From positions 1 to 64,000 of the forward strand of contig NZ_VIGW01000014.1 in assembly GCF_007858435.1 (NCBI RefSeq): 64,000 bases of DNA. Reading direction: 5' to 3'. Positions 1-64,000 of the stretch are shown one piece after another (position 1 is the first letter of the stretch; each line of letters begins with the position of its first letter). The translations under genes were made by a program, and so were the position numbers. The stretch is from Tsukamurella asaccharolytica. GTDB taxonomy: Bacteria; Actinomycetota; Actinomycetes; Mycobacteriales; Mycobacteriaceae. The notes under the pieces were generated by a model. The model did not search any database and was not told the DNA's origin. It saw only the letters and a program-made list of their open reading frames with translations.

Positions 1-431
1 GGTGCCGGGGCGGGGGGGGCGGCCGTCTTGCGGATCCCGGCGGGCTGCTCGGCCGGGGCGGCCGGGCGGGCTGCGCCGCCCCGATCGGCCTCCGCAGCGA
101 GCTCGGCATCGTCGACCGAGCGACCCGCGAGGGGCTGGTACGCGGGGCGCGGCGCGACCGGTTCCGACGGTCCGCGGCCCGCCGGGCCGGGGGCCGCCGG
201 CGGGGTCGGGTTCGGGCCGGAGCGAGGAGCAGCGGTCGGATTCGGGCCGGAGCCCGGAGCCGGGGGCGGAGCCGACGGTCCCGCGCCGCTCGGCGGGACC
301 ACCGGGAACTGCGTGGTGGGCGCGGTCTCCGACGGCGCGGGACGCGGTGGAACCGGCGAGGCGGGGCCTCCGGCTCGCGGCGGCCCTCCGGCCGCCCCGT
401 TCCGCTCGTCCTTGCCACCCGGATTCGTCAC
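1..431 (-). CDS. ponA1: Penicillin-binding protein PonA1-like, N-terminal part (partial)
   Basis: Only the first 143 codons lie in the window; the gene runs off the left edge. The GTG start at 431 follows a GGAG about a dozen bases upstream. The visible part is a low-complexity cytoplasmic tail rich in Pro, Ala and Gly, with no membrane segment or catalytic motif yet. The identity rests on context: in M. tuberculosis the DUF5318 gene (Rv0049) is directly followed, same strand, by ponA1 (Rv0050), a bifunctional glycosyltransferase/transpeptidase of peptidoglycan synthesis, and related species have Pro-rich N-terminal tails on this protein. The tail itself carries no family signature, so another Pro-rich membrane protein is possible. 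Confidence 0.6.
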   Translation of the reverse strand, partial: MTNPGGKDERNGAAGGPPRAGGPASPVPPRPAPSETAPTTQFPVVPPSGAGPSAPPPAPGSGPNPTAAPRSGPNPTPPAAPGPAGRGPSEPVAPRPAYQPLAGRSVDDAELAAEADRGGAARPAAPAEQPAGIRKTAAPPAPA

Positions 432-505
432 CGCTGGTTCTCCGCTCGTCTCTTCATCTTCTCGTACGTTCCGTGCCGGTCTCGGCCCTCGCCTGCCCGC
501 GCCGC

Positions 506-904
506 TCAGCCCGGGGCCGCGCGACGCCTGCGCCGCGGTCGCGGGGGGAGCCCCGCGACGTAGGACTGCACCAGATGATTCCAGTTGCACGACCTGCAGA
601 CTTCCACGACATGCACGGAGAACTCCACCCGCGTGGATTCCAGCTCGCTGAGCTCCGCATCCGTGCGGGCCGACCCCGAAGCGTCGCCCAGGGATTCGCC
701 GAACACCCAGGACACCAGAGTCAGCTGCTCCTTCCGGCAGATCGGGCAGAGCACCTCGGACGGGCGGCCGTGGAACTTGGCCGCCCGCAGCAGGTACGGG
801 TCGGCGTCGCACACCGCCTTGACGGCCGTGCGCCCGGCGTTGACCGACGCGAGCAGCGATCGCCGCTGCAGCGCGTAGTCCACCGTTTGCCTCTGCGTCC
901 GCAC
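506..904 (-). CDS. DUF5318 family protein (Rv0049-like), zinc ribbon
   Basis: A 132-residue cytosolic protein with two Cys pairs, CPIC near residue 53 and CRSC near residue 103, which looks like a zinc ribbon. The stretch around LLRAAKFHGRPSEVLCPICR and SCNWNHLV is the conserved core of actinobacterial DUF5318. The C-terminus is an Arg-rich basic tail. No molecular function is established; its constant position before ponA1 suggests a link to cell-wall growth, but that is inference. Translation probably starts at a leaderless GTG: a TACATT box ends six bases before it. The stop lies 74 bp before the PonA1-like start, so the two may share a transcript. Confidence 0.88.
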   Translation of the reverse strand: MRTQRQTVDYALQRRSLLASVNAGRTAVKAVCDADPYLLRAAKFHGRPSEVLCPICRKEQLTLVSWVFGESLGDASGSARTDAELSELESTRVEFSVHVVEVCRSCNWNHLVQSYVAGLPPRPRRRRRAAPG

Positions 905-910
905 GTATCC

Positions 911-916
911 AATGTA
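911..916 (-). promoter_or_regulatory. -10 box of a leaderless promoter for the DUF5318 gene
   Basis: On the minus strand TACATT is followed by six bases and then the GTG at 904. The TANNNT-N6-start spacing places transcription start on the start codon. No clear -35 box was seen. Confidence 0.5.
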
Positions 917-1047
917 CGTGTCCGGGCAGGACGACGCCGCGACAAGGGCATACCGCCCATTGCCGTCCGCCCCCGGTCGCGAGCCCGGCGGCGGCCCCTC
1001 GCCGCCTGGCGTTCATCGCGGGTTCACCCTTGGGGTATGGTCCTATA

Positions 1048-1064
1048 TATCGGCTCGATACAAT
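1048..1064 (+). promoter_or_regulatory. Candidate PadR operator over a -10 box, upstream of padR-ino1
   Basis: An inverted repeat TATCG-GCT-CGATA (1048-1060) sits in an AT-rich island of otherwise GC-rich DNA. It overlaps a possible -10 box, TACAAT (1059-1064), about 75 bp before the PadR start. PadR regulators usually bind short palindromes in their own promoter, so autoregulation of the padR-ino1 operon is likely. The rest of the DUF5318/padR gap (905-1139) holds no gene. Confidence 0.45.
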
Positions 1065-1139
1065 TGCCGATCGATTGATGAGATAGATCCGCTCGCGTCG
1101 GCCGCCCGGCTCGGCGCCGTGCCAGGGAAGGAGGCGGCA

Positions 1140-1688
1140 GTGCTCGAACTCGCAGTTCTGGGACTGCTGCACGACTCCCCCATGCACGGCTACGAGATCC
1201 GCAAGCGTCTGACGGAACTGCTGGGCCCGTTCCGCGCGTTCTCCTACGGATCGCTGTACCCCGCCCTGCGCCGTGCGCAGGACGCCGGTTACATCGCCGA
1301 AGAAGAGGCCACCGGTCCCAGTGCAACCAACCGGAAGCGCCGCGCGCGCCGTGTCTACGGGCTGACCCCGGCGGGCAGGGAGCGGTTTTCCGCCCTGGTC
1401 GCCGATACCGGCCCGCAGAACTACACGGACGACGGGTTCGGCGTGCATCTCGCCTTCTTCACCGCCACTCCCGCCCAGGCTCGGCTGCGCATCCTCGAGG
1501 GTCGCCGCCGGCAGGTCGAGGAGCGTCGGGAGGAGCTTCGCCGGGCCCTCGCGGCCGGCGGGACCAGCGAGACGTACACGCGGCAGTTGCACGAGCTGGG
1601 ACTGGAAACGACGGAGCGCGAGGTGCGGTGGCTCAATGAGCTGATCGCCGCCGAGTCCCGCTCCGACGTGAAGACCGACACCGACTGA
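1140..1688 (+). CDS. PadR family transcriptional regulator
   Basis: A 182-residue regulator with the PadR winged helix in the first 80 residues ([20 protein letters not shown], then the [12 protein letters not shown] recognition region) and a helical C-terminal dimerisation domain. The GTG start at 1140 is chosen because a strong AAGGAGG lies just upstream and the protein then begins with the family's usual LELAVLG. It lies 11 bp before ino1 and is probably cotranscribed, as Rv0047c and ino1 are in M. tuberculosis. It likely represses its own operon through the palindrome near 1048; the ligand is unknown. Confidence 0.9.
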
Positions 1689-1699
1689 AGGGAACAACG

Positions 1700-2797
1700 G
1701 TGACTGACAATTCCACCAAGGTGCGCGTCGCGATCGTCGGCGTGGGCAACTGCGCCTCGTCGCTCGTGCAGGGCGTGCACTACTACAAGGACGTGGCCGA
1801 CGACGCAGAGGTGCCGGGCCTCATGCACGTGAAGTTCGGCCCGTACCACGTGCGCGACATCGAGTTCGTCGCCGCGTTCGACGTGGACGGCAAGAAGGTC
1901 GGCTTCGACCTCTCCGACGCGATCAACGCCTCCGAGAACAACACCATCAAGCTCGCCGACGTGCCGCCGAGCGGCGTCACCGTGCAGCGCGGCCACACCC
2001 TCGACGGCCTGGGCAAGTACTACCGCCTGACCATCGAGGAGGCGCCGGGCGAGGGTGTCGACGTCGTGCAGGCGCTCAAGGACAACGAGGTCGACGTCCT
2101 CGTCTCCTACCTGCCCGTGGGCTCCGAGGAGGCCGACAAGTTCTACGCGCAGTGCGCCATCGACGCGGGCGTGGCCTTCGTCAATGCGCTGCCCGTCTTC
2201 ATCGCCTCCGACCCGGAGTGGGCCGCGAAGTTCCGCGACGCGGGCGTCCCGATCGTCGGCGACGACATCAAGAGCCAGGTCGGCGCCACCATCACCCACC
2301 GCGTGATGGCGAAGCTGTTCGAGGACCGCGGCGTCACGCTGGACCGTACGTACCAGCTCAACGTCGGCGGCAACATGGACTTCAAGAACATGCTCGAGCG
2401 CGATCGTCTCGAGTCCAAGAAGGTCTCCAAGACGCAGGCCGTCACGTCGAACCTCAACGGTCCGCTCTCGGGCAAGGTGCACGACAAGAACGTGCATATC
2501 GGCCCGTCGGACTACGTCGAGTGGCTCGACGACCGCAAGTGGGCGTACGTCCGCCTCGAGGGCCGCGCCTTCGGCGACGTGCCGCTGAACCTGGAGTACA
2601 AGCTCGAGGTCTGGGACTCCCCCAACTCGGCCGGCATCATCATCGACGCGGTGCGCGCCGCGAAGATCGCCAAGGACCGCGGCATCGGCGGCCCCGTGAT
2701 CCCCGCTTCGGCGTACCTCATGAAGTCCCCGCCCGAGCAGATCGCCGACGACGTCGCGCGCAAGCAGCTCGAGGAGTTCATCATCGGCGCGGACTAG
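1700..2797 (+). CDS. ino1: Inositol-3-phosphate synthase
   Basis: Converts glucose 6-phosphate to 1L-myo-inositol 1-phosphate with NAD, the first step toward phosphatidylinositol, lipoglycans and mycothiol. The 365 residues match the mycobacterial enzyme length (about 367). The N-terminus has a Rossmann NAD-binding motif ([13 protein letters not shown], residues about 12-24), and the catalytic core contains [22 protein letters not shown] and the SDYVEWL region of actinobacterial MIPS. GTG start after a GGGAACAA stretch. It is the second gene of a PadR-led operon and ends at a strong hairpin. Confidence 0.96.
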
Positions 2798-2829
2798 TTC
2801 CCGCCCGGCCGGCACGTCCGGCCACCGCA

Positions 2830-2865
2830 CGAGGGGCCCGTCACCGCTCGGTGACGGGCCCCTCG
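2830..2865. terminator. Hairpin terminator after ino1
   Basis: A perfect 16-bp stem, CGAGGGGCCCGTCACC against its complement, with a 4-nt loop (2846-2849), lies 33 bp after the ino1 stop. It lacks a U tract, as is common for high-GC actinobacterial terminators. Confidence 0.8.
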
Positions 2866-2953
2866 TCGCGCCCGGGCCCGCTCGGGGACTACGCCCTGGG
2901 CGAAAAGTCCGAATCGCTCAGGTTTTCGTCAGCTTCGGCGAGGTCGTTCTCGG

Positions 2954-2959
2954 TACCGT
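2954..2959 (+). promoter_or_regulatory. -10 box of a leaderless promoter
   Basis: TACCGT is followed by six bases and then the ATG at 2966, which fits leaderless transcription of the membrane protein gene. Confidence 0.4.
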
Positions 2960-2965
2960 CGGGTC

Positions 2966-3715
2966 ATGGACCTCGTACTGATCCTCATCGTCGTCGCCGT
3001 CGTCGCGCTGGTCGTGATGCTGGTGGTCCGCGGGAACCGGAGCCGGTCGACCGCGCTCGCCGACGCTCAGGCCGACGCTCGTGCCACCATCGACCGGCTC
3101 GCGGGCCAGGTCAACAACCTCGTCGGCTCGAACGAGGCGGCGCGCCAGGCCATCGCCGACGCGGGCGAGCGGTACACCGCGGCCGGCTCCCAGGTCGGGA
3201 GTGCGAACACGCCCGCGCAGGCGCGACTCGCCAAGCAGACCGCGCTCGAAGGCCTCTACTACACGCGGGCCGCCCGCGTCGCGATGGACATGGATCCGGG
3301 CCCGCCCATCCCCGAGCTCGACGGCCAGCGCACCGCCGGCTCCGTCACCGAGAACCGGACCGTCGACGTCGACGGTCGCCCGCTCACGGCCTCGCCGTCG
3401 CCCTCCGACCAGACGCCGAACTACTACCCCGGCGGCACGGTGGCCGGGCGCCCGGTGCCCGCCGGCTGGTACAGCGAGCCCTGGTGGAAGCCCGCACTCG
3501 TCGCCGGCGCCTGGGGCGTGGGCAGCTACCTGCTGTTCAGCACGATGTTCGCCGGGATGGCCGGGGTCGGCCCCGCTGTCCTCGCCGATCCGGGGGCCGA
3601 CGGTGCCGCCGACGCCGGTGGCGACGGGGGCTGGGATGGCGGCTCGGACGGCGGGGACTTCGGCGGCGGCGACTTCGGCGGCGGGGACTTCGGCGGGGGC
3701 GACTTCGGCTTCTGA
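2966..3715 (+). CDS. Membrane-anchored protein with Asp/Gly-rich repeat tail, unknown function
   Basis: A 249-residue protein not recognised at family level. Residues 3-22 form a hydrophobic N-terminal anchor, followed by a charged helical region (about 25-110), a short linker, a second hydrophobic stretch (about 173-205, AGAWGVGSYLLFSTMFAG) and a tail built of Gly and Asp with four consecutive GGGDF-type units ending in GDFGF. There is no signal peptidase site. It sits next to TerD-family genes and may belong with them, perhaps through the acidic tail binding Ca2+ or partner proteins, but this is inference from position only. The ATG is supported by a leaderless -10 box. Confidence 0.7.
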   Translation: MDLVLILIVVAVVALVVMLVVRGNRSRSTALADAQADARATIDRLAGQVNNLVGSNEAARQAIADAGERYTAAGSQVGSANTPAQARLAKQTALEGLYYTRAARVAMDMDPGPPIPELDGQRTAGSVTENRTVDVDGRPLTASPSPSDQTPNYYPGGTVAGRPVPAGWYSEPWWKPALVAGAWGVGSYLLFSTMFAGMAGVGPAVLADPGADGAADAGGDGGWDGGSDGGDFGGGDFGGGDFGGGDFGF

Positions 3716-3723
3716 CCCGAGCG

Positions 3724-4920
3724 CTACTTCCGCCCCGGCGTGAAGTTCAGGCCCCAGTTGTAGGCCTCGGCCACGGCGCGCTGCGATCCGTGGATGTACT
3801 GCACCTCGCGCGTCACGGTGAGTTCCCCGTGCACCACGTGCAACTGCGCGATGGCGCAGGAGATGGCGCGCCGGTCCGGGTCGTCGAGCCGCACCTCCAC
3901 CTCGGGCCCGCCGGGCGGGAACAGCGTGACGACACCGTTGGCGGACGCCCAATTCGGCGCACCCTCGTAGATGTAGGCGAAGATGAGGATCCGCACGAAG
4001 TCGTCGAGGTGCGCCAGGTTGATGCGCAGGTTCTCGCCACCCTGCGACTGTCCCGACCGGTCGTCGGCGTCCAGCTGGATGAACGGCGGCCGGTCGATGC
4101 TGCCGAAGGAGTTGCCCAGGGCCTGCACGCCGCCGCGGTCACCGTTGCGGAGCTCGTAGAAGCAGGCCAGGTCGAGGTCCACAGCGTTCCCGCCGCCGAA
4201 GAAGCCTTTCTTACCCTGCGTCCAGTTCAGGTTCACGCGCATCGTGCCGGTCGGCCGCTCGGAGGACTTGGCCAGCGAGACGGTGGGCGCGGACTTCGTC
4301 AGCGTGATCTTCGACAGGTTCACCTGCGGCTCCGTGGGCGCCGTGGGCGCCGGCGCGGCGGGGGGCTGCTGGTGAGCGGGCGGAGCCGGCAGGGGTGCGG
4401 GCGGCGCGACGGCGGGCGGCGCGACGGCGGGCGGCGGACCGTCGACGGTGACGCCGTGTTCGGTCAGCAGGGAGACGAGGCCGCGGTCCCACCCCGCGCT
4501 CACGTTGCGCACCTTCCACGCCCCACCCCGCCGGTAGACCTCGGCGAGCACGGCGGCGCGCTCGGACGTCAGTCCCGTGGCGGGGCAGTCGTCGCCGCCG
4601 ACGCGGGCGCTGAGCCCCGGGATCGACGCGAGCGAGCCGGGGATCTGGTCGTCGAGCGCGACGGCGATCCGGACGGTGCTGATCGCGGCGGGGACCGCGC
4701 TCAACTCGACGGCGAGCGCGTCCGGTCCGGTGAGTCGCACCGCGCCCTCGGGCGACGTGGGACTGTTGAAGAAGACCAGGTCGGCGTCGCTGCGGACGCG
4801 GCCGTCCTCGGTCACTTGGAGGGCGAACAGGTCGACGGATCCGGGGGCGACCCCCGTGATCGAGATCGTGAGAGAGGTCTGGGGCAGGGCCGCGTTCTGA
4901 CCGCGCGCGAGTGTTGTCAC
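3724..4920 (-). CDS. TerD/TerA family protein, two domains
   Basis: A 398-residue protein. Residues 1-160 are a TerD-like beta-sandwich related in sequence to the N-terminal half of the gene at 12550 (ARGQNAALP, VRSDADLVFFN, AEVYRRGGAWKVRNV). A Pro/Ala linker (about 161-205) contains a duplicated APPAV unit. Residues 205-398 resemble TerA (NLNWTQGKKGFFGG, VDLDLACFYEL, DADDRSGQSQGGENL). Such proteins are Ca2+-binding stress proteins linked to tellurite and metal or oxidant response. The GTG at 4920 is chosen because it aligns with the other TerD start; longer in-frame starts upstream add a tail of no family character. Convergent with, and 8 bp from, the membrane protein at 2966. Confidence 0.88.
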   Translation of the reverse strand: MTTLARGQNAALPQTSLTISITGVAPGSVDLFALQVTEDGRVRSDADLVFFNSPTSPEGAVRLTGPDALAVELSAVPAAISTVRIAVALDDQIPGSLASIPGLSARVGGDDCPATGLTSERAAVLAEVYRRGGAWKVRNVSAGWDRGLVSLLTEHGVTVDGPPPAVAPPAVAPPAPLPAPPAHQQPPAAPAPTAPTEPQVNLSKITLTKSAPTVSLAKSSERPTGTMRVNLNWTQGKKGFFGGGNAVDLDLACFYELRNGDRGGVQALGNSFGSIDRPPFIQLDADDRSGQSQGGENLRINLAHLDDFVRILIFAYIYEGAPNWASANGVVTLFPPGGPEVEVRLDDPDRRAISCAIAQLHVVHGELTVTREVQYIHGSQRAVAEAYNWGLNFTPGRK

Positions 4921-5107
4921 GGCCACGATTGTCGCAAGAATCGGGGCGTTCGGCGCGGGACGCCGCGAGACGTGAGTGACACGTCGTTCGGCCGGTTTCC
5001 GGGCGCCTGAACCCTGCGCCGAGCACCCCGCGTCGCGTACTGTGAAACCCGCCACCACGTCACCGGGCGGCGGTGCGCCGTTGCCCATTTTCTCGGGAGG
5101 AAATCAC

Positions 5108-5683
5108 ATGGGAGTCAGCCTCAGCAAGGGCGGAAACGTCTCGCTCACGAAGGAGGCCCCCGGACTCACGGCGGTCGCCGTCGGCCTCGGCTGGGACGCG
5201 CGCAGCACCACCGGCGTCGACTTCGACCTGGACGCCAGCGCGCTCGCGCTGGACACCGCCAAGCGCGTGCTCGACGACCGGCACTTCATCTTCTACAACA
5301 ACCTGCGTTCGCCGGACGGCTCGATCGAGCACACCGGCGACAACCTCACGGGCGAGGGCGACGGCGACGACGAGGTCGTCAACGTCAACCTCGCGGGCGT
5401 GCCGCCGCAGATCGACGCCGTGGTCTTCCCCGTCTCGATCCACGACGCCGACAACCGCGGCCAGTCCTTCGGCCAGGTCCGCAACGCCTACATCCGCGTC
5501 GTGAACCAGGCCAACGGCCAGGAGATCGCGCGCTACGATCTGTCCGAGGACGCCTCCACCGAGACGGCCATGGTCTTCGGCGAGCTGTACCGCAGCGGCG
5601 CGGAGTGGAAGTTCCGGGCCGTCGGCCAGGGCTACGCCTCGGGCCTCGCGGGAATCGCCCGCGACTACGGCGTCAACATCTAG
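5108..5683 (+). CDS. terD: TerD family stress protein
   Basis: A 191-residue single-domain TerD, the usual family length. It keeps the Ca2+-binding signature: DFDLDAS near residue 38 and [13 protein letters not shown] near residue 78, plus the C-terminal [12 protein letters not shown]. The ATG is preceded by GGGAGGAAATC, a good ribosome site. TerD proteins act in the cytosol in resistance to tellurite and other stresses, probably on the inner membrane face together with TerC. It is divergent from the TerD/TerA gene at 4920; the 187 bp between them should hold both promoters. Confidence 0.95.
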
Positions 5684-5712
5684 GACCCGTACCTCTCGAG
5701 CAGAGCGTGTAG

Positions 5713-5742
5713 ACCCGGCGAGCGGATCCCCGCACGCCGGGT
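5713..5742. terminator. Hairpin between terD and the terC-like gene
   Basis: ACCCGGCG (5713-5720) pairs with CGCCGGGT (5735-5742) across a 14-nt loop in the 95-bp gap. It could partly terminate terD transcription and lower expression of the downstream operon. Confidence 0.45.
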
Positions 5743-5778
5743 TCTCGCGCTCCGCACCTCCTCCATCGAAAGGTCGAC

Positions 5779-6924
5779 GTGTTCCGCATCTTCGGACTGT
5801 CTTTCGTCGTCACGATCGCCGCCCTCGTGGCCGCGTTCCTCTACGGCGGCCCCGAGGCCCTGATCCTCACGATGATCCTCGGCATCCTCGAGGTCAGCCT
5901 CTCTTTCGACAACGCGGTCATCAACGCGACCGTGCTCCAGCGCATGAGCCGGTTCTGGGTGCGCATGTTCCTCACGGTGGGCATCCTGATCGCGGTCTTC
6001 GGCATGCGGCTGGTGTTCCCGCTGGCGATCGTGTGGGTCACCGCCGGCCTGAACCCGGGGCAGGCCCTCGATCTGGCGCTCAACCCGCCGGCCGACGGTG
6101 CCGCCACCTTCCCGGACGGCAGCCCCAGCTACCAGACGCTGATCGAAGCCGCGCACCCGCAGATCGCGGCCTTCGGCGGCATGTTCCTGCTCATGCTGTT
6201 CCTCGACTTCATCTTCGATCCCGAGCGGGAGATCACCTGGCTGAGCTGGATCGAGAAGCCGCTGCAGCGCATCGGCCAGCTCAACCGGTTCTCGATCATC
6301 GTGGCGCTGCTCGCGTTGCTGGCCACCGGCGTCTGGGCGACGCACACCCTCGAGGAGTCGAGGACGGTGTTCATCGCCGGCCTCCTCGGCCTGGTCACCT
6401 ACATCGTGGTCAACGGCCTCGGCGAATTCTTCCACGTCGAGCAGCTCGAAGAAGAGGCGGAGAGCGCCCGGTCGGGCCCGTCGGAGCTGGCGAAGGCCAC
6501 CGGCAAGGCCGGCTTCTTCCTGTTCCTCTACCTCGAGGTGCTCGACGCGTCGTTCTCCTTCGACGGTGTGATCGGCGCGTTCGCCATCACCGCGGACCCG
6601 ATCATCATCGCTCTGGGCCTCGGCTTCATCGGCGCGATGTTCGTCCGCTCGCTCACCGTGTACCTCGTGGAGAAGGGCACGCTCGCCGAGTACGTGTACC
6701 TCGAGCACGGCGCGCACTGGGCGATCGGCGCGCTGGCGGGAATCCTGCTGTTCTCGATCTACACGCCGGTCCCCGAGCTCGTCACCGGCCTCGTGGGCGT
6801 GGTGTTGATCCTCGCGGCGCTCTTCTCGAGCATCGTCCGCAACCGGCGCGAGGGTGACGGCGACGACGCGGCACCGGTCGCGGACGGCCCCACCGCGTCC
6901 AGCTCGCAGACGATCACGTCCTGA
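5779..6924 (+). CDS. DUF475 / TerC-like integral membrane protein
   Basis: A 381-residue polytopic membrane protein made of two related halves. Each half carries the acidic membrane motif typical of TerC/DUF475: EVSLSFDNAV near residue 38 and EVLDASFSFDGVIGA near residue 254. About eight or nine membrane spans are visible, with a soluble Ser/Asp-rich C-terminus. The family is implicated in metal ion (Mn2+) efflux and membrane anchoring of TerD-type proteins. GTG start with GAAAGG upstream. First gene of the long ter operon; only 14 bp separate it from the next gene. Confidence 0.9.
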   Translation: MFRIFGLSFVVTIAALVAAFLYGGPEALILTMILGILEVSLSFDNAVINATVLQRMSRFWVRMFLTVGILIAVFGMRLVFPLAIVWVTAGLNPGQALDLALNPPADGAATFPDGSPSYQTLIEAAHPQIAAFGGMFLLMLFLDFIFDPEREITWLSWIEKPLQRIGQLNRFSIIVALLALLATGVWATHTLEESRTVFIAGLLGLVTYIVVNGLGEFFHVEQLEEEAESARSGPSELAKATGKAGFFLFLYLEVLDASFSFDGVIGAFAITADPIIIALGLGFIGAMFVRSLTVYLVEKGTLAEYVYLEHGAHWAIGALAGILLFSIYTPVPELVTGLVGVVLILAALFSSIVRNRREGDGDDAAPVADGPTASSSQTITS

Positions 6925-6938
6925 GCGGACCCGAGGCC

Positions 6939-8138
6939 ATGGCAGCGAATCCGTTCCGCAGACTGTTCGGCGGGGAGCCGGTCGGCTCCCCGCCGGGCCC
7001 GCCTGCGGGCAGCGGCGACGATCGCCTCACCAGCGCATTCCTCGATGCCGACCGCCGGTTCAGCAGTCTCGACGAGGACGTGCGCACGCTGTCGGCGCAG
7101 AACCCGGCCGCGGCCGCGGTGCAGCAGTGGCCCACGATCCGGGACCGCTTCGGCGGCGCCACGGAGCGGTACCTGTGGGCGAGTGGCAGCCAGTCCGGGC
7201 CGCGGCCGCCCACGCCCCAGGATCGGGAAGCCGCGTCCCGCGAGCTGACCGATCTGGTCACGGTGTTGGACCGGTTCCGCGCCGACCACGAGCGGGCGCT
7301 CACCACCGCCCGCGGTGCGCGCGCCAGCTCGGCGGCGCTGGAGCAGGCGGCCCGCGTGGCCGCGGAGCGCGCCACCGACCTGCTCGCGGCACCGGCGACG
7401 GGGCCCTACCTGACGCTGCGGCCCGTCGTCCGGGCGACCGATGCTCTGGTCGAGGCCGTGCGACAGTTGGATACCGCCCCTGACCTCGTCGCGCGGGACG
7501 CGGCCGCGCGGGCGGTGCAGGAGAAGGCCGCGGACCTCACGGCCGCGGTCGAGGCCGCGCCGCGGATGGGCGACGACGCCCGGCGTTCGCTCGCCGCTGC
7601 CGGCACCCGCCTGCAGGCCGTGCGGAACCGCGCCGCCGATCTCGCGGACACCCGGTCGGCACTGCTCCGCGAGTTCAACGCAGCCTGCTCCACCGACCTC
7701 GTCGACAACGACAAGGTCGCCGCACGCGAGTCCGCCGCCGCGGAGGCCGCCCTGTCGGCCGCGGAGCTCCGCCTCCGCGAGGGCACGCCGGACCTCGCCC
7801 TCGAGGGCGTGGCCCTGGCCCGCGACCACCTGGACACCGCCGATGCCGCGGTGAACGCCGTCGGCGAGCGGCTCCGCACTCTCCGCTCCGCCAAGGCCGA
7901 CCCCGACGCGGTGGCCGCGCGCACCCGCTTCGCGCTCCGCGACGCGCAGCTGCTGGCGGTGCAGAAGCAGCAGGTGCACCGCTGGGGCACCGTCCTCGAC
8001 GCGCAGCACGCCCGGATCGAGCGGGCCATCGCCGACCTCCAGCGGGTGCACCCCGACTACTGGCGGTACCTGCAGACCCTCGCCGATGTCGATCGCATGA
8101 TCGCCGACGCCGTGGACCGGATGCGGGGGCGGGCGTGA
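6939..8138 (+). CDS. Unknown all-helical protein of the ter operon
   Basis: A 399-residue protein whose family I do not recognise. After a Gly/Pro-rich N-terminus (residues 1-30) the rest is Ala-, Arg-, Asp- and Glu-rich with continuous heptad-like patterns, so it should be almost entirely alpha-helical, probably a bundle or coiled coil. No membrane segment, signal peptide, cysteine motif or nucleotide-binding loop is visible. The stop overlaps the GTG start of the lyase gene by 3 nt (GTGA), so it is translationally coupled to the enzyme genes. A role as scaffold or adaptor between TerC and the enzymes is plausible but only inferred from position. Confidence 0.8.
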   Translation: MAANPFRRLFGGEPVGSPPGPPAGSGDDRLTSAFLDADRRFSSLDEDVRTLSAQNPAAAAVQQWPTIRDRFGGATERYLWASGSQSGPRPPTPQDREAASRELTDLVTVLDRFRADHERALTTARGARASSAALEQAARVAAERATDLLAAPATGPYLTLRPVVRATDALVEAVRQLDTAPDLVARDAAARAVQEKAADLTAAVEAAPRMGDDARRSLAAAGTRLQAVRNRAADLADTRSALLREFNAACSTDLVDNDKVAARESAAAEAALSAAELRLREGTPDLALEGVALARDHLDTADAAVNAVGERLRTLRSAKADPDAVAARTRFALRDAQLLAVQKQQVHRWGTVLDAQHARIERAIADLQRVHPDYWRYLQTLADVDRMIADAVDRMRGRA

Positions 8139-9301
8139 GCGGCTCCCTGCACCACTTCCATCAGCTGCCGGAGGAGGTGCGCACACGCCTGTTCCACCGG
8201 CCGCCGCAGCCCTTCGACCGGAGCACGCCGCGCCCGGTCCTCGCGTACGCCCTCGGCGCCACCCTGTACATGCCCGCCACCCGCGCGGATCTCGCCTCGA
8301 CCATCCGCCGCCGCCGCGACGAGGGTGTGCTCTCGATGGTCGCCGACCTCGAGGACGCCGTGGCCGACGATGCCGTCCACCACGCCGTCGACGCCGTCGC
8401 CGCCGCGCTGACCGAGCTCGCCGACGACGCGGATCCGTTGCCGCTGCTCTTCATCCGGCCGCGCACCACCGCCGACACCGTCGCGCTGCTGGACCGGCTG
8501 GGCGACGGTGCCCGCGCCCTCACCGGCGTCGTCCTGCCGAAGTTCACCGCCGCGGACGGCGGTGCGGCGCTCGACGCCCTCGCGGATCGTGCCTCGTCGC
8601 ATCCCCTCTACGCGATGCCCGTGCTCGAGTCCGCTGAGATCGTCTACCGCGAGACGCGCGACGAGCAGTTGGCGAGCATCGCCGAGGTACTGCGCGCGCA
8701 CCGGGATCGCGTGCTGGCGGTGCGGATCGGCGCGACGGACATGTCGGCGCTGTTCGGTATCCGCCGCGACCGCGACCTCACGATCTACGACGTGCACGTC
8801 GTGGCGGAGACGATCTCGGCGATCGTGAACCGCCTCGCGCGGTCGGACGGCACCGGCTACGTGGTCACCGGGCCGGTGTGGGAGTACTTCGCCGATCACG
8901 AGCGCATGTTCCGACCCCTGCTGCGCGCCACCCCCTTCGAGCGCAACCACGCCGCCCGGTTCCGCGAGCAACTCGTCGGCCGCGACCTCGACGGGCTGCT
9001 GCGGGAGACGGCGCTGGACCGGGCGAACGGCCTGCACGGCAAGTCCGTGATCCACCCGTCACACGTGGCGGCGGTGCACGCCCTGTCGGCAGTGACGCAC
9101 GAGGAGTACGAGGACGCCCTTGCGATCGTAGGCGCCGACGCCGGCGGCGTCGAGGCCTCCAGCTACCGGAACAAGATGAACGAGATGAAGCCGCATCGCA
9201 ATTGGGCGCGGCAGGTATTGATCCGCGCGGACGTCTTCGGAGTGACCCGGCCCGACGTGGGCTTCGTCGACGTGCTGACCGCGCTGGTGGAGGGCCGGTG
9301 A
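8135..9301 (+). CDS. HpcH/HpaI aldolase / citrate lyase-like protein (ter-associated)
   Basis: A 388-residue TIM-barrel protein of the CitE/HpcH class. Visible landmarks are LYMPATR (about residue 46), the metal-site motif DLEDAV (about 72), VRIGATDMSALFG and GKSVIHPSHV. These enzymes cleave or form C-C bonds of acyl or keto acid substrates using Mg2+. In ter operons this family is one of the enzymes proposed to make a nucleoside-like metabolite (Ter systems analysis by Anantharaman, Iyer and Aravind). Translationally coupled at both ends: GTGA overlap with the helical protein and TGATG overlap with the PRTase. Its actual substrate is unknown. Confidence 0.9.
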   Translation: MSGSLHHFHQLPEEVRTRLFHRPPQPFDRSTPRPVLAYALGATLYMPATRADLASTIRRRRDEGVLSMVADLEDAVADDAVHHAVDAVAAALTELADDADPLPLLFIRPRTTADTVALLDRLGDGARALTGVVLPKFTAADGGAALDALADRASSHPLYAMPVLESAEIVYRETRDEQLASIAEVLRAHRDRVLAVRIGATDMSALFGIRRDRDLTIYDVHVVAETISAIVNRLARSDGTGYVVTGPVWEYFADHERMFRPLLRATPFERNHAARFREQLVGRDLDGLLRETALDRANGLHGKSVIHPSHVAAVHALSAVTHEEYEDALAIVGADAGGVEASSYRNKMNEMKPHRNWARQVLIRADVFGVTRPDVGFVDVLTALVEGR

Positions 9302-10584
9302 TGACGCCGACGACCACAGGGCCCTGCGCGCAGGCGCCGGAGCCTGCGACGCCCGGGAAGCTGTGCGCGGAGCTCGGCATGCACGTGCGCGGCGACGCCG
9401 AGCTCCTCGAGCTCATCGTGCCGGGGCTGCGCCGCAATCCGCGGCGCGCGCACCTGCTGGTGTCGACGGTGCTCGGCAAGCACATTCCCGCCGACCCGGC
9501 GGCGGTGCGGGCGGCGGCCGACCGCCTCGCGGACCTCGTGGCGGAGCGCCTGGACGGGCCCTGCGTCGTCTTCGGTTTCGCCGAGACCGCGACCGGCCTG
9601 GGGCACTGCGTCGCCGCGCGGCTGCACGCCGCGGTCTACCTGCAGTCCACCCGCCGCCCGGGCGCAGTCGTGCACGGCGAGTTCACCGAGGGGCATTCGC
9701 ACGCCACTGCGCACCTGCTGCAGCCCACCTCGCCGGACCTGCTGTCCGCCGCCGACACCCTGGTCCTCGTCGACGACGAGATCTCCACGGGTGCCACCGC
9801 ACTCGACTCCATCCGCGCGCTGCACGGCCTCGCGCCGCACCGCCGCTACGTCGTCGCGTCGCTGGTCGACGTGCGGTCACCGGCGCACGTCGCGGAGGGC
9901 GAGCGCGCCGCCGCGGCAGCCGGACTCGACGTCGACTTCGTGGCCCTGGCGCACGGCACCGTCGATCTGCCCGACGGCCTGCCGGCCCGCGTGGCGGAAC
10001 TGCCGGCGACCCCGTCGAACCCGCGGGCCCCGCGCCCCGGCACGGTGCGCGAGCTCCGCGCGACCTGGCCGCAGGACGTGCCCGACGGGGGCCGGCACGG
10101 CGTGCTCGCAGCGGATCAGCCGCGGCTGGAGGCGGCTGCCGCCGCGGTCGCGGCGGCGATCGCCCCCGGCCTCGACGACCGACCCGTGATCGTCGTGGGC
10201 CACGAGGAACTGATGTACCTGCCGCTGTGCATAGCGGAGGCATTGGCACGCAGCGGATTCCGCGTGCGCTTCCAGACCACGACGCGTTCCCCCGCGCTGG
10301 TGCGCGACGAGCCGGGCTATCCGCTGCGTCGCGGCTTCGAGTTCCTCTCCCCCGAGCCCGACGAGGAGGCGCCCCGCCGGCACCTCTACAACGCCGCGTG
10401 GCCGGCCGAGGACGCCCGGATCGTCTTCGTCGCGGATTCCCCCGCCGACACCGACCGGCTGCGCGCACCGGGCGGGCTGCTCGACGTGCTCGCCGCCGCG
10501 GGCCACGACGTGCTCGCCGTCATCGTGCCGGCGTCCGACCAGGGCGACCTCGCCTCGGCCCGTCGCGGGGCGAGGGCGCGATGA
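9301..10584 (+). CDS. Phosphoribosyltransferase with C-terminal TRSP domain
   Basis: A 427-residue protein. The first half is a type I PRTase fold with the PRPP loop VLVDDEISTGATAL near residue 157 and an upstream FAETATGLG motif. The C-terminal half carries the TRSP domain named for its conserved motif, visible as TTTRSPAL near residue 328, with VGHEELMYLP before it. Both domains occur together in ter metabolite operons, where a PRPP-dependent step is predicted. The ATG overlaps the stop of the lyase gene; an in-frame GTG one codon earlier is an alternative. Confidence 0.92.
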   Translation: MTPTTTGPCAQAPEPATPGKLCAELGMHVRGDAELLELIVPGLRRNPRRAHLLVSTVLGKHIPADPAAVRAAADRLADLVAERLDGPCVVFGFAETATGLGHCVAARLHAAVYLQSTRRPGAVVHGEFTEGHSHATAHLLQPTSPDLLSAADTLVLVDDEISTGATALDSIRALHGLAPHRRYVVASLVDVRSPAHVAEGERAAAAAGLDVDFVALAHGTVDLPDGLPARVAELPATPSNPRAPRPGTVRELRATWPQDVPDGGRHGVLAADQPRLEAAAAAVAAAIAPGLDDRPVIVVGHEELMYLPLCIAEALARSGFRVRFQTTTRSPALVRDEPGYPLRRGFEFLSPEPDEEAPRRHLYNAAWPAEDARIVFVADSPADTDRLRAPGGLLDVLAAAGHDVLAVIVPASDQGDLASARRGARAR

Positions 10585-11705
10585 CGGCCGCGACGCCACC
10601 GCTGCGCGGACCGGGCTTCGGCTCGTACCCGGCCGACGAGGTGACCTGGCTGCTCAAGGACCTCTCCGCGGTGGCGCTGGAGGCCGACATCGCCGAGCGG
10701 GAGCGCCGGATCCAGTCGGGCGAGGCGCATTACGCGGAGTCCCTGCCCGTCGAGTACCAGCCGAGCGCCGAGTACCGGGCCCTGTTCGACGCGGCGCTCG
10801 CCGCCTCCGCGCCGCGGCTGGCCGAGGCCGTGGGCACGCTGACGGAGCTGCTGCTCGCCGAGCGCGGCCGCGACCTCGTCCTCGTCTCGCTCGCCCGGGC
10901 GGGCACACCGATCGGGATCCTCCTGCGGCGCTGGGCGCAGCGTTTCCACGGGCTGGACCTGCCGCACTACGCCGTCTCCATCGTGCGCGGCCGCGGCATC
11001 GATCACGTCGCACTCGATCACCTGGTGGCCCATCATGATCCGGCGTCCATCGTCTTCGTCGACGGTTGGACGGGCAAGGGTGCCATCACGCGCGAGCTCG
11101 CGGAGGCCCTCGACGACTACGCCGCCGCGACCGGCACTCGGCTGAACCCGGACCTCGCCGTGCTCGCCGACCCGGGCCACTGCGTGCGCACCTTCGGCAC
11201 GCGCGACGACTTCCTCATCGCCTCGGCGTGCCTCAATTCGACGGTGTCCGGCCTGGTCTCGCGGACCGTGCTCAACGCCGACCTCATCGGCCCGGCGGAC
11301 TTCCACGGGGCCAAGTTCTACGCCGAGCTCGCGCCGCACGACGTCTCGGGCCTGCTGCTCGACACGGTCGCCGCCGCGTTCGCCGGTGCCGCCCCGGCGG
11401 CGCGTGCCGAATCCGCCCGGCTCGCCGCCGATCCCGCCGCGCGCGCACCGGACTGGTCGGGCTGGGCCACGGTGGAGCGGGTGCGCGAGGAGTACGGCGT
11501 CTCGACCGCGAACCTGGTGAAGCCGGGCATCGGCGAGACCACCCGGGTCCTGCTGCGCCGCGTCCCCTGGCGGGTGCTGCTGCGCGACGCCGACGATCCC
11601 GACCACCTGCACATCCGACGACTCGCGGCCGAGCGGGACGTGCCGGTGGAGATCGTGCCCGGCCTGGCCTACGCGTGCATAGGACTCATCAAGGAGGACT
11701 CGTGA
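10581..11705 (+). CDS. StiP-type PRTase/PELOTA protein (cysteine protease StiP family)
   Basis: A 374-residue protein. The core is a PRTase-like fold with VSLARAGTPIGILLRR (about residue 101) and a phosphate-binding loop FVDGWTGKGAI (about 156). The last 60 residues (TTRVLLRRVPWRVLLRD to VPGLAYACIGLI) form the PELOTA-like RNA/nucleotide-binding domain. Databases name the family after a reported cysteine protease; the fold analysis of ter systems instead treats it as a PRTase acting on a nucleotide-like substrate. Start ATG overlaps the preceding stop (ATGA), and its stop overlaps the HAD gene start. Confidence 0.9.
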   Translation: MTAATPPLRGPGFGSYPADEVTWLLKDLSAVALEADIAERERRIQSGEAHYAESLPVEYQPSAEYRALFDAALAASAPRLAEAVGTLTELLLAERGRDLVLVSLARAGTPIGILLRRWAQRFHGLDLPHYAVSIVRGRGIDHVALDHLVAHHDPASIVFVDGWTGKGAITRELAEALDDYAAATGTRLNPDLAVLADPGHCVRTFGTRDDFLIASACLNSTVSGLVSRTVLNADLIGPADFHGAKFYAELAPHDVSGLLLDTVAAAFAGAAPAARAESARLAADPAARAPDWSGWATVERVREEYGVSTANLVKPGIGETTRVLLRRVPWRVLLRDADDPDHLHIRRLAAERDVPVEIVPGLAYACIGLIKEDS

Positions 11706-12553
11706 ACGCCTTCGTCACCAGCGATCTCGACCGCACCCTCATCTACTCGCAGGCCGCCTCCGGGCCTGCGTTCGCCACCGCCGACCCGGTGTGCGTGGAG
11801 ATCTACCGCGACGCGCCCCTGTCCTTCATGGCACCCGCGTCCATCGACGCGCTGGCCGCGCTCAGCGCCGCGACACCGGTCGTGCCCACCACCACCCGCA
11901 CCCCCGACCAGTACCTGCGGGTGCGGCTACCGGGGGGCCCGCACCGGTTCGCGATCTGCTCCAACGGGGGCGAGATCCTCGTCGACGGTGCGCCGGACCC
12001 GCAGTGGCAGGCGCACATCCGCGCCCTCCTCGGGGCTGTGCCCGCGGACCTCGACACGGTCGCGGCGCAGCTGGAATCCCGGCTCGACCCCGCGTGGGGC
12101 GCCCGCCTGCGGCTGGTGCCGGGGCTGTTCGCCTACGTCGTCTCCGACGTCCGGATCCCCGCCGAAGTGGTTGCCGAGTGGCGCGCGTACTGCGCCCCGC
12201 TGGGTTGGACGATCTCGCAGCAGGGACGCAAGCTCTACACGATCCCCGAGCCGGTGACCAAGTCCCGTGCGGCCCTGGAGGTCCGGCGACGCCTCGAGGC
12301 CACCGGCGCCCTCGACCCGCGCGCGCCCTGGCTCGCCGCCGGCGACGGCGCCCTCGACGCCGATCTGCTCGCGGCGGCCGACGCCGCGATCCGCCCGCGG
12401 CACGGCGAGCTCGAGGAACTGGGTTTCGCCCTGCCGCACCTCACGCTCACCGCCGGTAGCGGCATCGCCGCCGGCGTCGAGATCGTCCGCTGGCTCGCCG
12501 ACCGCGCCACCGCCGCCGCTCCCGTCCCCGACCCGATCAAGGAGATCCGATGA
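11702..12553 (+). CDS. HAD family hydrolase (ter-associated)
   Basis: A 283-residue HAD phosphatase. Motif I is SDLDRTLI (nucleophile Asp8 and Asp10), motif II is PTTTRTPDQY near residue 62, and the motif IV region is AAGDGALDADLL near residue 218. The cap arrangement resembles the sucrose-phosphatase/Cof class. In ter operons this enzyme is expected to remove a phosphate from the pathway's nucleotide-like intermediate. GTG start overlapping the StiP stop (GTGA) and ATGA overlap with the downstream TerD gene show tight translational coupling. Confidence 0.9.
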   Translation: MNAFVTSDLDRTLIYSQAASGPAFATADPVCVEIYRDAPLSFMAPASIDALAALSAATPVVPTTTRTPDQYLRVRLPGGPHRFAICSNGGEILVDGAPDPQWQAHIRALLGAVPADLDTVAAQLESRLDPAWGARLRLVPGLFAYVVSDVRIPAEVVAEWRAYCAPLGWTISQQGRKLYTIPEPVTKSRAALEVRRRLEATGALDPRAPWLAAGDGALDADLLAAADAAIRPRHGELEELGFALPHLTLTAGSGIAAGVEIVRWLADRATAAAPVPDPIKEIR

Positions 12554-13911
12554 CCGCACTGTCCAAGGGCCAGAACGGGCCGCTGCCCGCCGGCCCCGTC
12601 ACCGTCACCGTCGACTCGCCGGCGCCCGTCGACGTCTCCGCCCTGCTCGTGACCGACACCGGGAAGGTACGCTCCGACGCCGATTTCGTCTTCTTCAACC
12701 AGCCCACCGGGCCCGGGGTGAGCCTGACGAACGGGGCCTTGCGCATCGACGGTGCGGCCGTGCCCGCCGACATCGCCCAGGTGCGCGTCGCGATCACCCT
12801 TGACGACGCCTCGGCCTCCTTCGGGCGGTTCAGTGCTCCGGTGGCCCGCGTCGCCGGCAGCACCGGCGCCCCGCTGTACGAGTACCCGATCGACGGCCTC
12901 AGCAGCGAGTCGGTGGTGATCGCGGTGGAGATCTACCGGCGCGGCGCCGACTGGAAGGTCCGCGCCGTGGGCCAGGGCTACGCGGGCGGCTTCGCCGACC
13001 TGGTGCGCGATCACGGCGTCAGCGTCGACGACGCCCCCGCACCGCCCCCGGCCGCCCCCGCCCCCGCACCCGCACCCGCACCCGCACCCGCACCCGCACA
13101 GAATCCGCCGCCCGCACCGTCGGGGCAGCCGATCGACTACTTCGCGAGCGGGACGGCACCGTCGGCCGCGGCGGGCAGCGCGCCGATCGACTACTTCAAC
13201 ACCCCCGCGCCGCAGCAGGCCCCGCAGCCGCCGGCGCAGCCGACGCCGGCGGCGCAGCAGCCCTTCACCCCCACTGCGCAGCTCGCCGGTCAGCAGCAGG
13301 CCGCCGGGACGGGCGAGGTCAGCCTCACGAAGAACAAGCGGGTCGACCTCACCAAGGGCCAGAAGGTGGTGCTGCGCAAGGACGGCGGTGTCCAGCTGAC
13401 GCAGATCGCCATGGGCCTCGGTTGGGATCCGGTGCGTAAGCAGGGCTTCTTCGGCTCGAAGGCCAAGGACATCGACCTCGACGCCTCGGTCGTGCTCTTC
13501 GCGGGGCAGCAGCCCGTGGACGTGGTCTACTACGGCCAGCTGCAGTCGAAGGACGGCTCGATCCGGCACCAGGGCGACAACCTCACCGGCGCGGGCGACG
13601 GCGACGACGAGGTGGTGAACGTGAACCTGCCGGCCGTGGCACCGCAGGTCACCTCCCTGGTGTTCATCGTGAGCTCGTACCAGGGGCAGCGCTTCGACCA
13701 GGTCGACAACGCCTACACCCGGCTCGTGGACTCGACCACGGGCGTCGAACTGGCGCGGTTCGCGCTGGCGGGCGGCATGCCCTACACCGGGATCGTCATG
13801 TGCACCATCGCCCGCCAGGGCGGGGAGTGGAAGCTGCAGGCGATCGGCGAGTGCATCAACGCCAAGACGCCGCGGGACGCGATCCCGCAGCTCGCGCCCT
13901 TCCTCGGCTGA
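12550..13911 (+). CDS. Two-domain TerD family protein
   Basis: A 453-residue protein. Residues 1-165 are a TerD-like domain that resembles the N-terminal half of the protein at 3724 and lacks the full Ca2+ signature. A long Pro/Ala/Gln linker (about 165-255) includes six AlaPro dipeptides from a DNA hexamer repeat and two copies of PIDYF. Residues 255-453 are a canonical TerD domain with DIDLDAS and GDNLTGAGDGDDE. The linker suggests two tethered modules that can bind different partners. Last gene of the operon; the stop lies just before a strong hairpin. Confidence 0.92.
   Translation: MTALSKGQNGPLPAGPVTVTVDSPAPVDVSALLVTDTGKVRSDADFVFFNQPTGPGVSLTNGALRIDGAAVPADIAQVRVAITLDDASASFGRFSAPVARVAGSTGAPLYEYPIDGLSSESVVIAVEIYRRGADWKVRAVGQGYAGGFADLVRDHGVSVDDAPAPPPAAPAPAPAPAPAPAPAQNPPPAPSGQPIDYFASGTAPSAAAGSAPIDYFNTPAPQQAPQPPAQPTPAAQQPFTPTAQLAGQQQAAGTGEVSLTKNKRVDLTKGQKVVLRKDGGVQLTQIAMGLGWDPVRKQGFFGSKAKDIDLDASVVLFAGQQPVDVVYYGQLQSKDGSIRHQGDNLTGAGDGDDEVVNVNLPAVAPQVTSLVFIVSSYQGQRFDQVDNAYTRLVDSTTGVELARFALAGGMPYTGIVMCTIARQGGEWKLQAIGECINAKTPRDAIPQLAPFLG
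13063..13098 (+). repeat. Tandem hexamer repeat, six CCCGCA units
   Basis: Six perfect CCCGCA units encode Pro-Ala repeats in the linker of the two-domain TerD. Hexamer slippage would change linker length without breaking the frame. Confidence 0.85.
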
Positions 13912-13917
13912 GCGGCC

Positions 13918-13958
13918 CGTGTCGGACGGTGCCGACTGAGCGGGCACCGTCCGACACG
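13918..13958. terminator. Bidirectional hairpin terminator between ter operon and OPT gene
   Basis: A 16-bp perfect stem, CGTGTCGGACGGTGCC (13918-13933) against 13943-13958, with a 9-nt loop between two convergent genes. Both arms contain the genome's iterated octamer GACGGTGC. Confidence 0.8.
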
Positions 13959-13975
13959 GATCGGGAGCGCAGCGG

Positions 13976-15958
13976 CTACGCGGGTTCGGCCGCCACCTTC
14001 TTGGTGCGGAGGTACAGCCAAGCGCAGATCGCGGCGAACAGCACCACGCCGAGCGCCTCGCCCCAGTGCAGCCAGCCCTCACCGATGAACGGCAGCGCCA
14101 GCGGCTCGGCCATGTCGGTGCCGACGACGATGCCCGCGTAGATCACTCCGAACAGCGATTCGCCCACGATGAGGCCGGTCGCGAGGAGCGTGCCGAGCCG
14201 CTTGCGGCCTTCGGCCACCTCGCCGCTCGCCGAGCGGTCCGCCCAGCGGTTGTAGAAGAAGCCGAGCAGGGCGCCGACGGGGATCATCAGCGTCACGCTC
14301 ATCGGCAGGTACATGCCCATGCCCACGGCCAGCGGCGGGAGCCGGAACTTCGAGGTGCGGGAGAGCACCTCGTCGATCAGGATGACGACCGCACCGATGA
14401 TCGCGCCGAGGCCGATGAGGCCCCAGTCGAGGTCGCCGCCGAAGACGCCCTTCGACAGGCTCGCCAGCAGCGAGGCCTGCGGCGCCGGGAGCGCGTTCTC
14501 GCCCGCGCCGGGCGCGCCCACGAAGCCGAAGCCCTCCTGCAGCAGGTCGAGCACCGGGGGGATGATCGCCGAGCCGAAGGCGACGCCGATGATCAACGCC
14601 ACCTGCTGCTTCCACGGCGTCGCGCCGACGAGCTGGCCCGTCTTGAGGTCCTGCAGATTGTCGTTGGAGATGGTGGCGATGCTGAAGATGATCGCGGCGG
14701 TGAACAGCGTGTACGCGACCAGCGCCAGGGACGTGTCGCCCTCCGACGGGCCCCAGACCGCGCGGATCAGGAGCGCCGCGGACAGCACCACGAGGATGCC
14801 GACGCCCGAGACGGGACTGTTGGAGGCGCCGATCAGACCCGCCATGTAGCCGCACACGGAGGCGACGACGAGGCCGAGGACCAGGACGTAGACGATGCTC
14901 AGCGTGATGATGCCGCCCGCCTGGCCCTCGAGTGCGGTCCCGCTGGTGAACATCCACAGCAGCACGCCGATCGGCACGAGCGAGGCGATGACGATGCCCA
15001 CGACGTACGGGAAGGGCATGTCGCGCTCGGTGATGTCCACGAGCTTGCCCTCGCGGCGTTGCCGGGACGAGGCGATCGAGTCGGCGATGCCGCGCAGTAC
15101 GGGGCCGAGGATCTTGATCAGGGTCCACACGGCGGCCACGGCGATCGCGCCGGCGCCGATGAGGCGGACCTCGGTGCTGAACGCGGTCGAGATGACCTTG
15201 GTGATGCTGCCGGTCTCGGGGAGGTCGCCGGCCGTCCACATCGGCAGCAGCACGAAGTAGGAGATGACGAGGCCGACGATCATCGCGAAGCCGACGGCGA
15301 CGCCCACGAGGTGGCCGACGCCGATGAGCGCGAAGGACAGACCCGGCACGAACAGGGTGCCGCCGTTGCCGATCCGCAGCGTGGTCGACAGACCCTCGGC
15401 CACGATCTTCATCTTCGCCAGGAGCGCATAGCCCGCGGCGGCCAGGGAGCCGACCACGATGAGACGCAGGCCGCGCTTGTTCTCGGTCGCACCCTCCGCG
15501 GTGTCCCCCACCTTGAGCACCTCCGCGGCCGCGACGCCCTCGGGGAAGGGCAGGTCGGATCCGGTGACGAGGGCTCGTCGGAGCGGGATCGAGTACATGA
15601 CGCCCAACACGCCGCCGATCAGGCAGACCAGGGTGGTGGTCCAGTATGGGAAGTTCGCCCACCAGCCGATCATCACCAGGCCGGGCAGGATGAACACGAT
15701 CGCCGAGAGGGTGCCCGCGGCCGACGCGATCGTCTGCACGATGTTGTTCTCGATGATGGAGTGATTGGCGAAGTAGCGCAGCAGGGCCATCGAGATCACG
15801 GCCGCGGGAATCGACGTGGCGAAGGTCAGGCCGACCTTCAGGCCCAGGTAGGCGTTGGCCGCGGTGAAGACGAGCGTGATGAGGCCGCCGAGGATGACGG
15901 CGCGGCTCGTGAACTCGCGCATGCCGGGTCTCGGCGCGGCGGGTGCCGGTGTTGACAT
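13976..15958 (-). CDS. OPT family oligopeptide/metal-chelate transporter
   Basis: A 660-residue integral membrane protein with about 15 hydrophobic segments. The N-terminus carries the OPT signature AYLGLKVGLTFATSIPAAV near residue 35. Members import oligopeptides or metal-siderophore complexes, driven by protons. The start chosen (ATG 15958) follows a GAGAAGGG ribosome site. It is convergent with the ter operon and divergent from the flavin-dependent oxidoreductase. Whether it works with the ter genes, for instance in metal uptake, cannot be told from the sequence. Confidence 0.93.
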   Translation of the reverse strand: MSTPAPAAPRPGMREFTSRAVILGGLITLVFTAANAYLGLKVGLTFATSIPAAVISMALLRYFANHSIIENNIVQTIASAAGTLSAIVFILPGLVMIGWWANFPYWTTTLVCLIGGVLGVMYSIPLRRALVTGSDLPFPEGVAAAEVLKVGDTAEGATENKRGLRLIVVGSLAAAGYALLAKMKIVAEGLSTTLRIGNGGTLFVPGLSFALIGVGHLVGVAVGFAMIVGLVISYFVLLPMWTAGDLPETGSITKVISTAFSTEVRLIGAGAIAVAAVWTLIKILGPVLRGIADSIASSRQRREGKLVDITERDMPFPYVVGIVIASLVPIGVLLWMFTSGTALEGQAGGIITLSIVYVLVLGLVVASVCGYMAGLIGASNSPVSGVGILVVLSAALLIRAVWGPSEGDTSLALVAYTLFTAAIIFSIATISNDNLQDLKTGQLVGATPWKQQVALIIGVAFGSAIIPPVLDLLQEGFGFVGAPGAGENALPAPQASLLASLSKGVFGGDLDWGLIGLGAIIGAVVILIDEVLSRTSKFRLPPLAVGMGMYLPMSVTLMIPVGALLGFFYNRWADRSASGEVAEGRKRLGTLLATGLIVGESLFGVIYAGIVVGTDMAEPLALPFIGEGWLHWGEALGVVLFAAICAWLYLRTKKVAAEPA

Positions 15959-16003
15959 TGGGGTAACCCTTCTCAAGGACGTGGCCGGTTAGGCCGAACG
16001 TGA

Positions 16004-16016
16004 AGACCCTAGGTCT
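16004..16016. promoter_or_regulatory. Small inverted repeat in the OPT / oxidoreductase divergent promoter
   Basis: AGACC-CTA-GGTCT, about 46 bp before the OPT start and 69 bp before the oxidoreductase start. It could be an operator for either gene; no known regulator site is matched. Confidence 0.3.
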
Positions 16017-16072
16017 AAGCAGGCGATCGTACGACGAGAATGCGCGAGGTCGTGCGGCGAGGTCACGAGTCG

Positions 16073-16078
16073 TAGGGT
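16073..16078 (+). promoter_or_regulatory. -10 box of a leaderless promoter
   Basis: TAGGGT, six bases before the GTG at 16085. Confidence 0.4.
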
Positions 16079-16084
16079 GGACGG

Positions 16085-16960
16085 GTGCGATTCGGAGTGG
16101 TGATCCTGCCCCAGTACCCGTGGCCCGAGGCGCGTCGGCGCTGGCGCAAGGCTGAGGAGCTCGGCTTCGACCACGCCTGGACCTACGACCACCTGTCGTG
16201 GCGCACGCTGGCCGATCAGCCCTGGGGCGCGACGGTCCCGCTCCTCACGGCTGCGGCCACCGCCACCGAGCGGATCCGGCTGGGCACCTTCGTCACCTCG
16301 CCGAACTTCCGGCACCCCGTCCCCTTCGCCAAGGACCTGGCCGGCGTCGACGAGATCGCCGGCGGCCGCTTCCTCCTGGGCATCGGTTCCGGCGGTACCG
16401 GATTCGACGCCTTCGTGCTCGGGCAGCCCGAGCTCACCCCGCGGGAGCGGCACGACCGCTTCGTCGAGTTCACCCGCGACCTCGACGTGCTGCTGCGGTT
16501 CGAGCAGCAGGGCCCCATCTCCTTCGACGGTCCGCTCTACCGCGCCGTCGACGCGCGCATGGTCGGCGCGCCCGCGCAGTCGCCGCGCATGCCCTTCGTG
16601 CTCGCGGCGAACGGCCCCAAGGGGCTGCGGCTCGTCGCCGAGCAGGGGCAGGGCTGGGTCACCACCGGGCCCGACGGTGACGGCGGCGAGGCCTGGTGGT
16701 CCCGCGTCGCCGGTCTGTCCCAGCGGCTGGACGACGCACTCGACGCGGCCGGGCGCGACCACGGCACCGTCGACCGGTACCTCTCGATCGACTCGGGCGG
16801 CACCTACTCCCTGAGCTCACCCGGCGCTGCCGACGACGCGGTGGGCCGCGCCGCCGAGCTCGGCTTCACCGACGTGATCCTGCACTGGCCCCGCCCCGAC
16901 GAGCCGTACCGGGGCACCGAGGACTCCCTCGACGCCTTCGCCGCGCGCCACCTGCGCTGA
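16085..16960 (+). CDS. LLM class flavin-dependent oxidoreductase
   Basis: A 291-residue luciferase-like TIM-barrel protein. Typical landmarks are GFDHAWTYDHL near residue 27, the IRLGTFVTSPNFRHP strand-loop near residue 60 and the GRFLLGIGSGG motif near residue 94. Such enzymes use FMN or the deazaflavin F420; F420 use is common in mycolic-acid actinomycetes but not decided by what is visible. The substrate is unknown. Start GTG is supported by a leaderless -10 box. Genes on both sides give no pathway clue. Confidence 0.9.
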   Translation: MRFGVVILPQYPWPEARRRWRKAEELGFDHAWTYDHLSWRTLADQPWGATVPLLTAAATATERIRLGTFVTSPNFRHPVPFAKDLAGVDEIAGGRFLLGIGSGGTGFDAFVLGQPELTPRERHDRFVEFTRDLDVLLRFEQQGPISFDGPLYRAVDARMVGAPAQSPRMPFVLAANGPKGLRLVAEQGQGWVTTGPDGDGGEAWWSRVAGLSQRLDDALDAAGRDHGTVDRYLSIDSGGTYSLSSPGAADDAVGRAAELGFTDVILHWPRPDEPYRGTEDSLDAFAARHLR

Positions 16961-17080
16961 ACGCGGCAGCGAACTCCCGGTCGCCCGTTTACCCGGTCTT
17001 TCCCTACTGATCACGTTGCGCTTCTACTTTGGCGTAGTTACAGCCCACACGACAGCCCAGTTCAGCCCAGGGAGACCCTC

Positions 17081-19144
17081 ATGCGCATGCCCAACCTGCG
17101 CCTGCTCACCGATCACGACGGTAAGTCGGCCCGCTCGCACACGACCTGCAAGTACAAGTGCGGAAACCAGTGCTTCCGCGAGCACGACAACCAGTCCGAC
17201 AACGAGTACTTCGGCGACATCACCCGGCGCACCGTGCTCCGGGGCGCCGGCGTCGCGGCGCTCGGCGCGGGTGCGGTAACCGTACTCGCGGCGTGCGGTG
17301 ACAGCGGTTCCACGAGCGCTGGCTCCTCCTCGAGCGCGGCGGCGGGCAACGGGGCACCGTCGGAGAACGTGAACGCCCCCGGCCTGAACTTCACCGCGAT
17401 CACCCCGAACAAGGCCGACGCCGTGACCGTCCCCGACGGGTACGAGCAGGCCGTCGTGATCCGCTGGGGCGATCCGGTGCTGCCGGGCGCGCCGCAGTTC
17501 GACTTCGACAACCAGACGCCGGAGGCGCAGGCGCAGCAGTTCGGCTTCAACAACGACTTCACCGATCTCATCCCGGTGGACGGCAAGCCGGACACGTTCC
17601 TCATGGTGTGCAACCAGGAGTACACGACCGGCACCGCGATGTTCAAGGGCTACAAGGAGGGCGACCCCACCGAGAACCAGGTGCGGGTCGAGATGGCCGC
17701 GCACGGTATTTCCGTGGTCGAGGTCAAGGGCGAGTCCGGCTCGGGCAAGCTGACTCCCGTTCTCGGCGAGTACAACCGGCGCATCACCGCATCGACTCCG
17801 TTCGAGCTGCGCGGACCCGCCGCCGGCTTCTTCACCCGCACCGCCGCGGACCCCACCGGCACCCGGGTGCTGGGCACCATCGCCAACTGCTCGGGCGGCA
17901 TCACGCCGTGGGGCACCCTGATCTCCGGCGAGGAGAACTACACCAACTACTTCTCCGGCACCGACAAGCCGCCGCTCCCCGGCCTCGCCGAGGGCTGGAA
18001 GCGCTACGGCGTGGGCAAGGACGAGGACTACCACCACTGGATGAAGTTCGAGTCCCGGTTCGATCTGTCGAAGGAGCCCAACGAGATCAACCGCTTCGGC
18101 TACCTCGTCGAGGTCAACCCGAACGACCCGAATTCGACCCCGATCAAGCACTCCGCACTCGGTCGCATGAAGCGCGAGGGCGGCAACATCTACGTCACCC
18201 CCGCCGGCGACGTGGTCACCTACTGCGGCGACGACTCGAAGTTCGAGTACATCTACAAGTTCGTCAGCTCGCGGAAGATCCAGCCGGGCAAGGGCGCCGC
18301 GGCCATGGAGTCGAACATGCGGATCCTCGACGAGGGCACGCTGTACGTCGCCAAGTTCGAGGGCCAGCAGGTCGAGAACGGCAAGGTCCCGGACGGCGGC
18401 TACAAGGGAGCCGGTAAGTGGATCCCGTTGCTCACCACCAGGGCCGACGGCAGCGCCGAGTCGCACGTCGAGGGCATGCCGGCGGAGAACGTGGCCCTGT
18501 GGACCCGCGTCGCGGGCGACAAGGTGGGCGCCACCAAGATGGACCGCCCCGAGGACATCGAGCCGAACCCCAAGACCGGCAAGATCTACTGCGCGCTGAC
18601 CAACAACAGCGACCGCGGCACCGAGGGCAAGGCCGGCATCGACACGCCGAACCCGCGCGTGAAGAACAAGAGCGGCCAGCTCCTGGAGATCACCGACAAC
18701 CACACGGGCACCGACTTCACCTGGGACCTGCTGCTGGTGTGCGGCGATCCCGCCGCCGCCGACACCTACTACGGCGGCTTCGATAAGAGCAAGGTCTCGC
18801 GGATCAGCTGCCCCGACAACGTCGCCTTCGACTCGCACGGCAACCTGTGGATCTCGACGGACGGCACCAACTCCACCTACGACAGCAACGACGGCCTGTT
18901 CGGTGTCGTCCTGGAGGGCAAGGACCGCGGCCTGACCAAGCAGTTCCTCACGGTGCCTTTCGGCGCCGAGACCTGCGGCCCCGTCATCCGCGACAACCGC
19001 GTGCTCGTAGCCGTGCAGCACCCGGGCGAGACCGACGACGCCACCGCCGACAAGCCCACCTCGCACTGGCCCGACGGCGGCTCCTCGCAGCCCCGCCCAT
19101 CGGTGGTCGCGGTGTGGAAGAAGTCGGGGAACATCGGGGTCTGA
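17081..19144 (+). CDS. phoX: PhoX family alkaline phosphatase, Tat lipoprotein
   Basis: A 687-residue protein of the PhoX (DUF839) class, which releases phosphate from phosphomonoesters outside the cytoplasm using Ca2+ and Fe. The export signal is unusual in position: a 48-residue hydrophilic leader with a small Cys cluster (CKYKCGNQC, residues 23-31) comes before the Tat motif TRRTVLRG (Arg49-Arg50), a hydrophobic stretch and a lipobox ending at Cys72 (LAAC). Long leaders are usual in actinobacterial PhoX. Core motifs seen include GGITPWGTLISGEENY near residue 270, HHWMKFESRFD and DNVAFDSHGNLWISTDG near residue 580. No convincing Pho box was found upstream. Confidence 0.92.
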   Translation: MRMPNLRLLTDHDGKSARSHTTCKYKCGNQCFREHDNQSDNEYFGDITRRTVLRGAGVAALGAGAVTVLAACGDSGSTSAGSSSSAAAGNGAPSENVNAPGLNFTAITPNKADAVTVPDGYEQAVVIRWGDPVLPGAPQFDFDNQTPEAQAQQFGFNNDFTDLIPVDGKPDTFLMVCNQEYTTGTAMFKGYKEGDPTENQVRVEMAAHGISVVEVKGESGSGKLTPVLGEYNRRITASTPFELRGPAAGFFTRTAADPTGTRVLGTIANCSGGITPWGTLISGEENYTNYFSGTDKPPLPGLAEGWKRYGVGKDEDYHHWMKFESRFDLSKEPNEINRFGYLVEVNPNDPNSTPIKHSALGRMKREGGNIYVTPAGDVVTYCGDDSKFEYIYKFVSSRKIQPGKGAAAMESNMRILDEGTLYVAKFEGQQVENGKVPDGGYKGAGKWIPLLTTRADGSAESHVEGMPAENVALWTRVAGDKVGATKMDRPEDIEPNPKTGKIYCALTNNSDRGTEGKAGIDTPNPRVKNKSGQLLEITDNHTGTDFTWDLLLVCGDPAAADTYYGGFDKSKVSRISCPDNVAFDSHGNLWISTDGTNSTYDSNDGLFGVVLEGKDRGLTKQFLTVPFGAETCGPVIRDNRVLVAVQHPGETDDATADKPTSHWPDGGSSQPRPSVVAVWKKSGNIGV

Positions 19145-19165
19145 TCCCACGGTTCCTCCGGTCGA

Positions 19166-19201
19166 CGGTGCCGAGCACGCCTGCGGGCGCGCTCGGCACC
19201 G
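19166..19201. terminator. Hairpin terminator after phoX
   Basis: CGGTGCCGAGC (19166-19176) pairs with 19191-19201 across a 14-nt GC-rich loop, 21 bp after the phoX stop. The left arm overlaps one copy of the iterated octamer. Confidence 0.7.
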
Positions 19202-19214
19202 CCCGTTCTACCCT

Positions 19215-19220
19215 TAGTAT
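19215..19220 (+). promoter_or_regulatory. -10 box of a leaderless marR promoter, part of a shared 9-mer
   Basis: TAGTAT lies seven bases before the marR ATG. It is part of TAGTATCGA (19215-19223), which recurs before the MFS gene at 19766-19774, so it may also belong to a MarR operator. Confidence 0.5.
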
Positions 19221-19227
19221 CGAGGTC

Positions 19228-19713
19228 ATGACCTCCGCGTCCGAAGCACCCGACGCCCCGTCGGCCCCGGTGGCCGACGCCGCGATCGATGATCTCGCCG
19301 CGCGCCTGCGGTCGCCGCTGCTCCAGCTGCACTTCCTGGTGCGACGCAACACGCCGGGGCCCGACCTGACGCCCGCACAGCAGGCGGCGCTCCAGAGCCT
19401 GCTGCTCCTGGGACCCGTACGCATGGGCGAGCTCGCCCGCTACCTGCGGATCCGTCTGCCCTCCGCGACGAGCGCCATCGACGGCCTCGAACGGCTCGGC
19501 CTCGCCGAACGCAGCCCCGACCCGGACGACGGCCGGGCCGTGGTGGTGCGGCTCTCCGAGCACGGGCAGCAGCTCACGTCCGAACTGGTGGCGGCGCGCA
19601 ACGCGGTACTGGCCGAGCACCTGGGCGAGCTGAGCGACGAGGACCGCGCGAATCTGGACCGCGCGATCCCCGCGTTGCACAAGCTCATGGATCGCTACCG
19701 GGACGACCTCTGA
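19228..19713 (+). CDS. MarR family transcriptional regulator
   Basis: A 161-residue regulator. The winged helix spans about residues 50-115 (GPVRMGELARYLRIRLPSATSAIDGLERLGL, split across helix-turn-helix, then the wing PDPDDGRAVVVRLSE). N- and C-terminal helices form the dimer interface. It is followed 72 bp downstream, same strand, by an MFS efflux gene, the classic arrangement in which MarR represses an exporter and itself and is released by the exported compound. The start is set by a leaderless -10 box. Confidence 0.92.
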   Translation: MTSASEAPDAPSAPVADAAIDDLAARLRSPLLQLHFLVRRNTPGPDLTPAQQAALQSLLLLGPVRMGELARYLRIRLPSATSAIDGLERLGLAERSPDPDDGRAVVVRLSEHGQQLTSELVAARNAVLAEHLGELSDEDRANLDRAIPALHKLMDRYRDDL

Positions 19714-19759
19714 GGAACCAGTCACATCAGCTTGCCTTTCGCACGGAGCAATATTTAGG

Positions 19760-19777
19760 CTTTCGTAGTATCGAAAG
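19760..19777 (+). promoter_or_regulatory. Candidate MarR operator before the MFS gene
   Basis: Inverted repeat CTTTCG-TAGTAT-CGAAAG between marR and the MFS gene, overlapping the ribosome site AAAGGAG. It contains the TAGTATCGA 9-mer also found directly before marR, so the regulator may bind both places. Confidence 0.5.
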
Positions 19778-19785
19778 GAGCTGCG

Positions 19786-21057
19786 ATGCCGACCACCGCC
19801 GACCGAACCCCGAACGCCTCCGCACACCCGAGCCTGCGCGAAACGCTCTCCCACCAGCCCAAGGCGGTGTGGGTCACCGCCTTCGCCGCCGTGATCGCGT
19901 TCATGGGGATCGGTCTCGTCGACCCGATCCTGGTGTCGATCGCGGAGTCACTGCACGCGACGCCCAGCCAGACCACGCTGCTGTTCTCCTCCTACCTGGG
20001 CGTGCAGGTCGTGGCGATGCTCTTCATCGGGTGGTTCACTTCCAGGTTCGGGGCCAAGCGCACCGTCATCGCCGGACTCCTGCTCATCGTGATCGCCGCC
20101 GCGGCGTGCGCCCTGGCGAACTCGATCGGCGTGCTCGTGGCCTGGCGCGCGGTCTGGGGCCTGGGCAACGCGTTGTTCATCGCTACCGCCCTCGCAGTCA
20201 TCGTCTCCGCCGCCACCGGCGGACAGCAGGGCGCGATTCTGCTCTACGAGGCCGCCCTGGGCCTCGGCCTGGCTGTGGGCCCCCTCCTCGGCGCCGTGCT
20301 CGGCGGCATCTCCTGGCGCGGCCCGTTCGCCGGCACCGCGGTCCTCATGTTCATCGGCGCGGTCCTGTGCGCCACCATGCTCGCCCCGGATGCCGACGCG
20401 GCCAGGGAGAAGCGGCAGCGCGAGGGCACCGTCTCCCCGCTCGCTCCCCTGCGCGCCCTGCGCCAGCGCGGCCTGTTCCTCACCGGCCTCGGCTCCGCCT
20501 TCTACACCGCGGCCTTCTTCACGATCCTCGCCTGGTCGCCGTTCGTGCTGCACCGCAGCGCCTACTTCGTGGGTGCCGTCTTCGTCGGTTGGGGCCTGTT
20601 GGTCGCCGTGAGCGGCGTGTGGCTGGCACCGAAGGTCGCCGCCGCAGTCGGCGAGCGCGCAGGCTCCATCGCGGCGGTGCTCGTCTACGGCGCGCTGCTG
20701 GTGGTCGCCGCGATCGGGCACGAGAACGTCGCTGTCGTGGTCACCGTGGTGGTGCTCTCCGGCATCCCGTCGGGCGTGTTGAACACCTTGTTCACCGGGA
20801 CCGCGATGTCGATCGCCGACGCGCCGCGCCCTGTCGCCAGCGCCGGCTACAACTTCCTCCGCTGGGCGGGCGGCGCCCTCGCCGCGACCCTCGTCGCACA
20901 TTTCGCGACCTGGTTCGGCAGCCCGGCAGCGCCCTTCTACATCGGCGCCGGTGCCTGTGTCGTCGCCGCGGTGATCCTCACCCGGGTCCGCGGGTCGGAG
21001 GCCGACTCCCGCGCCGTCCCCGCCGAGGCCGCCCTGGTGGGCGACGCCGAGTTCTGA
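19786..21057 (+). CDS. MFS transporter, drug-efflux type
   Basis: A 423-residue protein with 12 predicted membrane spans. The loop between spans 2 and 3 has the MFS motif A pattern (GWFTSRFGAKRTVI, about residue 84). The overall plan fits drug:H+ antiporters of the DHA1 type. A good ribosome site (AAAGGAG) precedes the ATG. Its position behind marR and the palindromic element indicates induction by its own substrate; the substrate is unknown. Confidence 0.92.
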   Translation: MPTTADRTPNASAHPSLRETLSHQPKAVWVTAFAAVIAFMGIGLVDPILVSIAESLHATPSQTTLLFSSYLGVQVVAMLFIGWFTSRFGAKRTVIAGLLLIVIAAAACALANSIGVLVAWRAVWGLGNALFIATALAVIVSAATGGQQGAILLYEAALGLGLAVGPLLGAVLGGISWRGPFAGTAVLMFIGAVLCATMLAPDADAAREKRQREGTVSPLAPLRALRQRGLFLTGLGSAFYTAAFFTILAWSPFVLHRSAYFVGAVFVGWGLLVAVSGVWLAPKVAAAVGERAGSIAAVLVYGALLVVAAIGHENVAVVVTVVVLSGIPSGVLNTLFTGTAMSIADAPRPVASAGYNFLRWAGGALAATLVAHFATWFGSPAAPFYIGAGACVVAAVILTRVRGSEADSRAVPAEAALVGDAEF

Positions 21058-21083
21058 TCGTCGCCACGTCGAGAAGGTTCGTC

Positions 21084-21089
21084 TACGGT
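21084..21089 (+). promoter_or_regulatory. -10 box of a leaderless promoter
   Basis: TACGGT, six bases before the SDR gene ATG at 21096. Confidence 0.4.
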
Positions 21090-21095
21090 GAGGCC

Positions 21096-21779
21096 ATGAC
21101 CGCCGACACCCGTCCCCTTGCCCTCGTCACCGGCGCCTCCCGCGGGCTCGGCCTCGCGATCGCGCGGGAGTTGGCCCCGTCGCACCGCCTCCTGCTGGGC
21201 GGCCGCCCCTCCCCCGAGCTGGACGCCGTCGTCGCCGGGTTCGACGGTGCCACGGCCTTTCCGGCCGATCTCACCGATCACGCCGAGGTCTGCGAGCTCG
21301 CGGCCCCGATCGACCGGCTCGACGTCCTGGTGCACAACGCCGGCCTCGGCCGGATCGGGCGCATCGAGGACACGCCCGCCGTCGACTGGCGCGACATGTT
21401 CGAGGTCAACCTGCTCTCCGTGGTGGAACTGACGAAGAGCCTGCTGCCCGCGTTGCGCGCAGCGGGCGGCCATGTCGTACTGATCAACTCCGGTGCCGGC
21501 AAACGTGCGAACCCCGGCTGGGCCGCCTACGCGGCGAGCAAGTTCGGGCTGAGCGCGTTCGCCGAGGCGCTCCGGGCCGAGGAGCCGGAGCTGCGGGTAA
21601 CCAGTGTCTTCCCGGGACGTATCGACACCGAGATGCAGCGGGACATCTTCGCCGCCGAGGGCCGCGACTACTCCACCGAGGGGCTCCTGCGTCCGGAGAC
21701 GGTGGCGGCCGCCGTCGCCCACGCCGTCGCAACCCCGGGCGACGCGCACCCGACGGAGGTCGTGCTCCGGCCCCGCTGA
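21096..21779 (+). CDS. Short-chain dehydrogenase/reductase (SDR)
   Basis: A 227-residue classical SDR. The NAD(P) motif is TGASRGLG (residues about 12-19), the structural motif is HNAG (about 80), and the catalytic Ser and Tyr-x-x-x-Lys are seen as INSGAG and YAASK (about 146). The C-terminus has VFPGRIDTEM, typical of the family. Substrate unknown. It ends 5 bp before the convergent winged-helix gene, leaving no room for a separate terminator. Confidence 0.93.
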   Translation: MTADTRPLALVTGASRGLGLAIARELAPSHRLLLGGRPSPELDAVVAGFDGATAFPADLTDHAEVCELAAPIDRLDVLVHNAGLGRIGRIEDTPAVDWRDMFEVNLLSVVELTKSLLPALRAAGGHVVLINSGAGKRANPGWAAYAASKFGLSAFAEALRAEEPELRVTSVFPGRIDTEMQRDIFAAEGRDYSTEGLLRPETVAAAVAHAVATPGDAHPTEVVLRPR

Positions 21780-21784
21780 AGGGC

Positions 21785-22993
21785 TCAGCCGCGATCGGCG
21801 TCGCGCGCTGCTCCGTCTCCGTACGCGGGCAGCGTGATCGGGGACTTGTACAGGGAGTTCACCCGCTCCCCCGCCAGCCACTCCTGCAGCCGTGCGGCCT
21901 CGGCGTCGAGGGCCTTCCGCGCCGCGCGCGGGGTACCGGGCGGAAGCACCAGGGCGACGGTGCCGTCGTCCTCCTGCGTGTAGGCGCCGACGATACGGCC
22001 GTCCCACCACGCGGTCGTCCCGGCGTTGCCCGCGCTGTCGTAGATCGCGGTGGCGAAGGCGGGGTCGAGGTAGAAGGCGCGCTCCTTCCAACCCATCGGC
22101 GTGGGATCGAGCGCGGGGAGCAGTGCGGCCCACGGCTCTACCGGGTCCTCCGGGTCGACGTCGTCGGGCAGCACCCAGCCGGTGCCGCCCCGCTCCAATG
22201 CCACCGGCACCGCGCCGATCTCGGCGAGCGCGGCGCGGATCGCCGTCTTGGTGGCGCCGAACCACCACACCACGTCGGTCTCCGTGACGGGCCCGAAGGC
22301 GCGCAGGTACTCGCGTACCAGAATCGCGTAGGCCGCTGCGGCATCGGTGCGGGCGGCCTCCTCCCCGAACCAGTCGTCCGCGCGGGCCCACAGGTTCCGG
22401 TTCACCCGCCAATGACTCGCGTTGTGCCCACGCACCAGCTCCCCCGCCGCACCGAGCCAGGTGAGAACCCTGGGCGCCAAGTGCATCTCGCCGCCGTACT
22501 TCTTACCCTCGAACCGGGTGACCCGGCCGACGATTTCGGGCACCGTCTCCCTGAGGTCTTGCGCACTGAGCTCGCGCCCGCGAAGGGCCTCGAGCACTGC
22601 GTCCCGCGCCCGCGCGAGCCACGCGGCACCGTCGGCAGCGATGCCCGCGGCTTCGACGTCCTTGACGATCTTGGCGTGCTCCTGGGCCGCGACGCGATCC
22701 GACGGGCCGCTCAGCGCCGGGCCGTACAGCGCACGCGGGAAGACGAACATGGTGCGGCGCATCGCGAGTTGCTTGACGAGCGAACGCTCCTCCCAGAGCT
22801 CGCGCTCGTAGTCGTCGCGGGCGACGTCGCGCATCCGCGCGTGCACGGAGAGATAAGGCGTGGCCGGTTCCGTCGCGTGCAGCACGCCGACCGCCCGCAC
22901 CGCGTCGAGCACGGAACCGGTGCGGTGCTCCGGCGCGAGCGCCTGGCGGCGTGCCAGGCGGGCGCGGCGCTCCGCATCGTCGATCAGGCGCAT
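21785..22993 (-). CDS. Winged-helix DNA-binding domain protein (HTH_42 / YcaQ-like)
   Basis: A 402-residue protein of the HTH_42 family, related to E. coli YcaQ, an interstrand-crosslink DNA glycosylase, and to Streptomyces AlkX/AlkZ-type glycosylases. Motifs seen are the N-terminal RRQALAP, HATEPATPYLSVHARM and MRRTMFVFP, and centrally HWRVNRNLWARAD and WWFGATKTAIRAAL. The catalytic QxQ motif described for AlkZ-type enzymes is not evident in this reading, so glycosylase activity is uncertain. It faces the HNH nuclease gene across a 123-bp divergent gap that contains an SOS-like box. Confidence 0.85.
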   Translation of the reverse strand: MRLIDDAERRARLARRQALAPEHRTGSVLDAVRAVGVLHATEPATPYLSVHARMRDVARDDYERELWEERSLVKQLAMRRTMFVFPRALYGPALSGPSDRVAAQEHAKIVKDVEAAGIAADGAAWLARARDAVLEALRGRELSAQDLRETVPEIVGRVTRFEGKKYGGEMHLAPRVLTWLGAAGELVRGHNASHWRVNRNLWARADDWFGEEAARTDAAAAYAILVREYLRAFGPVTETDVVWWFGATKTAIRAALAEIGAVPVALERGGTGWVLPDDVDPEDPVEPWAALLPALDPTPMGWKERAFYLDPAFATAIYDSAGNAGTTAWWDGRIVGAYTQEDDGTVALVLPPGTPRAARKALDAEAARLQEWLAGERVNSLYKSPITLPAYGDGAARDADRG

Positions 22994-23042
22994 CCGGCGC
23001 TCCCCTCTGCCCAGGACTCCAGGCTAAGGCATCATCACTTGA

Positions 23043-23058
23043 TCGAAATGGTATTCGA
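23043..23058. promoter_or_regulatory. SOS-box-like palindrome (candidate LexA site)
   Basis: TCGAAATGGTATTCGA matches the actinobacterial LexA consensus TCGAAC-N4-GTTCGA at 10 of 12 fixed positions; the two inner mismatches are symmetric. It lies just upstream of the -35 box of the DUF222-HNH gene and about 50 bp from the winged-helix gene start, so it could control both. Confidence 0.5.
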
Positions 23059-23063
23059 TCTTG

Positions 23064-23092
23064 TTGTGTTATCTCGTACACGAGCGTAGAAT
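23064..23092 (+). promoter_or_regulatory. SigA-type promoter of the DUF222-HNH gene
   Basis: TTGTGT (23064-23069), 17-bp spacer, TAGAAT (23087-23092). The spacer holds a second small palindrome, CTCGT-AC-ACGAG (23073-23084). The expected transcript starts near 23099, with AGGAGG before the ATG at 23117. Confidence 0.6.
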
Positions 23093-23116
23093 CGGAGTAG
23101 CGAGAGGAGGTGCGAT

Positions 23117-24754
23117 ATGACGGAAAAGCACACTGCAGCCCAGTATCTCGATGCGTTGGACTTCTTCGAACGTGCCGCCGACCGCTTGGCCTCGATGAAC
23201 CCCGTGATGCTGTCGTCGCAGGAAGTCCTCAGTAGTCTCCGGCGCCTCGAGCGCGCCGCACGCACCGTCCCCAGCAGCCAGCACTGGCTCACCGAGGTGG
23301 CCGTCGAACAGGACCTGCCCGCGCAGCTCGGATACACGGGCGCCAAGGAGCTCCTGGTCGATCAGCTGTCCCTCGCGGGCGTCGAGGCCCGGGATCGGAT
23401 CCGCGGCGCCCGCTCCCGCGCGCCGCGGCAGGAACGCGGGTACGCGCCCGAGCCGAAATTCCCTTGGCTGGCCTCCGCCCAACGCGCGGGAGACGTGTCC
23501 GAGCGGCACGCCATCGCCATCGAGAAGGCGCTCGACGCCTGCTCCCCCAAGCTCTCCCATCCCGGCCTGCACGAACTGGAGGACATGCTGGTCACCGCCG
23601 CGGTGGGCGGGTGCACCCCGGAGGACGTGGTCATCCTCGGCCGGCGCGCGTACGAGCTCCTCGATCCCGACGGCGCCGAGCCGTCCGCCGAAGGGATCGC
23701 CCGCAAGCGCGAGCTGACCGTCGGCAAGCAGGGCGACGACCTCATGTCCGCGCTCAGCGGCGTGCTGTCGCCCGAAGCCCGCGCGCTCCTGGACACGGTG
23801 CTGGAGAAGCTCGCCCGACCGGGTGTGAACAACCCGGACGACGCGGAGCACCCCGTCGACACCGACGACGCCGAGGCGGTCGCCGCAGCCGCGAAGCGGG
23901 ACCGGCGGAGCGCGGGGCAAAGGAACCACGACGCGCTCGTCGCGGCACTCCGGATCGCGATCGGGTCGGGTGCGCTCGGGCAGCACCGCGGGTTGCCGTG
24001 CATTCCGATCGTCACACTCGCGATCGATCAACTCGAGTCCGAGACCGGCATCGCCACCACGGCCACCGGTGGGCGGCTGCCGGTCGAGGATGCGCTCCGG
24101 ATGATGGGCGCCAACCCCAAATACGTTCTGCTGTTGGATGTCACTTCGCGGCCGCTGTACCTCGGCCGGGAGAAGCGACTCGCGTCTGCGGATCAGCGGA
24201 TTGCGCTGTACGGGTCGGAGAAGGGCTGCAGCGCGCCCCGGTGCGATGCGCCGGCCACCCGCTGCCAGGTGCATCACACGAAGGAATGGCGGGACGGGGG
24301 CGCCACCGACATCACGGTGCTGACCCTCGCCTGCGATGCCCACCACGGCAAGGTCGTCCCCAGCGACGACGTGGTGCGCCGCGGATTCGAGACCATCACC
24401 CTGCCCGCCGACGACGAGCACGCCGGCCGCGTCGGCTGGCGCCGGACCGGAGACCCCACCGGCGAGTACCGGGTGAACCACACGCACCACGCGCAGGAGC
24501 TCTACCGGCTGGCCCAGGAACATCATCGGCGGCGGCACCAGCAGTACGCGGACGCGTGGCGCGCCGAGGACGAGCGTGCGCTCTATCGGGACTTCGTCGG
24601 AACCATCCACGACGACATCGCCGCGATACTCGACGGGCCGCACGGCCCGCCGCTGCTGGAGGACCTGCTCTCCGAACACGACGCCGACAACCACTGGCGC
24701 GAGGATCCGCCGTGGCCCGCGCACGCGGCCCCCGGCTGGTCGAGCGCCGCGTAG
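23117..24754 (+). CDS. DUF222 domain HNH endonuclease (13E12 repeat family)
   Basis: A 545-residue protein. Residues 1 to about 340 are the helical DUF222 domain; the HNH nuclease lies near 373-415, with CSAPRCDAPATRCQVHHTKE followed by DITVLTLACDAHHGKV supplying the metal-binding His and Cys residues. The family is multicopy in mycolic-acid actinomycetes, and in M. tuberculosis several members (13E12 repeats) are induced by DNA damage. The SOS-like box upstream fits that. Biological role unknown: proposals include a mobile or intron-related nuclease. Strong ribosome site AGGAGG. Confidence 0.92.
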   Translation: MTEKHTAAQYLDALDFFERAADRLASMNPVMLSSQEVLSSLRRLERAARTVPSSQHWLTEVAVEQDLPAQLGYTGAKELLVDQLSLAGVEARDRIRGARSRAPRQERGYAPEPKFPWLASAQRAGDVSERHAIAIEKALDACSPKLSHPGLHELEDMLVTAAVGGCTPEDVVILGRRAYELLDPDGAEPSAEGIARKRELTVGKQGDDLMSALSGVLSPEARALLDTVLEKLARPGVNNPDDAEHPVDTDDAEAVAAAAKRDRRSAGQRNHDALVAALRIAIGSGALGQHRGLPCIPIVTLAIDQLESETGIATTATGGRLPVEDALRMMGANPKYVLLLDVTSRPLYLGREKRLASADQRIALYGSEKGCSAPRCDAPATRCQVHHTKEWRDGGATDITVLTLACDAHHGKVVPSDDVVRRGFETITLPADDEHAGRVGWRRTGDPTGEYRVNHTHHAQELYRLAQEHHRRRHQQYADAWRAEDERALYRDFVGTIHDDIAAILDGPHGPPLLEDLLSEHDADNHWREDPPWPAHAAPGWSSAA

Positions 24755-24789
24755 CGGTGCGTCCAAGGACTAACGACCGGACTCCCCTG

Positions 24790-27639
<2,850 letters not shown>

Positions 27640-27688
27640 CCCACCAGCCTAAATCGTGCCCCTGGTCGGACGAAATTCGCGCCGAACC

Positions 27689-27694
27689 TACACT
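27689..27694 (+). promoter_or_regulatory. -10 box of a leaderless promoter, deciding the start of the SdpI-like gene
   Basis: TACACT lies six bases before the GTG at 27701. The GGAGGG in between is too close to act as a ribosome site for that GTG, so a leaderless start explains the layout better. Confidence 0.45.
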
Positions 27695-27700
27695 GGAGGG

Positions 27701-28171
27701 GTGTTCGTGCTGGTTGTGATCCTCGCCCTGGCCGCTGTGGCGGCCGTCGTCGTGGGCGGCGCCGGGCTCGCCGGCCGCCTCCCGGAGAACGGTGTCGTGG
27801 GAGTCCGCACCGAGCAGACCCTCTCGGATCCACTTCTCTGGCGCACGGCGAACCGCGTCGCCGGACCCAGCTTGGTGGCCGCGGGCGTCATCTTCGGCGG
27901 CGGCGCGCTCGTCGGCCTCGCGATGGACGCCCCGTGGTCGTACGTGGCCGTCGGCGTCGCGGCGGTCGCGGGCCTGTTCCTCGCGGGCTTCGGTGCCCTG
28001 CAGGGGTCGCGCGCGGCGTCGATCCAGGCGCGCCTGCAGATGCCCGAGGCCACCTGCTGCAGCGCCGACGAGGCACCGTCGGACGTCCCTGCGGCGGACT
28101 GCGGCGTGACCGGCGGCTGCGGCGCGTGTGCCCTCAAGGGCATGTGTGACCACGAGGCGCGCCCCGCTTAG
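27701..28171 (+). CDS. SdpI-like membrane protein with Cys-rich tail
   Basis: A 156-residue protein with three hydrophobic segments (about residues 1-22, 52-72 and 77-100) and, between the first two, LPENGVVGVRTEQTLSDPLLW, the conserved SdpI loop (family pattern: L-x-x-N-x-x-x-G-x-R-T). SdpI proteins in Bacillus give immunity to the SdpC toxin; actinobacterial versions have no tested role. Odd here is the C-terminal cytosolic tail with six cysteines, including CC, CGACALKGMC. Start GTG 27701 by leaderless promoter; GTG 27707 would give a better-spaced ribosome site. Four bp before the next gene, so cotranscribed. Confidence 0.8.
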   Translation: MFVLVVILALAAVAAVVVGGAGLAGRLPENGVVGVRTEQTLSDPLLWRTANRVAGPSLVAAGVIFGGGALVGLAMDAPWSYVAVGVAAVAGLFLAGFGALQGSRAASIQARLQMPEATCCSADEAPSDVPAADCGVTGGCGACALKGMCDHEARPA

Positions 28172-28174
28172 GCG

Positions 28175-29164
28175 ATGCGGACTCTTCTCGGCAAGCTCTC
28201 CATCGACGGCTTCATCCTCGCGATCTTCGCCGCCGTGGGCGTCGCGGCGCTGTTCCCCGCGGAGGGCCGCGCGGTGCCTGTGGTCGACGGTGCCGTCACC
28301 GTCGCCATTGCGATCCTGTTCTTCCTGTACGGAGCGCGGATCCAGCCGAAGGAGGCCCTGGCCGGCCTCAAGCACTGGCGCCTGCACGCGGTGATCCTGG
28401 GCTTCACCTTCGTGGTCTTCCCGATCATCGGGGTGCTGCTGCGGTTCGCGCCGGAGGTGCTGCTGCGGCCCGAGCTGTACGCGGGAGTGCTCTTCCTGAC
28501 GCTGCTGCCGTCCACGGTGCAGTCGTCGATCGCCTTCACCTCGATCGCGGGCGGCAACGTACCCGGTGCGATCGTCAGCGCCTCGCTGTCCAACCTCCTC
28601 GGCGTCTTCATCACGCCGCTGCTGGTGCTGGCGCTCATGGCGACCACCGGCGAGGTGCAGTTCCACAGCAGCTCGATCGTGGACCTGTGCCTGCAGCTGC
28701 TCCTGCCCTTCCTCCTCGGCCAGTTGCTGCGACCGTGGGTGGGGGAGTTCGTCGCGAAGCACGCCGCGGCGCTGAAGTACGTGGACCGCGGTTCGATCGT
28801 GCTCGTGGTCTACGCGGCCTTCTCCGCCGGCATGCGCGAGCACATCTGGAGCCAGGTCTCCTGGGTGGGTGTGGTGCAGCTGATCGTGCTGTCCGTCGCG
28901 CTCGTGGCGGTGATGCTGGTACTCACTCGGACGACGGCGGAAAAGCTCGGCTTCGACCGCGCGGACATGATCGCCGTGCAGTTCTGCGGGACCAAGAAGT
29001 CCATGGCCACGGGGCTACCGATGGCGGCCGTCCTGTTCGCCGGGCAGCCCGTCGGACTGCTCGTGCTGCCGCTGATGATCTTCCACCAGATCCAGCTGAT
29101 GATGTGCGCCTGGCTCGCCGCGAAGTACGGGCGCGAGCTCGAATCCGAGCCCGTATCGACGTAG
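28175..29164 (+). CDS. YfeH/bile acid:sodium symporter family protein
   Basis: A 329-residue membrane protein with about ten spans. Typical motifs are LFFLYGARI near residue 49, PSTVQSSIAFTSIAGGN near residue 111 and FCGTKKSMATGLPMA near residue 270, the last two being the crossing-helix ion-binding regions of the fold. Substrate is unknown; related proteins move organic acids or sterol-like anions with Na+. It starts 4 bp after the SdpI-like gene, which makes a two-gene operon. Confidence 0.92.
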   Translation: MRTLLGKLSIDGFILAIFAAVGVAALFPAEGRAVPVVDGAVTVAIAILFFLYGARIQPKEALAGLKHWRLHAVILGFTFVVFPIIGVLLRFAPEVLLRPELYAGVLFLTLLPSTVQSSIAFTSIAGGNVPGAIVSASLSNLLGVFITPLLVLALMATTGEVQFHSSSIVDLCLQLLLPFLLGQLLRPWVGEFVAKHAAALKYVDRGSIVLVVYAAFSAGMREHIWSQVSWVGVVQLIVLSVALVAVMLVLTRTTAEKLGFDRADMIAVQFCGTKKSMATGLPMAAVLFAGQPVGLLVLPLMIFHQIQLMMCAWLAAKYGRELESEPVST

Positions 29165-29213
29165 GGCCGCGTCCACCCCCGTCAGAGAATCGCCGCTCGG
29201 GTCTACCGGGCCC

Positions 29214-29603
29214 TCAATCGCGGGAAGGCTCCGATTCCCGGCGGCGGCGAGCACCGGTGGCGGTTCGCCACAGCACGAATATCGCGACCGGGACGACGAG
29301 GAGGTCTACCACCGGATCCATCGCGTCGATCGGATTGCTGTAGTACATGAACGCCTGGTAGTCGCCGAGGAGTTGCCCGATCAGCGGGACGATCGCCGCG
29401 CCGAGATACGCCCACCGCTCACCGAGGATCACCGCGAGGGCGAGTATCGGGTAGACGACCGCGAGACCGGCGCTGGCGGCCGCGGCCGCGGGGGGCAGTG
29501 AGCCTATACGGGCGACGTGCACCAGCGCCGACAACGTGAGGAGAGCCCCGACGAGGTGTCTGGCCCGGGGAGGCCCGCTGAGCACACTGGCGACGGTGGT
29601 CAT
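29214..29603 (-). CDS. Small integral membrane protein, unknown function
   Basis: A 129-residue protein with three or four hydrophobic helices (about 18-34, 45-60, 65-82 and 100-115) and a short basic C-terminus. No family is recognised. The base composition and codon use are slightly less GC-biased than neighbours. It stands alone between convergent and divergent genes. The 108 bp between it and yqgE hold nothing clear. Confidence 0.65.
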   Translation of the reverse strand: MTTVASVLSGPPRARHLVGALLTLSALVHVARIGSLPPAAAAASAGLAVVYPILALAVILGERWAYLGAAIVPLIGQLLGDYQAFMYYSNPIDAMDPVVDLLVVPVAIFVLWRTATGARRRRESEPSRD

Positions 29604-29711
29604 CTCGCAGCTCCGTAGTCCGTCTTGCGCCTCCTACGTTACGACAGCACACGTCCACCCATGATCGATGTGTGATCCAGATCACACTGACGCACGGGTC
29701 GGCCGCGAAGG

Positions 29712-30341
29712 TCAGTTGAGGGAGACGTCCACCGGGTGGGTGGCGAGCAACGCGGTCGGGAGTCCCTGACGGCGCAGAACCCTGCCCCACAGGTCCACGC
29801 GCGCGGGCACGAGCACGTCGGTGTGCAGCGAACCGCAAGTGATCCAGTCTTTGCGCTCCAGCTCGTCGTCGAGCTGACCCATGCCCCAGCCGCTGTACCC
29901 GGCGAAGACGCGGACGCCGTCGAGCAGCTCGTCCATCATGTCCACATCCGAGTCCAGGTCCACCAGGACCACGCGGTCGGTCACCGGCTGCAGGCCGCGG
30001 ATGCCGCTCGCGTCCATACCTGCCTTGACCACGCCCAGGCACAGCGCCGCGGACTGGTTCACGGGTCCACCGACGAAGACGGCCTTCGGCTTGGCCGCCA
30101 GATCGTGCCACCGGGGGAGCACCCCGTGCACCGCGGACTCGCTGGGGCGGTTGAGCACCACGCCGAGACTGCCCGACTCGTTGTGCTCGATGAGGTAGAC
30201 GACGGTCCGCGCGAAGGTCGGCTCGATCAGCTCGGGGGCGGCCACCAGGAGGGTTCCGGAAGACACCTCGGAGCCTCCGCCCGCGGGCTCGCCGGAGGAC
30301 GCGCCGTCCTGCGTCGGCTCATTCGAACGATCGGGACCCAC
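29712..30341 (-). CDS. YqgE/AlgH family protein
   Basis: A 209-residue cytosolic protein of the UPF0301 family (Rv0038 in M. tuberculosis, 202 residues). Conserved signatures are GTLLVAAPEL, EPTFARTVVYLIEHN, GSLGVVLNRPS and FAGYSGWGMGQL. Function is not established. The GTG at 30341 gives a length close to the mycobacterial protein; a longer reading from 30422 adds residues of no family character. It is divergent from the MFS gene exactly as Rv0038/Rv0037c are neighbours in M. tuberculosis. Confidence 0.93.
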   Translation of the reverse strand: MGPDRSNEPTQDGASSGEPAGGGSEVSSGTLLVAAPELIEPTFARTVVYLIEHNESGSLGVVLNRPSESAVHGVLPRWHDLAAKPKAVFVGGPVNQSAALCLGVVKAGMDASGIRGLQPVTDRVVLVDLDSDVDMMDELLDGVRVFAGYSGWGMGQLDDELERKDWITCGSLHTDVLVPARVDLWGRVLRRQGLPTALLATHPVDVSLN

Positions 30342-30402
30342 CCGCCCATCATCGCACGCGCACCACCGTCGGGGTCCGCCGACGCGGAAGCCTTCGCGCC
30401 GA

Positions 30403-30408
30403 TACGCT
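30403..30408 (+). promoter_or_regulatory. -10 box of a leaderless promoter
   Basis: TACGCT, seven bases before the GTG of the MFS gene. Confidence 0.4.
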
Positions 30409-30415
30409 CTAGCGC

Positions 30416-31744
30416 GTGACAACCAGCCGGCGGGATGCCCCTATAGCCGCCGCGAAACCCGGGTGGCGAACCTTCCGCGACCTGCCCGACCTGCTGCGTC
30501 TGCTCGGCGTCCGACTCCTGAGCCAGTACGCGGAAGGTCTGTTCCAGGCGGGGCTCGGCACAGCCATCGTGTTCAACCCCGAGCGCAACGCCACGCCCGC
30601 CGCCATCGCCACCGGCCTCGCGGTACTGCTGGTTCCCTACTCGGTGATCGGGCCCTTCGCCGGCGCCCTGCTCGACCGCTGGGACCGGCGCCGCGTCTTC
30701 ATCGTCGCCAACCTCGTCCGCGCGGTCCTCATCGCCGCGTGCGCTGCCGTGCTCGCGTCGGGGGCGGGGGAGACGGCGATCTTCATCGTCGCGCTGGCCG
30801 TCGGGGGCGCGGGCCGCTTCGTGGCCTCTGGACTCTCGGCCGCGCTGCCGCACGTCGTCGACCGGCCGCACCTCGTCGCGGTCAATTCGCTCACGACGAC
30901 TCTAGGCGCGGGAGCGACCGCCCTGGGCGCCAGCACGGCCGTCGGGCTGCGGGCGCTCTTCGGCTCCGACGACGTGGGCGGCGCCGGCGTGCTCGCGGGC
31001 GCCGTGCTCGTCGCGATCCTCGGTGCGTTGCTCGCCACCCGGTTCCGCGCGGGGGTGCTCGGCCCCGATCATGACGTCTCGGGCAAGCACGAGAAGCCCG
31101 AGACCGCTCTCAGCGACGTGGCCACCGGCCTCGCGCACGGCGCGCTCGCCGCGTGGCGCGCACCGTCGGTCACGGCGGCCCTGACCGGTATGGGGGCACA
31201 CCGCATCGTCTTCGGGTTCAACACCCTGATGCTGCTCCTGCTCACGCGGCACCACTTCACGGACGGGACGCTGGGCCTCGCGGGCTTCGGTGCGATCGCC
31301 GGCGCGGTGGCGGCGGGCATGTTCGTCGCCGCCGTGCTCACGCCCCTCGCGGTGGCCCGCTGGGGCCGCCGCAACACCGTGGTGGGCGCGCTGGTCGCGG
31401 CCTGCCTCACGCAGCTCACCGTGCTCACCCTGAATTTCCCGGTGCTGGTGGCCGCCGCGGCGCTACTCGGCCTCGCCGGGCAGGTCGTCAAGCTCTCGGG
31501 CGACGCCGCGATGCAACTGGACGTACCCGACGAACGCCGCGGGCAGGTCTTCGCCTTCCAGGACGCCCTGTTCAACGTGACCTTCGTGGGCGCGGTCGCG
31601 TTCGCCGCCGCAGTGGTCCCGTTCGACGGGGTCTGCCGGCCCCTCGCCGGCCTCGGCGTGCTCCTCTACGCCGTCGCGGTGGGCCTCGTCGTCCTCCTGT
31701 ACCGCCGCACGGGAACCCCGGAGGCCGCCGGCGCGTCCAATTGA
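30416..31744 (+). CDS. MFS transporter (Rv0037c-like)
   Basis: A 442-residue protein with 12 membrane spans; after span 2 it has GALLDRWDRRRVFI, the MFS loop motif, near residue 82. It corresponds by position (next to yqgE) and size to Rv0037c of M. tuberculosis, an uncharacterised exporter-like protein. Substrate unknown. GTG start supported by the leaderless -10 box. The DxDxDG protein gene starts one base after its stop, so the two are cotranscribed. Confidence 0.9.
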   Translation: MTTSRRDAPIAAAKPGWRTFRDLPDLLRLLGVRLLSQYAEGLFQAGLGTAIVFNPERNATPAAIATGLAVLLVPYSVIGPFAGALLDRWDRRRVFIVANLVRAVLIAACAAVLASGAGETAIFIVALAVGGAGRFVASGLSAALPHVVDRPHLVAVNSLTTTLGAGATALGASTAVGLRALFGSDDVGGAGVLAGAVLVAILGALLATRFRAGVLGPDHDVSGKHEKPETALSDVATGLAHGALAAWRAPSVTAALTGMGAHRIVFGFNTLMLLLLTRHHFTDGTLGLAGFGAIAGAVAAGMFVAAVLTPLAVARWGRRNTVVGALVAACLTQLTVLTLNFPVLVAAAALLGLAGQVVKLSGDAAMQLDVPDERRGQVFAFQDALFNVTFVGAVAFAAAVVPFDGVCRPLAGLGVLLYAVAVGLVVLLYRRTGTPEAAGASN

Positions 31745-31745
31745 T

Positions 31746-32264
31746 ATGGGGGACGAACTGCTCGAGTACTGGTTCGGCGACGGGGCGGGCCACGTCACTC
31801 GCTGGACCTCGCCCGCGGTGCACGGGGCCGTGCTGCTCGATTTCGACGGGGACGGCCGGCTCGACGACGCGATGCTCGACCTGGACGGGGACGGCCGCGC
31901 GGACGTGGCAGCGCTCGATCTCGATGACGACGGAGCCCGCGAGGCCGCCTTCCGCGACGACGGCTCCGGCCGCTGGGCGCAGCCCACGACGGCCCCCGCC
32001 GCGGGATCGGGGTCGACGGAGCCGGGCAGCGCGGGCACCCCGGCGCGCGCGGCACCGTCGGCCTGCCCGATCCCGGGGGTCACGGGCGCGCGGGGCCCCG
32101 AGCCCGAGAAGTCCGTGCAGGTCACGCCGGTCCCCGTGGAGCCCGGTCAGCCGGCCCGGCAGGCCGTCGCGGACGCGGACGCCGACGGTGCGCCCGACGT
32201 CCTGGTCTTCGACTCCGACGGAGACGGGGCCGCGGACGGCGCGACCAATCTGCGCGCGCGGTGA
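31746..32264 (+). CDS. DxDxDG-repeat protein, unknown function
   Basis: A 172-residue protein with no signal peptide or membrane span. Five acidic loops of the EF-hand/dockerin type are visible: DFDGDG, DLDGDG, DLDDDG, DADADG and DSDGDG, grouped as three at residues 35-65 and two near the C-terminus, separated by a Pro/Ala/Gly linker. Such loops bind Ca2+ in known families. A Trp/Tyr-containing N-terminus (LLEYWFGDGAGHVTRW) precedes them. It ends 13 bp from the convergent pcnA. A cytosolic Ca2+-binding function is a reasonable guess; nothing indicates the partner. Confidence 0.75.
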   Translation: MGDELLEYWFGDGAGHVTRWTSPAVHGAVLLDFDGDGRLDDAMLDLDGDGRADVAALDLDDDGAREAAFRDDGSGRWAQPTTAPAAGSGSTEPGSAGTPARAAPSACPIPGVTGARGPEPEKSVQVTPVPVEPGQPARQAVADADADGAPDVLVFDSDGDGAADGATNLRAR

Positions 32265-32277
32265 CCGGGACGCCCAC

Positions 32278-33747
32278 TCAGCTCTGCCGCGCGGCCCACC
32301 ATCTCGTCAGCTCCGCCTCGGCCTCGTCGCGGTCGAGGGGGCCGCGGTCCAGCCGCAGCTCCTTAAGGAACTTCCACGCCGCGCCGACCTCGGGGCCGGG
32401 CTCCAGCCCCAGCAGCTCCATGATCGCGTTCCCGTCGAGATCGGGCCGGACGCGGGCGAGGTCCTCCTTGGCGGCGATGGCGTCGATGCGCCGCTCGAGC
32501 CCGTCGTAGGTGGCCTGCAGCCGCGCGGCGCGCCGCTTGTTGCGGGTCGTGCAATCCGCGCGGACCAGCTTGTGCAGCCGGGGGAGCAGGGGTCCGGCGT
32601 CGGTGACGTAGCGGCGCACCGCGGAATCGGTCCACTGCCCGTCGCCGTAGCCGTGGAAGCGCAGGTGCAGGAACACCAGCTTCGCGACGTCCTCGATCAC
32701 GGCCTTCGGGTAGGCGAGCTCCCGCATGCGCTTGCGCACCATCTTCGCGCCCACCACCTCGTGGTGATGGAAGGAGACGCCGCCGTTCGGCTCGTGCCGG
32801 CGGGTGGCGGGCTTGCCGATGTCGTGCAGCAGCGCCGCCCAGCGCAGCACCAGGTCGGGGTCGGATTCCTCCAGGTCGATGGCCTGCTGCAGCACCGTCA
32901 TCGAGTGCCAGAACACGTCCTTGTGCTGGTGGTGCTCGTCGATCGCGAGCTTCATGCCGGGGATCTCCGGGATCACACGCTCGGCGAGCCCGGTGTCCAC
33001 GAGCAGCACGATCCCGTCGACGGGATGCGCGCCCAGGATCAGCTTGTCCAGCTCCGCCCGGACCCGCTCGGCCGTGATCCGGTCGATCTCCGGCGCCATG
33101 TCCGTCATCGCGGCTGATACGCGCGGAGCCACCGTGAAGCCGAGCTGGGAGACGAACCGGGCCGCGCGGAGCATCCGCAGCGGATCGTCGGTGAAGGACT
33201 CCTCCGGCGTCGCGGGCGTGTCGATCTCGCCGGCGAGCAGCGCGTCGAGCCCGTTCAGGGGGTCCTGGAAGTCCTCGGCGCCCTCGCGACCGATGCGCAC
33301 GGCCATCGCGTTGATGGTGAAATCGCGCCGCACCAGGTCGTCGCGCAGGTTGTCGCCGAACTGCACGACGGGATTGCGGGTGACGCGGTCGTACGCCTCG
33401 GCGCGATAGGTGGTGACCTCGATCTGCTGGTCGGCGAACGCGGCGCTCACCGTGCCGAACTCGATGCCGGTGTCCCACATCGCGTCGGCCCAGCCGCGCA
33501 GGAGGGCCTGCACCTCCTCGGGGCGGGCGTCGGTGGTGAAGTCCAGATCGCTCGTCAGCCGGCCGAGCAGCGCGTCGCGGACGGAGCCGCCCACGAGGTA
33601 CAGCTCGTGGCCCGCATCGGCGAACCGGGCGCCCAGCGGGGCCAAGACGTCGGACAATCCGCGCAGCGAGATCTGCGCCGCCGCCAACAGGCGGGTCCGG
33701 CGTTCGGCGCGCGGGTCCGCCGGGCCGGCGGGGGGGCTTTCGGTCAC
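32278..33747 (-). CDS. pcnA: CCA tRNA nucleotidyltransferase
   Basis: A 489-residue class II nucleotidyltransferase that adds or repairs the 3' CCA of tRNAs. The nucleotidyltransferase head has LVGGSVRDALLG and the metal-binding DLDFTTDA (about residues 52-77), then RRDFTINAMA. An HD domain follows (LLHDIGKPATR near residue 306), as in actinobacterial enzymes. The GTG at 33747 is chosen since a TAGACT box lies eight bases upstream, fitting a near-leaderless transcript; a reading from 34389 would run through the divergent NUDIX gene. Called pcnA (Rv3907c) by convention although it is not a poly(A) polymerase for certain. Confidence 0.95.
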   Translation of the reverse strand: MTESPPAGPADPRAERRTRLLAAAQISLRGLSDVLAPLGARFADAGHELYLVGGSVRDALLGRLTSDLDFTTDARPEEVQALLRGWADAMWDTGIEFGTVSAAFADQQIEVTTYRAEAYDRVTRNPVVQFGDNLRDDLVRRDFTINAMAVRIGREGAEDFQDPLNGLDALLAGEIDTPATPEESFTDDPLRMLRAARFVSQLGFTVAPRVSAAMTDMAPEIDRITAERVRAELDKLILGAHPVDGIVLLVDTGLAERVIPEIPGMKLAIDEHHQHKDVFWHSMTVLQQAIDLEESDPDLVLRWAALLHDIGKPATRRHEPNGGVSFHHHEVVGAKMVRKRMRELAYPKAVIEDVAKLVFLHLRFHGYGDGQWTDSAVRRYVTDAGPLLPRLHKLVRADCTTRNKRRAARLQATYDGLERRIDAIAAKEDLARVRPDLDGNAIMELLGLEPGPEVGAAWKFLKELRLDRGPLDRDEAEAELTRWWAARQS

Positions 33748-33810
33748 GACCGACCAGTCTACTGCCGGAGGGAAAACACGACGGTGGCGTATAGGAGCGC
33801 AACCGGCCAG

Positions 33811-33816
33811 TAGCAT
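33811..33816 (+). promoter_or_regulatory. -10 box of a leaderless promoter for the NUDIX gene
   Basis: TAGCAT, six bases before the GTG at 33823. On the other strand TAGACT (33756-33761) serves pcnA in the same 75-bp gap. Confidence 0.5.
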
Positions 33817-33822
33817 CGGGGG

Positions 33823-34731
33823 GTGACCTCCGCCGAATCCGCCGACTCCTCGGGCCGCCCGCAGCGCCCGGGTCCCGTCGGCGACTCCGCTGGCGGGACG
33901 CCCTCCCGGCCGCGGCGACGCCGCCGGCGCGGGGGCCGCGGACGCGGGCGCGGCCAGCTGTCGGCCGTCACCGAGCAGCAGACGGCACCGGAGACCGACG
34001 GCGCACCGTCGGAGCCCGCCCCGGCCGCGAAGCCCGCACGCAAACAGGGCACCCCCACCTCGAAGGCGAAGCGCCCGGCCCCCGGCCGCGCCCGCCCCGA
34101 TCCGCGCATCCGAACGGTCCGTGAGACCTCCGCCGGCGGGCTCGTCGTCGCGGGCCTCGACGGTGACGACGAGTTGCGGGCCGCGCTCATCGGGCGGATC
34201 GACCGCCGCGGCCGCACCCTGTGGTCCCTGCCGAAGGGGCACATCGAGGAGGGCGAGACCGCCGAGCTGACCGCGATCCGCGAGGTCGCGGAGGAGACGG
34301 GCCTCACCGGCTCCGTGCTCGCGCCGATCGGCAAGATCGATTACTGGTTCGCCGTCGAGGGGCGCCGTGTGCACAAGACGGTGCACCATTTCCTGCTCTC
34401 CTGGCAGAGCGGCGACCTGTCGACCGAGGATTACGAGGTCTCCGAGGTGGCGTGGGTGCCGCTGGCCGAGCTCGCAACCCGCCTCACCTACTCCGACGAG
34501 CGCAAACTCGTCGCCGCCGCGCGCACCGTCATCGACGACCTCTCGTCCGACCCGGACGAACTGGCCGCCCGGGTGGCGGCCGCCCCGCGCAGCGAGCCCT
34601 CGGCGTACGAGCGCGCCGCGGCCGAGCGCAACGCCGTGCGCAACGATCCGCCCAAGCCCCGGCGGCGCCGGGGCGGACGGCGTGCGCGCGGGCGGCGCGC
34701 CGGTGGGAGCGGCGGGGGCGGTCAGACGTGA
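33823..34731 (+). CDS. mutT4: NUDIX hydrolase (MutT4-like)
   Basis: A 302-residue protein with a central NUDIX domain (about residues 97-240). The Nudix box is complete, from [10 protein letters not shown] to REVAEETGL (about 139-161), with the catalytic glutamates. Both ends are extended: residues 28-45 are an Arg/Gly-rich basic tract and the C-terminus is again Arg/Gly-rich, which may bind nucleic acid. By position (divergent from pcnA) it matches Rv3908 (mutT4). The substrate is not proven for this protein. Its TGA overlaps the GTG of the next gene, so translation is coupled. Confidence 0.9.
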
Positions 34732-37202
34732 CCCGGTCGGCTCGCCTGCTGTGCGTGCTGACGCTCCTGATCGCGATCACCGGCCTGCCCGCTCCCAGCG
34801 GGGCGGGACTCCCGGACGCGCAGTTCGTGCGGATCAACGTCGACGAGGTCACCTCGCGGATCACCGACACCTCACCGAACGAAGTCGTCCTGCGCGGCAC
34901 CGTCGAGAACTTCGGCGACCGCGACGTGAGCGACCTCGACCTACGGATCCAGCGGGCCCCCGCGGTGTCGACGTCCGCACAGCTGCGCTCCGACCTCGTC
35001 GCCGACAACAACGTCTACGACACCCTGGGCCGGTTCGAGCCCGTCTCGACGGTGCTCAAGCCGGGGCAGCGGACGTCCTTCCGCGTCGCCATCCCCGTGC
35101 GGCCCACGCCGACGACGCGCGGCGCCACCCTCGGCATCGACCGGCCCGGCGTGTACCCGCTGCTGCTCAACCTCAACGGCAAGCCCGCGTACGGCGGCGC
35201 CGCGCGGCTCGACGACTCCCGCACCCTCGTGCCGGTGTTCGGCCTGCCCGGCGGGGGCGCCGACACCGCGGGGGCCGTCAATAGGCCGGTCACGACCTCG
35301 CCCGCGCAGGTCACCCTGCTGTGGCCGCTGGCCGACAACCCGAAGCTCGCCGGCGGCGTCCCCGGCAGCGGCGGCGACACCCCGGTTCGGCTGGTCGACG
35401 ATGCGCTCGCCGGATCTCTGGCCGAGGGCGGCCGCCTCGACGGCCTGTTGTCGGCGTACGAGGAGGCCACGCGCGGCCCCGATCCGCGGCGCACCGCGCT
35501 GCGCACCGCGGCCTGCCTCGCCGTCGATCCCGACCTCCTGGTCACCGTCCAGGCGATGACCGCGCCGTACCGCGTGGCCCGCAACCCCGCCGATCCGCGC
35601 GGCCCCACCTCCGCCGGCACCGGCAGCGACGCAGCGAGCGCATGGCTGGACAAGCTCAAGCGGGTCGCCGCCGACTCGTGCGTCGTCGCGCTGCCCTTCG
35701 GCCAGGTCGACCTCGAGGCGCTCGGCCGCTCCGCCGAGCCCTCGCTCCAGCGCGCAGCGCTCGACACTCCGTCCGATGTCATCGACTCGATCCTCGGCGT
35801 GCAGTCGGTGCGGGGCATCGCGATCCCGGCCTCGGGGATGCTCCTGTCCGACGGTGCGCGGCAACTCCGAGCCTCCGACGTCTCGGCCACCGTCGTCGCG
35901 GCCACCGCGGTCCGCGCCCCCGACCGGGGCGCCGGCACCCCGTCGGGCATCGTCCCGGTGGGCCAGGGCATCGGCGCGGCCGTGTTCGACCCGAGCATCT
36001 CCGCGGCGCTCGCCGCGATGGGCGGCGTCCCGGACGGGGCGGAGCGCGGCGTCGCGCCCGGCCCCACGGGCACCGTGCCCACGGCGTCGACCTTCACGAT
36101 CTCCGAGGAGTCCGCGGTGATGCGGCGGCAGGCGGCCGTCGGCGCGGTGACCGCCGCGGCGCTCGACCCGACCCAGCGCTATACGCCGGACGGCGGGTGG
36201 GCGGCGAGCACCGCCGACGACCCCGTCGCGCAGGTGACCGGGCGCTCGACGCTGATCGTGCCGCCCCAGGTCTGGGCCGCGGGACCCGAGGACGCCCGCG
36301 CCGTGCTCGACGCCGTCTCGACCCAGTTCAGCGCGGGCATCGCCGACCCGCGCACGTTCCGCGACGTGGCCGCTTCGGCCCAGTCGACGGGGCGCGACCC
36401 CGCGCGCAACGCCGCGCCGTGGGCGCTGCGGCAGCCGTCCGGGACCGCGGCCTCGCGGGTCCCCGACCACATCGTCACGGCGGCCGCGGCGCATGTGCGC
36501 CAGGTCGACCAGCTCGGGGCGTCCCTGCTCCCGCTGCCGAAGACGCCACTGACGCCCCGGATGTACACCTCGCCGCTGCGGGAGGACGCGGTGCGCGCGC
36601 TGCGCTGGGCACCCTCCCGGCAGGCGGTCGACGGGGACGCCTCGATCCGGCTCACGGCCACGCGGGCGTCGCTCGGAGCTCAGCTCGAATCGGTGCGCTT
36701 CGTCAACCCCGGCGGCGCGTACACGCTGGCCTCGGACAAGTCGCCGCTGCTCATCGTCGCGCGCAACGACCTACCGCTCCCGATCCGCACGGTGATCGAC
36801 TGGTCCGCGCCGCAGGGCGTGACGATCGACGCCTCCGAGGTCCAGGAGCTGCCGGCCCGCGGCACCCGGCAGATCGAGCTGCCGACGACCGTCGACTACT
36901 CGCGCCAGATCTCGGTGCAGCTCACGCTCCGGTCGAGCAGCAATATCGCGCTGGGCGATCCGATCTCCGTTTCCGTGCATTCCAATGCGTACGGCAAATC
37001 ACTGTTCTGGATCACGTGCGGCGCCGGAATCCTGCTGGTCCTGCTCGCGGGGCGGCGATTGTGGCGCCGGTTCCGCGGCCGGCCGGACCCCGCGGACGCG
37101 GACCGTCCCCCCGCGGACGAGCGCGAGAAGCGGATCGCGAACAGTTACGCTGCACATCGACCTACCGCACCGCACGAGAATCCGGACCCGAAGGACACAT
37201 GA
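34728..37202 (+). CDS. DUF6049 family membrane-anchored secreted protein (Rv3909-like)
   Basis: An 824-residue protein. A signal peptide spans residues 1-26 ([20 protein letters not shown]), a large extracytoplasmic region follows, and a single C-terminal membrane span (about 762-780, [16 protein letters not shown]) is followed by a basic cytosolic tail. Beta-sandwich-like segments lie at about 40-125 and near the C-terminus. Rv3909 is essential in M. tuberculosis and conserved beside murJ, so a role in peptidoglycan or envelope assembly is likely, but no biochemical activity is known. Four-base overlaps (GTGA, ATGA) tie it to the genes on both sides. Confidence 0.9.
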
Positions 37203-40200
37203 GCCGCGCCGAGCCCCGGCACATCCCGCCGAGCAGCCTTCCCGCCGCCGGCGGCGGGAAGGGCGGTGGCGGCACCGCGGGCCTGCTGCGCTCCACCGGC
37301 TCGGTCGCGGTCGCCACGCTCACCTCGCGCATCACGGGCTTCCTGCGCACCGTCCTCCTCGCGGCGATCCTCGGCCCCGCCGTCGCCTCGGCCTTCAGCA
37401 TCGCCAACACGATGCCGCAGCAGGTCTCCGAGCTCGTCCTGGGCCAGGTCCTCACCGCGCTGGTGATCCCCGTCCTGGTCCGGGCGGAGATGGAGGACAA
37501 AGATCGGGGCCAGGCGTTCTTCGAGCGCCTTTTCACGATCTCCCTGACCATCCTGGGCATCGCCCTCGTCGTCTCGCTGGTGCTGTCCCCGCTGCTGGTG
37601 GGGCTGCTGGTCGGCGGCTCCAAGGTCGACGAAGGCCTGACGCAGGCGCTGGTCATCATGTTCCTGCCGCAGCTGATGTTCTACGGGCTCTCGGCGCTGT
37701 TCACGGCGATGCTCAACACCCGCGACGAGTTCAAGACCGGCGCCTGGGCACCCGTCGCCTGCAACGCGGTGCAGATCGCCACGCTGGTGACCTTCTACCT
37801 CATGCCCGGCGAGCTGACGCTGGACCCGACCGCGATGGGGCAGCCGAAGCTCCTCGTCCTGGGCATCGGCAGCACGCTCGGCGTGGTGCTGCAGGCCCTC
37901 ATCCAGATCCCCGCCATGCGCCGCTCGGGGATCAAGCTGCGCCTGCGCTGGGGCGTCGACGACCGGCTCAAGCACTTCGGCAGCATGGGCATCGCGATCG
38001 TCGCCTACGTCTTCATCCTGCAGATCGGCTGGTACGCGGTCACGCCGATCCTGTCCCACGCCTCCGACGGCGGTCCCGCGATCTACCAGTACGCGTGGAT
38101 GGTCCTCCAGCTGCCGTACGGCGTGATCGGCGTGGCCCTGCTGACGGCGGTGATGCCGCGCCTGTCCCGCAACGCCGCGGAGGGCAACCGGAACGCGGTC
38201 CTCGACGATCTCTCGGTGGCCACCCGCCTGACGATGGTGGCGCTGGTCCCGGTCGTGGCCTTCCTGACCGTCTTCGGTCCGTCGATCGGCCGCGCCCTGT
38301 TCAATTTCGGGCAGTTCTCCCAGGACGACGCGAACTTCCTGGGCACCGCGATCTCGTTCTCCGCGTTCGTCCTGATCCCGTACGCGATGGTGCTCATCCA
38401 ACTGCGCGTCTTCTACGCCCAGGAGCGGGCCTGGATCCCCACCGGGATCGTCATCGCAATCGTCGCCGTGCAGATCGCGCTGTCGTACGCGGTACCGGCC
38501 CTCGTGGACGACGACCACCGGATCGTCGAACTGGTCGGCACCGCACGCGGGCTGGCCTACACCGCGGGCGCGATCATGGGCTGGTTCCTGCTCCGGCGGA
38601 TCCTCGGGCCCCTGCACCTGACGAACGTCGCCCGCACGCTCCTCCAGACGACGACCGTCTCGATCCTGGTGACGGTGACCGTCTACCTGATCATGCGCAT
38701 CGACGGGCTGCAGCGCATGGACAAGAGCGGCTCCCTGGGCGCCCTGGTCTTCCTCGCCATCGCCGGCGTGCTGTGCATGACGTTGATCTACGCGCTGCTG
38801 GCCCTATGGCGGGTTCCCGACGTGCTGGCGATCCTGGCCCCGCTGCGCCGCGTCGCGGCCCGGTTCGTCCCGGCGCTTCGTCCGGAGGCACCGTCGGAAC
38901 CGGAGCGCGCGGCCTCCCGCGCACCCGACACCCGGGAACTGCGGCTCGACGAGATCGAGGCCTACGCGAGCCTGCGCCGCGAGGAGATCACCGCCCAGCT
39001 GCCGCGGATCGCCGACGACATCGGCCTCCCGTATGCTGGCAAAAGCCATGTTCCCCGGCGTCCGCGGGCGAGCGCAGAACAATCGACCACGGGCCTTCGA
39101 TACCGCAGAAGAGGAGCATTCGCAGTGACCGAGGACGACTCCGCACGCAGGTCCGGCAACGAGGCACCCAGCACCGGTCAGATGCGACTGCCGTCCCCGC
39201 CGCCGGCGCACCGGGCGGACCTCCCCGCGGCGCCCGACTCCGGCGGCGCCGCCGCGTGGGGCGAGGATGCGCCGCGCGGCCCCGAGCTCATCCCGGGCGC
39301 CGTCGTCGCGGGCGGCCGCTACCGGCTGATCGAGCATTACGGCGGCATCCGCGGCCTCCAGTTCTGGCAGGCGCGCGATATCAACCTCGACCGCGACGTC
39401 GCCCTGACCTTCGTCGACTCGGAGCAAACGGCCCCCGTCCCCGAGCGCGGCGCGCAGATCAGTCTGCGCGGCGAGGGCCCGCAGTCCATCCTGTCCCGCA
39501 CCCTGCGCCTGGGTCGCGTGCACTCGAACGGCCTGGCCCGCGTGCTCGACGTGGTGCGTGGCAGCTCGGGCGGCATCGTGGTGGCCGAGTGGATCCCCAG
39601 CAGCTCCCTCGCCGACGTGGCCGGCACGCGTCCGTCGGCGATCGGCGCGGCGAAGGCCGTGCGCGCGCTGGCCGGCGCGGCGGAGGGCGCGCATCGCGCC
39701 GGCGCCGCCCTCTCGATCGATCATCCGGATCGGGTGCGCATCTCGCAGGACGGCCACGCCTTCCTCGCTTTCCCCGGCACCCTGGCGGACGCCTCGAAGG
39801 AGTCGGACGTCCGCGGCCTCGGCGCCGTGCTCTACGCCCTGCTGCTCGAGCGGTGGCCGCTCGACGACGCGACCGGTCGCATCGTCACCACCGGGACGGG
39901 GACCGTCGCCGGTATCCGGCAGGCGGACGCCGACGCGAACGGCAACCCCGTGGAGCCGCGGGACGCCAAGCGCGACATCCCGTTCGAGATCTCGGCGGTC
40001 GCCACCCGCACGCTGGAGGGCGGCCAGGGCATCCGCACCGCGGCCACCGTGCAACAGCTTCTGGACCAGGCCTCCGTGGTCGACGTCAAGACCGACCTCC
40101 TCTCTCCGGTGCGCGAGGAAGCGCCCCTGCAGGCCCCGCGCCACGCACCGAAGGCCGCAGCGGATACCGCTACGCCGGCGGTGTCGCTGGACCAGCAGCC

Positions 40201-40891
40201 CACGCCGGCCAAGCGGATCCAGTCGAAGCAGACCCTGCTGCAGCGCATCTCGGGCGGGAAGAAGAACGTGCCGCTCCTCGTCATCGCGGCGTGCGCCCTG
40301 GCGCTGCTCGTGATCATCGGGCTCGCGCTGGTGATCACCAGCCTGACGGGCGGCAAGGATCCCCAATCGGGCGTCGGCTCGCTCTACACCTCCAGTTCGA
40401 GGTCGGACCAGAGCGCCGCGCCGGCGCCGGCGCCGGGCGTCGGAGTGCCGGTGAGGTCGACCGACGTGGCGCTGGTGGATTTCGCCTCGTCGAAGGACTC
40501 GGCAACGAACCTGTCGAACGTACTCACCGGAAGGAACCCGGCGTGGAAGACGGACACGTACCGCGCCGGGCCCGCCTTCGGCAACCTCAAGAACGGCGTC
40601 GGCTTCCTGGTGACGCTGGAAAGGCCGGTCTCGCTGACGCGCGGCACCATCACCTCGCCGAGCGCCGGCAGCACCGTCGAGGTGCGGACCGCGACGAAGG
40701 ACGAGGTGAAGTCGCTCGACGAGACCTCGCTGGTGTGGTCCGGGTCGCTGCGCCAGGGCGCCAACGACTTCCACGTGAGCACCGTGGCGCCCCGCACGCG
40801 CTACGTGATGGTGTGGATCACCGGCCTGACCAAGCAGTCGGGCAACGACTGGTACACCACGATCAACCAGGTGTCGTTCCAGGGTTCCTGA
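37199..40891 (+). CDS. murJ: MurJ lipid II flippase fused to a pseudokinase and an extracytoplasmic domain
   Basis: A 1230-residue protein like mycobacterial MviN/MurJ (Rv3910). Residues about 30-560 are the 14-span MurJ flippase that moves lipid II across the membrane. After a linker, residues about 700-945 resemble a Ser/Thr kinase but are degenerate: the Lys-containing strand reads VALTFVD and no HRD or DFG motif is seen, so it is a pseudokinase. A membrane span lies near 1023-1045, followed by a secreted beta-rich domain. In mycobacteria the phosphorylated pseudokinase recruits FhaA to stop synthesis. An in-frame GTG at 39125 (codon 643) has its own GAGGAG site. The 3' end overlaps the convergent gene by 29 bp. 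Confidence 0.95.
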   Translation: MSRAEPRHIPPSSLPAAGGGKGGGGTAGLLRSTGSVAVATLTSRITGFLRTVLLAAILGPAVASAFSIANTMPQQVSELVLGQVLTALVIPVLVRAEMEDKDRGQAFFERLFTISLTILGIALVVSLVLSPLLVGLLVGGSKVDEGLTQALVIMFLPQLMFYGLSALFTAMLNTRDEFKTGAWAPVACNAVQIATLVTFYLMPGELTLDPTAMGQPKLLVLGIGSTLGVVLQALIQIPAMRRSGIKLRLRWGVDDRLKHFGSMGIAIVAYVFILQIGWYAVTPILSHASDGGPAIYQYAWMVLQLPYGVIGVALLTAVMPRLSRNAAEGNRNAVLDDLSVATRLTMVALVPVVAFLTVFGPSIGRALFNFGQFSQDDANFLGTAISFSAFVLIPYAMVLIQLRVFYAQERAWIPTGIVIAIVAVQIALSYAVPALVDDDHRIVELVGTARGLAYTAGAIMGWFLLRRILGPLHLTNVARTLLQTTTVSILVTVTVYLIMRIDGLQRMDKSGSLGALVFLAIAGVLCMTLIYALLALWRVPDVLAILAPLRRVAARFVPALRPEAPSEPERAASRAPDTRELRLDEIEAYASLRREEITAQLPRIADDIGLPYAGKSHVPRRPRASAEQSTTGLRYRRRGAFAVTEDDSARRSGNEAPSTGQMRLPSPPPAHRADLPAAPDSGGAAAWGEDAPRGPELIPGAVVAGGRYRLIEHYGGIRGLQFWQARDINLDRDVALTFVDSEQTAPVPERGAQISLRGEGPQSILSRTLRLGRVHSNGLARVLDVVRGSSGGIVVAEWIPSSSLADVAGTRPSAIGAAKAVRALAGAAEGAHRAGAALSIDHPDRVRISQDGHAFLAFPGTLADASKESDVRGLGAVLYALLLERWPLDDATGRIVTTGTGTVAGIRQADADANGNPVEPRDAKRDIPFEISAVATRTLEGGQGIRTAATVQQLLDQASVVDVKTDLLSPVREEAPLQAPRHAPKAAADTATPAVSLDQQPTPAKRIQSKQTLLQRISGGKKNVPLLVIAACALALLVIIGLALVITSLTGGKDPQSGVGSLYTSSSRSDQSAAPAPAPGVGVPVRSTDVALVDFASSKDSATNLSNVLTGRNPAWKTDTYRAGPAFGNLKNGVGFLVTLERPVSLTRGTITSPSAGSTVEVRTATKDEVKSLDETSLVWSGSLRQGANDFHVSTVAPRTRYVMVWITGLTKQSGNDWYTTINQVSFQGS

Positions 40892-41750
40892 CATCGCCCG
40901 CCCCTGCGGTGCCGGCCTCGACGAGCGGCGGTCCGTCATCGGGCACCGAGATCACCAGCGGCCGCGCTGTTCCGACGTCCCGATAGTCGAGAAAGCGCAC
41001 CCGCCATCCGGATCGAGTGCGCATCCCCGCCTCCACCCGCACCTCCTCGGGGATCTGTAGGCCGCAGGCGCGCGCATGGTCGGCCGCCGCGGCTCGCGCC
41101 TCCTCCGGGGTGCGCCCGTCCACCCCGTCGTACCTGGGACCCCCGCCGGTCCACTGGGTGAGCCCCTGATCTCTGAGCTGGGACCAGGATTCGTCCACCA
41201 CCCGCTCCGGGGCGAGAGTGCCGAAGGCCGCCCACCACGATCCCGCGTCGATCCACTCGTACTCGCACATCCGTACCAGGTGGTGCAGGCCCTCGCCGCC
41301 CACCAGCCGGCCCCCGAGCGCGGCCGCGACCTCGGCGGAGCCCCCGACCGGCGGGAGCGGTGCGCCCGGCAACGGGTCCTCGTCCGCCGCGAAGGTACCG
41401 CCGTCCCAGACGCCGACCCACGAGTACCGGCCCCCGCGGACCCGGTGATCGAGGACCGCGACGTGCTCCATCCACGACGGGCCGCGCACGATCCGCTCCG
41501 CCGGGCCCGCGCCGCCGGGTACGCGCCAGCCGAGGTCTCCGCAGGACAGGACGGCGCGGTCGGGACCGAACCAGGCCAGGGTGGCGCCGGCCGTCGACGA
41601 GGCGTCGTACCTGGCGACTCCTCGGTCGCCCCCGTCGACCGCGACCCGGAAGGGCAACGGCGCGCCCGCGGCGGCCAGCACGGGCTGCGCCGCCGCGAGC
41701 AGGCACCATCGGGCGCGGATCAGCCGGAGCGGTACGAGACGGTCGGACAC
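40863..41750 (-). CDS. Hypothetical protein, Trp-rich, unknown function
   Basis: A 295-residue protein I do not recognise. It has no signal peptide or membrane span; residues about 120-220 are rich in Trp and Gly (SWVGVWDGG, EYEWIDAGSWWAAFG, LTQWTGGG), and the C-terminus has a compact RSGWRVRFLDYRDVG segment. The GTG at 41750 is chosen because GGGAGA lies about ten bases upstream; the GTG at 41780 would add ten residues without a ribosome site. Its last 29 bp overlap the murJ 3' end on the opposite strand. The corresponding M. tuberculosis interval between mviN and sigM has no such gene. Confidence 0.7.
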   Translation of the reverse strand: MSDRLVPLRLIRARWCLLAAAQPVLAAAGAPLPFRVAVDGGDRGVARYDASSTAGATLAWFGPDRAVLSCGDLGWRVPGGAGPAERIVRGPSWMEHVAVLDHRVRGGRYSWVGVWDGGTFAADEDPLPGAPLPPVGGSAEVAAALGGRLVGGEGLHHLVRMCEYEWIDAGSWWAAFGTLAPERVVDESWSQLRDQGLTQWTGGGPRYDGVDGRTPEEARAAAADHARACGLQIPEEVRVEAGMRTRSGWRVRFLDYRDVGTARPLVISVPDDGPPLVEAGTAGAGDVRNPGTTPG

Positions 41751-41863
41751 GAGCGGATCTTCTCCCGACGTGCTGAACACCGGCTTATCGCGGACTTGTC
41801 GGTGCGGTGCTCTACGGTGCGGGGGACGGCGCCCGCCGGGCGCCCTCGATCGGGGGGAACGAG

Positions 41864-42466
41864 ATGATGGAGCCGGACGACGGTGTGGTGATCGGCGAGG
41901 ACGGGCTGGCCCGCCCGGCGTGGGCGGCGGCCGGGCTGCTGCGCGAGTACTACGACACCGAGTGGGGCATGCCGATCCGCGACGAGCGCGGGCTGTTCGA
42001 GCGGATCGCGCTCGAGGGCTTCCAGGCGGGCCTGTCGTGGGCGACGGTGCTGCGCAAGCGCCCCGCGTTCCGCGCCGGCTTCGCGGACTTCGATCCCGAC
42101 GCGGTCGCGGCCTTCGACGAGGGGGACGTCGAGCGCCTCATGACCGACGCGGGGATCATCCGCAACCGGCAGAAGATCGAGGCCACCATCGGCAACGCAC
42201 GCGCCGTCCAGGACCTGCGGTCGGACGGCGGCCTGGTCGACCTGGTGTGGTCCTTCCGGCCGGAACGCACCCCCGCGCCGCGCACGATGGCGGAGGTGGC
42301 CACCACGTCACCGGAGTCGGTGGCGCTGTCGAAGGAGCTGCGCCGCCGCGGCTTCCGGTTCGTGGGGCCCACCACCATGTACGCGCTGATGCAGGCCGTC
42401 GGCATCGTCGACGACCACCTCGTGGACAGTCACCGCCGCGGCAGCTCCGGGGTGTGGACGCAGTGA
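41864..42466 (+). CDS. tag: DNA-3-methyladenine glycosylase I family protein, zinc ligands missing
   Basis: A 200-residue Tag protein, which removes 3-methyladenine from alkylated DNA. The core motifs are clear: YYDTEWGMPI near residue 29, LEGFQAGLSW near residue 49 and VGPTTMYALMQAVG near residue 167. In E. coli Tag a zinc snap joins the termini through Cys4, His17, His175 and Cys179. Here those places read LARPAW (no Cys), YYDTEW (Tyr for His) and DSHRRGSSG (His kept, Ser for Cys), so zinc should not bind. Such zinc-less members exist in the family. The ATG at 41864 or the adjacent one at 41867 starts the gene. Confidence 0.92.
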   Translation: MMEPDDGVVIGEDGLARPAWAAAGLLREYYDTEWGMPIRDERGLFERIALEGFQAGLSWATVLRKRPAFRAGFADFDPDAVAAFDEGDVERLMTDAGIIRNRQKIEATIGNARAVQDLRSDGGLVDLVWSFRPERTPAPRTMAEVATTSPESVALSKELRRRGFRFVGPTTMYALMQAVGIVDDHLVDSHRRGSSGVWTQ

Positions 42467-42487
42467 CCGCGGCGGCGCGGCCCGCGC

Positions 42488-45400
42488 CTAGTGGCCCGTG
42501 CCGCCGGCGAGGTGCCCGTACCGGTGCCGGGTGGTGCTCACGGCCTGCTCGCGCAGGACGCTGAGCAGCTCGCGGCGCCCGGAGAGCAGCACCGGCCCGC
42601 GGAGCAGGCTGTGGCCCTGGCGGGCCGCCGCGGCCGCGACCTCCGACTCCGGCTCGCCCAGCACGCGGATGCGGGCGGGCTCGGAGCGGCGGGCGAGCCC
42701 GTCCGCGTACGCCTGGGCGGTGCGCACCGGGGCGTCGAAGGGCATCGACGGGGCCTCGGGGCTCACCGTGATGTCCAGGCGGGTGCCGGTGCGCGCGGCG
42801 GCGAGCTGCAGCCGCACGAGGTCGCGCGGGCGGGCCCCGGCGCCGACGCGCACCTCGAGCTGAGGGAGCGGACGGTACCGGAAGACGTTGGTCTCGCTGG
42901 CCAGGCCCGTGGGGTCGTGCTCGACGCCGAACTCGGCGTCCCACGCGCGGGCGTCGGACGCGGCGGCGGCGTGCAGCCAGCGCACGTCCTCCTCGCCCAG
43001 GCCCTGTGCCGCGGTGATGATGCGCTCGCCGAAGACGGTGGGCGCGACCTCGGGCGCGGTCGGCGCGGTCGTGTCGGACCAGCGGCCGAACTGCGCCACG
43101 TAATTGGGGCCGCCGGCCTTGGCTCCGGGACCGATCGACGAACGCTTCCACCCGCCGAAGGACTGGCGCTGCACGATGGCGCCGGTCATGTGTCGGTTGA
43201 TGTAGAGGTTGCCGGCCTCCACCTTCTCGCGCCAGTGGGCGATCTCGTCGGGGTCGAGGCTGTGCAGGCCCGCCGTGAGGCCGTAGCCGGTCGAGTTCTG
43301 CAGGCGCAGCGCCTCGTCGAGCGTCGCGGCCCGCATGATGCCGAGCACCGGACCGAAGAGCTCGGTGGTGTGGAACCAGCTGCCCTCGGCGACGCCGTCG
43401 AGCACACCGGGCGAGTAGAGGCGGCCCGCCTCGTCGAGCCGGCGGGGCTCCACCAGCCAGCGTTCGCCCGCCGCGGGCTCGGTGAGGCCGCGCAGCAGCT
43501 TGCCGGAGGCCGGTTCGATCAGCGGGCCGACCGTGGTCCCCAGGTCGTACCCCTCGCCCACGACGAGGGTGCGGACGGCGTCCTGCAGCTGCCCGAGGAA
43601 CCGCTGCGAGGAGCCGACGCTACCCACGAGGATCGCCAGCGATGCGGCGGAGCACTTCTGTCCGGCGTGGCCGAAGGCGCTGCGCACCAGGTCGTTCACC
43701 GCGAGATCCGGATCGGCCGCGGGGGTCACGACCATCGCGTTCTTGCCCGAGGTCTCCGCGAGCAGGTCGAGCTCGGGCCGCCACCCGCGGAACAGAGCGG
43801 CCGTCTCGCTCGCGCCGGTGAGAACCACCGCGTCGGCGTCCGGGTGCGTCACCAGCCGGCGGCCGGCGTCGGCCTCGTCGGCGTTGACGAGCTGCACGAG
43901 GTCCGCGGGCACGCCGGCGGCGTGCAGCGCGTCGATCGCCGCCGTCCCGCACCGGATCACCTGCGGCGCGGGCTTGATGATCACCGATGCGCCGGCCGCG
44001 AGAGCCGCGAGGACGCCACCGAGGGGGATCGCGACGGGGAAGTTCCACGGCGGGGTCACCACGACGAGGCGGTGCGGGGTGAACGCGGCCTCGTCGTCGT
44101 GCAGATCAAGCGCGCTCTGCGCGTAGTAGCGGGCGAAGTCGATGGCCTCGGAGATCTCCGGGTCGGCCTCGGCGACGGTCTTGCCCGCCTCGTAGGCCAT
44201 GACGGTGAGCAGTTCGCCGCGGCGGCGGGCCAGCTCGTCGGCGACGCGGTGCAGCAGCGCGGCACGGTCGGTCGCGGAGAGCTCGGCCCAGGCGCGCTGC
44301 GCCGTCAGCGCGGCGGCGACGGCCCCGTTAACGACCGTCGGATCCGTCACGCGCGCAGCCGGTTCGACGGTGTCGGGCGCCGCGAGGGCGGCGCGCGCCC
44401 AAGCGCGGTTCGCCGGCGTCGACGGGTCGGTGTCGGGCTCGCCGGTGAACGGCCCGTCGTGCGCGGTGATCTCCTCCACCGAGCGGTCCTGCACCCGGTT
44501 GGGCCCGTCCTGCACGGCGTGACGTCGGGCCAGAGCGGTGCGGAAGCGCTGCTCCTCCAGCGGGATCGCGCCGGGCTCGGGGCTGAACATGGAGTACAGG
44601 AAGTTGTCGCTCGACGCGTTCTCCTCGAGCCGGCGCACGAGGTAGCTGACGGCCACATCGAAGTCGCCGGAGTGGACCACCGGGGTGTAGAGGATGAGCG
44701 AGCCCACGTCGGCACGCACGGCGGCGGCCTCCATCGGCGCCATGCCCTGCAGCATTTCGATGTCCAACTGGCGCTGGACGTCCCGCTGCTCCGCGAGCTC
44801 GACGGCGTAGGCGACGGAGAAGAGGTTCTGGGAGGCGACGCCGATGCGGAGGGCGTCGGCGTTCTCCGGGCGCAGCGCGGTATCGACCATGCGCAGGTAG
44901 TTCGCGTCGACGTCGGCCTTGCTGCCATAGGTGGCGAGCGGCCAGTCGTGCACCTCGGCGTCCACCCGCTCCATCGCGAGGTTGGCACCCTTGACCAGGC
45001 GCACCTTGATCGGTGCGCCGCCGGCGGCGACGCGACGGCGCGCGAACCCGGTGAGTCGGTCCAGCGCTCCCATCGCATCGGGGAGATAGGCCTGCAGCAC
45101 GATTCCCGCTGTGAGGGAGTGGAACTCGGGCTCGTCGAGAAGCGTCGTGAAGACGTCGAGCGTCAGATCCAGATCCTTGTACTCCTCCATGTCGAGGTTG
45201 ACGAACTTCCCGCCGTCGCGGGCCGTCCGGTACAGCGGACGGAGGCGCTCGACGATCCGGTCCCGGTTGCCCTCGAGATCCCACGGGACGAGCTGGGCGA
45301 CCACGGAGGAGACCTTGATGGAGACGTAATCCACCGAGGGGTTGGCGAGCAGCTCGTGCGTGCGGGCGAGGCGGTTGTCGGCCTCACCCTGGCCGAGTAC

Positions 45401-45916
45401 GGCCTCGCCGAGCAGATTGAGGTTCAGCTGGACCCCCGTCTCGCGGGCGCGCTGGAGGCGACGCTGCAGATGATCGCCGTCGGCGTCGAAGACCAAGTGC
45501 CCCACCAGCTGCCGCAGGCGCAATCGCGCGATGGGCATGGCGATCGACGGTGCGATTCCCGCGGCGACGGTGCCGGCGCGGAGCAGCGCCGCGTCGACGG
45601 GACTCATGAAGGCCCGCCCGGGCGCCCCGCCGCCGGCGGCGGGGGAGACGAGGCGGCGCAGCGCCTTGGCGGCGACACGGTCGTCCTCGGGGCGGGCCAC
45701 CTCGTCGACGAAGCCCATGGTGAACGCGACGCCGCTCGGATCGTGCAGCAGCGCTGCGAGACTGGAGGTGGCGGCGGCCTCACGGCGGCCGACCTCGGCG
45801 GGGCGGGGCCCGCGGCTGGTGCGTAGCCAGCGCTCGGCGCGGGCGACGGCCGCATCCGCGACGCGGTTGTCGTCGGCGGTCGGCAGGGGAGTGGACGGAC
45901 GTGACGAATCGACCAT
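42488..45916 (-). CDS. putA: Bifunctional proline dehydrogenase / L-glutamate gamma-semialdehyde dehydrogenase
   Basis: A 1142-residue fused enzyme that oxidises proline to glutamate with FAD and NAD. The proline dehydrogenase barrel occupies about residues 80-460 (RLVKGANLAMERVDAEVHDW). The aldehyde dehydrogenase follows, with ETSGKNAM (catalytic Glu) and FGHAGQKCSAASL (catalytic Cys), and a C-terminal domain closes the tunnel. No ribbon-helix-helix is present, so it is not its own repressor as in E. coli. M. tuberculosis has the two activities as separate proteins. Ribosome site AGGAGG five bases before the ATG. The divergent gap to sigM holds an AT-rich palindrome that could be the operator. 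Confidence 0.95.
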   Translation of the reverse strand: MVDSSRPSTPLPTADDNRVADAAVARAERWLRTSRGPRPAEVGRREAAATSSLAALLHDPSGVAFTMGFVDEVARPEDDRVAAKALRRLVSPAAGGGAPGRAFMSPVDAALLRAGTVAAGIAPSIAMPIARLRLRQLVGHLVFDADGDHLQRRLQRARETGVQLNLNLLGEAVLGQGEADNRLARTHELLANPSVDYVSIKVSSVVAQLVPWDLEGNRDRIVERLRPLYRTARDGGKFVNLDMEEYKDLDLTLDVFTTLLDEPEFHSLTAGIVLQAYLPDAMGALDRLTGFARRRVAAGGAPIKVRLVKGANLAMERVDAEVHDWPLATYGSKADVDANYLRMVDTALRPENADALRIGVASQNLFSVAYAVELAEQRDVQRQLDIEMLQGMAPMEAAAVRADVGSLILYTPVVHSGDFDVAVSYLVRRLEENASSDNFLYSMFSPEPGAIPLEEQRFRTALARRHAVQDGPNRVQDRSVEEITAHDGPFTGEPDTDPSTPANRAWARAALAAPDTVEPAARVTDPTVVNGAVAAALTAQRAWAELSATDRAALLHRVADELARRRGELLTVMAYEAGKTVAEADPEISEAIDFARYYAQSALDLHDDEAAFTPHRLVVVTPPWNFPVAIPLGGVLAALAAGASVIIKPAPQVIRCGTAAIDALHAAGVPADLVQLVNADEADAGRRLVTHPDADAVVLTGASETAALFRGWRPELDLLAETSGKNAMVVTPAADPDLAVNDLVRSAFGHAGQKCSAASLAILVGSVGSSQRFLGQLQDAVRTLVVGEGYDLGTTVGPLIEPASGKLLRGLTEPAAGERWLVEPRRLDEAGRLYSPGVLDGVAEGSWFHTTELFGPVLGIMRAATLDEALRLQNSTGYGLTAGLHSLDPDEIAHWREKVEAGNLYINRHMTGAIVQRQSFGGWKRSSIGPGAKAGGPNYVAQFGRWSDTTAPTAPEVAPTVFGERIITAAQGLGEEDVRWLHAAAASDARAWDAEFGVEHDPTGLASETNVFRYRPLPQLEVRVGAGARPRDLVRLQLAAARTGTRLDITVSPEAPSMPFDAPVRTAQAYADGLARRSEPARIRVLGEPESEVAAAAARQGHSLLRGPVLLSGRRELLSVLREQAVSTTRHRYGHLAGGTGH

Positions 45917-46013
45917 GAAGGCCTCCTGAGTAGCTCGCGCGGTGAAATGGAGAATCCACAGCGACGGGTGCGCCACCTGGCCTGCGTATGAGTGTAAGTC
46001 ACCTCACAGCGAA

Positions 46014-46045
46014 TCGCCGAATAGTTTACGATCAATAATCGGCGA
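46014..46045. promoter_or_regulatory. AT-rich inverted repeat between putA and sigM
   Basis: TCGCCGA (46014-46020) and TCGGCGA (46039-46045) flank 18 AT-rich bases, about 98 bp before putA and 134 bp before sigM. Candidate operator; no known site is matched. The rest of the 262-bp gap holds no gene. Confidence 0.4.
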
Positions 46046-46178
46046 CACGATTCCGTGTCGAAGATCAAATAGAGCGGAAGTGGTCTCCAAGCTGTAGGTG
46101 CTCCCTTTACTATCCCGTGCATGATTGAGCGGGGGAAAACCATCTCGTGGTCGGTCGGGTCGGGGGACCCGGTGACCG

Positions 46179-46853
46179 ATGCGCATGCCACACCCGAGAA
46201 TCCGTCGGGCCCCGGGAGCGGCGCGGCCGCCACCGAGCGGCTCGCCACCCGGGCGCCGGGCCGATGACCCCGACTCCGACGACCCCGAGTCAGACGACCC
46301 CGACTCGGACGTCTGGGCGTCCGACTCGCTGGTGTCCGACGAGCGGCTCCTCGACGCTGCCGCGCGCGGTGACGGCGACGCGTTCGCGGAGCTCTTCGAG
46401 CGGCACGCCCGGCAGCTCCGCGCGACCGCCCTGCGCACCATCCGCGACTACTCGGACGCCGAGGACTGCCTCCAGGACGCGATGCTGCGCGCCTTCCAGC
46501 TCTCGCCGACGTTCCGCGGGGATTGCAAGGTGGGGAGCTGGCTGCACCGCATCGTCGTGAACGCGTGCCTGGACCGGGCACGACGCAACCAGGTGCGCAC
46601 GTCGCTGCCGATGCCCGACGACCTCGGTGGCCTGGCCTCCGACGAGGGCCGCGGCGCGGAGGAACTCGATCGGCGACTCTCGGTGGAGGCAGCGCTGCGA
46701 ATGCTGCCCGAGGACCAGCGGGCCGCGGTGATCGCGGTGGACATGTACGGGATGTCGGTGACGCAGGCCGCGGAGCAGCTCGGCGTCGCGCCGGGCACCG
46801 TGAAGAGCCGACGGGCTCGCGCCCGCGTCCGCCTCGAGCGCCTCCTGCGCTGA
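46179..46853 (+). CDS. sigM: ECF sigma factor SigM
   Basis: A 224-residue ECF sigma factor. An acidic N-terminal extension with DSDDPESDDPDSD precedes the sigma2 domain (from DERLLDAAARGDGDAFAELF, about residue 54, through DYSDAEDCLQDAMLRAF and GSWLHRIVVNACLDRARR) and the sigma4 domain (VTQAAEQLGVAPGTVKSRRA, near residue 195). Gene context (followed by an anti-sigma gene and trxB) equals sigM Rv3911. The start is uncertain: 46179 is the first in-frame ATG, 46185 is another, and the acidic tail has no counterpart in the mycobacterial protein. Targets in mycobacteria include envelope and secreted proteins. Confidence 0.9.
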   Translation: MRMPHPRIRRAPGAARPPPSGSPPGRRADDPDSDDPESDDPDSDVWASDSLVSDERLLDAAARGDGDAFAELFERHARQLRATALRTIRDYSDAEDCLQDAMLRAFQLSPTFRGDCKVGSWLHRIVVNACLDRARRNQVRTSLPMPDDLGGLASDEGRGAEELDRRLSVEAALRMLPEDQRAAVIAVDMYGMSVTQAAEQLGVAPGTVKSRRARARVRLERLLR

Positions 46854-46908
46854 CACCGCGGCGGACGCCCCGACGGATCTTTCGCGAACCGCACAACCGA
46901 AATCGAGT

Positions 46909-46935
46909 GGGAACCGATCGGTGCGCTGATGCGTC
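46909..46935 (+). promoter_or_regulatory. ECF-type promoter before the anti-sigma gene
   Basis: GGGAACC (46909-46915) and CGTC (46932-46935); the spacer between GGAAC and CGTC is 17 bp. This is the standard ECF pattern and is a likely SigM autoregulatory promoter driving rsmA from inside the operon. Confidence 0.55.
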
Positions 46936-46958
46936 CAATTCATGAGAGGAGGTTTCCG

Positions 46959-47576
46959 ATGCGAAGGACAGGACCGCGGGCGGGCGGAGCGGACGAGGAT
47001 CCGCCGCTGAACCGCGCGCAGGAGGCGCGGCTCGACGCCGCCCTGGCCGCGTATCGCGATCGCACCTTCGAGAACTGGTCCGCACCGGAGGGCTTCACCG
47101 CCGAGTCCCCGATCGGCGACCGCCGCATCGCGGACGCGATCCGCGCCGCCGCGCCCCCCGTCCTGCCCCGCCGCAGGTTGCGGTACTCCCTCGCGGTCGC
47201 GGCGGCCGCCGTTGGCGTGCTGGCGGTCACCGTCGGGGTGAGAACCGTGCAGGAGACATCGCCCGCGGAGCCGGATACCGGAGTCCTGCTCGCGGCTGCG
47301 GCGCCGGGCGGCGACCGGGGACCGTTCGCCGACGGCTCCGCGCTCACCCGCTGCCTGGATGCGGCGGAGGTTCCGGTCCGCCAGCGCACGTTGCTCGGCG
47401 CGGGACCCCTGCACCTGCGGGGCGACCACGCGACGGTGCTGCTGCTGCCGGGCGGTCGACTCGGGGACCTCCGGCTGCTCGCGGTCGGGCCGTCGTGCGC
47501 CCGGGGTGACGCCTCGTCGGTGCTCGTGGACCGCGTGCTGGCCGGCGGCGCGAGTGCTCGCACGGCAACGCCGTAA
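46959..47576 (+). CDS. rsmA: Anti-sigma-M factor RsmA-like membrane protein
   Basis: A 205-residue protein with a cytosolic N-terminus (about 1-82, helical: RAQEARLDAALAAYRDRTFENW), one membrane span (about 87-105, SLAVAAAAVGVLAVTVGV) and an extracytoplasmic domain with two cysteines (about residues 131 and 185) that could form a disulfide. This topology and its place after sigM match RsmA (Rv3912), which holds SigM inactive until its signal. No zinc anti-sigma motif is present. The ATG at 46959 has a strong GAGAGGAGG; an upstream ATG at 46929 lacks one. Confidence 0.82.
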   Translation: MRRTGPRAGGADEDPPLNRAQEARLDAALAAYRDRTFENWSAPEGFTAESPIGDRRIADAIRAAAPPVLPRRRLRYSLAVAAAAVGVLAVTVGVRTVQETSPAEPDTGVLLAAAAPGGDRGPFADGSALTRCLDAAEVPVRQRTLLGAGPLHLRGDHATVLLLPGGRLGDLRLLAVGPSCARGDASSVLVDRVLAGGASARTATP

Positions 47577-47595
47577 CCTGGAAGGCGGCGTCGCG

Positions 47596-47621
47596 GGAAC
47601 ATTGTCGGGCCCGGCGCCGTT
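47596..47621 (+). promoter_or_regulatory. SigH/SigR-type promoter of trxB
   Basis: GGAAC (47596-47600), 17-bp spacer, CGTT (47618-47621), 55 bp before trxB. This is the disulfide-stress promoter pattern (GGAA ... GTT) that drives thioredoxin genes in mycobacteria and Streptomyces. Confidence 0.6.
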
Positions 47622-47675
47622 GGCACACATGTCGGCCCGGATCACCGGGCGGCTCTTCAACAGGTTGGGTGGGTA

Positions 47676-48632
47676 ATGACTGCAGCGGGCACCGATATCG
47701 CGGACGTGATCATCATCGGATCGGGTCCTGCCGGATACACGGCGGGCGTGTACGCCGGCCGCGCCGAGCTGACCACCATCCTGTTCGAGGGCACCAACTT
47801 CGGCGGCGCCCTGATGACGACCACCGAGGTCGAGAACTACCCCGGTTTCCACGAGGGCATCATGGGCCCGCAGCTCATGGAGGAGATGCGCGAGCAGGCC
47901 ATCCGCTTCGGCGCCGATCTGCGCATGGAGGACGTCGAGTCCGTGCAGCTCGATGGCGAGGTCAAGGAGGTCGTCACGGCCGAGGGCAGCTACCGCGCAC
48001 GCGCCGTGATCCTCGCGATGGGCGCGGCCGCCCGCTACCTGGGCATCCCCGGCGAAGAGGCGCTGCTCGGCCGGGGCGTGAGCGCGTGCGCCACCTGCGA
48101 CGGCTTCTTCTTCCGCGACCAGGACATCGCCGTGGTCGGCGGCGGTGATTCGGCGATGGAGGAGGCGATCTTCCTCACCAAGTTCGCCAAGTCCGTCACC
48201 CTGATCCACCGAAGCGAGAACTTCCGCGCGTCGAAGATCATGCTCGATCGCGCCCGCGCCAACGAGAAGATCCGCTTCCTCACCGACACCAAGGTCAACG
48301 CCGTGCAGGGCGAGAAGTCCGTCGAGTCGCTGCTCGTCGAGAACACCGTGACGGGCGCCGTCGACACCCTCGAGGTCACCGGCCTGTTCGTCGCCATCGG
48401 CCACGACCCCCGGTCCGGGCTCGTCGCCGGCCAGGTCACCATCGACGACGAGGGTTACGTGCAGGTCGAGGGGCGGAGCACCGCCACCGGCGTGCCGGGC
48501 GTGTTCGCCGCGGGCGACCTCGTCGACCACACCTACCGTCAGGCCATCACCGCGGCCGGCAGCGGCTGCAGCGCCGCGATCGATGCCGAGCGTTGGCTCG
48601 CGCACCACCGCGAAGCCGCCGTCGCCCAGTAA
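47676..48632 (+). CDS. trxB: Thioredoxin-disulfide reductase
   Basis: A 318-residue FAD/NADPH enzyme that reduces thioredoxin. The FAD motif is [19 protein letters not shown] (about residues 12-30), the redox-active CATCDG lies near residue 138, and the NADPH motif [12 protein letters not shown] near residue 157. The FAD-closing motif [10 protein letters not shown] is near residue 272. Typical length for the low-molecular-weight class. Its own promoter has a disulfide-stress signature. trxA follows 36 bp later in the same operon. Confidence 0.97.
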
Positions 48633-48668
48633 TCCCCGCCCCGAAGAACCGCACCGAGGAGTTCAGCC

Positions 48669-48992
48669 ATGGCCGAGATCGTCACCCTCACCGACGACAC
48701 CTTCGTCGAGCAGGTCCTGCAGTCCGACAAGCCCGTGCTGGTCGACTTCTGGGCCACCTGGTGCGGCCCGTGCAAGGTGGTCGCGCCGGTACTCGAGCAG
48801 CTCGCCGCGGAGCACGGCGACAAGGTCACTTTCGCCAAGATCGAGGTCGATCAGAATCCGACCACGCCCCGCGACTACCAGGTGCTGAGCATCCCGACCC
48901 TGCTCCTCTTCCAGGGCGGCAAGCCGACCGCCAAGTTGGTGGGAACGAAAAGCAAGTCCGCTATCCTCAAGGAGCTCGACGGCCTGGTGTGA
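48669..48992 (+). CDS. trxA: Thioredoxin
   Basis: A 107-residue thioredoxin with the active site WATWCGPCK near residue 31 and the conserved cis-Pro loop LSIPTLLLF near residue 76. It is reduced by the adjacent TrxB and supplies electrons to ribonucleotide reductase and peroxidases. Equivalent to trxC (Rv3914) of M. tuberculosis. The ribosome site GAGGAGTTCAGCC precedes the ATG. Confidence 0.97.
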   Translation: MAEIVTLTDDTFVEQVLQSDKPVLVDFWATWCGPCKVVAPVLEQLAAEHGDKVTFAKIEVDQNPTTPRDYQVLSIPTLLLFQGGKPTAKLVGTKSKSAILKELDGLV

Positions 48993-49090
48993 TTCGCCCG
49001 CGTTGGACGGGAGGCCCCGAGGCCGTATCGTGTACTCGATTTCCCGTCCTGCGGGCCGCCGGCCCGGAGGAAGCTAGCGAAGGGTGCTTC

Positions 49091-50284
49091 ATGCCACGCA
49101 TCAGCCTCGGTGATCACGGTGGCGCCGTGGCGGAGATCCGCGGAATCCTCGCGGATCAGGGCTTCTTCCGCGACTACGTGCCACCCACCGATCTGGTGGT
49201 CGGCGGGTGGACCGTCCCCGAGGCGGTCTTCGACCGCCGTCTGGACCGTGCCACGCGTGCCTTCCAGCAGCAACGCGGCCTCCTGGTCGACGGCGTCGTC
49301 GGCCCCGCTACCTACCGGGCGCTCCGCGAATCCACCTACCAGCTGGGCGCGCGCACCCTCAGTTACATCGCCTCCGCGCCCCCCTCGGGTGACGACGTGG
49401 CGGCCCTGCAGGCGCGCCTGCAGAACCTCGGCTTCTACGCCGGCATGATCGACGGCCACTTCGGCCCGCAGACCCACCTCGGCCTCTCCGCCTACCAGCG
49501 CGAGTTCGGCCTCGTCGCCGACGGCATCTGCGGCCCGGCAACACTGCGTTCCCTGACCTTCCTCGGCTCCCGCGTGACCGGCGGTTCGCCGCACGCCATC
49601 CGCGAGGAGGAGCACGTCCGCAGCTCCGGCCCGCGCCTGTCGGGCAAGCGCATCGTCATCGACCCGGGCCTGGGCGGGCCCGATCGCGGCATCGCGGTGC
49701 GCGGCCCCGACGGCCGGCCCATCACCGAGGAGGAGATCCTCTGGGACCTGGGCTCCCGCCTCGAGGGCCGGATGGCCGCCGCCGGCATGGAGACCTACCT
49801 GTCCCGCCCGCGCGGCATGGACGCCGACGACAGCACTCGCGCGTACACGGCCAACACCTTCGACGCCGACATGATGATCGCGCTGCGCACCGCGCACTAC
49901 CGCAACCCCAACGCCCACGGCGTCGCCTCGTTCCACTTCGGCAACACGCACGGCGCCAGCTCGAACATCGGCCGCAACCTCGCCGGCTTCATCCAGCGCG
50001 AGATCGTCGCGCGGACGCCGCTCACCGACTGCCACTACCACGGCCGTACCTGGGACATCGTGCGCCTCACGCGGATGCCCACGGTGCAGATCGACATCGG
50101 CTACACGACCAACCCGCACGACGCGGAGGTCCTTGCATCGCCACAGATGCGCGACACCATCGCGGAGGCCATTCTCGTGGCGGTCAAGCGGCTGTACCTG
50201 CTGGGTGAGAACGACCGCCCCACCGGCACCTACACCTTCGCCGAGCTCCTGGAGCTCGAGGAGAACGCCGAGAAACGGGCCTGA
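49091..50284 (+). CDS. cwlM: CwlM: peptidoglycan amidase-like regulator of MurA
   Basis: A 397-residue protein with two peptidoglycan-binding domains (about residues 5-80 and 95-158) and an N-acetylmuramoyl-L-alanine amidase (Amidase_3) domain (about 178-375, from RIVIDPGLGGPDRG). No signal peptide is present, as in mycobacterial CwlM, which works in the cytosol: PknB phosphorylates C-terminal threonines and phospho-CwlM activates MurA. The same region is kept here, RPTGTYTFAELLELE. Some catalytic zinc ligands look altered (DPGLGG in place of the usual DPGHGG), in line with a regulatory role. ATG at 49091; longer readings overlap trxA. Confidence 0.93.
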   Translation: MPRISLGDHGGAVAEIRGILADQGFFRDYVPPTDLVVGGWTVPEAVFDRRLDRATRAFQQQRGLLVDGVVGPATYRALRESTYQLGARTLSYIASAPPSGDDVAALQARLQNLGFYAGMIDGHFGPQTHLGLSAYQREFGLVADGICGPATLRSLTFLGSRVTGGSPHAIREEEHVRSSGPRLSGKRIVIDPGLGGPDRGIAVRGPDGRPITEEEILWDLGSRLEGRMAAAGMETYLSRPRGMDADDSTRAYTANTFDADMMIALRTAHYRNPNAHGVASFHFGNTHGASSNIGRNLAGFIQREIVARTPLTDCHYHGRTWDIVRLTRMPTVQIDIGYTTNPHDAEVLASPQMRDTIAEAILVAVKRLYLLGENDRPTGTYTFAELLELEENAEKRA

Positions 50285-50353
50285 CGGTTCGCGGAACCCC
50301 GCGCCCGGAGCGGGGGAGCGGCACCGTCGGTGCCTGAGCGGCGCCGTGCGGCG

Positions 50354-51076
50354 TCAGAGCTCCCCGGCCCTCCCGACAGGCGCGGCAGCGTCTCCCGTGC
50401 CCTCCAGCGCCGTCCTGAGGGCCGCTTCGGCGGCCCCCGCCGCGAGGAGTTGCTCCAGGGCGTGTTCGACGCCCGCCTTCCAGCCGAGGCCCTCGGAGAG
50501 CTCGAGGCGCAGCCGCGGGAAGCGGTGGTGGGGCGCGACCGTCTCGAAGCCCATCTGCTCGAGGAAGTCGGCATCGATCAGGGGCGGCGTCGCACACCCG
50601 CACGGACCGCAATCCAATTGTGCGACAACGTCTTCCGTTCGCATTCCAACAGGAGTGAGCAGCGCGAATGCCTCCACTGCACGGACGCCTCGGCGCACCA
50701 GGTCGGTGCACACCGCGGTCACCAGCTCCTCCGTGACCCGCAGCTCCACGTCCGGCTCCGCGCCGGCCCAGGTGAGGAGCACCGCGTCGGGGCTCACGGG
50801 GGCCGTCGGGAAGACGCCGGCGCGGGGCACGCTCCGCGGCGGGGCGTAGAAGGCTACGCCCACCACGCGTTCGGTGCCATCCGCGGCGTGATCGATCGCG
50901 ACCTGCCCGCAGGATCCCCACTCCAGCATGAGCATCGACAGCCACGCCTCTTTGTCGAACTCCGTGTCGGTGAGGGTCTCGCCGTCGGGCGCGACCTCCC
51001 AGTAGACGCAGCGCCGGATGTGGCGTGGGAGGTCGTCGAAGCCACCCAGGGTCAGCGGGACGATCGTCAGAGCCAT
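50354..51076 (-). CDS. GNAT-type acetyltransferase (Rv3916c-like)
   Basis: A 240-residue protein corresponding by position and size to Rv3916c. The N-terminal half starts with a CVYWEV segment and continues GQVAIDHAADGTERVVGVAFYAPP, resembling a GNAT core, but the acetyl-CoA loop is not clear-cut. A Cys-Gly-Cys stretch (LDCGPCGCATP) lies near residue 155. No substrate is known. It is convergent with cwlM and lies 6 bp downstream of parB, probably in the parA-parB operon. Confidence 0.75.
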   Translation of the reverse strand: MALTIVPLTLGGFDDLPRHIRRCVYWEVAPDGETLTDTEFDKEAWLSMLMLEWGSCGQVAIDHAADGTERVVGVAFYAPPRSVPRAGVFPTAPVSPDAVLLTWAGAEPDVELRVTEELVTAVCTDLVRRGVRAVEAFALLTPVGMRTEDVVAQLDCGPCGCATPPLIDADFLEQMGFETVAPHHRFPRLRLELSEGLGWKAGVEHALEQLLAAGAAEAALRTALEGTGDAAAPVGRAGEL

Positions 51077-51082
51077 GACGCG

Positions 51083-52108
51083 CTACTTCTCGGCGAGCAG
51101 GGCGACGATCCGCTCGAGGTCGTCGGCGGAGCCGACCTCCACGACGATCTTGCCCTTACGCTTGCCCATCGACACGGTGACCTTGGTGTCGAGGCGGTCG
51201 GCGATCCGGTCCGCGACCTCGCGCAGGCTCGGATCGGCCGGCTGCCGGGGCTTGGCCGCCGCGGGCACGCCGGTGCCGTCGCCCCGGTTCGCCACGGTGA
51301 CGGCCTCCTCGGTGGCCCGCACCGACAGGCCCTCCGCGACGATCCGGGCCGCGAGCGCGTCCTGGGCCTCGGTGCCCGCCTCCAGCGCGAGGAGAGCCCG
51401 GGCGTGGCCCGCCGAGAGGACTCCCGCGGCGACCCGGCGCTGCACCACCACGGGCAGCCGCAGCAGCCGGATGGTGTTGGTCACGACGGGCCGCGAGCGA
51501 CCGAGGCGGGCCGCGAGCTCGTCGTGCGTGACCCCGAACTCCTCGAGCAGCTGCGCGTAGGCGGCCGCCTCCTCGAGCGGGTTGAGCTGCACGCGGTGGA
51601 TGTTCTCCAGGAGCGCGTCGCGGAGCATGTCACCGTCGGCGGTCTCCCGCACGATCGCGGGGATCGCCGTGAGCCCGGCCTCCTGGCTGGCCCGCCAGCG
51701 ACGCTCGCCCATGACGAGCTGATAGCGCACCTCGCCCTGCGGCCGGGGGAGCGGTCGCACCACGATCGGCTGCATGAGACCGAACTCGCGGATCGAGTGG
51801 ATGAGCTCGGCGAGCCCCTCCTCGTCGAAGACGGTCCGCGGCTGCTGGGGGTTCGGCTCGATCGCCGACGGGGCGATCTCCCGGTACACGGCGCCCGACG
51901 CCGCGAGGTCCGACGGTTCCTCGGGCCGATCCTTCGGCGAGGACTGCCGGGCCGGCGGCTGCTCGGCCTGCCGTCGCGACGGGGTGTCGGGGCGCGCGCC
52001 GATGATGACGTCCGCGGCGTCGCTACCGAGCCGCGGGCCCTCGTCGGGTCCGGTGGGGATGAGGGCGGCGAGCCCGCGGCCGAGGCCGCCCTTCTTCTGA
52101 CCGGCCAC
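51083..52108 (-). CDS. parB: Chromosome partitioning protein ParB
   Basis: A 341-residue ParB/Spo0J, the CTP-dependent clamp that loads at parS and spreads to segregate origins. The N-terminal ParB/sulfiredoxin domain has [12 protein letters not shown], the GERRWRAS motif near residue 148 and [16 protein letters not shown]. The helix-turn-helix ([23 protein letters not shown]) is near residue 195, and a C-terminal dimerisation domain ends the protein. GTG start at 52108, two bases after the parA stop, so the genes are coupled. The N-terminus begins with the [18 protein letters not shown] box that contacts ParA. Confidence 0.97.
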
Positions 52109-52110
52109 GG

Positions 52111-53025
52111 CTACACCGCCTGCCCGGCGCCGCGGAAGGCGAGCTCTCGGCCCGCGTCGAGATAGCTCATCGCGCCACGGGAGCCCGGGTCGTAGTCGAG
52201 GACGGTGGTCCCGTAACCGGGTGCCTCCGAGACCTTCACGCTGCGCGGGATCGTCGCGCCGAGGACGCGGCCACCGAAGTGATTGCGGACCTCCGCGGCC
52301 ACCTGGTCCGCGAGCTTGGTCCGCGCGTCGTACATCGTGAGGAGCACGGTGGAGACGTGAAGGTCCTTGTTGAGGTGCGACTGCACGAGCTCGATGTTGC
52401 GGAGCAGCTGCCCGACACCCTCGAGCGCGTAGTACTCGCACTGGATGGGGATGAGGACCTCTTTGGCGGCGACGAGCGCGTTCACCGTGAGCAGGCCCAG
52501 CGAGGGCGGGCAGTCGATGAAGATGTAGTCCAGGTCCTCCGCCGCCGCGCTCCCGAGCGCGTTCTTGAGCCGCGTCTCGCGAGCCACCATGCTGACGAGC
52601 TCGATCTCGGCGCCGGCGAGATCGATCGTCGCAGGCACGCAGTAGAGGTTGGGGGAGTGCGGGCTCTGGGCCATGGCCTCCTCCAGGGTCGTCTCCCCGA
52701 GGAGGAGCTCGTACGTCGAGGGGACGCCCGATCGGTGATCGATGCCGAGCGCCGTGCTGGCATTGCCCTGCGGGTCGAGGTCGATGACCAGAACCCGGAG
52801 TCCCTGTAGCGCGAGCGCGGCGGCCAGGTTCACCGCCGTCGTCGTCTTACCGACGCCGCCCTTCTGATTGGCGATCGTCAGGACCCGACGCTCCAGGGGC
52901 TTGGGCAGGGTGCCCGCCGCTCCGGGGGTCAGGACCTGACTGGCGCGGCGGGCGGCCGCGGCGATCGGGGTGTCGTCTTCAGTGGTTCCACGTGAAACGT
53001 CGAAGCCGGATTCGTGATCAGTCAC
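52111..53025 (-). CDS. parA: Chromosome partitioning ATPase ParA
   Basis: A 304-residue ParA/Soj ATPase. The deviant Walker A motif is KGGVGKTT (about residues 55-62), followed by [13 protein letters not shown] and Walker [11 protein letters not shown] near residue 167. ATP-bound ParA on the nucleoid pulls ParB-parS complexes apart. The N-terminal 40 residues are a low-complexity tail; within them codons 10-14 (VSRGT) are written by a parS site on the DNA. ParB follows directly. Confidence 0.97.
52984..52999. promoter_or_regulatory. parS site (inside the parA 5' end)
   Basis: GGTTCCACGTGAAACG matches the parS consensus TGTTTCACGTGAAACA at 13 of 16 positions with the CACGTG core intact. Confidence 0.85.
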
Positions 53026-53131
53026 GCGCTCTCCTCAGCTGTTGGCCCCATCCTAGTTTCTCCGTCGATGCGCGTCAGCCTCGCCTCCCCCCTCGCGTGC
53101 CTCCGCTCGGTTGCGCATCACCTCGTCGACG

Positions 53132-53147
53132 GGTTCCACGTGAAACA
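53132..53147. promoter_or_regulatory. parS site
   Basis: GGTTCCACGTGAAACA, 14 of 16 consensus positions, about 107 bp upstream of the parA start. Confidence 0.9.
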
Positions 53148-53459
53148 GATCGCCCTTGCACCCACACGATCGACGCCCGCCTCGCTCGCCGTGGGGGAAG
53201 GCATAGTTCCGGCGCACCCGGCCCGGGCGCCGTCGCTCCTTCACCTGTGCGCTGCCCCCGTGCGCCCGTCGACGCTGAGGGCAGGAGCGAGCGGCGTCGC
53301 GTCGCGAGTTGGCATCGCGCTGCCCGCTCGACATCCTGGTGCCTGCGCTCGCCTGTCATCGGCAGGACGGCTGGGACCCGTGTCCCGGGTCCTTGCGCAC
53401 GCGCCGCGACGCCCGGGCGCGCGCTCCGCGAGGCACCGAGCGCCGGGCCGCGGCGCCGC

Positions 53460-53475
53460 TGTTTCACGGGAAACA
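53460..53475. promoter_or_regulatory. parS-like site with altered core
   Basis: TGTTTCACGGGAAACA, 15 of 16 consensus positions; the one change is in the core (CACGGG for CACGTG), which may weaken ParB binding. Confidence 0.7.
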
Positions 53476-53854
53476 TTGCGGTTCGAGCGCCCGAGAAATG
53501 CTGCGTTGCGACCGGTGGCGAGCGGACCGAAGGTACCTTGATCCCGCACTGCCGGCACGCGGGCGTCGGCGCGCGAGCGGGCGGACTGGCCGTCGGCACG
53601 TCATCGGCGATCCGCCCATCCGTGACCATCCGGGTGCCGCAACGACCATGCTGTCGCGCGGGATGCCGGAGGGGGGAGCGGCGTGGCGCGTCGACCAATC
53701 TCCCGCGAGGGTCGTCTGGCCCGACTGTGCGCTCCCTCGTCTCACGGCCTTCGCGCCTCTGCCTCGGGACCACGACCGCACGGAACATACTCCGCTTCCG
53801 CAGCGGTCGATCGTCGCTGGCGCAGCTCCACGCGGACGGAGTCTCAGCCCGGGG

Positions 53855-53870
53855 TGTTTCACGTGGAACG
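53855..53870. promoter_or_regulatory. parS site
   Basis: TGTTTCACGTGGAACG, 14 of 16 consensus positions, core intact. Confidence 0.9.
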
Positions 53871-54359
53871 CGTCGCGTGGCACCTGGCAGTCGACCACAC
53901 ACTCCTCCGGGGACCACCGCGTAGGCGCCGCGCCGCGGTCCAAGCCTTTCGCTGACTACGCCCCATCACTGATCACTCAGCGCTCGCCCCGAGGCGCGAT
54001 TTCGGGAGCGTGGCGCACCGGTTCCACATCCGACGGTCACGGCTCGGTGCGGGGCGAGGAGAGCGCCGGGCTGAGACATCTGCGGGGGCGCCCGCGCGTC
54101 GGCACCGACTGATCCGGGTCGACAGGTACTGCGCAAGGATGGTCCTCGGCGACGCTCGACCCGGGTCCGTCCCACCGGCCCGCACCGTTCCACGGCGGAG
54201 GCAGCGCGCCTGGGTGACCGATTTCCTGGACGATCGTCCTAATCTCGCCGGGCTCCCGGCCGCGCTCAGCGCCTGCCAATTCGAATAACTGTCACGTGTC
54301 GAAACGGCCCGTGGGTAGTCAGGTGCGGCACGATCGAGCCGGAATTGTCCAATTCGTAC

Positions 54360-55082
54360 CTAGCGTCGAACCCTCGCTCGCTTCTGCTTCGCCGGCGCAC
54401 GGCGGACAGCGCGCACTACTGTCGTCGCCGGATCGACGATGCCGACGCCGCACAATACGACCTCGGGGTCGTGCAGGCCGGCCTTCGTGAGGATCGCGCC
54501 GTGCTCCTCGATCTCCTCGGCGGCGCGCGAGCCCTTGAGGGCGAGCAGCCGGCCGCCGTCGCGGAGCAGGGGAGCCGACCACGGAGCAAGATTGGGGAAG
54601 CCGGAGACCGCCCGCGACGTGACGGCATCCGCGCCGCTGACCGCCTCGATGACCGCACGCTCCTCGGCACGCCCCCGGACGACTCGGACGTTGGGCAGCC
54701 GCGGCCCGCAGAACTCTTCGAGGAACACCGCGCGACGCAACAACGGCTCGACGAGGATCACCTCGACGTCGGGCCGCGCGATCGCGACCGGCACGCCGGG
54801 GAGTCCCGCGCCGCTTCCGATGTCGACGAGGGTCTCACCGGATTCGAGCAGCTCTCCGAGCACGGCGCAGTTCAACACGTGCCGCTCCCAGAGCCGCGGC
54901 ACCTCCCGCGGGCCGATCAAGCCGCGGACAACGCCGTCGGTCGCCAGGACGCGGGCGTACTCCTCCGCGAGCTCGAGCCGATCACCGAAGACCTGGCGCA
55001 CGATCGGGGGGGTGGCGGGCAGCGCGTGGGCACTCGCCTCGCCGTCATCGGCTCTCTCTGCCACCTGGTCGCGCCGTTCCAC
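54360..55082 (-). CDS. rsmG: 16S rRNA (guanine527-N7)-methyltransferase
   Basis: A 240-residue GidB/RsmG that methylates G527 of 16S rRNA; loss gives low-level streptomycin resistance in related bacteria. The SAM motif is LVDIGSGAGLPGVPVAIARP (about residues 84-103), preceded by the family's GPREVPRLWERHVLNC. The GTG at 55082 is chosen because AGGAGAG lies eight bases upstream; the start codon sits inside a parS site. A reading from 55169 would extend into the region before that ribosome site. Confidence 0.93.
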   Translation of the reverse strand: MERRDQVAERADDGEASAHALPATPPIVRQVFGDRLELAEEYARVLATDGVVRGLIGPREVPRLWERHVLNCAVLGELLESGETLVDIGSGAGLPGVPVAIARPDVEVILVEPLLRRAVFLEEFCGPRLPNVRVVRGRAEERAVIEAVSGADAVTSRAVSGFPNLAPWSAPLLRDGGRLLALKGSRAAEEIEEHGAILTKAGLHDPEVVLCGVGIVDPATTVVRAVRRAPAKQKRARVRR

Positions 55083-55090
55083 GTGAAACT
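55075..55090. promoter_or_regulatory. parS site overlapping the rsmG start codon
   Basis: CGTTCCACGTGAAACT, 13 of 16 consensus positions, core intact. On the minus strand the GTG of its CACGTG is the rsmG start. Confidence 0.8.
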
Positions 55091-55187
55091 CTCCTGTCAC
55101 ACACATCGCCCGCGGGCCGGTCCGGCCCGGAAACGACGATGGGCCCCAGGCGCACGGCCCGGGACCCATCGTTCACCTATCTACAGT

Positions 55188-55736
55188 CTAGACGTTGGGC
55201 AGAACCACGACCCGACGGTTCGGCTCCGCGCCCTCGCTCTCGGAATGCACACCGTCGACCTTGGCGACGGCATCGTGGACGATCTTGCGCTCGAACGGCG
55301 TCATCGGCTTGAGCGATTCCTTCTCGCCGGACTCCGCGACTCGCTGCGCGACCTCGGCCCCCAGGCTCGAGAGGCGGGTGCGGCGGCTTGCACGCCACCC
55401 GGCGATATCGAGCATCAGGCGGCTACGGTCGCCGGTCGACTGCTGCACCGCGAGGCGGGTCAGCTCCTGTAGCGCGTCGAGGACCTCGCCGCGCTGACCC
55501 ACCAGCTTGGCGAGGTCCTCACCACCGTCGATCGCGACGATGGCGCGGCCACCCTCCACGTCGAGGTCGATATCGCCGTCGAAGTCGAGGATGTCGAGCA
55601 GCTGCTCGAGGTAATCGCCGGCGATCTCGCCCTCCTCGACCAGCTCGTCGTCCTCGTCCGCGGGGCTCTCCGCCGGAGCCTCGGCGGGCGCCTCGGTCAC
55701 GGTCTGCTCCTCCTCGACGGTCACGTCGTCAGGCAT
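55188..55736 (-). CDS. jag: Jag/KhpB family RNA-binding protein (KH-R3H)
   Basis: A 182-residue protein. After an acidic Glu/Ala/Pro-rich N-terminus (1-40), a KH domain covers about 42-115 (LVGQRGEVLDALQELTRLAV is its GxxG-type loop region) and an R3H domain about 115-180 (PMTPFERKIVHDAVAKVDGV). Jag/EloR works with KhpA and binds RNA, linked to cell elongation in firmicutes. It lies between yidC and rsmG as in nearly all actinobacteria (Rv3920c). Confidence 0.94.
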   Translation of the reverse strand: MPDDVTVEEEQTVTEAPAEAPAESPADEDDELVEEGEIAGDYLEQLLDILDFDGDIDLDVEGGRAIVAIDGGEDLAKLVGQRGEVLDALQELTRLAVQQSTGDRSRLMLDIAGWRASRRTRLSSLGAEVAQRVAESGEKESLKPMTPFERKIVHDAVAKVDGVHSESEGAEPNRRVVVLPNV

Positions 55737-55783
55737 GGGTACTCCTTGGGAATTCGATCATCAGGGGTTCGTGGGCACCGAGC

Positions 55784-57022
55784 TCAGCGTTTGCGCTTCC
55801 GGTTCCGGTTGCGGTTGCGCTGCTGCTGGTTGCGCTGCTGCTGGCGGGCGTTGGCAGCAGGGTGCTGGGGCTTCGGCTTGGCGCCGGGGGTGGGCTTCGA
55901 CGGTGCCTTCGCCGCTGTCGTCTCCTCGGCGTCGCCGGCCTTGGTGTCCTCGGCCTTGCTCTCGTCGGCCTTACTGTCCACAGCCTTACTGTCCACGGCC
56001 GTGCTGTCGGCGGCCTTGGCCAGGGACGTCGCCGCGCCGCGCCGCTTGGGCTTCACGCCCGGCTTGGGGGCGTTCTCCGCGCGCTTCTCCTGGGCGAGGC
56101 GCTTCTTCTCCTCGTCCTCCTTATCGAGCTTGCCGAAGACGATGTGCTGCTGGAAGTACGTCCAGATGTTCTGGGTGACCCAGTAGATCAGGATGGCGAC
56201 GGGCAGGAAGAAGCCACCGACCAGCACGCCGATGGGGAACACCCACAGCATGAGGCGGTTCATGATCGCCGTCTGCGGGTTGTCCAGCGAGGCGACGGGC
56301 TGGCGCGCGATAGAGGCACGCGAGTTGAAGTGCGTCGCCAGCGCCGCGATGATCATCAGCGGCAGCGACAGGGCAACGATCCACCACTTCTCGAAGTTCG
56401 GCTCGATGTAGGCGATCACACCGTTCGCGTCCGGCGGGCTCACCGGCATGAAGGCCTGGAACTGCGCGACGGGTTCCTGGACGTACGAGGAGAGCGGTAC
56501 CCCGAACAGGCGCGCGTCGAGGAAGCTTTCGACGTCGGTGGCGGAGAAGAAGTAGTTCGCAGTATGGCGCGTCTCGTAGGCACTCATGTCCGGCGAACCG
56601 AACAACTGCGTAGCACCGCCACTCATCCGGTTGAACGAGCGGAGGACGTGGAACAGGCCGATGAAGACGGGTACCTGGAGGAGCGCCGGGAGGCAGCCGA
56701 GGAGCGGGTTGAAGCCGTGCTCCTTCTGCAGCTTCTGCATCTCCAGGGCCAGCTTCTGCCGGTCCTTGCCGTACTTCTTCCGCAGTGCCTGCATCTGCGG
56801 CTGGAATTCCTGCATCTGCCTGGTCGTCTTGATCTGCCGGACGAAGGGCCTGTACAGGATGGCGCGCAACGTGAGCACCAGGAAGATCACGGAGAGGGCC
56901 CACGTGATCCCGCTGTCGGGGCTGAGGCCGGGCACGAAGGAGAAGACCTTGTGCCAGACCCACATGATGCCCGACACCGGGTAGTACACGTAGTCCAAGG
57001 ACAACGGATTGAAACTTGACAC
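55784..57022 (-). CDS. yidC: Membrane protein insertase YidC
   Basis: A 412-residue YidC/Oxa1 insertase. Five membrane spans are visible, with the conserved cytosolic loop ([17 protein letters not shown] near residue 84) and [19 protein letters not shown] near residue 108. The C-terminus, from about 275, is a long basic tail with repeated Asp-Ser-Lys-Ala units ([20 protein letters not shown]) and ends in an Arg/Asn/Gln-rich stretch that could contact ribosomes. GTG start at 57022. Two near-consensus DnaA boxes (CTGTCCACA at 55974 and CTGTCCACG nearby) lie within the tail-coding DNA. Confidence 0.96.
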
Positions 57023-57110
57023 GGGGCGGTGCTCCTTGCCGATCTGGTTCGAACAGGTTCTCAGGAAGCGTCATTCGCGCTTCGGGTGGTGGAAGCCGAT
57101 GGCAGAAGGG

Positions 57111-57371
57111 CTATTCGGGGACAGGGTCCCAGCCGCCGCGGTGCCATGGCCCGCACTTCAGCAAGCGAATGGTACTGAGGTACACGCCCCGTACGGCACC
57201 GTGCACCGAAAGCGCTTCCACCGCATACTCGCTGCAGGTCGGGGTGAATCGGCAGGTGGGAGGGCGGACGGGAGAGATCCACGTCCGGTACACCTGCACC
57301 AGAGAGATCAATGCCCGCCGGGGCAGCGCTCGCAGCCTGCTCCCGGCACTCGGCGCCTGCTCCTCGATCAC
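57111..57371 (-). CDS. yidD: Membrane protein insertion efficiency factor YidD
   Basis: An 86-residue protein of the YidD family, with the signature [16 protein letters not shown] and [15 protein letters not shown]. It assists YidC in insertion. Its ATG overlaps the rnpA stop (ATGA), and yidC follows 88 bp later. Confidence 0.95.
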
Positions 57372-57769
57372 AACGCGCCGAGTTTCGTCAGGCCCGACCG
57401 CAACTGCGTCGTCAGCTCGTTCGCATCGTCGTCCGCCGCGGAACGCAGGGCGCGGATCACGACCAGCGCGCCGTCGTCCAGCTCGCCGGCCACGGCGGCG
57501 GCGGCGGCCCGGAGGCGGCGCGCGACGGTATGCCGGATCACGGCGTTGCCGACGGCTTTAGACACCACCAGACCCACGCGCGGCGCCGGCGTCACGGGGT
57601 CGTCCACGGACACGACGAGGCCCGGCCCCTCCTCGGAAGCAGGGACCGGGCTCGGATTCGTCGTCGTCGCCACGTGCACCACGATGGAGCGGCGTCCCAC
57701 GCGCCTGCCACCTTTGATCGCCGCGGCGAAATCGCGCGACGAGCTCATGCGGTAGCGAGCGGGTAACAC
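57368..57769 (-). CDS. rnpA: Ribonuclease P protein component
   Basis: A 133-residue basic protein that assists the RNase P RNA in maturing tRNA 5' ends. It begins [13 protein letters not shown], as usual, and the RNR region reads [20 protein letters not shown] near residue 77. A central insert (residues about 34-62, with [12 protein letters not shown]) is longer than in most homologues. GTG start at 57769 gives the standard N-terminus. Downstream of rpmH in the conserved rpmH-rnpA-yidD-yidC order. Confidence 0.94.
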
Positions 57770-57858
57770 GTCAGTGGTCTGCCTTCTCCATCGCCTTTGC
57801 AGCAGCGCCACCGCGACCGGTCGACCGGTACGCGGTGGCGCTGTGCGAGAGGAAAAAC

Positions 57859-58002
57859 TCAGGCCGTCAGCTTCGCGCGGCCCTTGGTCCGACGCGAGTT
57901 GACGATGGCGCGCCCGGCACGGGTGCGCATACGGAGACGGAAGCCGTGCACCCGCGCGCGGCGACGGTTGTTCGGCTGGAACGTCCGCTTGCCCTTAGCC
58001 AC
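57859..58002 (-). CDS. rpmH: 50S ribosomal protein L34
   Basis: A 47-residue, strongly basic protein: [20 protein letters not shown] near the start, then [23 protein letters not shown] start preceded by AAGGAGTGTCACC. It is the first gene of the rpmH-rnpA-yidD-yidC-jag group, divergent from dnaA. Confidence 0.97.
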
Positions 58003-58638
58003 GGTGACACTCCTTGTTCAGTAGGCGGCACCAGGTGCGCCGCCGGTGATGGACGGAAATTCTTCGGCGGCACATGAAGTTCGACTTGAGGTCGAACTAG
58101 CCCGACGGATCGGTGTGCGCACAGACCGGTCAAGTCTACTTATCCCCACTGACAAGGTCAAACCGGTGCCCGCAGGGGCGGGCGAGGAGTCGTTCCACCG
58201 ATCGCCGGCGACACGCCGAAGGCCCCCGACATCCCACCGCTTCCTGCGGGAATGTGCGTGGTGTTGAGGACCGCGCTCCACTCTGTTAACTTTGCCGAAT
58301 GCGATTGCTGAGCACGGCCGCGGCGCCCCGTGGAACCCGAGCACGGCAGCTTCGGGCCGACAGGCGCCGAACGTGTATCGAGCTCGGTGCTGCACCGTAG
58401 CCCGAGCTCCCGGAGTACTGACCCCACAGCGTGTACGACCTCGTCGTTCCCAGCCGAAGCCAACGGCTGACAACACCTGTGCCCGTGGTTCTCCACACCT
58501 GTGGATGAACCTGTGGAGTACAGTTCATGCGCAGGTCGGGTGGGGTGCCTCTCTGCACAGCTCGACGTTGGACGTGTGAACGAGTACGCCGGTCGGAAGC
58601 CGGAGACCGAAGGCTTTCAGGCCGGGGTGGAGGACCTG
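58003..58638. other. rpmH-dnaA intergenic region with DnaA-box-like sites
   Basis: This 636-bp interval holds no gene. DnaA-like boxes are TTATCCCCA (58140), TTCTCCACA (58489), TGTGGATGA (58500) and TGTGGAGTA (58512). The last three are clustered about 120-150 bp before dnaA and probably serve dnaA autoregulation; the interval also must carry the divergent rpmH and dnaA promoters. Confidence 0.65.
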
Positions 58639-60132
58639 ATGACCGTTGATCCGCTGTTAGAGACGTGGACCGCCGTGGTCGACGAACTCTGCGGAGACAA
58701 CACCGATCGCACCCTCACCAAGCAGGAGAAGGCCTGGCTGAGGCTGGTCCAGCCGCTGACCCTCACCGAGGGCTTCGCCCTCGTCGCCGTGCCCTCCCAG
58801 CTGATGAAGGACGCGATCGACCGCAGCCTGCGCGAGCCGCTCGTCGCGGCGCTCACCAGCCGCTTGGGGCAGGACGTGGAACTGGGTGTGCGCATCTCGC
58901 CCGACGCCACGCCTCCGCTCATCGCCGACGAACCCGTGAGCGTCGCGCCCGTGGAGGGCCCGTCGGGTCCGAGTACTGCGGACCTGACCGTCCCCGTCAG
59001 TGAGATCGCGGCCGGCATGCCGGGCGCACCGTCACCGTCGGTGCAACTGCCCCCGCCCATGACCGGCCCGGCCGGCAGCGGCCCGGCGATGACCGGATCG
59101 TCGGGCTCGAGCCTCAACCAGAAGTACACCTTCGAGACCTTCGTGATCGGCGCCTCGAACCGCTTCGCGCACGCCGCGGCCTTCGCCGTGGCGGAGGCGC
59201 CGGCCCGCGCCTACAACCCGCTCTTCATCTGGGGCGAGTCCGGACTCGGCAAAACCCATCTTCTGCACGCCGCGGGTCACTACGCGCGTCGCCTGTTCCC
59301 CGGGATGCGCGTGAAGTACGTGTCGACCGAGGAGTTCACGAACGACTTCATCAACTCCCTCAAGGACGACCGGCAGGTCCAGTTCAAACAGCGCTATCGC
59401 GACGTGGACATCCTGCTGGTCGACGACATCCAGTTCCTCGAGGGGAAGCTGGGCATCCAGGAGGAGTTCTTCCACACCTTCAACACGCTGCACAACGCGA
59501 ACAAGCAGATCGTGATCTCCTCCGACCGCCCTCCGAAGCAGCTGGCGACGCTGGAGGACCGACTGCGCACGCGGTTCGAGTGGGGCCTCATCACCGACGT
59601 CCAGCCGCCCGAGCTGGAGATCCGTATGGCGATCCTGCTGAAGAAGGCGCAGATGGAGCGGATCCACGTGCCGCCGGACGTGCTCGAGCTCATCGCCACC
59701 CGCATCGACCGCAACATCCGCGAGTTGGAGGGCGCGCTGATCCGCGTGACCGCGTTCGCCTCGCTCACGCAGACGGACGTGACCTACGAGCTCGCCGAGA
59801 TGGTGCTACGCGATCTCGTGCCGGACACCACCACCATCGAGATCTCCTCCAGCACCATCCTTTCCGTGGTGGCGGAGTACTTCGAGATCTCGGTCGCCGA
59901 TCTCAAGGGCACCGAACGCGCGCGGGCCGTGACGCACGCGCGGCAGATCGCCATGTACCTGTGCCGCGAATTGACTGAGCTGTCGCTGCCGAAGATCGGC
60001 CAGATCTTCGACCGCGACCACACCACGGTCATGTACGCCGAGCGGAAGATCCGCAAGGAGATGCCCGAGCGGCGCCGGGTCTACGACCAGGTGCAGGAGC
60101 TCACGACCCGCATCAAGCGCCGGAGTCAGTAG
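58639..60132 (+). CDS. dnaA: Chromosomal replication initiator DnaA
   Basis: A 497-residue initiator. Domain I starts [13 protein letters not shown], a Pro/Gly/Ser-rich domain II spans about residues 90-155, and the AAA+ domain III has Walker [12 protein letters not shown] (about 204) and DDIQFLEGK. Domain IV carries the DnaA signature [16 protein letters not shown] near residue 457 for box binding. The ATG at 58639 is chosen since GGAGG lies eight bases before it and the N-terminus then aligns with other DnaA proteins; frames starting at 58501 or 58576 would add non-family residues. Confidence 0.97.
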
Positions 60133-60159
60133 GGCTCGCGCACCCCGCGCCGGCTGCCG

Positions 60160-60957
60160 TCAGCGGCCCGCCGAGCAGATCAGCGGCCCACCGCTGCCCG
60201 CGCTGCTGCGCTCTTCCGAGACGACCCTCCCGTTGCGCGTGATCGTGCAGCCCACGTCGCCCGTGTAGCCGAGCACCGTCACCGTGACCAGCGGCGCATC
60301 CGAGGTGAACGCCTTGGACCACGGGAGCGGTTGCGTGCCGAAGAGTCCGGTGTCGGGGACGCCGACGGTGACCAGCTGCGCCGACCCGCTGCCGGTCACC
60401 TCCACGCGCCACTGCCGGGCGTCCGCGCCCGTGCTGGAACCGCCGCCGAAGATCGGCGGGATCGAGATGCCCGACGGGACGCCGCTGGGCAGGGTGATGC
60501 CGCCCGGCCTGCTGGTGGTCGTAGTCGTCGTCGTCGGGGGAGCGGTCGTGGTGGTCTGCGAGGACGCGGTGCTCTCCGGAGGACCACTGGTCGCCACCAG
60601 CGCCACGATCACGGCGAAGACGAGCACGAAGCCGACCGCCGCCGCCGCGATCCACAGCAGCTTCCGATTGCCGCCGGAACCGCCGTCGCCACCGGAGCCA
60701 CCGCCCGGGCCGCCCGGGCCCGGGGGAGGGCCCTGCGGCGGCTGTGCGCCGTACTGATCGCCGTAGGCACCCGGCGCGTAGCCGAGCTGATAGCCACCGT
60801 CGTAGGCCTGCGTGGGCGGGTCCTGCGGGCCCGGCCCCGCGGGGCGCTCGTATTCCCGCGTCGGTTTCGGCACGTTCTGCGCGTCGGGGCCGACGGGGTA
60901 GTTCTGGCCGCCGGGGTGCTCGCCGGGGCGCTCTGGATCCGGATATCCCATGGTCAC
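60160..60957 (-). CDS. MmpS-like membrane protein between dnaA and oriC
   Basis: A 265-residue protein. A Pro/Gly/Tyr-rich cytosolic tail (1-95) leads to one membrane span (about 100-122, LLWIAAAAVGFVLVFAVIVALV), a Thr-rich linker with seven consecutive Thr, and an extracytoplasmic domain (about 180-265) that resembles MmpS: RQWRVEVTGSGSAQLVTV, LPWSKAF, GCTITRNGRVVSEERSS. MmpS proteins assist MmpL lipid or siderophore exporters in mycobacteria; no mmpL is nearby. Start GTG 60957, or ATG 60951 two codons later. It is convergent with dnaA and separates it from the oriC boxes. Confidence 0.78.
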   Translation of the reverse strand: MTMGYPDPERPGEHPGGQNYPVGPDAQNVPKPTREYERPAGPGPQDPPTQAYDGGYQLGYAPGAYGDQYGAQPPQGPPPGPGGPGGGSGGDGGSGGNRKLLWIAAAAVGFVLVFAVIVALVATSGPPESTASSQTTTTAPPTTTTTTTSRPGGITLPSGVPSGISIPPIFGGGSSTGADARQWRVEVTGSGSAQLVTVGVPDTGLFGTQPLPWSKAFTSDAPLVTVTVLGYTGDVGCTITRNGRVVSEERSSAGSGGPLICSAGR

Positions 60958-61407
60958 ACCGTACGCGTACAGCGCGCGTGAGCGAACCCCGAATTACTCA
61001 CCAGTACTGCACACAGCCTGTGGATGAAGCACCGAAAACCCAGGAGTGACCTGGGGAGAGTTCATCCACAGGTTTCCACAGGCCGCCTTCCTCACCAATC
61101 ACACGGATGTAGTTCCACAATCGCTGCGGCGCGTCGTCAACACCCCGACACGCCACCGGCGCTGCGCCGACGGTCCGTTTCCACATCGTCCACAGGGCTT
61201 ATGACGATGACATATTTCTTCACTAGATACTTCCTTTGAAAAGAGGTGCGGTGAAGGTCCGGCATGCTCCGCGCGGCCGGACCCGGGGTTCCGGTCAGGC
61301 GCCACCTGAACGCCACCGGATCACTCCCGCTCCTATAGCATCGAAGACCTCACGGTCGTGCCCGCCACGCCGTACCCGAACGACCCCCACCGAAAGGCCC
61401 CGTCGGC
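60958..61407. other. oriC: Probable replication origin oriC
   Basis: A gene-free 450 bp before dnaN with six DnaA-box-like 9-mers ending in CCACA: TGTGGATGA (61019, inverted), TCATCCACA (61062), GTTTCCACA (61072), AGTTCCACA (61111), GTTTCCACA (61177) and TCGTCCACA (61186). They match the actinobacterial TTGTCCACA at 7 or 8 of 9. An AT-rich stretch (about 61200-61245, ACATATTTCTTCACTAGATA) follows and could be the unwinding element. The position between dnaA and dnaN equals oriC in mycobacteria. Confidence 0.82.
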
Positions 61408-62571
61408 ATGAAGTTTCGCGTCCCGCACGAGGAGTTCGCCGAATCCGTCGCGTGGGTGGCGCGCAGCCTGCCGTCACGCCCGCCGGTGCCGGTGCTCGGC
61501 GGCGTCCTGCTCACCGCGGGTGACGACGGCCTGACCGTCTCGGGCTTCGACTACGAGGTCTCCGCCCAGGTGCGCGTCGGCGCCGAGGTCGCCGACGAGG
61601 GCCAGGCCCTGGTCTCCGGCCGCCTGCTCGCGGACATCACGAAGGCGCTGCCGAACAAGCCCGTCGACGTGCAACTCGACACGACACGCGTCGCGATCAC
61701 CTGCGGCAGTGCGAAGTTCTCGCTGCCCACGATGCCCGTCGAGGATTACCCGCAGCTGCCCGAGCTGCCCCAGCAGACCGGGTCCATCGAGCGCGGCACC
61801 TTCGCCGAGGCCATCGCGCAGGTCGCGATCGCCGCCGGCAAGGATGACACTCTGCCGATGCTCACCGGCATCCGCGTCGAGATCGAGGGCGAGAAGGTCG
61901 TACTCGCCGCGACCGACCGGTTCCGGCTCGCGGTCCGCGAGTTCGACTGGCAGCCCGCCTCCTCCGACGTCAAGGCCGCGGTTCTCGTGCCGGCGAAGAC
62001 CCTCTCCGAGGCGGCGAAAACCTTCGCCGTGGATCCCGAGGTCGGGATCGCGCTCGGAGCGGGCTCCGCGGTGGGCGCCGACGGACTGCTCGGCGTGGTC
62101 GGCGCGGACCGTCGCACCACCACACGACTCCTGGACGCGGACTTCCCGAAGTTCCGCCAGCTGCTCCCCGCCTCGCACACGGCCCTCGCCACGATGGAGA
62201 TCGCGCCGCTGCTCGAGGCCATCAAGCGCGTGGCCCTCGTCGCCGATCGCGGCGCGCAGGTCCGGATGGAGTTCGCCGACGGTTCGCTGCGGCTCTCGGC
62301 GGGCGGCGACGACGCCGGTAAGGCCGAGGAGGAGTTGCCCGCGGATTTCCAGGGCGAGGCGCTCACCATCGCCTTCAACCCGGGCTACCTGCAGGACGGC
62401 CTGGCCGCCATCCACACGGAGTCGGTGACCTTCGGATTCACCACGCCCAGTCGGCCTGCGGTGCTGCGGCCGGCGGTGCAGAATGGCTACGAGCCGGACG
62501 ACTCCGGCGGGTTCCCCGCGCCGCAGAGCCCGTACACGTACCTGCTCATGCCGGTGCGCCTGCCCGGCTGA
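61408..62571 (+). CDS. dnaN: DNA polymerase III beta subunit (sliding clamp)
   Basis: A 387-residue clamp that tethers the replicative polymerase. The three clamp folds are visible as repeats of similar beta-rich segments, starting [20 protein letters not shown] and ending in the conserved [12 protein letters not shown]. Typical actinobacterial length. It begins directly after oriC; gnd follows 37 bp later. Confidence 0.97.
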
Positions 62572-62608
62572 TCGAACCGTCGTCTCCGCACGGAAGGGTG
62601 CCGCGAAC

Positions 62609-63493
62609 ATGCAGTTGGGTCTGATCGGTCTGGGCAAGATGGGCGCGAACATGCGCCAGCGGATCCGCAACGCCGGCCACGAGGTGATCGGCTACGACCC
62701 CCGTCCCGAGGTCACCGACGTGCCGTCGCTGGAGGCGCTCGCGCAGGCGCTGACCGCGCCGCGCACCGTCTGGGTCATGGTTCCCGCCGGCGACATCACC
62801 CGCGAGACCGTGCGCAAGCTCGCCGATATCCTCGAGCCCGGTGACCTGGTGATCGACGGCGGCAACTCCCGCTACACCGACGACCAGGTGAATGCGGATC
62901 TGCTGTCCGCCAAGGAGATCGGCTACCTCGACTGCGGCGTCTCCGGCGGCGTCTGGGGCCTCGAGAACGGTTACGGCCTCATGGTCGGCGGGTCGAACGC
63001 CGACGTCGAGCGGGCCATGCCGATCTTCGACGCCCTGCGCCCGGAGGGCGACCGCGAGGACGGCTTCGCGCACAGCGGCCCCGTCGGCGCCGGGCACTAC
63101 GCGAAGATGATCCACAACGGCATCGAGTACGGCCTCATGCAGGCCTACGGGGAGGGCTACGACCTGCTCGAGGCGGAACCCCTGATCGAGAACGTGACGG
63201 GTACGCTGCGGGCCTGGAGCAAGGGCACCGTCGTGCGGTCCTGGCTGCTGGACCTCCTGGTCAAGGCGCTCGAGGAGGATCCCGGCCTGCACGAGATCAC
63301 CGGCTACACCGAGGATTCGGGTGAGGGACGGTGGACCGTCGAGGAGGCCATCCGGCATTCGGTGCCCGCGCCGGTCATCGCCGCGGCGCTGTTCGCCCGA
63401 TTCCAGTCGCGGCAGGACGATTCGGACACCATGAAGGCGGTCTCCGCGCTGCGGAACCAGTTCGGCGGGCACGCCGTGCGGCGCGCGGACTAA
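62609..63493 (+). CDS. gnd: 6-phosphogluconate dehydrogenase, short (decarboxylating) type
   Basis: A 294-residue enzyme of the short, YqeC-type gnd class, usually NAD-dependent, that oxidises 6-phosphogluconate to ribulose 5-phosphate and CO2. The cofactor motif is [12 protein letters not shown] (residues 4-15), the substrate motif [10 protein letters not shown] near residue 84, and the catalytic [20 protein letters not shown] near residue 157. Its place between dnaN and recF is conserved in Rhodococcus, Nocardia and Gordonia relatives, whereas M. tuberculosis has recF directly after dnaN. Confidence 0.95.
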
Positions 63494-63510
63494 CCGGGCC
63501 GACCGCTTCG

Positions 63511-64000
63511 TTGTACGTCCGCCGGCTCTCCCTGCACGACTTCCGGTCCTGGGACGACGTCACCGTCGACCTGGAACCGGGCGTCAGCGTCTTCGTGGGC
63601 AGCAACGGTTTCGGCAAGACCAACCTCGTCGAGGCGCTGAACTACCTCGCCACCCTGGGCTCGCACCGGGTGGCCACGGACCAGCCGCTGATCCGCGTCG
63701 GCGCCGAGAGCGCCGCCGTCGCGGCGACCGTGCACAACGCGGGCCGCGAGCTGACGGCGGAGATCGACATCGTCGCCGGCCGGGCCAATCGGGCGCGCAT
63801 CAACACCGCGCCGTGTCGCCGGCCGCGCGAGCTGCTCGGCATCCTCCAGTCGGTGCTCTTCGCCCCCGAGGACCTGGCCCTGGTCCGCGGCGAACCCGGC
63901 GGCCGGCGCCGCTTCCTCGACGACCTCGCGATCCTCCGCACGCCCCGGATCGCCGCCGAGAAGGCCGATTACGAGCGGGTGCTCAAGCAGCGCACCGCCC
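63511..64000 (+). CDS. recF: DNA replication and repair protein RecF (partial)
   Basis: The first 163 codons of RecF, an SMC-like ATPase that loads RecA at gaps; the gene continues past the window. The N-terminus [16 protein letters not shown] and Walker [16 protein letters not shown] (about residues 30-44) are followed by [16 protein letters not shown] and [19 protein letters not shown]. The start appears to be a rare TTG at 63511, since it alone reproduces the family's MYVR opening; no ATG or GTG fits. It lies 17 bp after gnd. Confidence 0.94.

What the first reader, a model, noticed from the sequence alone, without database searches (positions are those of the whole stretch)
3599..63232. 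Iterated octamer GACGGTGC / GCACCGTC, about nine times over expectation
By eye I count about 48 copies on the two strands: GACGGTGC at 3599, 4672, 6094, 8504, 9465, 11984, 12748, 13925, 19164, 21243, 21956, 28286, 32184, 35048, 35850, 45546, 45566, 47432, 55899; GCACCGTC at 7987, 9956, 13114, 13156, 13944, 16764, 17354, 20060, 20426, 22540, 22626, 23262, 24842, 26060, 27482, 28073, 31160, 32052, 34003, 34523, 34897, 37347, 38888, 40671, 50321, 59026, 60273, 62763, 63225. At 70% GC about five are expected. The motif often extends to CGACGGTGCC, lies in all frames, and forces GCA and GGT codons that high-GC genes usually avoid, so protein sequence alone does not explain it. It also builds terminator stems (13918, 19166). 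It may be an uptake-type, nucleoid-binding or recombination signal, or a selected repeat like HIP1 of cyanobacteria.
Basis: partly seen in the sequence, partly recalled or inferred. Interest (0 to 1): 0.72.

Follow-up and report, generated by a model that had tools for sequence, protein, structure and literature searches.

The report
Genus-wide iterated DNA word in Tsukamurella
Bacteria of the genus Tsukamurella carry thousands of copies of one short DNA word, kept in place even where it forces unusual codons, which suggests that some protein reads it directly on the DNA; which protein, and why, is not yet known.

Summary
The count is right: 51 exact copies of GACGGTGC/GCACCGTC, all 48 listed places correct, three missed. 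The window belongs to a Tsukamurella genome with 2,940 copies in 4.12 Mb. The unit is best described as the 9-mer CGACGGTGC. With protein sequence and each gene's codon use held fixed, it is 5.1- to 5.8-fold over expectation and the top nine-mer by z-score in three genomes sampled. It is in excess between genes too (8-mer 49 against 10.8) and is kept between species: rare codon GCA in 18 of 21 motif sites but 87 of 441 elsewhere. Fourteen Tsukamurella genomes have the high density; two deep-branching ones have less. None of 476 genomes of other genera reaches it; the nearest, G217, is explained by codon use. I found no replication-strand bias, regular spacing, core-gene preference or shared C5 or N6/N4 methyltransferase. 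One Tsukamurella phage lineage is enriched, another is not. It is a real word maintained at DNA level. My leading mechanism is a Chi-like signal for DNA-end processing, with an uptake signal close behind.

The parts
3599..3606 (+). motif copy, frame GAC-GGT-GC
4672..4679 (+). motif copy, antisense, frame GC-ACC-GTC
6094..6101 (+). motif copy, frame GAC-GGT-GC
7987..7994 (-). motif copy, antisense, frame GC-ACC-GTC
8504..8511 (+). motif copy, frame GAC-GGT-GC
9465..9472 (+). motif copy, frame G-ACG-GTG-C
9956..9963 (-). motif copy, antisense, frame GC-ACC-GTC
11984..11991 (+). motif copy, frame GAC-GGT-GC
12748..12755 (+). motif copy, frame GAC-GGT-GC
13114..13121 (-). motif copy, antisense, frame GCA-CCG-TC
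13156..13163 (-). motif copy, antisense, frame GCA-CCG-TC
13925..13932 (+). motif copy between genes, left arm of hairpin
13944..13951 (-). motif copy between genes, right arm of hairpin
13910..13975 (.). hairpin between convergent genes built from two inverted motif copies; terminator-like on both strands
   Evidence: fold -41.7 and -40.4 kcal/mol, z -4.9
16764..16771 (-). motif copy, antisense, frame GC-ACC-GTC
17354..17361 (-). motif copy, antisense, frame GCA-CCG-TC
19164..19171 (+). motif copy between genes, stem of hairpin
19145..19215 (+). hairpin downstream of the PhoX-like gene, one arm holding a motif copy
   Evidence: fold -39.7 kcal/mol, z -5.2
20060..20067 (-). motif copy, antisense, frame GC-ACC-GTC
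20426..20433 (-). motif copy, antisense, frame GC-ACC-GTC; intact in 13 of 14 core Tsukamurella genomes
21243..21250 (+). motif copy, frame GAC-GGT-GC
21956..21963 (+). motif copy, antisense, frame GC-ACC-GTC
22540..22547 (-). motif copy, frame G-ACG-GTG-C
22626..22633 (-). motif copy, frame GAC-GGT-GC
23262..23269 (-). motif copy, antisense, frame GC-ACC-GTC
24842..24849 (-). motif copy, frame GAC-GGT-GC (leucyl-tRNA synthetase gene)
26060..26067 (-). motif copy, frame GAC-GGT-GC; intact in all 14 core Tsukamurella genomes, in neither deep-branch one
27482..27489 (-). motif copy, frame GAC-GGT-GC
28073..28080 (-). motif copy, antisense, frame GCA-CCG-TC; intact in all 14 core Tsukamurella genomes, in neither deep-branch one
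28286..28293 (+). motif copy, frame GAC-GGT-GC
31160..31167 (-). motif copy, antisense, frame GCA-CCG-TC
32052..32059 (-). motif copy, antisense, frame GCA-CCG-TC
32184..32191 (+). motif copy, frame GAC-GGT-GC
34003..34010 (-). motif copy, antisense, frame GCA-CCG-TC
34523..34530 (-). motif copy, antisense, frame GC-ACC-GTC
34897..34904 (-). motif copy, antisense, frame GC-ACC-GTC
35048..35055 (+). motif copy, frame G-ACG-GTG-C
35850..35857 (+). motif copy, frame GAC-GGT-GC
37347..37354 (-). motif copy, antisense, frame GC-ACC-GTC
38888..38895 (-). motif copy, antisense, frame GCA-CCG-TC
40671..40678 (-). motif copy, antisense, frame GC-ACC-GTC
45546..45553 (+). motif copy, antisense, frame GCA-CCG-TC
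45566..45573 (+). motif copy, antisense, frame GC-ACC-GTC
47432..47439 (+). motif copy in a doubtful ORF (46959-47576, which overlaps a tRNA gene)
50321..50328 (-). motif copy between genes
55899..55906 (+). motif copy, antisense, frame GCA-CCG-TC
59026..59033 (-). motif copy, antisense, frame GCA-CCG-TC (gene taken as dnaA)
60273..60280 (-). motif copy, frame G-ACG-GTG-C
62763..62770 (-). motif copy, antisense, frame GC-ACC-GTC
63225..63232 (-). motif copy, antisense, frame GC-ACC-GTC

Best explanation
Shown: CGACGGTGC is a 9-bp, non-palindromic word that accumulated genome-wide in Tsukamurella and is held at individual sites by a force acting on the DNA sequence, whatever the reading frame, strand or gene. 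Inferred: a protein that travels along or scans double-stranded DNA reads it, and each copy carries a small benefit. The most likely reader is the DNA-end-processing and recombination machinery (AdnAB or RecBCD type), so that the word would work like a Chi site, telling the enzyme to stop degrading and start recombination. Because copies point both ways equally, it would serve ends coming from either side rather than broken replication forks alone. My probability that the word is maintained at DNA level is about 0.9. For the Chi-like role it is about 0.35, the figure given below.
For: DNA level: 590 coding copies against 169.5 under synonymous shuffling, ratio above 1 in all six frames (one frame has a single copy against 0.4), 20-fold in the rare GCA-CCG-TC frame. 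Between genes 49 against 10.8 at second-order Markov. CGACGGTGC is the top 9-mer by z-score of 16,671 in G000 (428 against 78.9), of 23,909 in G086 (453 against 78.3) and of 13,136 in G148 (222 against 43.4). Specificity: 5.6-fold for the word, 0.5- to 3.1-fold for its 27 single-base variants. Maintenance: GGT kept in 38 of 55 (G086) and 36 of 51 (G148) motif sites against 128 of 656 and 128 of 613 elsewhere; GCA 18 of 21 and 18 of 22 against 87 of 441 and 79 of 418; retention of GGT, GCA and ACG falls with mismatches to the motif. Chi-like: the excess is of the order of E. coli Chi under the same null (53 against 18.7, 2.8-fold, rank 4 of 8,117). RecC (PF04257) is in 16 of 16 Tsukamurella genomes. 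Genes absent from both compared congeners are as enriched as shared ones, and phage TPA2 is enriched (17 against 4.0), as expected if the word matters for any DNA in the cell. [quoted passage not shown]
Against: No strand bias: 361 leading against 328 lagging in 41 stretches of G086, p 0.22 (origin placed from dnaA/dnaN, terminus assumed opposite), while the E. coli Chi sample shows 38 against 18 (all five pieces lie on one replichore by recalled map positions). Phages TIN2, TIN3 and TIN4 are not enriched. The plasmid excess is mostly in one chromosome-like gene cluster (32 of 41 coding 9-mers; rest 9 against 2.55). RecC is also in 7 of 9 family genomes of other genera in the same search, so its presence does not explain the genus limit. 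AdnAB itself was not searched for. No protein has been linked to the word.
Confidence: 0.35

Rival explanations
1. A DNA uptake sequence: a competence receptor binds the word, kin DNA is taken up preferentially, and recombination spreads the word by molecular drive.
For: Non-palindromic 9-mer, 2,136 copies in 4.12 Mb, both strands equally, conserved at orthologous sites, genus-limited, occasional use in terminator-like hairpins. ComEC (PF03772) is present in 28 of 28 genomes searched, 8 of them Tsukamurella.
Against: ComEC was found in all 20 genomes of other genera too, so it does not single out the genus. Genes absent from both congeners are as enriched (6.3-fold) as shared ones (4.9-fold), whereas DUS accumulates in the core genome (PMC3630211, passage). 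Phage TPA2 is enriched. The excess is modest: about 5.6-fold against 0.5 to 3.1-fold for one-mismatch forms, while a drop of 82 to 92-fold from the exact word to one mismatch is given for Neisseria and Haemophilus (PMC1939737, passage; a base-composition null, so not directly comparable). No paper in the library holds both 'Tsukamurella' and 'natural transformation'.
Confidence: 0.25
2. A binding site for a genus-specific nucleoid or chromosome-organising protein, spread over the genome.
For: Genome-wide, strand-neutral, inside genes and between them, at all positions in genes.
Against: Spacing is close to random (CV 1.07), no helical phasing, no clear ori-ter pattern (Spearman -0.27, p 0.085); a non-palindromic 9-mer is unusual for dimeric binders (general knowledge).
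Confidence: 0.15
3. A HIP1-like by-product of DNA methylation and repair, in which a solitary methyltransferase that reads the word biases mutation or repair.
For: Iterated, unexplained, DNA-level word like HIP1. A mismatch-repair model is offered for HIP-type sequences in PMC4390886, which however calls selection the simplest explanation for HIP1 itself (passages).
Against: C5 methyltransferase (PF00145) was not found in G000 and G070; N6/N4 methyltransferase (PF01555) was found in 4 of 20 genomes and not in G070, which is among the densest. The 36 majority-inferred single-step gains come from many kinds of base change, not from one.
Confidence: 0.12
4. Context-dependent mutation plus codon-pair preference, without any reader.
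For: Overlapping and neighbouring words share part of the excess, and relatives show a weak excess of the same 9-mer (Mycobacterium 2.1-fold, Rhodococcus group 2.3-fold). The strictest shuffle removes part of it (2.0-fold left). In the commonest frame (GC-ACC-GTC) extra retention is weak, and not significant in G148.
Against: Both strands, all frames and intergenic DNA are affected; rare codons GGT and GCA are held mainly when all eight bases match; single-base changes inside the word remove most of the excess, although the two end bases are looser.
Confidence: 0.08

Closest known systems
Chi (crossover hotspot instigator) sites of RecBCD/AddAB bacteria
   Same: Short non-palindromic word with many copies, mostly inside genes, excess of the same order under the same codon-preserving null; RecC present.
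   Different: No leading-strand bias (361 to 328); stronger enrichment (5.1- to 5.8-fold for the 9-mer, 3.5- to 3.9-fold for the 8-mer, against 2.8-fold); no enzyme tested.
DNA uptake sequences (DUS of Neisseriaceae, USS of Pasteurellaceae)
   Same: 9-bp core, both strands, thousands of copies, lineage-specific, conserved at orthologous sites, sometimes a terminator-like stem.
   Different: No preference for core genes, present in a phage, weaker excess than published for DUS/USS (other null), no report of competence in the genus found.
HIP1 (GCGATCGC) of cyanobacteria
   Same: Highly iterated octamer-class word without known reader, apparently maintained at DNA level.
   Different: Not a palindrome, other phylum, no shared C5 or N6/N4 methyltransferase.
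KOPS and other architecture-imparting octamers
   Same: Octamer-class words spread over a chromosome.
   Different: These are strand-biased by definition (recalled); this word is not.

Membership tests
Chi site | over-represented non-palindromic word beyond codon use | tested here: met
   Chi control
Chi site | preferred orientation on the leading strand | tested here: not met
   361 leading, 328 lagging, p 0.22; E. coli Chi sample 38 to 18
Chi site | cognate helicase-nuclease in the genome | tested here: met
   RecC family PF04257 in 16 of 16 Tsukamurella genomes, in G152 as two pieces and in G151 at a contig end; necessary, not sufficient; AdnAB not searched
Chi site | changes the activity of that enzyme and raises recombination nearby | not testable with these tools
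   needs biochemistry
DNA uptake sequence | thousands of copies, both strands, single dominant word | tested here: met
DNA uptake sequence | concentrated in core rather than accessory genes | tested here: not met
   4.9-fold in 239 shared genes, 6.3-fold in 86 genes absent from both congeners, 5.4-fold in 47 mixed ones
DNA uptake sequence | frequent inverted pairs as terminators | tested here: inconclusive
   30 inverted against 25 direct pairs within 30 bases among 1,606 neighbours; 37.3 expected in all
DNA uptake sequence | word-dependent uptake of DNA | not testable with these tools
   ComEC present, but in every genome searched
HIP1-type iterated palindrome | palindrome | tested here: not met
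   CGACGGTGC is not its own reverse complement
HIP1-type iterated palindrome | solitary methyltransferase acting inside the word | tested here: inconclusive
   PF00145 in 14 of 16 and PF01555 in 4 of 16 Tsukamurella genomes, neither in G070; other families not searched, no methylome
KOPS / architecture-imparting sequence | strong strand asymmetry between replichores | tested here: not met

The most novel reading that the evidence does not exclude
The Tsukamurella lineage evolved its own sequence-recognition system for DNA: a 9-bp, unpolarised word read on all resident DNA, phage DNA included. It would be a fourth class beside Chi, uptake sequences and HIP1, and the first genome-wide iterated recognition word in actinomycetes that I know of (searches listed none).
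Probability: 0.3. Interest if true: 0.82.

Novelty: new variant of a known kind. Interest (0 to 1): 0.62.

Why it matters
Few genome-wide iterated words are known (recalled), and they either led to a piece of cell machinery (recombination control, DNA uptake) or remain a long-standing puzzle (HIP1). Here one genus has such a word, strong enough to hold rare codons in place, while its relatives do not, so the responsible gene can be sought by comparison. If it is an uptake receptor, it would be the first sequence-specific DNA uptake in the phylum that I know of.

Tried and rejected
Codon use and protein sequence as the cause: rejected. Codon-pair use: it lowers the excess to 2.0-fold in the strictest shuffle but does not remove it.

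An independent second lineage: G217 (1.7 Mb, 812 copies) looked similar by raw count. Under the codon-preserving null, on 200 kb of it, the 8-mer is only 1.8-fold and 163rd of 5,497 words, so it is ordinary codon use.

Plasmid as clean evidence: pTpau01 first gave 5.9-fold (37 against 6.3); splitting it, with genes called afresh, showed most copies in a GC-rich NRPS cluster (32 against 5.5), the rest 9 against 2.55. I treat the plasmid as weak evidence. Two control plasmids (50 kb each) gave 1 against 0.9 and 2 against 1.9.

Terminator or inverted-pair role as the general function: not supported. Helical phasing: none. RNA families: no Rfam match in the window at gathering scores. ComEC presence: not informative. 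Paper searches: 'GACGGTGC' gave 867 papers, of which the 20 listed are unrelated by title and abstract start; 'Tsukamurella' with 'overrepresented' and 'motif' gave 3, unrelated by title; 'Tsukamurella' with 'natural transformation' gave none. I therefore say only that I found no report in these searches of one open-access library. Papers were seen as passages, one as abstract and outline, the rest as listings.

Limits: genes were called by my own script, not by an annotation; the codon-preserving null was run on samples (850 kb of G000, 800 kb of G086, 400 kb of G148, 200 kb each of G153 and G217, and 50 of the 80 named loci), not on whole genomes; G154 was not put through it; the two orthologous comparisons share one genome and are not independent; sizes of G-handle genomes other than G000 are rounded; the phage p-value is not corrected for the 14 replicons examined; phages other than TPA2 were read in part (24 to 50 kb).

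Full report
WHAT IS THERE. The window holds 51 exact copies of GACGGTGC or its complement, 21 and 30 by strand; every one of the 48 listed positions is right and three were missed. The window is contig C5:1-64000 of genome G000 (4,120,944 bases, 81 contigs), which has 1,454 + 1,486 = 2,940 copies against 97 + 108 of the reversed word. The window's leucyl-tRNA synthetase is 92% identical to that of Tsukamurella pseudospumae, the highest identity among the 80 loci kept (near-identical records may be left out there), so I take the genus as Tsukamurella. The window contains what I take to be the chromosome origin region: genes read as parB/parA, dnaA and dnaN (my reading of order and protein starts, not checked by family search; the stretches called dnaA and dnaN have 92 and 94% identical DNA side by side in G086).

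IS IT MORE THAN CHANCE. I called genes with my own script in 850,063 bases of G000 (749 genes, 87% coding). In this sample GACGGTGC occurs 640 times against 128 and 177 expected from second- and third-order Markov models. In genes it occurs 590 times. Shuffling synonymous codons within each gene, which keeps the protein and the gene's codon use, gives 169.5. Keeping also the dinucleotides at codon junctions gives 200.6. Keeping two neighbouring bases on each side gives 299.8, still z 20. The ratio is above 1 in all six frames, although one of them has a single copy against 0.4 expected; it is largest (71 against 3.5) in the frame that needs the rare codon GCA. Between genes there are 49 against 10.8. 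Scanning all words under the synonymous null, CGACGGTGC has the highest z-score of 16,671 nine-mers (428 against 78.9); a few rarer words, one of them overlapping the motif, have a higher or equal ratio. The same word is first in G086 (453 against 78.3, of 23,909) and in G148 (222 against 43.4, of 13,136). Pooled over the three genomes the word is 5.6-fold in excess (1,103 against 198) while its 27 single-base variants are 0.5- to 3.1-fold, the end positions being the loosest; a preceding T at -2 or C at -1 raises the ratio further.

WHO HAS IT. Fourteen Tsukamurella genomes carry about 606 to 1,058 copies of the 8-mer per Mb; two deep-branching members of the genus (G153, G154; synthetase 82% identical) carry about 402 and 282 (densities are my division by mostly rounded sizes). 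The 141 genomes of 30 other genera of the family reach at most about 357 per Mb. The phylum sample of 346 genomes adds 335 more; the highest is G217 with about 478 per Mb. Together that is 476 genomes outside Tsukamurella. I tested 200 kb of G217 under the codon-preserving null: 1.8-fold, 163rd of 5,497 words, hence ordinary codon use; the other outsiders were not tested one by one. A second index avoids gene calling: the ratio of CGACGGTGC to the one-base variant CGACGGCGC is 1.9 to 3.6 in the five Tsukamurella genomes among 91 family genomes. It is at most 1.14 in the other genomes that have at least 100 copies; one small genome with 52 copies (G004) has 1.4 (ratios worked out by hand). In G153 the word is second of 4,471 nine-mers (49 against 16.1), so it is present there but weaker. 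Fifty of the 80 named loci, pooled as Gordonia, Mycobacterium, Corynebacterium, Dietzia, the Rhodococcus group and Pseudonocardiales, show 1.1- to 2.3-fold. The signal therefore grew within or on the stem of Tsukamurella.

IS IT MAINTAINED. I aligned 420 kb of G000 with orthologous DNA of G086 and G148 (286,110 and 271,384 aligned bases, 88.9 and 88.3% identical). Motif copies are intact in 158 of 233 and 134 of 224 cases, against 0.43 and 0.42 for 8-mers in general. The sharper test uses rare codons with the amino acid unchanged. GGT is kept in 38 of 55 and 36 of 51 motif sites but in 128 of 656 and 128 of 613 other sites; GCA in 18 of 21 and 18 of 22 against 87 of 441 and 79 of 418. Retention falls stepwise with mismatches to the motif (0.69, 0.33, 0.17, 0.16 for GGT in G086). 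The commonest frame, GC-ACC-GTC, shows the weakest effect: 77 of 84 against 618 of 771 for two-mismatch contexts in G086, and no significant difference in G148 (72 of 82 against 597 of 729, p 0.22). Across 14 core genomes around the synthetase gene, sites come and go, but 26060 and 28073 are intact in all 14 and in neither deep-branching genome. Among three genomes, one-step changes inferred by majority are 36 gains and 67 losses, from many base-change types; counting all patterns, 67 columns have one intact copy with two one-mismatch copies and 67 have two intact with one one-mismatch copy, so gain and loss are of the same order.

HOW IT IS LAID OUT. Gaps between copies are near-exponential (mean 1,273, CV 1.07) and successive orientations look random. 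Position within genes does not depart from uniform (KS p 0.13), there is no helical phasing and no replication-strand bias (361 to 328 in 41 stretches of G086). A mild fall in density away from the origin is not significant (p 0.085). Two hairpins in the window use the word as stem, but close inverted pairs are only a little commoner than direct ones (30 against 25).

WHAT READS IT. Four clues. First, the excess is as strong in 86 genes absent from both compared congeners (6.3-fold) as in 239 shared genes (4.9-fold); 47 genes in between give 5.4-fold. Second, phage TPA2 of Tsukamurella is enriched (17 against 4.0, p 1.3e-6), while seven phages of Gordonia and Mycobacterium are at 0.8- to 2.5-fold (the highest, Thonko, 5 against 2.0); but phages TIN2, TIN3 and TIN4, a single lineage, are not enriched (3, 2 and 2 against 1.2 to 1.3). 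Plasmid pTpau01 is enriched mainly in one chromosome-like cluster. Third, there is no common methyltransferase of the C5 family (not found in G000 and G070) or the N6/N4 family (found in 4 of 20 genomes). Fourth, RecC is present in all 16 Tsukamurella genomes and ComEC in 28 of 28 genomes searched, neither limited to the genus. As a yardstick, E. coli Chi in 250 kb gives 53 against 18.7 under the same null (rank 4 of 8,117) with 38 to 18 strand counts; my gene caller covered only 70% there.

JUDGEMENT. That the word is maintained at DNA level is well supported. The mechanism is open. I lean to a Chi-like role in DNA-end processing, because the excess is of Chi's order and affects accessory genes and one phage lineage; the missing strand bias is the main point against it. 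An uptake sequence is the closest rival, weakened by accessory genes, the phage and the modest excess. The literature I could see says that mycobacteria have no reported uptake sequence (PMC10526031, passage) and that Chi regulation of AdnAB was unknown in 2016 (PMC4824097, passage).

Noticed in passing
window 51086-63999: Gene order and protein starts look like the chromosome origin region (parB, parA, yidC, rnpA, dnaA, dnaN, recF by my reading); motif copies are sparser here (6 in the last 16.5 kb), perhaps by chance.
   Followed up: partly
window 46959-47576: A called ORF on the + strand overlaps tRNA-Arg(CCT) at 46978-47053 on the - strand, so the ORF is doubtful.
   Followed up: no
L049 (CAJCHX010000775.1): A contig labelled Acidobacteriaceae bacterium BOG_194 carries a leucyl-tRNA synthetase 82% identical to the Tsukamurella one and has the same length (9,780) as contig C775 of G154; the label is probably wrong.
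   Followed up: partly
L260 about 18.9-46.7 kb (pTpau01 68.9-96.7 kb): The NRPS/salicylate gene cluster on the T. paurometabola plasmid has about 75% GC over most of its length and chromosome-like motif density, unlike the rest of the plasmid; it may have come from the chromosome.
   Followed up: partly
G217, G366, G180 (phylum sample): Small (1.7 Mb) genomes of one genus have a high raw count of GACGGTGC for their size; in G217, the only one tested, other words such as CGAGCAGC and CGGCGAGC are the strongest under the codon-preserving null.
   Followed up: partly
850 kb sample of G000: Runs of seven C or G are almost absent from genes (4 against 212 under the synonymous null), a strong avoidance beyond codon use.
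   Followed up: no
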